This document shows positions 1 to 36,793 of a stretch of DNA of 36,793 bases, one piece after another. The first letter of the stretch is position 1; each line of letters starts with the position of its first letter. Origin of the DNA: Nitrospirota bacterium (lineage in GTDB: Bacteria; Nitrospirota; 9FT-COMBO-42-15; HDB-SIOI813); assembly GCA_016212215.1 (NCBI GenBank), contig JACRGV010000145.1, positions 1-36,793 on the forward strand, read 5' to 3'. The notes below the pieces were generated by a model that was not told the origin of the DNA, ran no database searches, and saw nothing but the letters and a program-made list of their open reading frames with translations. The position numbers and the translations under genes are program-made.

Positions 1-32
1 AGGTACATGAAAATGAGGCTCAGGATGAAACA

Positions 33-126
33 ACCCCACCCTCACCCGGACCCTCTCCCTGAGGGAGAGGGTGCTTAGTTTTTATCCCCTCCCCTTCAAG
101 GGGAGGGTTAGGGTGGGGATGGGGTT
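33..126. repeat. R1 double-hairpin repeat, copy a
   Basis: C-rich left half and G-rich right half are complementary at the outside (ACCCCACCCTCACCC against GGGTTAGGGTGGGGAT). Two inner hairpins are visible: CCCTCTCCC-TGA-GGGAGAGGG at 51-71 and CTCCCCTT-CAAGGGGAG near 90-105. A nearly identical copy lies at 15617-15710 just upstream of gyrA. On the left is ATGAAAAT (8-15) and on the right ATTTTCGGATGAAC (128-141), the boundary motifs seen around other repeats here. It lies directly upstream of secA and could act as a terminator for the preceding gene or as a mobile palindromic unit. Confidence 0.85.
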
Positions 127-157
127 GATTTTCGGATGAACTATATAGAGGAAATTT

Positions 158-3064
158 ATGTTTGGAAGCATTTTTAAAAAGATAATAGGTTCAAGAAACG
201 ATAGGGAAATAAAACGCCTTCAGTCAACTGTAGATCGTATCAACTCCCTTGAATCTTCAATCTCAGCCCTGTCTGATAGTTCCCTGAGACAGAAGACGGA
301 TGAGTTCCGATCAGCCCTTGCCGCAGGAAAGACACTTGATGACATCCTGCCTGAGGCATTTGCAGTAGTTCGTGAGGCATCAAAACGGGTCCTCGGCATG
401 AGGCATTTTGACGTACAGCTTATCGGCGGTATGGTGCTTCATGAAGGCAAGATAGCAGAGATGAAGACAGGTGAAGGTAAAACACTGGTTGCTACATTGC
501 CTGTGTATCTTAATGCACTCCCTAAAAAAGGTGTTCATGTTATTACTGTAAACGATTACCTGGCAAAACGTGACAGTCAGTGGATGGGTGAGATTTACAC
601 ATTCCTTGGCCTTACGGTCGGGATTATACAGCACGATATGCCTGATAATGAACGCCAGATTGCTTATGGTTCTGATGTAACTTACGGTACAAACAATGAA
701 TATGGGTTTGATTACCTGCGTGATAACATGAAGTTTGATGCTGCTATGTTTGTCCAGCGGGAACTGAATTACGCAATAGTTGACGAGGTAGACAGCATAT
801 TAATTGATGAGGCAAGGACCCCGCTAATAATTTCAGGGTCAACAGATGAATCAACAGACAAGTATTATAAGATAAACAGGATTATCCCCCAACTCCACGA
901 AACATCAGATTATACAGTAGAAGAAAAGACGAGGACAGTGGCATTGACTGAAGAGGGCAATGCAAAAGTAGAAGATTTACTCGGCCTCAGCAATCTATAC
1001 GACTTATCAAACATTGACATGGTACACCACGTCACACAGGCATTGAAGGCACATGTCATATTCAAGCGTGATGTGGATTATGTGGTAAAAGACGGCGAGG
1101 TACTTATTGTAGATGAATTTACAGGCAGACTCATGCCTGGGAGAAGATACAGTGACGGTCTCCATCAGGCGCTAGAGGCAAAGGAAAATGTCACTATAGC
1201 AAAGGAAAACCAGACCCTCGCAACCATTACATTCCAGAACTATTTCAGGCTCTACAATAAGCTGGCCGGTATGACCGGAACTGCTGATACAGAGGCTGAA
1301 GAGTTTCAAATGATATATAACCTCGAGGTTGTTGTTATTCCGCCTAACCGGAACATGATCCGTATTGATAACTCGGACCTGGTATATAAATCCGAGCGGG
1401 AAAAGTTTGATGCCATTGTTGAAGAGATAAAAGAACTGAATGAAAAGGGACAGCCGGCCCTGGTGGGAACTGTTTCTATAGAAAAATCAGAAAAGCTTTC
1501 AGCTCTGTTAAAGAAAAAGGGTATTAAACATACAGTCCTTAATGCAAAATTTCATGAACTTGAGGCAGAAATAGTCGCACAGGCCGGAAGAAAAGGCGTT
1601 GTAACTATTGCCACAAACATGGCCGGAAGAGGTACAGATATATTGTTGGGCGGTAACCCGGACTTTCTTGCAAAACATGAAATACTTAAGCATCAGGAAA
1701 TCCCCCAGGAAGAAAAATTTAAGATTCATAATAAATATAAGGCACTTTGTGAAACGGAAAAGGCAGACGTTATAAAGCTCGGCGGCCTTCACATCCTAGG
1801 AACGGAAAGGCATGAGTCAAGGCGTATTGATAATCAGCTTCGCGGAAGGTCAGGCCGTCAGGGTGACCCCGGTTCCTCACGCTTTTATCTGTCTCTTGAA
1901 GATGATTTAATGCGCATCTTCGGTTCGGATAAAATAGCCTCATTGATGAACAGACTCGGCATGGAAGAAGGGACACCTATTGAACACAGGATGGTCAGCA
2001 AGGCCATAGAAGGTGCACAGAAAAAGGTTGAGGCACACAATTTTGATATAAGAAAGCACCTCATTGAGTATGATGATGTTATGAACCAGCAGAGAGAGGT
2101 CATATACGGCCAGAGGAGACAGATTCTTCAGGGAGAAGGTCTTGCTGACATGGTATCAGATATGGTAGATGACGTTCTGGACAACATGCTTGCTGTATAC
2201 TGCGGAAAAGATACATATTCTGAGAATTGGGATATGAAGGGCCTGCTTGAATCACTTCACAGACAGTTCTCCCTTGAAATAAAAGATGACGAGTTAGATA
2301 CCTCAAATAGCGGGGTGGACGGATTAAGGGAGATATTATTAGAGAAGATTCACCAGTTGTACAAAAATAAAGAGAATGAATATGGTCCTGAGGTTATGAA
2401 ACAGCTTGAAAAGATAGTCCTCCTCCAGGTTGTTGATGCACAATGGAAGGACCACCTCCTCGGTATGGATCACCTGAAGGAGGGAATCGGATTAAGAGGT
2501 TACGGGCAGAAGGACCCGTTGAATGAATACAAGAGGGAAGGATTTGATCTATTTAATGATATGATAGCAAGAGTTAAATCAGAGACCCTTGAGAGGTTAT
2601 TTAAGATACAATTGGTACGGGAAGAACCGGCAGCCCATGCACACGCACATGGGCATCAACATCAGCACCAGCATCAACACGCACCACATCATCAACCGGA
2701 AACCACAACACCTCAACCTATACATCAAGAATCACCTCAGCCGTTATATAAACTTGCTGATACACTACCTGATGAGTCGGGCCAGATGGCAGTGTCCGCG
2801 GCGAGTGACCCTGTACAACAAATAGATACCGTTAGTACTCCAATTCCTGCTGAACAGCCGGTTACCCAGAATCCTGCTGCAAGACCTGTACGCCGTGCTG
2901 TTCTTGCTCCTGTGATGCCTAAGCCCAAACCACAGGCTATGCACCTAAACAGAGGGGAATCCTCCGGTCCAAAACCTTCTCAGGCACACGCCCAAAAGGT
3001 CGGGCGTAATGACCCCTGTACATGCGGCAGCGGCAAAAAATATAAAAAATGTCACGGGGCTTAA
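158..3064 (+). CDS. secA: Preprotein translocase ATPase SecA
   Basis: Motor ATPase that pushes unfolded preproteins through SecYEG at the inner membrane. Walker A TGEGKT is at about residues 104-109, and the [15 protein letters not shown] block starting at D209 holds the DEAD-like Walker B region. The preprotein-crosslinking region and second helicase domain follow ([20 protein letters not shown]). The C-terminus is a zinc SEC-C motif, [14 protein letters not shown], with C954, C956, C965 and H966, the usual SecB/ribosome-contact tail. At 968 residues it is longer than typical because of a linker at about 822-940. That linker begins with an alternating histidine tract (10 His within 827-845) and continues rich in Pro, Gln and Ala. 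The start ATG has AGAGGAA at 147-153 with good spacing. A cassette boundary (ATTTTCGGATGAAC) lies just upstream. Identity is certain; the role of the His tract is unknown. Confidence 0.98.
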
Positions 3065-3077
3065 TAGTTACGGGATA

Positions 3078-3252
3078 GTCGGATGAACTTTCATGAGCGG
3101 GGCGCTCACAAAGGGAAATGAAAATAGTAAACAGTAAGCAGTGAGCAGTAAACAGGAAAGGCAGTCTTTATCTGCTAACTGCTTACTGCTTACTTGGGGT
3201 CATTTTCGGATGAACCCTCATGAACCGAGGGTTCACAAATGGCAATGAAAAT
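3078..3252. repeat. Composite R2-R3-R2 repeat, first locus
   Basis: Two R2 modules (about 3078-3124 and 3201-3252) flank an R3 block. R2 carries a hairpin TGAGCG-GGG-CGCTCA (3094-3108) in the first and TGAACC-GAG-GGTTCA (3221-3235) in the second. R3 (about 3125-3198) is made of direct AGTAAACAGT/AGTAAGCAGT-like units, a central AGTCTTTATCTGCTAACTG, and inverted units (CTGCTTACTGCTTACTT), so it can fold on itself. The same order, with the same central sequence, recurs at 36414-36594. It follows secA directly. Confidence 0.85.
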
Positions 3253-3330
3253 CAGCTGGACAGTAATGTCCCGCCTATCCTCGTGAAATTGGATAGGCGG
3301 GGTTTTCTTACCCCGCCGGAGAGGATTTTT
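3253..3330. repeat. R4 triple-hairpin repeat, copy a
   Basis: About 80 bp closely matching 23044-23120. Three successive hairpins are visible: GCTGGACA-GTAA-TGTCCCGC (one mismatch), CCTATCC paired with GGATAGG, and GGCGGGG-TTTTCTTA-CCCCGCC. The last two share two G residues and so cannot both form completely. The right end supplies the purine-rich GGAGAGG that serves as ribosome-binding site for the next gene. The left end follows the R2 terminus ATGAAAAT. Role is inferred: 5' leader structure, attenuator or mobile palindrome. Confidence 0.8.
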
Positions 3331-3332
3331 GA

Positions 3333-4418
3333 GTGAATCTGAAACAGGAAAACACAGAACTTAAATCAGTCCTGCAGCAGATGAAAAAAGAACTCTCCTT
3401 TTTCATAAGCGTTGGGAAAGCCCTGACATCCACACTTGAAGTTGATAAGGTATTAGATATCATTATGGAAAATGTACATAAACTGGTATCTTCCGAGTCA
3501 TGGTCTCTTCTTTTGTCGGATGTAGAAAGAAATGACCTGTACTATGCAATAACAAAGGGCCGACAGATGGAGGGACAGAGCAGCCGCCGCATAACAAGCG
3601 GGAAAGGCATTGCAGGATGGGTCGCTGAAAATGGAAAGCCTTTGATTGTACATAATGTTCCCAACAGTAAACGCTTTTCAATTTATTACAAAGAACATAA
3701 TAAGGGTTTTATCCCCAGAGATGTAATGTGCATTCCAATAATAAATAAAAAGAAGACCATCGGCGTCCTTGAGATAATCAATAAAAAGAACCGAACACCA
3801 TTTACAAAAAAAGACAAAGAACTCATGCTGAAGTTGATAGACCAGGCTGCTATTGCAATTGAGCGATCCGACCTTTATCAAAGGATGGCAAATCTTGCTG
3901 TAACAGATGACCTCACAAAACTCTTTAATCTAAGGTATCTGTATAGGGCGCTTAATTCTGAGTTAAAAAGGAGCAGGAGATATAATTCAAGGTTTTCTGT
4001 GATTTTTCTTGATCTGGACTCATTCAAGCTTGTCAATGACAGACACGGGCATCTCGCCGGCAGTAAAACACTAGTTGAGGTAGCGGGGCTGTTATTAAAT
4101 GCATTAAGAGATGTGGATATTATATCCCGTTACGGCGGTGATGAGTTCGTTATAGTATTACCTCATACTCCGGTTGATGTAGCCTTAAGTATTGCAAAAC
4201 GTATCCAGGAAGATATTAATAATCATACGTTCCTCACTGACGATGGGTTGTGCCTGAGAATTACAGCGAGCTTTGGTATTGCAGGTTATCCTGAACACGC
4301 AAAAGACGAGATCGAACTCCTGAAATTATCCGACCAGGCCATGTACATGGCAAAAAGTCTGGGTAAGAACAGGGTTGTCCTTACCTCCACCGTCCCGGCA
4401 TTAACCGACAAAAGCTGA
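3333..4418 (+). CDS. GAF-GGDEF diguanylate cyclase
   Basis: Predicted to make cyclic di-GMP from two GTP. A short N-terminal helix (1-25) leads into a GAF sensor domain (about 30-180) and a GGDEF domain (about 190-350). The catalytic GGDEF is intact at 268-272, and the substrate-side DLDSFKLVNDRHGH is at 227-240. An inhibitory I-site RxxD (R259, D262) lies exactly five residues before GGDEF, so product feedback inhibition is expected. No transmembrane segment or signal peptide is seen, so it is probably cytosolic, sensing a small ligand through GAF. The start is GTG at 3333 with GGAGAGG at 3318-3324. Both the binding site and the start lie at the right end of an R4 repeat. No functional partner is adjacent; the ligand cannot be told from sequence. 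Confidence 0.93.
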   Translation: MNLKQENTELKSVLQQMKKELSFFISVGKALTSTLEVDKVLDIIMENVHKLVSSESWSLLLSDVERNDLYYAITKGRQMEGQSSRRITSGKGIAGWVAENGKPLIVHNVPNSKRFSIYYKEHNKGFIPRDVMCIPIINKKKTIGVLEIINKKNRTPFTKKDKELMLKLIDQAAIAIERSDLYQRMANLAVTDDLTKLFNLRYLYRALNSELKRSRRYNSRFSVIFLDLDSFKLVNDRHGHLAGSKTLVEVAGLLLNALRDVDIISRYGGDEFVIVLPHTPVDVALSIAKRIQEDINNHTFLTDDGLCLRITASFGIAGYPEHAKDEIELLKLSDQAMYMAKSLGKNRVVLTSTVPALTDKS

Positions 4419-4574
4419 AGAAGTTCAAACTGATGTCTGATGTCAATATTGGTCACGAAAACATGGGATGATCAAATGTGAATCTCCTCCTCTTGACGCC
4501 TTAGACTCCTGAGAGTAAAATGAAACTCAATTTTTCTATATTCCAAATAAAACAATAACAACTGATTCATCTTA

Positions 4575-7500
4575 ATGTTTCCATTCTCTGAAGTAATCAA
4601 AGAAGTTATTTCTTCTAATAAAGTTCAAACAATCTCAGGCCTCTGGGGTTCTTCGAGGGACCTTTTTTTATCGCTGTTGTTTAAAGAGTTCAAGAGGTCA
4701 GTCGTTGTTATAACATCAACGCCGGAGAAGGCTGAACAATTATTAACTGACATCAGGTTTTATTCTTCCTGGTTATTTTCTTCAGATAATGACATTCGCT
4801 CACTCTCCCCCTCGCCCCCTCCCGTCAAAGTAAGGGGAATAAGTGCAGCACCCTCTGACAACATTCCTGTCTTCTTAATCCCTTTCTGGGAGCTGCTTCC
4901 TTATGACAATATTCCTCCCCATCCGGATATTATTAACAGCAGGATGTCTGCATATAATGCGTTATTAAATGGTGTTAACGGCATATATATAATTCCGGTA
5001 CAATCACTGATGCTGCGGACTGCCTCTCCGGAATCCCTGATTGATTCAGTGATTGGTATACGGACAGGGATGCAGATTGAGCGGGATTCTTTTATTGAAC
5101 ATCTGGTCAGGTTCGGGTTTGAGCCTTCTGAGATTGTTACAGGACGCGGCTTCTTTAGTGTCAGGGGCGGGATTATTGATGTATTTTCACATGGAGAGGC
5201 ATCCCCTGTTCGTATTGAATTATATGGTGATACGATTGAATCAATACGTACCTTTGACCCGGATACACAGAGGACGATTACACTTATAGATAACTCTTCA
5301 ATCATGCCGGCAAAAGAATTGTCATCATCCCAAAGCTCTTTAATGGATTACCTGCCGGAAAAGAAGATTGTGGTTTTAGATGAAATAAATGAGATAAAAA
5401 GTATTGCAGATGAATATTGGAAACAGATTTGGGATACCTACGGAGATTTATCAGAAAATAGGTCCGGTATTATGGAACCATATCAGCTATACTTATCTTC
5501 AGAAGAAGTCTCAGATTATATCAAGAGATTAAACACCGGCATCATCATAGAACCGTTAAAAATTGAAAATACTCTGAACATATCTGTAAGTACATCATCA
5601 GATTTATTCTTAGAAACCAGACGCGACCAGTCTCCACTTAAGGCAGCCCTGAAAAAATTAGAGAGCCTTAGAAAAGACTTCTCTGTCATCCTTATCTCTC
5701 CAACAGAAGGGCAGGCCCAACGCCTGCGTGATGTGATGGAAGAGCATGACATTCCTGCAACTGTAAAGCCGCCGGAAGGATTGGCCTCACTAATATTCAA
5801 CAAAGATGGGATAATTCCAATCATAGCTACTTATGGAAACATCTCTTCCGGTTTCGTATATCCTGAAGGTCCAATAATACTGGTTACAGAGGAAGAGATA
5901 CTTGGAAAAAGGGTTAAGAGGAGACCTACTGCAAAACCTAATGCCCGCTCATTTATCTCATCATTTCAGGACATAAAGCCCGGGGATTACGTAGTACATG
6001 TGTACCACGGTGTCGGGCAATACGATGGTTTAAAGCGAAAGGCCCTGAGCGGGGGTGAGGGGGACTTCTTATCAATATTATTTGCCGGTGGTGATTATGT
6101 ATATGTACCTGTTGATAAACTGGAGCTTGTTCAGAAATACGTAGGGTCAGAAGGGCATGTACCGCATATAGATAAACTACAGAGTACAAGGTGGGAGAAT
6201 ACCAGAAAGCGTGTTCAGAAGGCCGTAGACGAGATTGCCTCTGAACTTGTTGAGCTATATGCTGCAAGGGAACTGATGGAGGGGTTTGCGTATTCAAATG
6301 ATAACTACATGCTAAAGGAGTTTGAGACATCTTTTGAATATGAGGAGACCCCTGACCAGTTATCTGCTATTGAAGACGTTAAAAAGGATATGGAGTCTCA
6401 CAAACCAATGGACCGCCTGGTGTGTGGAGATGTTGGATATGGAAAGACAGAGGTTGCCCTCAGGGCCGCTTGTAAGGCTGTAATTGATAACAAACAGGCG
6501 GCTATACTTGTTCCTACGACCCTTCTGGCCCAGCAGCACTTTCAAACCTTTTCACAAAGGTTCGCTGCTTTTCCGCTTAAAGTAGAAATGCTTTCCCGTT
6601 TCCGTACTGCTCAGGAACAGAAAGAAATAATAAAAGGTATTGCTGATGGGACGGTTGATATTATTATAGGAACCCAGCGGCTTCTCCAGAAGGACGTATG
6701 TTTCCAAAACCTTGGTCTTGTTGTAGTGGATGAGGAACAGCGCTTCGGTGTGGCACAAAAAGAAAAACTAAAACAATTGCGTAAGACTATAGATGTCCTA
6801 ACACTTTCTGCAACCCCAATACCAAGAACTCTTCAGATGTCTCTGTTTGGTATAAGGGACCTCAGCATTATTGAGACACCGCCCGAAGACCGCCTTGCAA
6901 TACGAACTGTGGTTGCCCCTTTTGACAAAAGGATAATCCACTCTGCTATCTTGCGGGAATTTTCACGCGGCGGCAGGGTCTTCTTTGTTCATAATAGAGT
7001 TGAAAGCATTAACGGCATCGCCGCATTCTTACAGGACCTTATACCGGAGGCAAAACTTGGTGTTGCACACGGTCAGATGAAGGAAAGCGTACTTGAAGAT
7101 GTCATGATTAAATTTATTAATGGTGAATATAATCTTATGGTCTGTACAGCCATAATTGAATCAGGGCTTGATATACCCTCAGCCAATACTATCATAATTA
7201 ACAGGGCTGACCTGTTCGGTCTTTCAGAATTGTATCAGCTCAGGGGACGAGTTGGAAGGTCCGGTCATCAGGCTTATGCTTATCTTTTGGTACCGGGAGA
7301 GGATTCCCTTACAGGAGATGCAAGGAAGAGGATAAAGGCTATACAGGAGTTAACAGAGCTTGGCGCGGGTTTCAAACTTGCCATCAAAGACCTTGAAATT
7401 CGCGGGTCCGGTAATCTCCTTGGGAAAAGCCAGTCAGGACACATATCATCTGTGGGTTTTGAATTATACAGCCAGATGCTTGAAGATGCTGTAAAAAAGA

Positions 7501-7988
7501 TGCGGGGAGAACAAGTGTCGGAAGATATTAATCCTGTGCTGAATCTTCAGATATCTGCATTTATCCCGGAAAATTATATAGAAAGCTCTTCACAAAGACT
7601 CTCCTTTTATAAGAGGCTTGCATCTGTAAAAGAAGAAGATGCACTTAAATCATTAAAAGATGAAATGGTTGACAGATATGGGGTATTACCTCCTCAGGTA
7701 GAAAATCTTTTCCGGGTCATGGATGTAAAAATAATCGCTGTTGCCTCAAAAGTTGAAAAGATTGAAAAGGGAGAAGATGGTATATTTTTTACGGTTTACA
7801 AGAACTCAAATATTAATGCAGAAATAACTAAATCACTCTTACAGACTTTTCCGGGAAGGGTACGGTTTATCTCAGATTTTACATTTCTATTATTAAAAAA
7901 TAAAAAAGATAAGGAGACTGAAAAAGGAATCAATGAAATTTTTGCTGATATAATAAACTGCTTGAAAGTTGTGGGACGTTATGTTTAA
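4575..7988 (+). CDS. mfd: Transcription-repair coupling factor Mfd
   Basis: ATP-dependent DNA translocase that removes RNA polymerase stalled at lesions and recruits UvrA. The N-terminal UvrB-like module holds WELLPYDNIPPHPDII (about 105-120). The RNA polymerase-interacting CarD-like domain is around 470-535 (GDYVVHVYHGVGQYDG). The translocase has Walker A GDVGYGKT at 618-625 and Walker B DEEQ at 719-722, then the helicase C-terminal and UvrA-blocking TRCF domains. At 1137 residues the length is normal, but the N-terminal module carries about 30 extra residues between DIRFY and WELLPYD compared with E. coli Mfd, including SLSPSPPPVKVRG. This matches an R1 repeat half in inverted orientation. 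No good Shine-Dalgarno precedes ATG 4575. The 155 bases between the GGDEF gene and this start show nothing notable. Confidence 0.97.
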   Translation: MFPFSEVIKEVISSNKVQTISGLWGSSRDLFLSLLFKEFKRSVVVITSTPEKAEQLLTDIRFYSSWLFSSDNDIRSLSPSPPPVKVRGISAAPSDNIPVFLIPFWELLPYDNIPPHPDIINSRMSAYNALLNGVNGIYIIPVQSLMLRTASPESLIDSVIGIRTGMQIERDSFIEHLVRFGFEPSEIVTGRGFFSVRGGIIDVFSHGEASPVRIELYGDTIESIRTFDPDTQRTITLIDNSSIMPAKELSSSQSSLMDYLPEKKIVVLDEINEIKSIADEYWKQIWDTYGDLSENRSGIMEPYQLYLSSEEVSDYIKRLNTGIIIEPLKIENTLNISVSTSSDLFLETRRDQSPLKAALKKLESLRKDFSVILISPTEGQAQRLRDVMEEHDIPATVKPPEGLASLIFNKDGIIPIIATYGNISSGFVYPEGPIILVTEEEILGKRVKRRPTAKPNARSFISSFQDIKPGDYVVHVYHGVGQYDGLKRKALSGGEGDFLSILFAGGDYVYVPVDKLELVQKYVGSEGHVPHIDKLQSTRWENTRKRVQKAVDEIASELVELYAARELMEGFAYSNDNYMLKEFETSFEYEETPDQLSAIEDVKKDMESHKPMDRLVCGDVGYGKTEVALRAACKAVIDNKQAAILVPTTLLAQQHFQTFSQRFAAFPLKVEMLSRFRTAQEQKEIIKGIADGTVDIIIGTQRLLQKDVCFQNLGLVVVDEEQRFGVAQKEKLKQLRKTIDVLTLSATPIPRTLQMSLFGIRDLSIIETPPEDRLAIRTVVAPFDKRIIHSAILREFSRGGRVFFVHNRVESINGIAAFLQDLIPEAKLGVAHGQMKESVLEDVMIKFINGEYNLMVCTAIIESGLDIPSANTIIINRADLFGLSELYQLRGRVGRSGHQAYAYLLVPGEDSLTGDARKRIKAIQELTELGAGFKLAIKDLEIRGSGNLLGKSQSGHISSVGFELYSQMLEDAVKKMRGEQVSEDINPVLNLQISAFIPENYIESSSQRLSFYKRLASVKEEDALKSLKDEMVDRYGVLPPQVENLFRVMDVKIIAVASKVEKIEKGEDGIFFTVYKNSNINAEITKSLLQTFPGRVRFISDFTFLLLKNKKDKETEKGINEIFADIINCLKVVGRYV
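4800..4845. repeat. R1-derived segment inside mfd
   Basis: The run CTCACTCTCCCCCTCGCCCC followed by CTCCCGTCAA aligns with the reverse complement of the R1 copy at 8961-9000, matching at 28 of 32 positions by eye. It is read in frame and encodes a Ser/Pro-rich peptide ending PVKVRG. Flanking codons show an imperfect duplication (Ser-Asp-Asn-Asp-Ile before, Ser-Asp-Asn-Ile after), which could be a decayed target duplication. Confidence 0.65.
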
Positions 7989-8035
7989 ATTATCTGATTC
8001 AAAAGTACAATTTAACAATTTCCAAAGGAGCTATG

Positions 8036-8941
8036 ATGAGAAAAAAGATTTTTGTATATGTAGTTGCATGTAGTCTGCTTTTCATTTCCACTGCTTGTGA
8101 AAAGGGAGAAAAAACATCGAAAAGTGGGGGCGGAGGCAGTGATACTGTTGTAGCCAAGATTAATAATGAAAAGATAACTCTATCTGATTTTAATGAGAGG
8201 CTTAAAGAAGTTCCGCAATTGGCACATGGAGGGGACGTTGACCTTCAGACTAAAAAAGGTTTTCTTGATAACCTAATAGTCAGGGAGTTACTTTATCAGG
8301 AGGCATTAAAGAGCGGCATAGATAAAGATAAGGAGACTGCAAAATTTATTGAAGAGATGAAGAAGAGGGTTGTTGTTGAAAGATTTTTCAAAAAAGAGAT
8401 AGATGAAAAGGCAAAGGTCAGTGAAGAAGACCTGAAAAAATATTATAATGAAAATCCTGAAGAGGCAAAAAATCCTGTTGATGTCAGGGTAGCTCATATA
8501 TTAGTAAAAAGCCGTGAAGAGGCAGATATGATAAAAAATAAAATTAAATCCGGCGCCAAGTTTGAGGATATGGCAAAGGCATACTCCATTGATCATGGAA
8601 GTAAGGTAAAGGGTGGAGATTTAGGATTCTTTTCCAAGGGGATGATGGTACCTGAGTTTGAAGATGCAGCATTTAAGTTAAAAAAGGGTGAGGTGAGTGA
8701 CCTTGTTCAAACCAGATATGGTTTCCACATTATAAAGCTGATAGATAAAAAAGAGGGTAAGGCAAGGGGCTTTGATGAGGTTAAAAAAGATTTGGAAAAC
8801 AAACTAATAAACAAAAGAAGAAAAGATTCCTTTGATTCTATGGTTGCAGGATTAAAATCAAAGGCAAAGATTACAATAAACGAAGAATTATTAAAACAGG
8901 GTTCTCCAGAGATGCCGCAGGGTCATCCGGAAATAAAATAA
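8036..8941 (+). CDS. PpiC/PrsA-type peptidyl-prolyl isomerase lipoprotein
   Basis: Periplasmic foldase of the SurA/PrsA/PpiC (parvulin) family. A signal peptide of about 20 residues ends at a lipobox-like ISTAC, predicting a lipid-anchored Cys. A Ser-Gly-rich linker follows, then a SurA-N-like helical region (about 35-145) and one complete rotamase domain (about 149-240). That domain has the family motifs VAHILV, GGDLGFF, MVPEFEDAAF and YGFHIIKL. Two adjacent ATGs occur at 8033 and 8036. AGGAG at 8026-8030 is only 2 nt from the first but 5 nt from the second, so 8036 is preferred. It probably assists outer-membrane protein folding with the SurA-like gene that follows. The residue at lipobox position -3 is Ser, which is less usual, so anchoring is likely but not certain. 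Confidence 0.93.
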   Translation: MRKKIFVYVVACSLLFISTACEKGEKTSKSGGGGSDTVVAKINNEKITLSDFNERLKEVPQLAHGGDVDLQTKKGFLDNLIVRELLYQEALKSGIDKDKETAKFIEEMKKRVVVERFFKKEIDEKAKVSEEDLKKYYNENPEEAKNPVDVRVAHILVKSREEADMIKNKIKSGAKFEDMAKAYSIDHGSKVKGGDLGFFSKGMMVPEFEDAAFKLKKGEVSDLVQTRYGFHIIKLIDKKEGKARGFDEVKKDLENKLINKRRKDSFDSMVAGLKSKAKITINEELLKQGSPEMPQGHPEIK

Positions 8942-8960
8942 TAATGGATGAGAATATAAG

Positions 8961-9009
8961 GCCCCCCTCCCTTGACGGGAGGGGGTTAGGGGGAGGGTGA
9001 GCTATGGAG
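8961..9009. repeat. R1 repeat, copy c
   Basis: Shorter R1 variant with the hairpin CCCCCTCCCTTGACGGGAGGGG and a G-rich tail ending GAGGGTGAGCTATGGAGATT. The tail provides the GGAG ribosome-binding site of the next gene and is nearly identical to the tail of the copy at 12853-12930. Confidence 0.75.
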
Positions 9010-9017
9010 ATTTTTGC

Positions 9018-9941
9018 TTGAAACATGTAAACTTATATAATTTATTTTTAATAGCTTCAACAGCTATCCTTCTTTTTACCTTCTCCGAAGGTCTTGCAAA
9101 ATCTTTTGAAGATAAAATTATTGCAATTGTAAATAATGAGATAATAACTGAAAGCGAACTTGAAGGCTCAAATTTATTTCCTGATAAGTCTGTTTCATCT
9201 TTAATAGAAAAAAAACTTCAGCTACAAACAGCACAGAAAAAAGGTTTAATAGCATCTGAGTCTGAAATATTATCCGCTATTGAGGACATAAAAAGGGTTA
9301 ATTCATTCAGGAACGATAAGGAATTTGAAGATGCTTTATTAAGAGACGGATCCTCTATTGAGAAATATAAGAAGGACCTGAGAGACCAACTGATCATTCT
9401 GAAACTTGTTAATAAAGAGGTAAAATCAAAAATAACTATAAACAACAAAGAAATTGAAGATTATTATATTGCTAATAAGACGAAATTTTTACTCCCGGAA
9501 GAGATAAAAATTGCTTATATTCAAATACCTTTCAAATCATCAGATTCCCCAGAGGCAGTTCAAACATTAGAAAAAAGGATCAAAGATATGCTGAAGGATT
9601 CTAAGAATAATAATAAGTCCTTCAGTGAAATTATAAGGTCATTTAAAGGGATTCCAGAGGTTAATGTAAATGAAAATTCCGGGTACGTTAAAAAGGGCCA
9701 TCTTTTGAAAGAATTAGATAAAGCGGCGTTTGATATGAATAAAGATGAAGTAAGTGATGTTATTACAACCGGATCAGGCTTTTATATTTTAAAGGTATTG
9801 GACAGAAAAACTATAGATTATAGGTCATTGAATGATATAAGGGAAGATGTAAACAATATGCTTATACAGGAAAAAACAGAAAAAACATACAAAGAATGGC
9901 TATTAAATATTAAAACATCTTCATATATAGAGATTATGTAA
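9018..9941 (+). CDS. SurA-like periplasmic chaperone/isomerase
   Basis: Predicted periplasmic chaperone of the SurA/parvulin family, about 307 residues. I place the start at TTG 9018. It lies 8 nt after GGAG (9006-9009) and gives a clean signal peptide: Lys-His, then a hydrophobic stretch FLIASTAILLFTF ending EGLA-KS. The next in-frame upstream start, GTG 8997, would add seven polar residues that break this pattern and lies inside an R1 repeat. After the signal come a SurA-N-like part (VNNEIITESELE, SLIEKKLQLQTA) and one rotamase-like domain (about 155-270; VKKGHLLKELDKAAF, GSGFYILKVLD). The domain is degenerate compared with the upstream paralogue, so chaperone function may outweigh isomerase activity. 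Together with the preceding gene it forms a likely outer-membrane biogenesis pair. Confidence 0.88.
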   Translation: MKHVNLYNLFLIASTAILLFTFSEGLAKSFEDKIIAIVNNEIITESELEGSNLFPDKSVSSLIEKKLQLQTAQKKGLIASESEILSAIEDIKRVNSFRNDKEFEDALLRDGSSIEKYKKDLRDQLIILKLVNKEVKSKITINNKEIEDYYIANKTKFLLPEEIKIAYIQIPFKSSDSPEAVQTLEKRIKDMLKDSKNNNKSFSEIIRSFKGIPEVNVNENSGYVKKGHLLKELDKAAFDMNKDEVSDVITTGSGFYILKVLDRKTIDYRSLNDIREDVNNMLIQEKTEKTYKEWLLNIKTSSYIEIM

Positions 9942-10019
9942 GAAGATAAGATCAAGTATTATTCTTTTACATTTCTTTTTATATTAAAAACATAGTAGTC
10001 TTAGTAATAGCCGGTATTA

Positions 10020-10028
10020 TGTGGAAAA
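10020..10028 (-). promoter_or_regulatory. DnaA box TTTTCCACA
   Basis: Matches TTWTNCACA at all positions on the minus strand; first of three boxes in the dnaA upstream region. Confidence 0.55.
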
Positions 10029-10074
10029 ACTATATAACTAATTGTAAAACAAAAAAATTTAATTGAGATAAAAC

Positions 10075-10083
10075 TGTGTATAA
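10075..10083 (-). promoter_or_regulatory. DnaA box TTATACACA
   Basis: Full match to TTWTNCACA on the minus strand, adjacent to an AT-rich stretch on its left. Confidence 0.6.
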
Positions 10084-10245
10084 AGTGACCGGTTTATCCG
10101 GAATAGGTATTGCCTTTAAATTTTGAGTCTGTTATAGTATGTAATCCTCATTTTTAATCCTGAGACATAAAATTTAAGACAGCATAAAAATAAGTATCTT
10201 TTTGAAAAATAAGGTTAAATCAGTTATTAACACCTGTTAAAAACC

Positions 10246-10254
10246 TGTGAATAA
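10246..10254 (-). promoter_or_regulatory. DnaA box TTATTCACA
   Basis: Full match to TTWTNCACA on the minus strand, about 50 nt before the dnaA start, so it could also serve autoregulation of dnaA. Confidence 0.6.
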
Positions 10255-10306
10255 CTAAGTTAAAAATCAAATACACTAAGTATAAATTGACATGAATGGA
10301 TATTAA

Positions 10307-11638
10307 ATGGATATCTGGGAACTGAGTCTTAAAGAGATAGAGAATACCCTTACAAGACAGAGTTATGAAAACTGGTTCAGGTCAACCAAACTCCATTCTT
10401 TTCACGAAAATATAGTAGAAATAGGTGTTCCAAGTGCTTTTCTCGGTAAGTGGCTAAAGGATCATTTTATAGAAGTTATAGAAACTACCTTAAAAAAGGT
10501 TACAGGCATTGATAATTTAATCATAGAATTTGTTGTATGCGAGGACTTAAAAAAGGAGCTTGCTGAAAACATAGCACCGTCTACATCGTTCAAGAAAAAA
10601 AGGGATGATAAATTAAATCCCAAATATACCTTTTCATCTTTTGTTGTAGGACCAAGTAATCAGTTTGCCCACGCTGCAACAAGGGCTGTTGCAGAATCTC
10701 CAGGCAAGGTATATAACCCGTTATTTATTTACAGCGGGGTTGGGCTTGGAAAAACACATCTGTTACATGCAATAGGAAATCACATTCTAAACACAAAACC
10801 ATCTTTAAGAATACTATACGTCTCTTCTGAACAATTTACGAATGAGGTTATACAGGCAATATTAAACGACAAGACAGTAGAACTTAGGGGTAAATACAGG
10901 AATAACACAGACATATTGTTAATGGATGATATACAGTTTATAGCAGGAAAGGAAAGGACTGTTGAAGAGTTTTTTCATACGTTCAATACCCTTTATGAAG
11001 CACACAAACAGATAGTAATTACAAGCGATAAATTTCCAAAAGATATACATAACATTGACGAGAGGTTACGTTCAAGATTCGAGTGGGGACTACTGGCAGA
11101 CATACAACCTCCGGACCTGGAAACAAGGGTCGCAATTATAAAAAAGAAGGCAGTCGGTGAATTTCCAAATATACATTTCTCTGATGATATTGCCTTGTTT
11201 CTTGCGGAAAATATCAAGACAAACGTCCGGGAATTAGAAGGGGCTTTGATTAGATTAGGAGCTTTTTCCTCTCTTACAGGGCAGGAGCTTACACCTGAAA
11301 TGGCGAAACGGGTTTTCAAAGACATAATCAGGGAAAAGGAAGAAAAGATAACACCGGAAAAGATTCAGAAGGCAATTACAGCACATTTTAACGTAAAGCT
11401 TTCAGACCTTAAATCAAAGAAGAGGACAAAGATACTTGTTGTCCCGAGGCAGATAGCCATGTACCTGTGCAGGGAACTGCTCAAGATGTCGTTTCCGGAG
11501 ATTGGAAGACTATTCGGAGGAAAAGACCATTCAACAGTAATTTATGCATGCAATATAATAGAACAGCAAAAGATTAAGGACAATAATACAAACTTTTTAC
11601 TTGAAGAGATTATTAAGAAGATAAAGGAGGGGAGCTGA
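10307..11638 (+). CDS. dnaA: Chromosomal replication initiator DnaA
   Basis: AAA+ ATPase that binds DnaA boxes, melts oriC and loads the replicative helicase. Domain I (about 1-80, WFRSTKL near 23-29) is followed by a short charged domain II. Domain III has Walker A GVGLGKTH (144-151), Walker B LLMDDIQF (204-211) and the arginine-bearing DERLRSRFEWGL (251-262). Domain IV binds DNA and carries the signature GGKDHSTVIYA (404-414). The length of 443 residues is typical. No clear Shine-Dalgarno precedes ATG 10307, but the N-terminus aligns with the family as written. A TTGACA at 10287-10292 lies too close to the start to serve as a conventional -35 for a leadered message. dnaN begins 1 nt after the stop, which indicates co-transcription and probable translational coupling. 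Confidence 0.98.
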   Translation: MDIWELSLKEIENTLTRQSYENWFRSTKLHSFHENIVEIGVPSAFLGKWLKDHFIEVIETTLKKVTGIDNLIIEFVVCEDLKKELAENIAPSTSFKKKRDDKLNPKYTFSSFVVGPSNQFAHAATRAVAESPGKVYNPLFIYSGVGLGKTHLLHAIGNHILNTKPSLRILYVSSEQFTNEVIQAILNDKTVELRGKYRNNTDILLMDDIQFIAGKERTVEEFFHTFNTLYEAHKQIVITSDKFPKDIHNIDERLRSRFEWGLLADIQPPDLETRVAIIKKKAVGEFPNIHFSDDIALFLAENIKTNVRELEGALIRLGAFSSLTGQELTPEMAKRVFKDIIREKEEKITPEKIQKAITAHFNVKLSDLKSKKRTKILVVPRQIAMYLCRELLKMSFPEIGRLFGGKDHSTVIYACNIIEQQKIKDNNTNFLLEEIIKKIKEGS

Positions 11639-11639
11639 G

Positions 11640-12815
11640 ATGGAGAGTCACATACAGGGTTCAAACCTTAAATTTCAGATTGCAAAGGATGTTTTTTTCC
11701 ATGCACTACAGCGTGTGCAGGGGATTGTTGAGAGAAAAAGCTCTATACCCATGAGTGCAAATATAAAGATTGAAGGAAGCGGGGATACATCAAAAATCTC
11801 AATAACTGCCACTGACCTTGATATAGGGGTACAGGGATTATATCCGGCTAAGATAATTAATAGCGGCGGGATAGTTGTAGCAGGCAAGAAGATGTTTGAG
11901 ATTATACGAGAGCTGCCGTCAGGTGATGTTTCTTTTGAAGTAGAAGACAGGAAGCATGTAATAATCAGGGCAGGGAAAAGCATTTTTAAGATTAGCGGGT
12001 TTATTACAGAGGATTACCCTTCTCTGCCTGAGATGACTGAAGAAAGTATGTTAGCTACAGAGACCGGTGTTTTTAAAGAGATGATAAGAAAGATATTCTT
12101 TTCCATACCTGAGGCAGAGGCAAGGCAGGTACTTAACGGCGCGCTGCTTGAGATAGAAGAAGGGGAGGATAAGTTAATAAACTTAAAAATGATTGGAACG
12201 GATGGTCATAGGCTTGCTGTATGCGGCAGGACTATTAAAGGCGGCAATGCCTCTTATGAAAAAAGAGAGGAAGGACAACAGATAGTTATTCCCAAAAAGA
12301 CATTAAATGAGATACGCCGATTCATGGATACAGAAGGAGAATTCAAGATTGGTATAGGAGATAAACTTCTATTCTTTAAGGGGGGAGATGTATATCTGAC
12401 ATCAAGACTAATAGAAGGAACCTATCCTAATTACAAACAGGTAATACCACAGAAGGGAGAGCATGAGGTACAGGTAAACAGGCTCGATTTCATAAATGCA
12501 GTAAAAAGGGTTTCTGTAATGTCCAGGGAAAAGACCAAGGCAATACTGATAGAATTTACAGAGGGAAAGGCAGTGCTCAGGTCCAGGGACCAGGAGATAG
12601 GAGAGGCCACAGAAGAGGTTGATTTAAATTACAAAGGACCCGGGATTACACTTGGCCTCAACCATCAATATCTCATTGAGGCCCTTGACTCAATGGAGGA
12701 CGAAGACGTCACATTTAATATGCAGACCAATCTAAGCCCCTGTATAATCAAACAGGAAAGCGACCCTGATTCATTATGTATAGTAATGCCAATGAGGGTT
12801 CAGGAGGCGGAGTAA
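11640..12815 (+). CDS. dnaN: DNA polymerase III beta sliding clamp
   Basis: Ring-shaped processivity clamp that tethers DNA polymerase III to DNA. At 391 residues it has three clamp folds. Typical landmarks are KISITATDLDIGVQG (about 50-65), MIGTDGHRLAVC (about 185-195) and the C-terminal PMRVQE, usually PMRL in the family. The ATG at 11640 is preceded by AAGGAGGGG (11624-11632), a strong ribosome-binding site inside the end of dnaA. Its position directly after dnaA matches the conserved dnaA-dnaN order. The Ile-Val-Met-Pro-Met-Arg-Val ending is followed by a short acidic tail of five residues. Confidence 0.97.
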   Translation: MESHIQGSNLKFQIAKDVFFHALQRVQGIVERKSSIPMSANIKIEGSGDTSKISITATDLDIGVQGLYPAKIINSGGIVVAGKKMFEIIRELPSGDVSFEVEDRKHVIIRAGKSIFKISGFITEDYPSLPEMTEESMLATETGVFKEMIRKIFFSIPEAEARQVLNGALLEIEEGEDKLINLKMIGTDGHRLAVCGRTIKGGNASYEKREEGQQIVIPKKTLNEIRRFMDTEGEFKIGIGDKLLFFKGGDVYLTSRLIEGTYPNYKQVIPQKGEHEVQVNRLDFINAVKRVSVMSREKTKAILIEFTEGKAVLRSRDQEIGEATEEVDLNYKGPGITLGLNHQYLIEALDSMEDEDVTFNMQTNLSPCIIKQESDPDSLCIVMPMRVQEAE

Positions 12816-12841
12816 AAACAAACAACAAAAGTAACAAGGAT

Positions 12842-12930
12842 GATGAATATAAGACCCCCTCACCCGGTGCCCCCCTCCCTTGACGGGAGGGGGGTAGGGG
12901 GAGGGTGAGCTACGGAGATTTTCAAATGAA
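12842..12930. repeat. R1 repeat, copy d, between dnaN and gyrB
   Basis: ACCCCCTCACCCGG leads into the hairpin CCCCCTCCC-TTGAC-GGGAGGGGG and a tail GAGGGTGAGCTACGGAGATT that ends in a degenerate boundary (ATTTTCAAATGAAT). The left flank GGATGATGAATATAAG resembles the end of the R2 module at 36580-36594. Downstream to 12987, the stretch TCTGTGCCTCTGTGGTTAAA separates it from the gyrB ribosome-binding site. Confidence 0.75.
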
Positions 12931-12963
12931 TAATTGTGATTCACTCTGTGCCTCTGTGGTTAA

Positions 12964-15390
<2,427 letters not shown>

Positions 15391-15720
15391 AAGACAGTGA
15401 TTAGTGATTAGTGAACAGTGAATAGTTAGAGGCAAGAGGCAAGAAATAAGAAGCAAGATGTAAGAACTTAAAATCCCCATCACACGGATCCTCTATCATA
15501 AGGGGAGATTTCACTTAGTTTCCCTCCCCCTTGAGGGGGGATGGTAAGGGTGGGGGTGAGCTATGGTATATTTCTGATGAACCATCATGAAACGAGGTTT
15601 CACAAAAGGCAATGAAAACCCCACCCTCACCCGGACCCTCTCCCTGAGGGAGAGGGTGCTTAGTTTATTCCCTCCCCTTCAAGGGGAGGGTTAGGGTGGG
15701 GATGGGGTTATTTTTGGATG
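15391..15720. repeat. Repeat mosaic between gyrB and gyrA
   Basis: The whole gap is repeats. An R3/R5-like run (AGTGATTAGTGAACAGTGAA, then AGAGGCAAGAGGCAAGAA) fills 15394-15470. A decayed R1 copy spans 15473-15566. An R2 module at about 15568-15618 has stem TGAAAC-GAG-GTTTCA (15588-15602). A well-preserved R1 copy at 15617-15710 is nearly identical to 33-126. The right boundary TTTTTGGATGAA merges into the gyrA ribosome-binding site. No gene fits in this stretch. Confidence 0.85.
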
Positions 15721-15727
15721 AAGGAGG
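15721..15727 (+). promoter_or_regulatory. gyrA ribosome-binding site AAGGAGG
   Basis: A perfect AAGGAGG 7 nt before TTG 15735. It decides the start: the longer frame beginning at GTG 15696 would place this site inside the coding region and would translate the end of an R1 repeat. Confidence 0.8.
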
Positions 15728-15734
15728 ATTACAT

Positions 15735-18182
15735 TTGGCAATAGGTGGTGAAAAGAGGATACCGGTAAGTATTGAAGAAGAGATGCGCTCTTCTTATCTT
15801 GATTATGCAATGAGCGTTATTGTAGGTCGTGCACTTCCTGATATTCGGGACGGGCTGAAGCCTGTTCATAGACGCATTCTTTATGCCATGTATGAGATGG
15901 GGGTGCCATGGAACAGGCCCTATAAAAAGTCAGCAAGGATCGTCGGTGATGTTATCGGTAAATACCATCCTCATGGAGATGTGGCTGTTTACGATACCAT
16001 CGTCAGGCTTGCCCAGGATTTTTCCATGAGGTATATGCTCATTGACGGTCAGGGGAATTTCGGCTCTGTTGACGGGGACCCTCCTGCAGCCATGAGGTAT
16101 ACGGAAATCAGGATGGAGAGAATTACAGGGGAAATGCTGGTAGACCTGGATAAAGAGACTGTGACCTTTTCCCCTAACTATGACGGCTCTATGATAGAAC
16201 CCACAGTACTGCCGACAAAGATACCTAACCTGTTAATAAACGGGTCATCTGGTATCGCCGTAGGTATGGCAACCAATATCCCTCCTCATAATCTTGGTGA
16301 GATAGTAGACGGGCTTATCTTATGTATTAATAATCCTGATACAACCGTAGAAGAGCTTTTGTGTGTAATAAAGGGACCGGATTTTCCAACTGCCGGATTT
16401 ATACATGGATTGAAGGGAATTCAGGATGCATACAGGACTGGACGCGGCATTGTCCAGATGAGGGCAAAGGCATTGGTTGAAACACACCAAAGGACAGAGA
16501 GAGAGAGCATAATAGTTACGGAACTCCCTTATCAGGTCAATAAGGCAAAACTGGTTGAAGATATTGCCGGGCTTATGAGGGACAAGAAGATTGAGGGTAT
16601 CTCTGAGGTCAGGGATGAGTCGGACCGTGAAGGTATGCGAATAGTTCTTGAAGTAAAGAGGGGAGAACAGCCTGCCATAATCCTTAACCATCTGTATAAA
16701 CATACACAGATGCAGAGTAGTTTCGGCATTATAATGCTTGCCCTTGTACATAATCAGCCGAGGGTACTAACCCTAAAACAGGTACTTCACTACTTTATTG
16801 AACACCGCCGGGAGATAGTTATCCGGAGGAGTCAGTTTGAACTCAGAAAGGCAGAAGAGAGGGCACACATATTAGAAGGCTTAAAGATAGCACTCTCTAA
16901 CTTAGACGAACTGATTGCCCTGATTAAGTCGTCAAGGACACCTGATGAAGCAAGAACAGCGATGATGGCCAGATTTACCTTAACAGAGATTCAGGCACAG
17001 GCCATCCTTGAGATGAGGCTCCAGAGACTCACGGGTCTTGAGAGAGAAAAACTTGAGGAAGAATACAGGGAGTTGATAGAAAAGATTGCCTATCTTCACT
17101 CCGTGCTTGAAAGTGAAGCGCTTGTTATGCAGATAATCAAGGATGAATTAATACAGATAAAAGATGCTTATGCAGATCCGAGGCGTACGGAGATAATACC
17201 TGAAACACAGGAAATATCTATCGAGGACCTTATCGTCGAAGAGGAGATGGTTATAACAATTTCCCATACCGGTTATATAAAGAGAAATCCTGTGACAATT
17301 TACAGGAGCCAGAAGAGGGGCGGCAAAGGCAAGATTGGGATGGAAACAAAGGAAGAGGATTTTGTTGAACACCTATTTGTAGCCTCCACTCATAACCATC
17401 TGCTGTTCTTTACAGACAGCGGCAAAGTATACAGCATGAAGGTATATCAGATACCGGAGGCCGGAAGGCTTGCAAAGGGCAAGGCAATTGTAAACCTCCT
17501 CCAGTTAAACACGGATGAAAAGGTAACGGCTGTTCTGTCAGTATCAGAATTCAGTAGTGATAAATATATTATAATGTCTACAATAAAGGGTGTAATTAAA
17601 AAGACCGTATTAGAGGCATACAGCAATATCAGGACAGGCGGGATCATTGGAATCCTTCTTGATGAGAACGATAAGCTGACAACAGTAAGATTGACTACCG
17701 GCAGTCAGGAGATTTTACTTAGTACAAATAACGGCATGTCTATACGTTTTAATGAAAACGAGATCAGGACAATAGGGAGAGTCGGAAGGGGTGTAAAAGG
17801 TATAGAGCTTGATGATGATGATTTTGTAGTGGGTATGGAGGTCGTGGGACATGATAATGCAACAATACTTACTGTAACAGAACATGGATATGGAAAACGT
17901 ACTGACCTTTCCGAATACAGGATGCAGGGACGGGGCGGAAAGGGCATACTAACCATAAAGTGTTCTCAGAGGAACGGCAAGGCGGTCTCTTCCATTCAGG
18001 TGTCGGATGAAGATGAGATAATGATCCTTACAACAGCGGGAAAGATAATCAGGATGAAGACAAGGGATATTTCCATAATAGGCCGGAATACCCAGGGTGT
18101 AAGGCTTATTGATATAGAGGAAGACGATAGGGTAGTCGGGGTTGTTACCTTGGCAGAGAAAGAAGATGAAGAGGTCATTTAA
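15735..18182 (+). CDS. gyrA: DNA gyrase subunit A
   Basis: DNA-cleaving subunit of gyrase, 815 residues from TTG 15735. The start is set by AAGGAGG at 15721-15727; an in-frame extension from GTG 15696 encodes repeat sequence (MGMGLFLDE). The breakage-reunion domain has the catalytic Tyr122 in AAMRYTEIR. The quinolone-determining region reads [13 protein letters not shown], with Val at the position equivalent to E. coli Ser83 and Asp87 kept. The C-terminal beta-pinwheel has the GyrA box QKRGGKG at 526-532, which identifies gyrase rather than topoisomerase IV. The acidic tail ends [21 protein letters not shown]. The last 17 bases overlap rlpA. Confidence 0.97.
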
Positions 18183-18807
18183 TCTATCACCACATTATAT
18201 AATTTTTATTACGTTAATAATTGCTGCATGTACATTTCCGGTATACAGGCCGCCGTATGCAGCAGGCTATGTGGAAAAGGGTATTGCCTCGTGGTATGGA
18301 CCGGATTTCCACGGCAAGCCTACATCAAGCGGTGAGATATACAATATGTATGACCTCACGGCTGCACACAAGCTGATGCCTCTTGGCACCATTGCAAAGG
18401 TTACTAATATGGGAAACGGCCGGTCTGTAGTGGTTAAGATAAATGACCGCGGCCCTTTTGTAGCTGGGAGGATTATAGACTTGTCATATTCAGCAGCTAA
18501 TTCACTTGATATGGTGAGAAATGGTACAGGTACAGTAGAGGTTGAAGTTCTAAAATGGGGAGAGGTGCTGACTGACTTTACAGTTCAGGTAGGTGCCTTT
18601 GTTATGGAGGAAAATGCCCAGCGATTAATGAGCAGATTATCAAGGAAATATCCTGATGTATATATAGTACAATATGAGACGAATGATAAGCGGTTTTACC
18701 GTGTAAGGGTAGGGGTTACAAAAGAGCTGAGGGATGCTGAAGAAATCGCCGAAGCCTTGACTGATGAAGGGTTTACAACCTTTATTACAAGAAAAGATGT
18801 GAAATAA
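18166..18807 (+). CDS. rlpA: RlpA-like septal lytic transglycosylase lipoprotein
   Basis: Predicted outer-membrane lipoprotein that cleaves denuded peptidoglycan glycans at the septum. From ATG 18166 the product is 213 residues. A signal peptide with lipobox IIAAC gives a lipidated Cys22. The double-psi beta-barrel (about 36-130) shows [29 protein letters not shown] and IIDLSYSAA, all RlpA hallmarks. A C-terminal SPOR domain (about 136-210; [14 protein letters not shown]) binds denuded glycan. I prefer ATG 18166 over ATG 18142 because it gives a normal signal peptide (MKRSFNLS). The start lies 17 nt inside gyrA, which suggests translational coupling. Confidence 0.92.
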
Positions 18808-18832
18808 AAACATAAGACATGGGGAGACACGG

Positions 18833-20353
18833 ATGGATACGACGGATACTAGGCTTACTGTAAAAAGAGGGAATGTTTTAAGGGAAGAGGTTGATGCGAT
18901 AGTAGTGGGGATACACGAAGATGGTTCTGACCTGAGTCCTGTTGCAAGAGAGATAAATCAGTTAACCGGCGGCGCCATAGATAGTGTACTGGAACGAAAA
19001 GGATTTACCGGCAAACCTGAACAGATTGAACTAATCAATACCGGCGGTGTAATAGCTGCGCCGTTTATTTTTCTATGCGGTCTTGGAAAGGCTGAAAAGA
19101 CCGGACTTGAACAGGTTCGCCAGGCAATGGGCAGGGTTGCCGTACGTGCACGGGATAAAGGGTTTAAGACCCTTGCTACCACAACAGGGGCATTTAGTTA
19201 CAAACTGGAAAATATATCCATAAAAGATATTTCATGCGCTGTAACAGAGAGCGCTTTTCTTGCCCTATACCGGTTTTTAAAGTACAAGGCAAAGGATAAT
19301 TCTAATATCAAAAATATTGAAGAACTGAGGATAGTAGAGGAATCTGATACCCTGAAAGAAGCAGAGAAAGGGACAACCCAGGGAAGGGTAATCTCGGAGG
19401 CTGTTAATTTTTCAAGAGACCTCATTAACCATCCGGCCAATGACATGACACCAACAATCCTTGCAGAAACTGCGGAGAAGATTGCAAAGGCATATAAGAT
19501 TAAATGTAAGGTCCTTTCAAAGCCGCAGATTGAGAAGCTTGGGATGGGTGCCTTTCTTGGTGTTGCAAAGGGGAGTCAGGAGCCGCCAAGGTTTATAATT
19601 ATGGAATATAACGGTGGAAAGAAGGGTGAGAAGCCGGTTGTGCTTGTTGGAAAATCCATCACATTTGACAGCGGTGGTATTTCCATAAAACCGAGTGAAG
19701 GTATGGGTAAGATGAAATATGATATGGCAGGAGGGGCCATAACATTAGGTGTGATGAAGGCAACAGCGATGTTAAAACTTCCGGTGAACCTCGTTGGGCT
19801 TCTACCTGCTACGGAAAATATGCCGAGCGGGACTGCAAGCAGGCCCGGAGATGTCCTACGCACAATGAATGGATTGACGATTGAGGTAATCAGTACTGAT
19901 GCCGAGGGCAGGCTTGTCCTTGCCGATGCCCTCTATTATGCAACAAGATATAAACCGGAATGTATAATAGACATAGCAACTCTAACAGGGGCATGTGTTA
20001 TAGCACTTGGAAATCATGCCGCAGGAATGTTGGGCAATAATAAGGAGTTGAAAGATAGCATCATTAAGGCAGGCGATGCCACATGGGAGCGGGTGTGGGA
20101 GATGCCGCTCTGGGATGATTATTTTGAGCAGATTAAAAGTCCAATAGCAGATATGAAAAACACGGGCGGAAGAGAGGGCGGGGTTATGACAGCCGCCGCC
20201 TTATTAAGCAAGTTTGTTGAAGATTATCCATGGGTACACCTTGATATTGCGGGTGTGGCATGGTGTGATAAGGAAAAGGCTTATACTCCAGTTGGCGCAT
20301 CAGGAATTGGTGTTAGATTATTGGTACAGTATTTATTAGATAGCATTGCTTGA
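18833..20353 (+). CDS. pepA: Cytosol (leucyl) aminopeptidase, M17 family
   Basis: Metal-dependent aminopeptidase that removes N-terminal residues from peptides; some homologues also bind DNA. The N-terminal macro-like domain spans about 1-170. The catalytic domain holds the di-metal ligands K274, D279, D297, D356 and E358 and the catalytic K286 and R360, in VGKSITFDSGGISIKPS and STDAEGRLVLADAL. All are present. At 506 residues the length is normal. ATG 18833 has GGGGAG at 18821-18826. It follows rlpA by 25 nt and may share its transcript. Confidence 0.96.
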   Translation: MDTTDTRLTVKRGNVLREEVDAIVVGIHEDGSDLSPVAREINQLTGGAIDSVLERKGFTGKPEQIELINTGGVIAAPFIFLCGLGKAEKTGLEQVRQAMGRVAVRARDKGFKTLATTTGAFSYKLENISIKDISCAVTESAFLALYRFLKYKAKDNSNIKNIEELRIVEESDTLKEAEKGTTQGRVISEAVNFSRDLINHPANDMTPTILAETAEKIAKAYKIKCKVLSKPQIEKLGMGAFLGVAKGSQEPPRFIIMEYNGGKKGEKPVVLVGKSITFDSGGISIKPSEGMGKMKYDMAGGAITLGVMKATAMLKLPVNLVGLLPATENMPSGTASRPGDVLRTMNGLTIEVISTDAEGRLVLADALYYATRYKPECIIDIATLTGACVIALGNHAAGMLGNNKELKDSIIKAGDATWERVWEMPLWDDYFEQIKSPIADMKNTGGREGGVMTAAALLSKFVEDYPWVHLDIAGVAWCDKEKAYTPVGASGIGVRLLVQYLLDSIA

Positions 20354-20360
20354 CGAGAGA

Positions 20361-20384
20361 CCCTTCGACAAGCTCAGGGTGACA
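20361..20384. repeat. R6 short hairpin repeat, copy a
   Basis: ACCCT-TCGACAAGCTC-AGGGT; the partner at 25353-25378 reads ATCCT-TCGATAAGCTC-AGGAT. The second stem position changes from C-G to T-A with pairing kept, and the loop is nearly constant. Similar CTTCGACAAGCTCAGGG units are, to my knowledge, dispersed in many environmental bacterial genomes. Confidence 0.6.
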
Positions 20385-20391
20385 TACTTAT

Positions 20392-20424
20392 GTGTGCCCC
20401 GCTTTACTTAACAGCGGGGCACAC
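20392..20424. terminator. Hairpin between convergent pepA and csp genes
   Basis: Perfect 12-bp stem GTGTGCCCCGCT/AGCGGGGCACAC with loop TTACTTAAC, located between the 3' ends of two converging genes. There is no U-run on either side, so it is at best a weak intrinsic terminator or an mRNA end-protecting stem for both transcripts. Confidence 0.55.
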
Positions 20425-20433
20425 AGCCATGCG

Positions 20434-20634
20434 TTATATTTTCACTACATTTTTTGCATGAACACCTTTTGGGCCATCCGACACTTCGAATTCTACCTCC
20501 TGGCCTTCGCCGAGGGTTTTAAATCCGTCGCCCTGAATTGCGGAAAAATGTACGAACACATCCTCGCCATTTTCCTGTTCAATGAACCCATAGCCCTTTT
20601 TGTCATTGAACCATTTGACACGACCTTTTGGCAT
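20434..20634 (-). CDS. Cold-shock domain RNA chaperone (CspA family)
   Basis: Single-domain 66-residue OB-fold protein that binds single-stranded RNA and DNA and melts RNA secondary structure. It begins [16 protein letters not shown] with RNP1 (KGYGFI) and has RNP2 VFVHF. The aromatic surface residues (W8, F9, Y15, F17, F27, H29, F30) are in place. A strong ribosome-binding site AAGGAGG precedes the start by about 9 nt. A complete terminator-like hairpin with a U-run sits directly upstream of that site, and a plausible promoter lies further upstream. Csp proteins are known to act as antiterminators, so self-regulation through this leader is a reasonable hypothesis. Whether it is induced by cold or constitutive cannot be read from the sequence. 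Confidence 0.96.
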
Positions 20635-20654
20635 TGCCTACAACCTCCTTTTCT

Positions 20655-20698
20655 CCAAAAATAAAAAACCGCAGAGGCCTGGAACTATCCTCTGCGGT
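20655..20698 (-). terminator. Intrinsic terminator or attenuator in the csp leader
   Basis: On the minus strand a perfect 10-bp stem ACCGCAGAGG/CCTCTGCGGT with an 11-nt loop is followed by TTTTTTATTTTT, a textbook Rho-independent terminator. It lies 114 nt past the stop of the minus-strand dehydratase gene and about 20 nt before the csp start. It may end the upstream transcript, attenuate csp, or both. Confidence 0.8.
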
Positions 20699-20759
20699 CA
20701 CCTATGGCCATACAAATATGGAAAAATACTACATCTCCTGCTTTGCTGCATGCGTATTT

Positions 20760-20788
20760 TTTTATCACATATTAATATATATCGTCAA
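20760..20788 (-). promoter_or_regulatory. Candidate sigma-70 promoter for csp
   Basis: On the minus strand TTGACG (20788-20783) is followed after 17 nt by ATAAAA. If used, transcription starts around 20750 and the csp leader is about 115 nt long, including the terminator-like hairpin at 20655-20698. Confidence 0.4.
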
Positions 20789-20813
20789 GAAAAAAATTAT
20801 TTTTAGTTGATTG

Positions 20814-22736
20814 TTAGTTCTCTGATAAATCTATTGAATCTAAAGGCCCTTCATCAACTACTTTTGTGTAATCACCATTAGTATAATGATTAATACACGT
20901 TTGCTGATACGTTGGGACTATATCCTTAATTCTTTCAATTATTAATTCTTTGTTTCCTCCAAGGGCATGAATCTTCAGATCTATCAATTTACTAAAAAAC
21001 CTTTTTGAATCCATTTCATCATAATTTGGGGTTGCCATAAATATCTTTTTATGAGAAGTATTCAACATCTTTTCATCTTTCTCAAACAGTTCTTCAAAAA
21101 GTTTTTCTCCAGGCCTTAGTCCTGAAAACGCAATCTTTATATCCTTTCCTGGAACTAGTCCTGACAATGTAATCAGGTTTTTTGCCAGGTCTACAATCTT
21201 TACAGGTTCACCCATGTCAAGTACAAAAACCTCTCCTCCGTTTCCTATATATGCTGCCTGGAGCACCAACTGTACTGCCTCAGGGATGGTCATAAAGAAT
21301 CGTTCAATATCAGGATGCGTTACTGTTATAGGCCCGCCTTTTCTGATCTGTTCCTTGAAAAGCGGAACAACACTTCCATTGCTGCCGAGTACATTACCGA
21401 ACCGCACTACAATAAATCTTGTGTCACTTTTTCTGTTAATGTGTCTTACAATCATCTCTGCTATCCTCTTGGAGACACCCATCATGCTGGTCGGATTAAC
21501 TGCCTTATCAGTTGATATCTGGACAAAGGTTTCAACACCAAATTGATCAACCATCTCAACAAGATTCCATGTTCCAAGGATATTATTTTTTACACTCTCC
21601 ACGACGTTATCTTCCATTAATGGGACATGTTTGTATGCAGCAGCATGAAATACAATCTCCGGTTGGTATTTCTTAAACTTCATGTAAAGCCTGTTTACAT
21701 CACAAATATCACCGATAACAGCGCTGAAAAAGTCCCTCGAATGTTTTAAACCGAGTTCGAGGTCAATCTGGTAAAGCCCATTTTCATTACGGTCATATAA
21801 CACAAGGTGCCGCGGGTTGTTTTTTAATATCTGCCTGCATAGCTCTGAACCTATAGAACCTGCAGCCCCTGTTACAAGTACCCTTTTTCCGCAAACAAGG
21901 TCTTTTATGTTTTCAGAGTTTACTCTTACAGGTTCTCTGAACAAGAGGTCTTCTACTGATATATTCCTTATCTGATTAACCGAAATATGGCCTGAGATAA
22001 CATCTTTCATACTCGGAAGGGTCTTTAGACTTATGTCATGTTTTTTACATTTATTCATTATAGTCCTCATCTGGGCAGGTTTTGCAGAAGGGATGGCAAT
22101 AATGATTTCAGAAGGGCTTACTTTTTTTATAATGTTGTTCAGATCTTTTCCTGTACCGAGTACAGGTACTGAATGTATCCCAAGTCCGGCCTTTTTTTCG
22201 TCGTCATCTATAAAACCTACCGGCAGGTAGTTATATACAGGATTTTTAAGCATATCACGAACGAGTAATTCTCCGGCATCTCCTGCCCCATATACCAGAA
22301 CCGGTTTTCTATCCATAAGACTAAACCTGTTCTTTTCTCTGATTAACCTGGTTATAAGCCTAATTCCACTCATGTACCCAATCAGTAATATGCAGTCAAG
22401 GATAAGTACTGAACGTGGATATAGATATAATCCCATGATAGGATAAAAAGCCAGGCCGGTAATAGCCGAACTAAGTACAACCCCTTTTATTATCTGGGAA
22501 AGGTCCCTGACACTGACATAACGCCAAAGTCCTGCATTAATACCAAAAAAATGAAACGTAATAATCCTTATCCCAAGGATAACAGGCAGGGTGAATCCAA
22601 TGAGATTAAAATATTCAGCCGGTACTGCCAACTCAAACCGGAGCAGATATGCTGATAGGTTAGCAATAATTATAAGCAGCAGATTAATGCCAAGCACTAC
22701 TATCCTGCGGTACTTCAGGAAAAAGGCAGTGAGCAT
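20814..22736 (-). CDS. Membrane nucleotide-sugar 4,6-dehydratase (CapD/WbpM/PglF family)
   Basis: Predicted inner-membrane enzyme that converts a UDP-HexNAc to its 4-keto-6-deoxy form for surface polysaccharide or glycoprotein synthesis. Four transmembrane helices fall within about 10-125. A first Rossmann domain (VYGAGDAGE, 148-156) and a second, catalytic SDR domain (TGAAGSIGSE, 289-298) follow. The catalytic pair is S417-M418 and K423 in SMMGVSK. The usual SDR Tyr is replaced by Met, as in the WbpM/FlaA1 group. STDKAVNPTS and YKHVPLMEDN are further family hallmarks. At 640 residues it is full length. Its start has AGGAG about 9 nt upstream on the minus strand. No other glycan genes are present in the window, so the exact substrate is not known. 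Confidence 0.93.
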   Translation of the reverse strand: MLTAFFLKYRRIVVLGINLLLIIIANLSAYLLRFELAVPAEYFNLIGFTLPVILGIRIITFHFFGINAGLWRYVSVRDLSQIIKGVVLSSAITGLAFYPIMGLYLYPRSVLILDCILLIGYMSGIRLITRLIREKNRFSLMDRKPVLVYGAGDAGELLVRDMLKNPVYNYLPVGFIDDDEKKAGLGIHSVPVLGTGKDLNNIIKKVSPSEIIIAIPSAKPAQMRTIMNKCKKHDISLKTLPSMKDVISGHISVNQIRNISVEDLLFREPVRVNSENIKDLVCGKRVLVTGAAGSIGSELCRQILKNNPRHLVLYDRNENGLYQIDLELGLKHSRDFFSAVIGDICDVNRLYMKFKKYQPEIVFHAAAYKHVPLMEDNVVESVKNNILGTWNLVEMVDQFGVETFVQISTDKAVNPTSMMGVSKRIAEMIVRHINRKSDTRFIVVRFGNVLGSNGSVVPLFKEQIRKGGPITVTHPDIERFFMTIPEAVQLVLQAAYIGNGGEVFVLDMGEPVKIVDLAKNLITLSGLVPGKDIKIAFSGLRPGEKLFEELFEKDEKMLNTSHKKIFMATPNYDEMDSKRFFSKLIDLKIHALGGNKELIIERIKDIVPTYQQTCINHYTNGDYTKVVDEGPLDSIDLSEN

Positions 22737-22826
22737 GGTTATAGGTCTCCTATGATTATTGTTGGTTATATCTTAATAATGCTTTTGCAACTAAATTGTA
22801 TATGTTTGAGAGATTAGACCGCTAAT

Positions 22827-22855
22827 TGTATAGCATAATTCAGTAAAAATATAAA
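22827..22855 (-). promoter_or_regulatory. Candidate promoter of the 4,6-dehydratase gene
   Basis: Minus strand TTTATA (22855-22850), 17-nt spacer, then an extended -10 TGCTATACA with hexamer TATACA at 22832-22827. It lies about 90 nt before the start codon. The rest of 22737-22960 is AT-rich and shows nothing else. Confidence 0.35.
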
Positions 22856-22960
22856 GGCTAATTTTCAAAACCTCAATCCTGTAGCTGATTCCATCAAATT
22901 CCTGTGCATTAGCAGTTCAGATATGTTATAAATATCTGGGATATGATGCAGGCAGAAGAA

Positions 22961-23034
22961 GTAAGAAGTTAGAGGTTAGAAGCAAGAAGTTAGAAAGAAA
23001 ATTATTATGCAAATTCCCTCCCCTTCAAGGGGAG
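22961..23034. repeat. R5 run and half R1 repeat
   Basis: Units of the type AGAAGTTAGAGGTTAGAAGC and AAGAAGTTAGAA fill about 22961-23000. They resemble the runs at 15430-15465 and 36385-36410. A single R1 hairpin half, CCCTCCCCTTCAAGGGGAG, follows at 23015-23034 and is joined directly to ATGAAAAT and an R4 repeat. Confidence 0.7.
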
Positions 23035-23035
23035 C

Positions 23036-23120
23036 ATGAAAATCAGCGGGACAAGAATGTCCCGCCTGTCCTTATAGAAATGGATAGGCGGGGTTTTCTT
23101 ACCCCGCCGGAGGGGATTTT
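23036..23120. repeat. R4 triple-hairpin repeat, copy b
   Basis: After the boundary ATGAAAAT come GCGGGACA-AGAA-TGTCCCGC (23046-23065, perfect), CCTGTCC/GGATAGG (a G-T wobble where copy a has A-T) and GGCGGGG-TTTTCTTA-CCCCGCC (23087-23108). The end GGAGGGGATTTT supplies the ribosome-binding site of the next gene. Overall identity to 3253-3330 is roughly 85-90% by eye. Confidence 0.8.
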
Positions 23121-23123
23121 AGT

Positions 23124-23927
23124 ATGAAAGAAATCTTTGAGAAACTGTATGACCTTCCTGTTCTGACAACACGAATCAAGAATGATCCGATAGAGTTTCC
23201 ACATCTTTATACTGACAGCAGGGATATAGAAATTGCAGGTTTTATTGCATCATCACTTGCATTCGGCAGGATTGAACTCTTTAAGCCGGTGATAAGGAAG
23301 GTGCTTTCATTCGCAGATAACAGGTGTTTGTATGATTATGTAATCGCCTTTGACCCTGATACTGACGGTAATTCTTTTGATACGCTCTACTACAGGATGT
23401 GCAAAGGAAGAGACATAGCCTGCATGATTTTCATCTTAAGCTCAGCCTTAAAAAAATATGGGACTATAGGAAATCTTTTTTATTCCTGTTATGATGCATC
23501 AGATAACATAAAAGGGGCATTACAAAGATTTGTGGATGTACTAAGAGATATTGATACTGCACCTGTCTATGGTAAAAATATCCGTCCACGGGGTCTGCTT
23601 CAGTTAATACCCTCTCCTCACAATGGCGGGCCATGTAAACGGTTAAATATGTTTTTAAGATGGATGGTTCGTCCCAAGGATGGCATTGACTTTGGGCTGT
23701 GGAAATATATTCCTCCGTCTGCCCTGATAATCCCGCTTGATGTGCATATTGGCCGTATATGCAAGAACATGAAAATGACAGAGAGAAAATCAGCAAACTG
23801 GGCAATGGCAGAGGAGATTACAGATAAATTCAGAAAGATATCACCTGATGACCCGCTTAAATATGATTTTGCAATCTGCCATCTCGGCATAACCGGTAAA
23901 TGGAAGGAGGTATTGTTTAATGAGTAA
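23124..23927 (+). CDS. TIGR02757 (DUF2400) family protein, function unknown
   Basis: Conserved 267-residue protein of unknown function. Recognisable family features are FIASSLAFGRIELF near residues 40-53, the central NMFLRWMVRPKDGIDFGLWKYI, PLDVHIGRICK and the C-terminal FAICHLGITGKW. The arrangement of helices with a late PLDxH motif recalls helix-hairpin-helix DNA glycosylases, but that is only an impression. ATG 23124 lies at the right end of an R4 repeat whose GGAGGGG is the ribosome-binding site. The gene overlaps pgi by 8 nt, so the two are almost certainly co-transcribed and coupled. Confidence 0.88.
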   Translation: MKEIFEKLYDLPVLTTRIKNDPIEFPHLYTDSRDIEIAGFIASSLAFGRIELFKPVIRKVLSFADNRCLYDYVIAFDPDTDGNSFDTLYYRMCKGRDIACMIFILSSALKKYGTIGNLFYSCYDASDNIKGALQRFVDVLRDIDTAPVYGKNIRPRGLLQLIPSPHNGGPCKRLNMFLRWMVRPKDGIDFGLWKYIPPSALIIPLDVHIGRICKNMKMTERKSANWAMAEEITDKFRKISPDDPLKYDFAICHLGITGKWKEVLFNE

Positions 23928-25317
23928 TAAAGAGGTGCACATTGATTTTAATTTTATGATGAAGGAACACATCGGTGATGATTCAGGTATCAGCCCTGAA
24001 GATATTGACTCCCTGCAGGACGAGGCAAACAGGATACACCGGGAACTAAGAGAGAAGAGGGAGAAAAAAGAGGTCGCCTTTTTTGACCTCCCCTATGAAG
24101 ACACCTCTGCAATAAAACATACGGCAGAAGACATTGCAGGGAAGTATGATAATTTCCTGCTTCTTGGTATAGGCGGTTCTGCACTTGGGCCTATTTCAAT
24201 TCACAATGCCCTGCATACTTCCTTCTATAACCGGCTTGATTCAGAAAGAAACAGCAGACCTAAGATGTATTTCCTCGATAATGTTGACCCTGATGAGACA
24301 GCATCATTTCTGAAGGCGATTGATATGGAAAAGACCGCTGTTGCAGTTATTACTAAGTCCGGCAGTACGGCAGAGACAATAGCAGGGTTTCTTATTTTTC
24401 TCGATGCAATAAAGAAGTCCTGCGGCAGTATTGATCCCTCACAGATAATTGCTATCACTGATCCGGTAAGCGGAATACTCCGTAATATCGCAGAGAATGA
24501 AGGATACAGGTCTATTGAAATAGCCCCGGGTGTCGGTGGGAGGTTTTCTGTACTGACGGCTGTAGGACTTCTTTCTGCGGCCATATCAGGTATTGATATT
24601 GATGAGCTGATGGCCGGTGCCGCAAGTATGGATAAGCGATGCAGTAATCCTGATATATGGACGAATCCTGCATATATGAAGGCAGTCATGGAATTTCTGT
24701 TCAATACACGTCAGGGGCGAAATATTTCAGTTATGATGGCGTATTCAGAGGCACTTGGGAGCATGATAGAGTGGTTTGTTCAGCTTTGGGCAGAGAGCCT
24801 TGGTAAGAAGTTCAGACTTGATGGGGCAACTGTGTTTACCGGACAGACTCCGGTAAAGGCAGTCGGTGCAACGGATCAACATTCGCAGATCCAGTTGTAC
24901 ATGGAAGGGCCGCATGATAAGACCATTACCTTTCTGAGAGTCGGGGAGTTTAATAATGAAGTACGGATTCCCAATGCGTTCTCAGAGATAGGAGGGATAA
25001 GTTATCTGGGAGGTCACACCATGAATGAGCTTATCAATGCAGAGCAGAAGGCTACGGAGGTTGCACTTGCAAAGGCAGGCAGGCCGAACTGCCGTATAGA
25101 TATACCTTTTATCAACCCATTTACAATAGGCCAACTGTTCTACATGTTTGAGGTGCAGACCGCTTTTTCCGGAGGACTATACAGGATAAACCCATTTGAC
25201 CAGCCTGGAGTTGAGGAAGGCAAACGGCTTACCTTCGGTATGATGGGCCGGAAGGGGTTTGAAGAAAAAAAGAAAGAGATTGAAAGTATAAAGATTAACA
25301 GCAGATATGTGATTTGA
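23920..25317 (+). CDS. pgi: Glucose-6-phosphate isomerase
   Basis: Interconverts glucose-6-phosphate and fructose-6-phosphate in glycolysis and gluconeogenesis. Two SIS domains are recognisable: LLGIGGSALGP (81-91) with ITKSGSTAET (144-153), and the signature GGRFSVLTAVGLL (206-218). LWAESLGK (289-296) and ATDQHSQIQLYMEGP (317-331) hold the catalytic Glu and His. At 465 residues it is the shorter bacterial form rather than the 550-residue E. coli type. ATG 23920 follows GGAAGGAGG, located within the end of the upstream gene. Confidence 0.95.
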   Translation: MSNKEVHIDFNFMMKEHIGDDSGISPEDIDSLQDEANRIHRELREKREKKEVAFFDLPYEDTSAIKHTAEDIAGKYDNFLLLGIGGSALGPISIHNALHTSFYNRLDSERNSRPKMYFLDNVDPDETASFLKAIDMEKTAVAVITKSGSTAETIAGFLIFLDAIKKSCGSIDPSQIIAITDPVSGILRNIAENEGYRSIEIAPGVGGRFSVLTAVGLLSAAISGIDIDELMAGAASMDKRCSNPDIWTNPAYMKAVMEFLFNTRQGRNISVMMAYSEALGSMIEWFVQLWAESLGKKFRLDGATVFTGQTPVKAVGATDQHSQIQLYMEGPHDKTITFLRVGEFNNEVRIPNAFSEIGGISYLGGHTMNELINAEQKATEVALAKAGRPNCRIDIPFINPFTIGQLFYMFEVQTAFSGGLYRINPFDQPGVEEGKRLTFGMMGRKGFEEKKKEIESIKINSRYVI

Positions 25318-25352
25318 CTATTTTCTCCCTCAATGTTAGATTAATCTGTTTT

Positions 25353-25378
25353 TCATCCTTCGATAAGCTCAGGATGAC
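25353..25378. repeat. R6 short hairpin repeat, copy b
   Basis: CATCCT-TCGATAAGCTC-AGGATG; counterpart of 20361-20384 with a compensated stem change. Confidence 0.6.
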
Positions 25379-25390
25379 AGACTTGGTGTC

Positions 25391-26799
<1,409 letters not shown>

Positions 26800-26868
26800 T
26801 GTTAGAAGAGTTTCTGATGTTATTCGTTAATAGTTATATGTTATAGGTACATTGCAAAGCAATGTCTG

Positions 26869-26955
26869 GGAGGGGTGACCGAGTGGTTTAAGGTGGCGGT
26901 CTTGAAAACCGTTGTGTGATGAGCACCGTGGGTTCGAATCCTACCCCCTCCGCCA
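26869..26955 (+). tRNA. tRNA-Ser (anticodon TGA)
   Basis: Acceptor stem GGAGGGG pairs with CCCCTCC before discriminator G and an encoded CCA. The anticodon loop is CTTGAAA in a GCGGT/ACCGT stem, giving TGA. A long variable arm and GGTTCGAATCC T-arm are present. A perfect hairpin ACATTGC-AAA-GCAATGT (26849-26865) lies directly upstream. Confidence 0.95.
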
Positions 26956-26969
26956 TGCTGATTTTGGAA

Positions 26970-27020
26970 TGTGGAATTAGGAATGTGGAATGTATAGAAG
27001 ATTTAATTCCTAATTCTACA
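26970..27020. repeat. Inverted repeat between the two tRNA-Ser genes
   Basis: TGTGGAATTAGGAAT (26970-26984) and ATTCCTAATTCTACA (27006-27020) pair at 14 of 15 positions around a 21-nt loop. Such GGAATTAGGAAT units resemble dispersed repeats known from other genomes; here it separates co-oriented tRNA genes. Confidence 0.6.
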
Positions 27021-27037
27021 GTCCGCAATGATTTAAC

Positions 27038-27130
<93 letters not shown>

Positions 27131-27180
27131 ATAAAATTGTTATCCGCAATTTTCACCAATCAGGAGGGTAATAAAGTACA

Positions 27181-27732
27181 ATGAAAAGCAGATTTTCTAT
27201 TTTAATATCACTTGCATTAGTTTCTTTAATAGGCATTACTTCGTGCGCTAAAAAAGAGGAGCCTGTTCCTCCAACTCCGCCGCCGCCTTCTTCACAGCAG
27301 ATGCCGATGGGAATGCCTCAGCAGATGCCGGAAATGGCAGGTCATAATGATGTACAGATGCCTAAGGCAGAAGATATGAAAGTTATTGTTCCAGATAACA
27401 TTAAGGCAAAATGGAAGGCTGTCAGATTAACAGTCAGGGATAAAGAGACCAATTCTGCAAAAGAATACACCGTCGCACTTCATAGTAAGATCGCTGTTCC
27501 AGGTTCTAAGATAGAAGTAGAAACAGGAGACTTTCTGCCGGATTTAAAGATTGACGGTAATATTTATGCTACTGAATCACACGACCTCCTAAATCCAGCG
27601 GTACATGTGTTTGTAACAGAAAATGGTAAAGAGATTTTCAAGGGATGGTTATTCCAGAAGTTCCCGGACATTCACCCCCTTAAACATCAGAAGTTTGCTA
27701 TTACTTTAAAAGAACCGTTAACGACTTTATAA
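27181..27732 (+). CDS. DUF2155 lipoprotein
   Basis: 183-residue predicted lipoprotein. A signal peptide with lipobox ITSC gives lipidated Cys22. A Pro/Met/Gln-rich linker (about 27-60) is followed by a DUF2155 domain (about 70-178). That domain carries KAKWKAVRLTVRDKET, YTVALHSKIAVPGSKIEVETGDFLPDL, NPAVHVFV, GKEIFKGWLFQKFPDIHPL and FAITL. DUF2155 proteins are envelope proteins of unknown biochemical role in Proteobacteria and relatives. AGGAGG at 27162-27167 is 13 nt before ATG, somewhat far. The gene lies 50 nt after a tRNA gene and 9 nt before the amidotransferase gene, so it probably shares a transcript with that gene. Confidence 0.88.
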   Translation: MKSRFSILISLALVSLIGITSCAKKEEPVPPTPPPPSSQQMPMGMPQQMPEMAGHNDVQMPKAEDMKVIVPDNIKAKWKAVRLTVRDKETNSAKEYTVALHSKIAVPGSKIEVETGDFLPDLKIDGNIYATESHDLLNPAVHVFVTENGKEIFKGWLFQKFPDIHPLKHQKFAITLKEPLTTL

Positions 27733-27741
27733 CTTAAAAAT

Positions 27742-28440
27742 ATGTCGGAATTTCTTGTACTTCAGCATATAGAATGTGAAGACCTCGGCACTATCGGACC
27801 GGCGATGTCCGTCAGAGGAATAGGTGCGAAATATATCAGACTATTCGATGGCGAACCGGTTCCACAGGACATTGAACAATATTCAGGGCTCATAATTTTA
27901 GGTGGCCCTATGAATGTCTATGAAGAAGATGAATATCCATATCTCAAGTATGAAGATGTGCTGATAAAAAAAGCAATACATAAAGGTTCTCCTGTGCTTG
28001 GTATTTGTCTTGGAGGACAACTGATTGCAAAGGCAACAGGGGCAATGGTAAAAAAAGGTGCGAAAAAGGAGATAGGGTGGTATAAGCTCAATCTCACACA
28101 AGGTGGAAAAGAGGACAAGGCATTCGGCAGACTGCCTGAAGAGATTACGGTTTTTCAATGGCATGGTGATACATTTGATATTCCGCAAGGTGCAGAACAT
28201 CTTGCCGGCTCAGAACTCTTCTCTAATCAGGCTTACAGAGTCGGCAATAATGTTTACGGCCTTCAGTTTCATCTTGAGGTAACAGAGAAGACGATTAACA
28301 AATGGATTGCAGAGTATCAGGATGAGTTAGCAGCACTTGATTATATTGATGCCGATCAAATCATTAAAGATACTTCTATATATATAAACAACCTATCTAA
28401 ATATGCAGAAATATTTTATGATAAATTTTTTCCCATATAG
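27742..28440 (+). CDS. Class I glutamine amidotransferase (GMP synthase-like domain)
   Basis: 232-residue stand-alone class I GATase. The nucleophile elbow GICLGGQ carries Cys89, and the His177/Glu179 pair lies in LQFHLEVT, completing the triad. GLIILGGPMNVYEED (49-63) is the typical oxyanion region. Such free-standing proteins are often called GMP synthase-like amidotransferase or gamma-glutamyl hydrolase-like. No synthase domain or partner is adjacent, so the acceptor is unknown. No clear Shine-Dalgarno precedes ATG 27742, which suggests expression coupled to the DUF2155 gene 9 nt upstream. Confidence 0.88.
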   Translation: MSEFLVLQHIECEDLGTIGPAMSVRGIGAKYIRLFDGEPVPQDIEQYSGLIILGGPMNVYEEDEYPYLKYEDVLIKKAIHKGSPVLGICLGGQLIAKATGAMVKKGAKKEIGWYKLNLTQGGKEDKAFGRLPEEITVFQWHGDTFDIPQGAEHLAGSELFSNQAYRVGNNVYGLQFHLEVTEKTINKWIAEYQDELAALDYIDADQIIKDTSIYINNLSKYAEIFYDKFFPI

Positions 28441-28537
28441 AATTCCGTTAACATTGGTCTGTTAAAGAAGAAAAACACCATACCGATAAAATAACCAACA
28501 AAACAGAATGAATCACCTGCTGATTCGAGGAGAAATG

Positions 28538-28732
28538 ATGCTTAAACCTGCAACTGAAAAAGAAAACTTAGAAGAAATATTTTTTACTGATGAATTATAC
28601 TGTAATTTTTGCGCGGACATGAACAATAAAGCCAACGTCGGTAGTGAATCCGCTTTAAGCGTGCCGCCGTGTAACAAATGTACCGGACTTATATATGCAA
28701 TAAAATCTAAGGTATATTTTGTTGTAAATTAA
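28538..28732 (+). CDS. Small four-cysteine (zinc-ribbon-like) protein
   Basis: 64-residue hypothetical protein. I choose ATG 28538, which lies 5 nt after GAGGAG (28527-28532); ATG 28535 would leave only 2 nt. An acidic N-terminal half (TEKENLEEIFFTDE) leads to two CXXC knuckles, CNFC and CNKC, about 32 residues apart, which could bind one zinc ion. The end is hydrophobic (IYAIKSKVYFVVN). No family is recognised. It lies alone between the amidotransferase and the cytochrome genes. A good ribosome-binding site and paired Cys motifs support it as real. Confidence 0.6.
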   Translation: MLKPATEKENLEEIFFTDELYCNFCADMNNKANVGSESALSVPPCNKCTGLIYAIKSKVYFVVN

Positions 28733-28824
28733 TCTGTTATAAATAATATCTGTTACCTGCTTAACCAATTTTACAATTTCCGGTTAAATTGACTTTATAA
28801 ACAGCTTTCTGTAAACTTATCCCC

Positions 28825-29370
28825 ATGTTAGAAAAAGGCCATCATTGTCTTGATGCTATTAACGTTCTAATAGTTATTACGATATTTTTCTCATTTTATT
28901 TGTTGCCTGATTTTGCAAGGAGTATCTCTCCTGCGGATATATGTCCCAAACATAATGTTTCAACAGGTGAATTCACTGCATGTTATTATTGTCATAATGC
29001 TGAGACCCAGGATGAACCTGGGTTTATTGTTAATACTGACAGCAGGTTTTGCCTTAGTTGTCACGATGGGTCAACAAAAGAGATGTCAATGCATGCTAAT
29101 CTTGGAAGCCTTGCAGATAGAATATCAAAGCCTGCCTCTGCTATAGGTCAGAAGGGCGGTGTTGATCATCCATATTCAGTGAGTTACTCAGAGGCAAGAA
29201 ATATCAGCAGTACATTAAAGTTGAAAAGTATTCCAACCGCCCCGGTAAAATTATTTAATGACAAAGTGGAATGTGCGAGTTGCCATGATTCGCATAGCTG
29301 TAATAATCCATTATTTCTCCGCATTAAAACCGATAGAAGTGCTCTTTGTTTAGCCTGCCACGAAATGTAA
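28825..29370 (+). CDS. Small tetraheme c-type cytochrome (paired CXXCH)
   Basis: 181-residue predicted periplasmic multiheme protein. Four heme-attachment motifs are present: CYYCH (53-57), CLSCH (76-80), CASCH (150-154) and CLACH (175-179), arranged as two pairs. DHPYSVSY (114-121) lies between the pairs, as in doubled-CXXCH-motif proteins. A hydrophobic segment (about 12-30) acts as signal or anchor; the start MLEKGHHCLD is unusually polar before it. No other electron-transfer gene is adjacent, so partner and redox role are unknown. No obvious Shine-Dalgarno precedes ATG 28825. The stop codon touches the left end of an inverted-repeat element. Confidence 0.88.
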   Translation: MLEKGHHCLDAINVLIVITIFFSFYLLPDFARSISPADICPKHNVSTGEFTACYYCHNAETQDEPGFIVNTDSRFCLSCHDGSTKEMSMHANLGSLADRISKPASAIGQKGGVDHPYSVSYSEARNISSTLKLKSIPTAPVKLFNDKVECASCHDSHSCNNPLFLRIKTDRSALCLACHEM

Positions 29371-29527
29371 GCTGACGTTGAAAAACGCGGGGTACCTATT
29401 GCGACGAAGTCAATGCAATGGGTCTACGGCGTCAGGACTGCGGGTTCTTCGCCTCAACGTACGGGAAGTACGCCTCGGCTCAAACCCTTGTCCTTCCTTG
29501 CACATGGGCATTTTTGAACGTCAGCTT
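29369..29527. repeat. 159-bp element with 20-bp terminal inverted repeats
   Basis: AAGCTGACGTTGAAAAACGC at the left end and GCATTTTTGAACGTCAGCTT at the right end are inverted copies matching at 18 of 20 positions. The inside contains TTCGCCTCAACGTACG and AGTACGCCTCGGCTCAAAC, which can fold locally. There is no coding capacity. It lies exactly between a plus-strand stop (29370) and a minus-strand stop (29532), so it could be a MITE-like unit or a bidirectional terminator. Confidence 0.65.
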
Positions 29528-29531
29528 CTTA

Positions 29532-29813
29532 TTAGATGATTATTCGTTTCATCCTTGCTGAGTTCTGCAAAACAACCATTGCCTGATGAAGACGCTGAAG
29601 CCTTAAATTCCTTTTTCTTATTCCGGCCTGGTCATGGAATGGGAACTTTTCAGTTCGGATTGTGGTTTGAAGTTTCCGTAAATGATTATGTAATTCTTTA
29701 TAAACATCACTTGAAAAATCCTTGAGGATAAGAGGATTTAAATAGAGAAACCCATCTGAAATATCTGAAGCAACAGCAGCAAGACTCTTCCCCCGTATCT
29801 GGTCTTCCGGCAT
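29532..29813 (-). CDS. Hypothetical protein, uncertain
   Basis: 93-residue minus-strand frame between two plus-strand genes. The product is predicted mostly helical and basic at its C-terminus (RKRNLRLQRLHQAMVVLQNSARMKR). I recognise no family, and no Shine-Dalgarno lies before the ATG. It is listed because it fills an otherwise empty gap, has a plausible amino-acid composition and ends next to an inverted-repeat element that may terminate it. It could be spurious. Confidence 0.4.
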   Translation of the reverse strand: MPEDQIRGKSLAAVASDISDGFLYLNPLILKDFSSDVYKELHNHLRKLQTTIRTEKFPFHDQAGIRKRNLRLQRLHQAMVVLQNSARMKRIII

Positions 29814-29935
29814 AGTGCAGTAAAATTAACATGACAGATTATTAAAGGTCAAGCGATTGAGTTGGTATTATATCTATCTAAGAGAGACCTGTTGTAATTG
29901 AATCAGTATTTAAATAAGTTTATAATCTTTTTGAT

Positions 29936-32926
29936 ATGAATAATAACCGTGAAAACAGGATAAGGGATATTGGGCAGGAAATATATACCCATGCAATATC
30001 TGATACACCTTCAGCCTTTGATAAAAAGAGGTGGGAGGGGAGGATATTGGAATGGGCTATGAAAGATGAATCTTTTAAGACGCAGCTTTTCAGATATGTT
30101 GATGTATTTCCATCATTAAAGAGTGATGCATCTGTAATGCGGTTATTTAAAGAATATTTTTCTGATTACAATGAAGACGCCTTTAATAGTTTCGGGGGTG
30201 TTTTTAAAGCCGGTATACGGCACATACCTGAAACAGGACTTATGAGTAGGTTAACTGCAAAAGTCATAAGATCAAATATTAAACATATTGCCGGTCAGTT
30301 TATAACAGGGAACAATCCTCAGGAGGCCGTGCCTGTCATTGAGGGCATTAGGAATAACGGCTATGGCTTCAGCATATATATGCTTGGTGAGACGGTAGTT
30401 AGTGATAAGGAGGCAGAAGCTTATGTAGAAGGGTATTTGAGACTACTGGATACACTTCCGCAATTAAATATTTCCATTAAGCTATCTTCCCTTTATTCTC
30501 AACTTGACCCTGTTGACTGGGAAGGGTCAGTAATAGGTGTTAAGAATAATCTCAGGACTATTTTAAGAAAGGCTCTTCAACATAATGTTCCGGTTACCTT
30601 TGATATGGAGCACCACTATTATAAAGACCTCCTGATTACTATCTTCAAAAATATTCTTGAAGAAAATGAGTTCAAAAATTATAACCTTGCCGGCATTGCT
30701 ATACAAGCCTACCTCAAAGACTCCATTGAAGACATCTATTCATTATTAAACTGGGCAAGGGAAAATGGCAGGGTTATTACAGTCAGGCTGGTTAAAGGGG
30801 CATACTGGGATTATGAACTTGTATCCAGTGACCGGAATGGATGGCCTGTTCCTGTATTCCTTAATAAGGAAGAGACTGACTATAATTTTGAAGACCTTAC
30901 CAGGATTCTATTGGAGAATACAGATGTTATACGGCCGGCCATCGCAACTCATAATATAAGGAGCATTGCCAATGCAATAGCCGTGGCTGAAGGGCTTGGT
31001 CTGTCCTCAGATGCGTTTGAGTGTCAGATGCTATATGGAATGGCTGAACCAATCAGGAATATTGTAAAGAACATGGGTTATAGAGTACGGGTATATACAC
31101 CTGTCGGTGAAATGATTCCCGGCATGGCATATCTCGTAAGAAGACTCCTTGAGAATACATCCAATGAATCCTTTTTAAGGAGATCGTTTGTCGAAGGCGT
31201 TTCCTTTGAAGAACTGATAGCCCCCCCTAACCCTCTTCCGCAAGCTGAGAGGGATGGAGATTCCCCCCCCTTCAAGGGGAGGGGCAGGGTGGGGATGGGG
31301 TTCTGTTCCGATAAACCCTTCACCAACACTCCCCTCACAGATTTTTCTAAAAGAGAAAACAGGGAAAAGATGCGCACCTCTTTGCAAAAGGTGCGGGGTG
31401 AATTTAACAGAAAATATCCCCTTATTATTGGGGGAAATGATGTATGGACTGATGTTGAGATTATTTCTCTTAATCCGGCAGCACCGGAAGAGGTGGTCGG
31501 CACGGTGTCTTCTGCAGAACCAACAGACGCAGACAGGGCTGTTGAGATTGCAAAGGATGCCCGGATAAAATGGAGAAATGTACCGCCTGAAGAGCGTGCA
31601 TCTATTCTTTTAAAAGTTGCAGAGAGATTGGAAAAAGAGAGGTTTGACCTTTCAGCCCTTGAGATATATGAGGTAGGGAAGACATGGCAAGAGGCGGATG
31701 CTGATATAGCCGAGACCATTGACTATATGAAATATTATGGGTCAGAGATATTACGTTTAAACTCCGGAAGTCTTGGGGATTTTGCCGGTGAAACAAATGA
31801 GTATATATACAAACCAAAGGGTATCGGGGTTGTAATATCTCCATGGAACTTCCCTCTCGCAATACCTGCCGGTATGGCAACAGCCGGAATTGTTGCAGGA
31901 AATTGCGTAATACTTAAACCTTCCGGACTTTCTCCTGTCATAGGATACAGGCTTGTTGAAATATTCAATACAGCCGGACTGCCTGAAGGTGTTTTTCAGT
32001 TCCTGCCCGGTTCAGGACAGGTTATTGGAGAACACCTTGTAAAGCATCCTGACATAGATTTTATCGCATTTACAGGCTCTAAAGAGGTCGGTCTTAAAAT
32101 TATTGAGTCAGCAGGAAAGACGGGGTCTGGGCAGAAGAATATAAAAAGGGTCATTGCTGAATTGGGCGGGAAGAATGCAATTATAATAGATGAGACAGCG
32201 GATATTGACGAGGCAATTACAGGGGTTCTTGAGTCTGCTTTCGGATTTCAGGGGCAGAAATGCTCTGCTTGTTCAAGGGTGATTGTTATTGAAGGTATTT
32301 ATGATGCTTTTCTTAAAAGGTTCAGGGATGCTGTATCAAGTATAAAGATTGGGCCTGCTGAATTGCCGTGTAATTTTATGGGACCGGTAATAGACAGGAA
32401 TGCGCATAGAAAGATAAGTGAATACGTAGAAACAGGGAAACGAGAAGGTTCTATATTTATATCCCATCCAGAAATTGAAATAACGGGAATGGGTATAGCG
32501 GAGTATGGACAAGGGGATTCTTATACTAAAGAGTCCGGTAACTTTATCAGCCCTGCAATCTTTACAGACTTATCACCTGATGCACAGGTTGCAAGGGAGG
32601 AGATTTTTGGACCAGTGGTATGTGTACTAAAGGCCTGTGATATTGATGATGCGATTATGATTGCGAATTCAACAGAATATGCCCTGACCGGCGGTATCTT
32701 TTCAAGGAGTCCGGTCAATATTACAAAGGCTCGGGAAGGATTCAGTGTCGGCAATCTTTATATTAACCGTGGGATTACCGGCGCGCTTGTAGGCCGCCAG
32801 CCGTTTGGAGGATTTCGTATGTCCGGCATAGGCTCAAAAGCCGGGGGGCCTGACTATTTATTACAATTCATGAATCCGGTGTGCATAAGTGAGAACACGT
32901 TGAGGAAAGGGTTTGTGCCGGGGTAA
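29936..32926 (+). CDS. putA: Bifunctional proline dehydrogenase / glutamate-semialdehyde dehydrogenase
   Basis: Oxidises proline to glutamate in two steps. The FAD-dependent proline dehydrogenase barrel (about 80-430) shows SIKLSSLYSQLDP, IQAYLKDS, RLVKGAYWDYE (from R284) and ATHNIRS. The NAD-dependent P5C dehydrogenase (about 490-980) has WNFPLAIPAG, the catalytic pair E742 (IAELGGKNA) and C776 (GFQGQKCSACSR), and EEIFGPV. At 996 residues it is the compact two-domain form without a DNA-binding repressor domain. The linker between domains (A429 to about C458) is an in-frame R1 repeat read as Pro/Gly/Arg-rich peptide. No good Shine-Dalgarno precedes ATG 29936. mnmE follows with no spacer. Confidence 0.96.
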   Translation: MNNNRENRIRDIGQEIYTHAISDTPSAFDKKRWEGRILEWAMKDESFKTQLFRYVDVFPSLKSDASVMRLFKEYFSDYNEDAFNSFGGVFKAGIRHIPETGLMSRLTAKVIRSNIKHIAGQFITGNNPQEAVPVIEGIRNNGYGFSIYMLGETVVSDKEAEAYVEGYLRLLDTLPQLNISIKLSSLYSQLDPVDWEGSVIGVKNNLRTILRKALQHNVPVTFDMEHHYYKDLLITIFKNILEENEFKNYNLAGIAIQAYLKDSIEDIYSLLNWARENGRVITVRLVKGAYWDYELVSSDRNGWPVPVFLNKEETDYNFEDLTRILLENTDVIRPAIATHNIRSIANAIAVAEGLGLSSDAFECQMLYGMAEPIRNIVKNMGYRVRVYTPVGEMIPGMAYLVRRLLENTSNESFLRRSFVEGVSFEELIAPPNPLPQAERDGDSPPFKGRGRVGMGFCSDKPFTNTPLTDFSKRENREKMRTSLQKVRGEFNRKYPLIIGGNDVWTDVEIISLNPAAPEEVVGTVSSAEPTDADRAVEIAKDARIKWRNVPPEERASILLKVAERLEKERFDLSALEIYEVGKTWQEADADIAETIDYMKYYGSEILRLNSGSLGDFAGETNEYIYKPKGIGVVISPWNFPLAIPAGMATAGIVAGNCVILKPSGLSPVIGYRLVEIFNTAGLPEGVFQFLPGSGQVIGEHLVKHPDIDFIAFTGSKEVGLKIIESAGKTGSGQKNIKRVIAELGGKNAIIIDETADIDEAITGVLESAFGFQGQKCSACSRVIVIEGIYDAFLKRFRDAVSSIKIGPAELPCNFMGPVIDRNAHRKISEYVETGKREGSIFISHPEIEITGMGIAEYGQGDSYTKESGNFISPAIFTDLSPDAQVAREEIFGPVVCVLKACDIDDAIMIANSTEYALTGGIFSRSPVNITKAREGFSVGNLYINRGITGALVGRQPFGGFRMSGIGSKAGGPDYLLQFMNPVCISENTLRKGFVPG
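31220..31316. repeat. R1 repeat inside putA coding sequence
   Basis: CCCCCCCTAACCCTCTTCCG forms the left half and TTCAAGGGGAGGGGCAGGGT then GGGGATGGGGTT the right half. The right end, TGTTCCGATAAAC, is a decayed copy of the boundary ATTTTCGGATGAAC. It is read without stop or frameshift as about 30 residues in the interdomain linker. Related PutA proteins that I recall join FEEL directly to the TNxPLTDFS segment through a shorter linker. Confidence 0.8.
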
Positions 32927-34303
32927 ATGGTTATTCAGGAAGATACAGTCTGTGCAATCGTTACACCGCAGGGCATTGGTGGGATAAGTGTTATACGGCT
33001 TAGCGGAAAAGATGCGATTGCAATAGCATCAGGACTTTTCAGGACGAAATCCGGGAAGTCACTTACCGAAGCCATTACCCATACTATTCATTACGGATTT
33101 ATTATAGACCCTGTATCAGGGGAGAAGGCAGATGAAGTTATGGTGAGCGTTATGAGGTCACCAAACAGTTTTACCTGTGAGGATGTTGTTGAAATAAGCT
33201 GTCATGGCGGGCTGTTAATTACATCTAAGATTCTTGAGATATTCATAAAATCAGGGGCAAGACTTTCTGAGCCGGGCGAGTTTACAAAACGTGCCTTTTT
33301 AAACGGCCGTATTGACCTTACACAGGCTGAGGCTGTAATTGATGTTATTAATGCAAAAACAGAAGAAGGCATAAGGTCTGCGATCAACCAGTTGGAAGGC
33401 AAATTATCCAAAGAAATCAATATGTTGAATGATGAGGTTGTCAGTGTCTTGGCTAATATTGAGGCCTTTATTGATTTTCCAGAAGATGAGTTAGATATTC
33501 CTGTTGATGCCCTAACGAACCGTATCAGCTTTGTTAAAAACAGGATAGAAAACCTTATAGAAGGTTATTATAGATTGCGGCCTTTCAGGGAAGGCGTGCT
33601 TACTGCTATTGTGGGTCGTACAAATGTCGGCAAATCAAGTCTCCTGAACACCCTCCTTGGAGAGGAGCGAGCTATTGTTACACCACATCCCGGAACAACA
33701 AGAGACATTATAGATGGGACAGTAAATATTAACGGTATACTGCTGAGACTGTTGGATACCGCAGGCTTACGTACTACGATAGATGCTGCGGAAGAAGAAG
33801 GTATTAAAAGGATGTATAAAACCATAGATACCGCAGAGCTTGTCCTGCTTATACTTGACGGCAGTGAACCCCTTACTGAAGAAGATAAAAATATTATTGA
33901 ATATACACAAAACAAGAAAAGGGTCGTTGTTATTAACAAAATTGACAAAGGAAACGTTCTTGCAAAGGTACCGGATATTAAGAATTCTACATTGGTACAG
34001 ACCTCGGTTATTAAAGAAGAAAGCATTGATGAATTGAGGCAAATAATTAAACAAACTATAACCGGCATAGATACTGGAAAAACAGCAGAAACTTTTGTTA
34101 CAAACCTCAGACACAAGAATGCACTTGAGTCCGCAAAAAAAGAGTGTGAGAAGTTTACAGAGGCGAGTGAAGAAAGATTACCGCTGGAAATCCAGGCACT
34201 GCACCTGCGAAAGGCAGTAGATTTATTTGGAGAGATAACAGGTGTAGTGACAACAGAGGACATTCTTAATAAGATTTTCAGCGAATTCTGTATCGGAAAA
34301 TAA
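32927..34303 (+). CDS. mnmE: tRNA uridine-5-carboxymethylaminomethyl GTPase MnmE
   Basis: GTPase that, with MnmG, modifies the wobble uridine (U34) of several tRNAs. The N-terminal folate-binding domain (TPQGIGGISVIRLSG; CHGG) spans about 1-120. A helical domain encloses the G domain with P-loop GRTNVGKS (230-237), DTAGLR, and NKID. The C-terminal CIGK (455-458) carries the conserved Cys. At 458 residues it is full length. The ATG directly abuts the putA stop (TAAATG), which suggests translational coupling. A perfect parS palindrome begins 1 nt after the stop codon. mnmG follows after a repeat-filled spacer. Confidence 0.97.
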   Translation: MVIQEDTVCAIVTPQGIGGISVIRLSGKDAIAIASGLFRTKSGKSLTEAITHTIHYGFIIDPVSGEKADEVMVSVMRSPNSFTCEDVVEISCHGGLLITSKILEIFIKSGARLSEPGEFTKRAFLNGRIDLTQAEAVIDVINAKTEEGIRSAINQLEGKLSKEINMLNDEVVSVLANIEAFIDFPEDELDIPVDALTNRISFVKNRIENLIEGYYRLRPFREGVLTAIVGRTNVGKSSLLNTLLGEERAIVTPHPGTTRDIIDGTVNINGILLRLLDTAGLRTTIDAAEEEGIKRMYKTIDTAELVLLILDGSEPLTEEDKNIIEYTQNKKRVVVINKIDKGNVLAKVPDIKNSTLVQTSVIKEESIDELRQIIKQTITGIDTGKTAETFVTNLRHKNALESAKKECEKFTEASEERLPLEIQALHLRKAVDLFGEITGVVTTEDILNKIFSEFCIGK

Positions 34304-34319
34304 TGTTCCACGTGGAACA
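34304..34319. promoter_or_regulatory. parS centromere-like site 1
   Basis: Perfect 16-bp palindrome TGTTCCACGTGGAACA, fitting the chromosomal parS pattern TGTTNCACGTGNAACA bound by ParB. It lies immediately after the mnmE stop, in the origin-proximal region where parS sites are expected. Confidence 0.88.
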
Positions 34320-34334
34320 ATAAGGAAGGGTTCG

Positions 34335-34463
34335 AGGGGTCAAGTGGATAGTGAGAAGTTAACCGCTCAAGAGATCTAATCTCACAATAGGAAATGAAAA
34401 TTCCCTCCCCTTCAAGGGGAGGGTCAGGGTGGGGATGGGGTTTAGGGTGACCCCTTGACCCCT
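34335..34463. repeat. Repeat mosaic between mnmE and mnmG
   Basis: An outer inverted pair AGGGGTCAAG (34335-34344) and CTTGACCCCT (34454-34463) encloses two modules. The first is a decayed R2 with its own stem GAGAT-CTA-ATCTC (34371-34383) and terminus ATGAAAAT (34394-34401). The second is a half R1 (CCCTCCCCTTCAAGGGGAGG and GGGTGGGGATGGGG, to 34442). The mnmG ribosome-binding site lies beyond the outer arm. Confidence 0.7.
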
Positions 34464-34482
34464 GACAAACAATTAGGAGCAC

Positions 34483-36369
34483 ATGTCAATCTCAACTTAT
34501 GATGTTATCGTTGTTGGTGCCGGTCATGCGGGTTGTGAGGCGGTGCTTGCCTCTGCACGTATGGGATGTAAGACACTGCTTTTAACGATGAACCTGGATA
34601 ATATTGCTTTGATGTCCTGCAACCCTGCTGTAGGGGGGATTGCTAAAGGTCACCTTGTCAGGGAGATAGATGCGCTTGGTGGAGAGATGGGGAAGGTGAC
34701 GGATTCGGCCGGTATACAGTTCCGGATGTTGAATACAAGCAAGGGGCCTGCTGTCCAGGCCCTAAGGGTTCAGGCAGACAGGAATTATTATAAATCTGTT
34801 ATGCGGACTGTTCTTGAAGCGGAGAAGAACCTGAATATAGTACAGGGTATGGTTGATTCCCTTCTTATAACAGAGGGGGCTATCAGGGGTGTGAAGACAA
34901 GCCTTGGTATTGAGTATCATGCAAAGGCTGTAATACTCACTACCGGGACATTTCTTAATGGGTTAATTCATATCGGCTTAAACAACTATCCTGCAGGCAG
35001 GGCAGGGGAATTTGCTTCATCAGATTTGTCAAAAGATTTGGAGGAGAACGGTTTTACCTTGGGTAGACTTAAAACAGGTACTCCCCCAAGATTAAATGCC
35101 CGGACTATAGATTTTAGTATTATGACAGAACAAAAAGGTGATATACCTATTACCCCGTTTTCATACACCACCGGAACAATCGTAAGACCGCAGATGTCCT
35201 GTTATCTAACCTATACCTCCAATGTAACCCATGAAATTATAAGGAAAAATCTTGACAGGTCTCCTCTTTATGGAGGGGTTATAAAGGGGACAGGCCCCAG
35301 ATATTGCCCTTCTATTGAAGATAAGATAATGAGGTTTTCTCATAAGGAAAAACATCAGGTTTTCCTCGAACCGGAAGGCTTTGATAGCATTGAAATCTAC
35401 GCCAACGGTATTTCGACAAGCCTTCCTGCTGATGTACAGCTTGACATAGTGAGATCAATACAAGGTCTTGAAAACGCTGAGATTATGCGGCCTGGGTATG
35501 CCATAGAATATGACTTTATCCCGCCCACACAATTAAAGCCGACACTGGAAACAAAAATAATTGAGGGACTGTATAATGCAGGTCAGATTAATGGTACTTC
35601 AGGATATGAAGAGGCAGCAGCACAGGGGCTTATGGCCGGTATTAACGCAGCCTCAAAAATTCAAGAGAGAGGGCCGTTTATACTCAACAGATCAGAGGCA
35701 TATATAGGTGTGTTAATAGATGACCTTATTACAAAAGGGACTCAGGAACCATACAGAATGTTCACATCAAGGGCAGAGTACAGACTCCTCCTCAGACATG
35801 ATAATGCAGACTCAAGACTTACAGAAAAGGGTTACAACATAGGGCTTATATCTCAGGAAAGTTTTGAATTATTTAAAGAAAAGAGAAAGTCGGTTGAGAA
35901 TGAGATTGTTCGGCTGAGAAATAAAAGGGTAGGGATGGGGTTATTTTCGGTTAACGATCAGACAGTTAAAACAGGACAAATCTTACCTGATACAACCTTG
36001 GCCCACCTGCTCCAGCGTCCCGAGATAAATTACAAAATCATAGAAAAAATATCCCCGCCTGCTCAGACCATTAGTGAAGAAGTTAAAAAATCTGTGGAAA
36101 TAGAAATAAAATACGACGGATATATTAAACGCCAGCTTGAGCTGGTTGATAAATATAAGGATATGGAAAATAAACAGATCCCTCCGGATTTTGATTACAC
36201 ATCAATATCAGGGCTTTCAAGGGAAATTGTTGAAAAACTTGATAAAATAAAACCGGTTTCACTCGGACAGGCATCCCGAATTTCAGGCATAACCCCGGCA
36301 GCAGTATCCATTATTGCCATTACCATAGCCAAAATCGCCAGAGAGAAAAAGTTCCACGTGGAACAATAA
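34483..36369 (+). CDS. mnmG: tRNA uridine-5-carboxymethylaminomethyl synthase MnmG
   Basis: FAD enzyme that works with MnmE on wobble uridine of tRNA. The dinucleotide-binding start [11 protein letters not shown] (10-20) and the family motifs [43 protein letters not shown] and [13 protein letters not shown] are all intact. At 628 residues it is full length. AGGAG lies just before ATG 34483. In the C-terminal helical region, residues around 481-491 read RVGMGLFSV. Homologues usually have a Pro- and Asn-containing segment there, and the underlying DNA matches the right end of an R1 cassette. The last codons (Phe-His-Val-Glu-Gln-stop) are written over a parS-like site. Confidence 0.97.
35926..35955. 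repeat. Possible R1 right-end remnant inside mnmG
   Basis: GGGTAGGGATGGGGTTATTT followed by TCGGTTAAC matches the right end of R1 copies plus the boundary motif (25 of 30 positions against 15693-15722). It is read in the same frame as in putA (Arg-Val-Gly-Met-Gly). The protein length around it is normal, so it would be a replacement rather than an insertion. Confidence 0.45.
36350..36365. promoter_or_regulatory. parS centromere-like site 2, inside the mnmG 3' end
   Basis: AGTTCCACGTGGAACA, 15 of 16 matching the site at 34304. The identical stretch continues for a further five bases (ATAAG and G) outside the palindrome in both copies. It overlaps the last sense codons of mnmG. Confidence 0.82.
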
Positions 36370-36410
36370 GGCAGTGAACAGTAAGCAGAAGTGAGAGGCA
36401 AGAAGTAAGA
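36370..36410. repeat. R3/R5-like run after mnmG
   Basis: CAGTGAACAGTAAGCAGAAG, then GAGAGGCAAGAAGTAAGA. Same unit types as at 15394-15465 and 22961-23000. Confidence 0.6.
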
Positions 36411-36413
36411 TTG

Positions 36414-36594
36414 CTGATGAACTTTCATGAGCGAGGCGCTCACAAAGGGGAATGAAAATAGTAAGCAGTGAGAAGTAAGCAGTAAGCAGTAGATCCAAGT
36501 CTTTATCTGCTAACTGCTTAACGCTTACTGCTTACTTGAGGTTATTTTCGGATGAACCCACATGAGCCTTCGGCTCACAAAGGATGATGAAAAT
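36414..36594. repeat. Composite R2-R3-R2 repeat, second locus
   Basis: Same order as 3078-3252. R2 with stem TGAGCG-AGG-CGCTCA (36428-36442) comes first. R3 follows at about 36460-36537 with the shared core AGTCTTTATCTGCTAACTGC. A second R2 has stem TGAGCC-TTC-GGCTCA (36563-36577). Both R2 ends ATGAAAAT and the internal ATTTTCGGATGAAC are intact. Confidence 0.85.
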
Positions 36595-36596
36595 GA

Positions 36597-36657
36597 GGCC
36601 CCCTCACCCGGATCCCCCCTCCTGCCTCCCCCCCGCAAAAGAGGGAGTGTAGGGGTG
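36597..36657. repeat. R1 repeat, copy l (decayed)
   Basis: CCCCCTCACCCGGATCCCCC followed by a C-rich run and GAGGGAGTGTAGGGGTGTCA. It follows the R2 terminus ATGAAAATGAGG, as at the window start. Confidence 0.6.
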
Positions 36658-36793
36658 TCACCTCTCACATTATATTATTAAAATACCTTTCTTTTTTTCA
36701 CAATCTTTTGTATAAATGATTTTCTTTATCAGAATAAATTAATCAGATCAGTTTAGAATAGGTTAGATTGGATTGAATAGGAGATAAACAGAG
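36658..36793 (+). promoter_or_regulatory. AT-rich leader of a gene beyond the window
   Basis: AT-rich, no repeats of the families above. TATAAA occurs near 36711 as a possible -10 without a convincing -35. AGGAG at 36779-36783 would suit a start codon at or just past the window end. Given mnmG upstream, rsmG or parA/parB genes would be expected next, but that is inference. Confidence 0.35.

Follow-up and report, generated by a model that had tools for sequence, protein, structure and literature searches.

The analyzed window is a stretch of 36,793 nucleotides from an uncultured groundwater Nitrospirota bacterium (GCA_016212215.1, JACRGV010000145.1:1-36793). It carries five good copies and one decayed copy of a hairpin-bearing repeat, here called R2, at the positions given by the initial annotation and with the stem positions and stem sequences stated there; all lie on the plus strand, and dinucleotide shuffles of the window contained none. 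R2 head 1 (3083-3122) opens with ATGAA (3083-3087) and C-TTT-CA, continues with the stem TGAGCG (3094-3099), the loop GGG, and the second arm CGCTCA (3103-3108), and closes with CAAAGG and then ATGAA (3118-3122). It is followed by a long palindrome of the AGTAAACAG type (3123-3209) that ends in ATTTTCGG. Head 2 (3210-3249) begins with ATGAA and C-CCT-CA, has the stem TGAACC (3221-3226) and GGTTCA (3230-3235), and closes with ATGAA (3245-3249); its palindrome, of the CAGCTGGACAGTAATGTCCCGCC type (3250-3337), ends in ATTTTTGA followed by GTGAA, and the GTG of that motif is the start codon of an ORF at 3333-4418. Head 3 (15577-15616; stem TGAAAC at 15588-15593 and GTTTCA at 15597-15602) is joined to a CCCACCCTCACCC-type palindrome (15617-15722) ending in ATTTTTGG and then ATGAA, just upstream of GGAGG and an ORF that by eye resembles gyrase A. 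The decayed head (34358-34401, stem GAGAT/ATCTC at 34371) sits between ORFs judged by eye to be MnmE-like and MnmG-like and is followed by a truncated CCCTCCCC palindrome (34397-34444). Head 4 (36417-36456; stem TGAGCG at 36428-36433 and CGCTCA at 36437-36442) is followed by a AGTAAGCAG palindrome (36457-36551) with the end ATTTTCGG, and head 5 (36552-36591; stem TGAGCC at 36563-36568 and GGCTCA at 36572-36577) by a decayed GAGGCCCCCTCACCC palindrome (36592-36660) whose right end is not recognizable. One more unit (1-140) has its head cut by the window edge: the window begins with AGGTAC, ATGAA, and AAT, and the palindrome ends in GATTTTCGG followed by ATGAA at 136-140.

Palindromes without heads are also present on the plus strand of the window. 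One, at 23036-23128, has ATGAA on both sides, and the ATG on the right opens an ORF at 23124-23927. A second (12836-12930) has ATGAA on the left and ATTTTCAA followed by ATGAA on the right, and a third (25415-25519) has ATAAA at both ends. A further palindrome lacking an R2 head, with ATGAA/ATAAA-like ends, was noted at 8945-9002. A different dispersed repeat, built from AGAAGTAAGA/GCAAGA units, is present in the window (15428-15465, 22971-22994, and 36387-36410) and at many chains in L087, L091, and L093, often just upstream of R2 chains. The only Rfam families above threshold in the window were two tRNAs; adjacent tRNA genes lie at 26869-26952 and 27038-27127, and their 3' halves are nearly identical. 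For R2 itself, no Rfam family reached threshold and only sub-threshold matches were obtained, at 3060-3340, in agreement with the initial annotation, which had recognized no named RNA family. A reading of R2 as an Rfam RNA or a riboswitch was rejected for lack of a match.

Distribution of R2 was analyzed in the window's genome (2.99 Mb in 164 contigs), in its relatives, and in more distant collections. The R2 frame occurred in 248 to 258 copies in the window's genome, and the same pattern read backwards gave 0 matches. About 1.0 Mb of the 3.0 Mb was read in detail, and in this portion a stem-blind search, with flanks fixed and the hairpin left free, returned 171 copies (reversed control, 0). 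The contigs often break inside R2-type repeats, for example C34, C51 (L064), C130 (L112), and C132 (L113), and the copy number is therefore probably an underestimate. All nine same-family genomes that were searched carried R2, with 1 to 48 copies each, and among 89 other genomes of the phylum one had a single match with three mismatches. Exact matches among named genomes were limited to groundwater MAGs called Nitrospirae bacterium, in a search that may not cover the window's own genome or records close to it. No R2 copy was found in viral contigs. The R2 element is restricted to a single family of uncultured Nitrospirota.

R2 had been described as a dispersed hairpin module. Dispersal holds, with approximately 258 copies, but R2 is not a free-standing RNA: together with an exchangeable palindrome on its right, this hairpin module makes up a miniature repeat unit, of which it is the left half. 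The left part of the unit reads RTGAA, C-NNN-CA, hairpin 1, CAAA-N5-ATGAA, and the right part reads AAT/AAC, the long palindrome (hairpin 2), ATTTTCGG, and RTGAA. The hairpin 2 sequences of 168 units fell into 11 clusters that have no common sequence, and these clusters fold far better than shuffles (z of -3.6 to -7.3). One head stem sequence was found with several different palindromes, and palindromes also occur without heads in the same genome. Many of these head-less palindromes have RTGAA-like ends of their own, so a strict truncation model is not needed to explain them. One palindrome is also present in another family of the phylum, there without the R2 flanks. The left (CNNNCATGA) and right (ATTTTCGG) ends of the unit are not complementary, and terminal inverted repeats are thus absent. 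In the third of the genome that was read, no autonomous, gene-bearing copy was seen. A second head subtype, with ATGAA, ACRTYCATGA, a GCG/CGC stem, and mostly A+T-rich loops, was observed at L091:2034, L096, L115, and L087:14626; in most cases it stood leftmost in its chain.

The initial annotation had proposed a 3-nt loop and stem changes that are always matched by the partner. All six window hairpins do fold as single-stranded DNA with a 3-nt loop; across the genome, loops of 2, 3, and 4 nt occur. All six pairs were Watson-Crick in 112 of the 171 copies from the stem-blind search, whereas 45 of the 54 distinct arm combinations contained a mismatch, so that paired change is the rule for copies and not for combinations. 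The perfect stems in this set were TGAGCG, TGAACC, TGAGCC, TGAAAC, TGCCCC, and TGAGCA, and the relatives added TGAACT and TGTCCC. Covariation was calculated on 172 distinct heads with 15-nt hairpins, using our own background-corrected measure and not R-scape. The stem pairs took ranks 1, 2, 4, and 5 among 780 column pairs; the outer two pairs are almost invariant and uninformative on covariation. Stem pairs ranked first, second, and third in the window's genome alone and first and second in the relatives alone. The inner three pairs were Watson-Crick in 88% of cases, compared with 3 to 34% when the partner was slid by one to three columns. The covariation first noticed in the window thus extends, well above chance, to the other genomic copies.

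The suggestion that pairing is under selection stands in a qualified form. Nine arm combinations were fully Watson-Crick, and perfect stems had on average approximately 12 copies per type, whereas the 45 mismatched combinations accounted together for 59 copies and were mostly singletons. Pairing thus seems to be needed for copying and not to be maintained afterwards. Among the mismatches, G-T (30) did not significantly outnumber A-C (19; p=0.15), and together with the one-off nature of mismatched stems this suggests that copies decay freely once inserted. Judging from these copy counts, selection for pairing appears to act while copies propagate: a paired stem would matter for becoming a parent and not for staying at a site. 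Covariation might instead arise with no selection for pairing, if intrastrand template switching or fold-back synthesis during replication copied changes from one arm onto the other. Such arm-copying would fit stems that covary while the loop and stem sequence drift, and the long palindromes likewise stay palindromic whatever their sequence. Correction on every copy should, however, erase the single-arm mismatches that persist uncorrected in 59 of 171 copies, and the mismatch types have not multiplied. Since it would also leave unexplained the constant flanks, the RTGAA ends, and the spread to new sites, we consider arm-copying unlikely.

Units join head to tail, with the right RTGAA of one serving as the left RTGAA of the next, and 67 of 177 heads were joined through a common RTGAA. 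Neighbors less than 400 nt apart were in the same orientation in 68 of 68 pairs; there were no inverted pairs. By a simple, crude ORF model, 103 of the 109 chains fall in intergenic stretches, and among chains flanked by two same-strand genes, 53 run with the genes and 7 against. The RTGAA of approximately 30 of 92 terminal right ends provides the ATG or GTG start of a long ORF, and the N-termini of ORFs started by unit ends resemble, by eye, NadB, PurD, PanE, and LspA. On the left, the head introduces stop codons in each of the three frames. Some palindromes end in GGAG or GGAGGGG approximately 8 to 11 nt before the ATG, for example at L084:6491 and L085:14387 (minus-strand coordinates), and the gene on which the element has landed may thus receive a ribosome-binding site from it.

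Two further readings were weighed. R2 could be a cis-acting RNA element (a 5' UTR structure, an mRNA stabilizer, or a translational control element) whose hairpin is under selection as part of the transcript wherever a copy lies, as the co-orientation with genes, the right ends at start codons, and the location of most copies where transcription would reach might suggest. The RTGAA target alone could, however, account for the orientation, most examined sites are empty in relatives (see below), and the Rfam search gave no match. Single-copy mismatched stems are also common, with G-T not significantly above A-C, and we regard a site-by-site RNA function as improbable. The second reading treats the stem as a by-product of a short conserved peptide, MNxHExxxHKGx (ATG AAC xxx CAT GAx ... 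CAC AAA GGx xxA TGA), given that the consensus reads open for 11 to 12 codons and ends in ATGA. It is contradicted by approximately 30 copies in which 2- and 4-nt loops break the frame while the stem is kept, and was rejected as highly implausible.

Few sites could be compared between the window's genome and its relatives, but at L091 units of the window's genome were missing in relatives, and most sites examined were empty there. At L091:8745, a same-genus genome (G001) has the uninterrupted sequence CCAAATGAAC (other extract, CCAAATGAACATG), where the window's genome has AAAAATGAA, two units, and then CGGATGAA (other extract, CGGATGAATCTTC). The insertion splits the sequence exactly at an ATGAA start codon and has ATGAA on both sides; at L091:3020, GTAAA lies on both sides of the insertion. 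Different inserts were observed at the same position at the purD start (L097:18314 in the window's genome; contig C32, L221, in G001), namely R2 units in the former and a head-less palindrome between two ATGAA copies in the latter. The purD start is a repeated landing site for unrelated palindromic inserts with RTGAA-like ends in two congeneric species. Target-site duplication is suggested at single sites (L091:3020 and L091:8745) and is not significant over 149 units, in which the left and right 5-mers were identical in 94 cases compared with 89 expected from shuffles (p=0.06). These numbers fit both a true duplication and a right RTGAA encoded by the element.

We searched for candidate mobilizing enzymes by profile. 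In the window's genome, Y1 transposases (PF01797, including RAYT) and DDE_Tnp_1 gave no match and integron integrase none above its cut-off; reverse transcriptase (PF00078) had no match in this genome, in G001, or in G002, the relative with the second-highest R2 count. Y1 genes were present in seven of the nine relatives, and no R2 heads were found in the ten Y1 loci that were read. A RAYT/Y1 linkage of R2 was rejected on both grounds, and reverse transcriptase, DDE_Tnp_1, and integron integrase are likewise unsupported by profile matches as mobilizers in the window's genome. Interpretation of R2 as a retroposed element or as an integron cassette (attC) was set aside for the same reasons. In G002, two genes, on contigs C82 and C6, exceed the family cut-off for integron integrase.

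By analogy, R2 resembles REP/REPIN repeats and IS200/IS605-type hairpin elements in the way it appears to work, but it is not assigned to either group. A covarying repeat stem is not in itself new, since compensatory changes have been reported for REPIN hairpins (PMC3116915) and modified REPs keep their complementarity (PMC2817692). Like R2, REP/REPIN repeats are short extragenic hairpins present in hundreds of copies, with a constant unpaired flank and in clusters (PMC3116915, PMC2817692), and they form two-hairpin units whose arms stay complementary through compensatory changes. The constant GT(A/G)G head (GTAG) of REP/REPIN is missing in R2, where the tag (NNN+C) before the stem varies (CGTC, TCCC, CCTC, TGTC, CCAC, and others). 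REP/REPIN also form inverted pairs and are moved by RAYT (TnpA_REP), whereas R2 pairs are always direct, the R2-rich window's genome has no RAYT, hairpin 2 is unrelated between units, and units end at RTGAA. CGTC, with the variants TGTC and CCTC, defines one REP superfamily that also occurs without a transposase (PMC3733652). In R2, CGTC is the most frequent tag, followed by TCCC, CCTC, and TGTC: CGTC precedes the stem in 44 of 171 heads of the window's genome and 19 of 73 in relatives, and 78 of the 171 have CGTC, TGTC, or CCTC, the other heads lacking these tags; no associated transposase was found in either system. The CGTC-tagged REPs, however, have an 8-9 bp stem and a 4-5 nt loop (PMC3733652), compared with 6 bp and 2-4 nt in R2; their stem starts with AT pairs, whereas in R2 the outer A faces C; and they form inverted dimers in place of direct chains fused to a second long palindrome. 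Given its variable tag and the differences in stem, in loop, and in the orientation of dimers, we did not file R2 as a REP member.

IS200/IS605-type elements are asymmetric, have a hairpin near each end and no terminal inverted repeats, and insert beside a short fixed sequence. The R2 unit is similar in its two hairpins, its lack of terminal inverted repeats, and its ends at RTGAA, and differs in its exchangeable hairpin 2 and in that no Y1 transposase was found in the R2-richest genome. Mainly from background knowledge, BOX/RUP of Streptococcus pneumoniae (PMC3049150) is comparable in being modular, intergenic, non-coding, and of high copy number. BOX modules are defined by sequence. The interior of the R2 unit, in contrast, is any of many palindromes.

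Taken together, we favor, at roughly two chances in three, the reading of the R2 unit as a miniature mobile DNA element, non-autonomous and limited to one Nitrospirota family, in which R2 is the left half with hairpin 1. The unit would move via a folded single strand, more likely DNA than RNA. A trans-acting enzyme would recognize the folded hairpin and its unpaired flanks and not the sequence of the stem. Only copies with paired stems would be copied on, so that new stems would spread once both arms match and mismatched copies would be dead ends. Insertion at RTGAA would keep upstream stop codons and the downstream ATG or GTG intact, which would explain why the element is tolerated at operon junctions, and regeneration of RTGAA on insertion would explain the growth of chains. 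More tentatively, R2 may reflect a structure-recognizing mobile-DNA system with no fixed arm sequence, in which one enzyme inserts unrelated but structurally similar hairpins at RTGAA gene junctions; this is possible, though we would not expect it.

If recognition were by structure only, both the head stem and the long palindrome would be replaceable at will, and the stem could diversify freely between active lineages. The R2 unit swaps its whole interior for unrelated palindromes and yet keeps its frame and its gene-start landing sequence, in the R2-richest genome, where searches for four mobilizer families found none; the mobilizing enzyme, once found, would directly test structure-only recognition. 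The hundreds of R2 copies form a natural data set that distinguishes hairpins able to propagate from those that are not, and that separates selection in transposition from selection in place.

Follow-up and report, generated by a model that had tools for sequence, protein, structure and literature searches.

Terminator hairpins in cold-shock gene leaders suggest transcription attenuation in a Nitrospirota genome and its relatives

Here, we examine the leader of a cold-shock protein gene (csp) in a 36,793-nucleotide stretch of DNA from a Nitrospirota bacterium (the window), compare it with the leaders of related and paralogous genes, and consider how such leaders might control their genes. The best explanation overall is probably that a hairpin just upstream of csp is the intrinsic terminator of an attenuator in the gene's own leader, and the sequences give us fair confidence that the csp leaders of this genome are transcription attenuators. 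The stop signals stay with csp and its sister genes carry a second version, which together indicate that control is probably exerted by read-through. We refer to the leader in the window as type A and to the second version as type B.

The window gene encodes a 66-residue cold-shock protein (20434..20634, minus strand; Pfam CSD, 3.4e-30), and its leader, promoter and hairpin, together with the gene upstream, all lie on the minus strand. The original prediction placed a 10-bp stem and a U-run shortly before the csp start, and we confirm it: positions 20698-20689 pair with 20677-20668 around an 11-nt loop (hairpin 20668..20698), the U-tract UUUUUAUUUUU occupies 20657..20667, and 22 nt separate the end of that tract (20657) from the csp ATG (20634). 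Scripted scoring gave -18.8 kcal/mol for the hairpin at 20699-20667, and when the 166-nt leader (20635-20800) was shuffled 2000 times with its dinucleotides preserved, only 1 shuffle contained a terminator of -15 kcal/mol or below. A G+C-rich stem with a U-tract directly after it has the sequence features of an intrinsic (Rho-independent) terminator. Folding of the whole 131-nt leader was unremarkable (z -1.77; 9 of 200 shuffles equally good), so the signal resides in the hairpin and U-tract and not in overall structure. Counting both strands, the window has eight terminator-like sites that score -12 or better, the csp-leader hairpin among them; a simple terminator scan with a loop limit of 8 nt did not return it, its loop being 11 nt. 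Between U-tract and gene lies the Shine-Dalgarno site AAGGAGGT (20643..20650), with AAAAGGAGGT invariant across five aligned type A leaders.

A sigma70-like promoter (20759..20788) lies where the original prediction had proposed one, upstream of the hairpin. It consists of a -35 element TTGACG (20788-20783) and an extended -10 element GATAAA (20766-20761) at 16-nt spacing, or, on an alternative reading by eye, TAAAAA (20764-20759) at 18 nt; the -10 ends 126 nt upstream of the csp ATG. An automatic promoter scan listed four sites, none of them at the csp leader. Transcription is predicted to start at about 20753, and would run for about 55 nt before meeting the hairpin and U-tract, where it would either stop or read into csp. 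The hairpin and U-tract (20698-20657) thus sit between the promoter and the csp start, the arrangement of an attenuator given the predicted start site, and the proposal that the hairpin is a premature terminator within the csp leader is supported by its sequence, by the promoter and by its conservation with csp.

Several further repeats and genes were seen in the window. Between csp and a convergent aminopeptidase gene (20362-20424) there is a palindrome, CCCTTCGACAAGCTCAGGG, and an inverted repeat, GTGTGCCCCGC/GCGGGGCACAC. Terminator-like inverted repeats occur in two pairs, the members of each nearly identical: one pair on the plus strand (3270-3301 and 23061-23092) and one on the minus strand (34-70 and 15619-15655). 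They are probably dispersed repeat elements. Two tRNA genes lie on the plus strand at 26869-26952 and 27038-27127.

Upstream of csp is a nucleotide-sugar epimerase/dehydratase gene (20814..22736, minus strand; Pfam Polysacc_synt_2/Epimerase), which lies outside the attenuator device. This gene reads in the same direction as csp and stops 180 nt short of it, so that the hairpin could serve only to end the dehydratase transcript, insulating csp from its neighbor and otherwise leaving it unregulated, as the original prediction allowed. To evaluate this reading we turned to five relatives of the family whose csp proteins are 82-95% identical to that of the window. None has the dehydratase as its upstream gene; by eye, three have a CxxCH protein (L084, L085 and L086) and two an ABC ATPase (L087 and L088), while on the other side of csp all five keep a convergent gene resembling the window aminopeptidase. 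The promoter and csp are retained in all five, TTGACG and the extended -10 being present at all six type A loci, and in four of them the hairpin persists behind these unrelated genes, with the U-tract recurring in the four other aligned type A leaders. The terminator is therefore conserved with the downstream and not the upstream gene, as expected of an attenuator. In the fifth relative (L085, G008:C167, leader before position 1500) the promoter and csp remain, but the stretch from the 5' arm of the hairpin to the Shine-Dalgarno site is missing, so that hairpin and U-tract are gone and the Shine-Dalgarno site is incomplete; this is either a natural deletion or an assembly error.

Leader statistics bear on the same question. 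We took 60 more csp loci in the phylum, chosen before their leaders were inspected, and compared them with control genes, defined as mechanical ORFs from the same loci with an upstream gap of at least 120 nt. A terminator 20-160 nt before the start occurred in 47 of 90 distinct csp leaders, as against 24 of 132 control genes and 15 of 450 shuffles; by the criteria used, the remaining 43 of the 90 csp leaders in the phylum have no terminator. Control genes behind a co-directional neighbor often carry a terminator too (20/78, versus 28/57 for csp), as a role in ending upstream transcripts would have it. However, where the upstream gene is divergent the csp leaders are still terminator-rich (17/31, versus 4/54 for controls), and in the window itself a promoter precedes the hairpin. 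The relatives' gene order and these statistics lead us to reject termination of the upstream gene as the sole role of the hairpin, and we consider it improbable that csp is merely insulated by it.

Within type A, what is conserved is the terminator and a GGCC segment, UAUGGCCAUAGGU (20700..20712, minus strand), which lies immediately 5' of the stem and is known from five sequences. RNAalifold on five type A leaders pairs this segment with the Shine-Dalgarno region (the pairing was mapped by eye), a modeled hint that it may do so in the RNA. Folding the five leaders at 37 and 10°C revealed no shared nascent structure or antiterminator. A covariance model of the type A leader, built from five sequences, matches 14 of 295 genomes: its five training genomes strongly, the L085 genome at 9.5e-5, and eight others outside the family weakly, at 6e-5 to 8e-4.

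The window genome contains three csp genes, all with the same order of promoter, terminator and csp. The leaders of the two paralogs (L002 and L003), in which a promoter is followed by a hairpin with a U-tract and then by csp, belong to type B. We aligned them with 22 other leaders picked by eye (alignment A1; L136, being much like L137, was omitted), and ran the covariance model from these 24 leaders against 295 genomes (135 genera) sampled in the phylum. At E <= 0.001 it matched 111 of these genomes, in 74 genera; in the window genome it finds the two paralog leaders only. On these sequence matches, type B is a second, widespread csp leader element besides the type A of the window. We inspected 90 first-phylum matches, six of them training sequences, and among the matches listed 85 of the 90 stand before a full-length csp. 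The others precede a csp with an early stop (L251, 51 aa), a csp with an internal gap (L235) and a csp cut by the contig end (L254). Two elements were seen before other genes: one (L239, G238:C76) before a 121-residue ORF with no Pfam match but with a Shine-Dalgarno site, and one (L261, G220:C5) before a DUF47/PhoU_div gene with no clear Shine-Dalgarno site. The model also matches 10 of 148 genomes of a second phylum, that of a Geobacter genome, where nine of the ten matches precede a full-length csp and the tenth (L280) a csp with an early stop. It matched none of 24 genomes of other named loci, in a search run without a positive control.

To define type B anatomy we counted pairings on 100 sequences (alignment A4, fitted to the terminator only), with shuffles that ignore relatedness, so that the shuffle fractions given here are not probabilities. 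A promoter stands at the alignment start in 81 of 98 leaders, 71 with a TG extension, compared to 133 of 980 shuffles; this fixed position puts the predicted 5' end of type B RNA at the first helix strand. Covariation supports two helices. The first is the terminator, in which 97.9% of cells are paired, with 49 double-change cells against 11.7 in shuffles (0/500 as good); its loop is U-rich and conserved, and the unfitted alignment A1 agrees on a covarying terminator. The second is a long-range helix between the predicted 5' end and the segment that precedes the Shine-Dalgarno site, with 87.1% paired and 58 double-change cells against 17.2 (0/500); slid by one column, it gave 65.4% and 45. Native strands of the long-range helix also pair better than swapped ones (-10.25 versus -8.32 kcal/mol; 0 of 300 permutations as good). 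With the first 24 sequences 26 of 500 shuffles were as good as this helix, which became clear with 100.

A conserved strand at the 5' end, RGAAGUUUUUG, is complementary to the 5' arm and loop of the terminator, CAAAGACUUUU, and is likely an antiterminator from its sequence, with mixed evidence from covariation; it is the least secure part of the type B scheme. The helix is 95.4% paired and has 12 double-change cells against 5.1 in shuffles (1/500), and its covariation score exceeds all 500 shuffles; slid by two columns, it keeps the same score at 60.9% pairing. Its 8-pair core, however, shows no covariation (1 double-change cell, with 10.2 in shuffles), both strands being nearly invariant. Swapping strands among 100 leaders left the native pairs slightly worse (-10.51 versus -10.80; 296 of 300 permutations as good), whereas among the 52 non-consensus leaders they were slightly better (34/300, and 47/300 for the 48 unique ones). 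In the second phylum, for the 7 of 10 leaders cut by script, 160 of 2000 permutations were as good for the long-range helix and 1039 of 2000 for the antiterminator. When the nascent RNA was folded up to the 3' arm of the terminator, the probability of the antiterminator helix exceeded 0.5 for 95 of 100 leaders at 37°C and for 92 of 100 at 10°C, and the mean pairing of a terminator-arm base with the 5' region was 0.96, falling to 0.46 when the 5' region was shuffled. As the antiterminator forms alike at the two temperatures (95 versus 92), equilibrium folding provides no temperature sensing, and we set aside an equilibrium thermosensor in type B as unsupported.

The same strand may be a protein-binding site. 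B. subtilis CspB has the consensus d(GTCTTTG/C) in the portion of PMC7825780 available to us, and of 86 type B leaders, 79 have GUUUUUG no more than 170 nt upstream of the start and two have GUCUUUG; by resemblance, GUUUUUG is a candidate Csp site. The sequences show a terminator, a promoter-like site, linkage to csp and, in type B, two covarying helices; termination in the cell, antitermination, and the signal and its sign are what we infer. In the proposed type B mechanism, RGAAGUUUUUG would be the first RNA out and would pair with the terminator 5' arm and loop, causing antitermination. In the cold, displacement of this strand by the terminator 3' arm would slow and csp would rise; Csp bound to the U-rich 5' strand would free the terminator and csp would fall, giving negative feedback. 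Once polymerase has read through, the long helix would bring the 5' end of the RNA together with the segment that precedes the Shine-Dalgarno site. For type A, the switch is probably likewise Csp level or temperature, by a route we leave unspecified.

Our confidence in the parts of this scheme differs. That Csp is involved in the attenuation at all strikes us as a little short of an even call, and that it favors rather than hinders termination as doubtful. The reverse sign, in which Csp melts the terminator hairpin and more Csp brings more read-through in a positive loop, would fit the U-rich, conserved type B terminator loop and the lowering of intrinsic termination, leader terminators included, by E. 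coli CspA, CspC, CspE and CspD, as described in the parts of PMC9765468 and PMC11648934 that we consulted. On the other hand, the strand that carries the Csp-like heptamer in type B is the one complementary to the terminator arm, and Csp bound there would favor the terminator. The accessible text of PMC8307031 reports that termination was favored by B. subtilis CspB and CspD at several sites, while at other sites these proteins lessened the loss of read-through. We regard melting as unlikely, and with a Csp-like site on the putative antiterminator strand, promotion of termination by Csp appears at least as likely as the opposite.

A different possibility is that the main effect of the structure is on the completed mRNA, through stability or ribosome access, with the hairpin a 5' stabilizer and not a working terminator. 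The covarying long-range helix of type B, which can form only after read-through, is in keeping with this, as is the RNAalifold pairing of the GGCC segment with the Shine-Dalgarno region. Yet a U-tract stands directly 3' of the stem in the aligned leaders of both types, a feature superfluous to a device that works only after transcription, and the outer helix of type A rests on five sequences; we give this reading little credence. Returning to attenuation, a fuller picture is one we offer tentatively, as possible. Type B may be an undescribed RNA family of two phyla through which csp regulates itself by attenuation. A single U-rich strand would serve both as the Csp site and as the antiterminator, with Csp and temperature competing for it, and the 5'-end helix would be a second switch on the read-through mRNA; type A would fulfil the same function as a distinct device specific to its family.

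Other csp leaders show related features. In leaders from 80 loci, mostly of other phyla, terminators occurred in 13 of 83, compared to 51 of 1660 shuffles, a suggestive excess by sequence. Terminator-like hairpins that differ in sequence from types A and B were observed in csp leaders of Rokubacteria/Acidobacteria type (L021, with two csp genes, L035, L046, L059 and L081). In Geobacter and relatives (L011, L016, L018, L020, L022 and L023), several csp leaders carry TTTCGGAAGTT or TTCGGAAGTTTTTG, motifs that resemble the type B 5' strand, but inspection by eye showed no terminator in them, and the type B model has no match in three of the genomes (L011, L016 and L022). A search by eye for a conserved leader peptide found none, AUG-UAG being present in L001 and L084 only.

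We compared these leaders with known systems. Rfam 15 has no family at gathering score in the csp leader region of the window, and at E <= 1 the window, L139 and L204 leaders gave matches far below cut-off only. When 20 loci were scanned whole, L139 scored 83.2 bits against the cspA family RF01766 (cut-off 78), the matching stretch taking in csp itself; the L139 leader alone, the L204 leader and the window leader have no RF01766 match at gathering score. The leaders tested thus match no known Rfam RNA family at cut-off. Among the titles and abstract openings we surveyed on csp attenuation and leader RNA, largely those of openly accessible papers, we recognized none that describes a csp-leader terminator. 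The premature-terminator survey of Naville and Gautheret (2010) likewise identified conserved leader terminators by comparing orthologues, and the main text as available to us (PMC2965389) contains neither 'cold shock' nor 'csp'.

Structured csp leaders are known from the E. coli cspA thermosensor (RF01766) and, in the sections of PMC3738593 that we consulted, the Agrobacterium cspA 5' UTR. The cspA element differs in being a longer RNA that is said to act on translation. Csp proteins of E. coli and B. subtilis alter read-through at intrinsic terminators, in either direction, and the targets described in the parts of those reports available to us (PMC9765468, PMC11648934, PMC8307031) are other genes and small RNAs rather than a csp-leader terminator. 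If Csp acts on the leaders described here, they would be a natural target for deciding whether Csp helps or hinders termination, a point on which work in E. coli and in B. subtilis disagrees. From the compact RNA of the type B leaders one would expect a short transcript ending at the terminator, a switch that sets read-through and possibly feedback. Type B leaders resemble the B. subtilis trp leader with TRAP, as presented in the portions of PMC3913778 and PMC4027176 that we consulted: terminator and antiterminator compete, and a bound protein releases the terminator, as in our type B model. The difference is that here, where regulation is deduced, the putative regulator would be encoded by the controlled gene itself or by a paralog, and temperature may also play a part.
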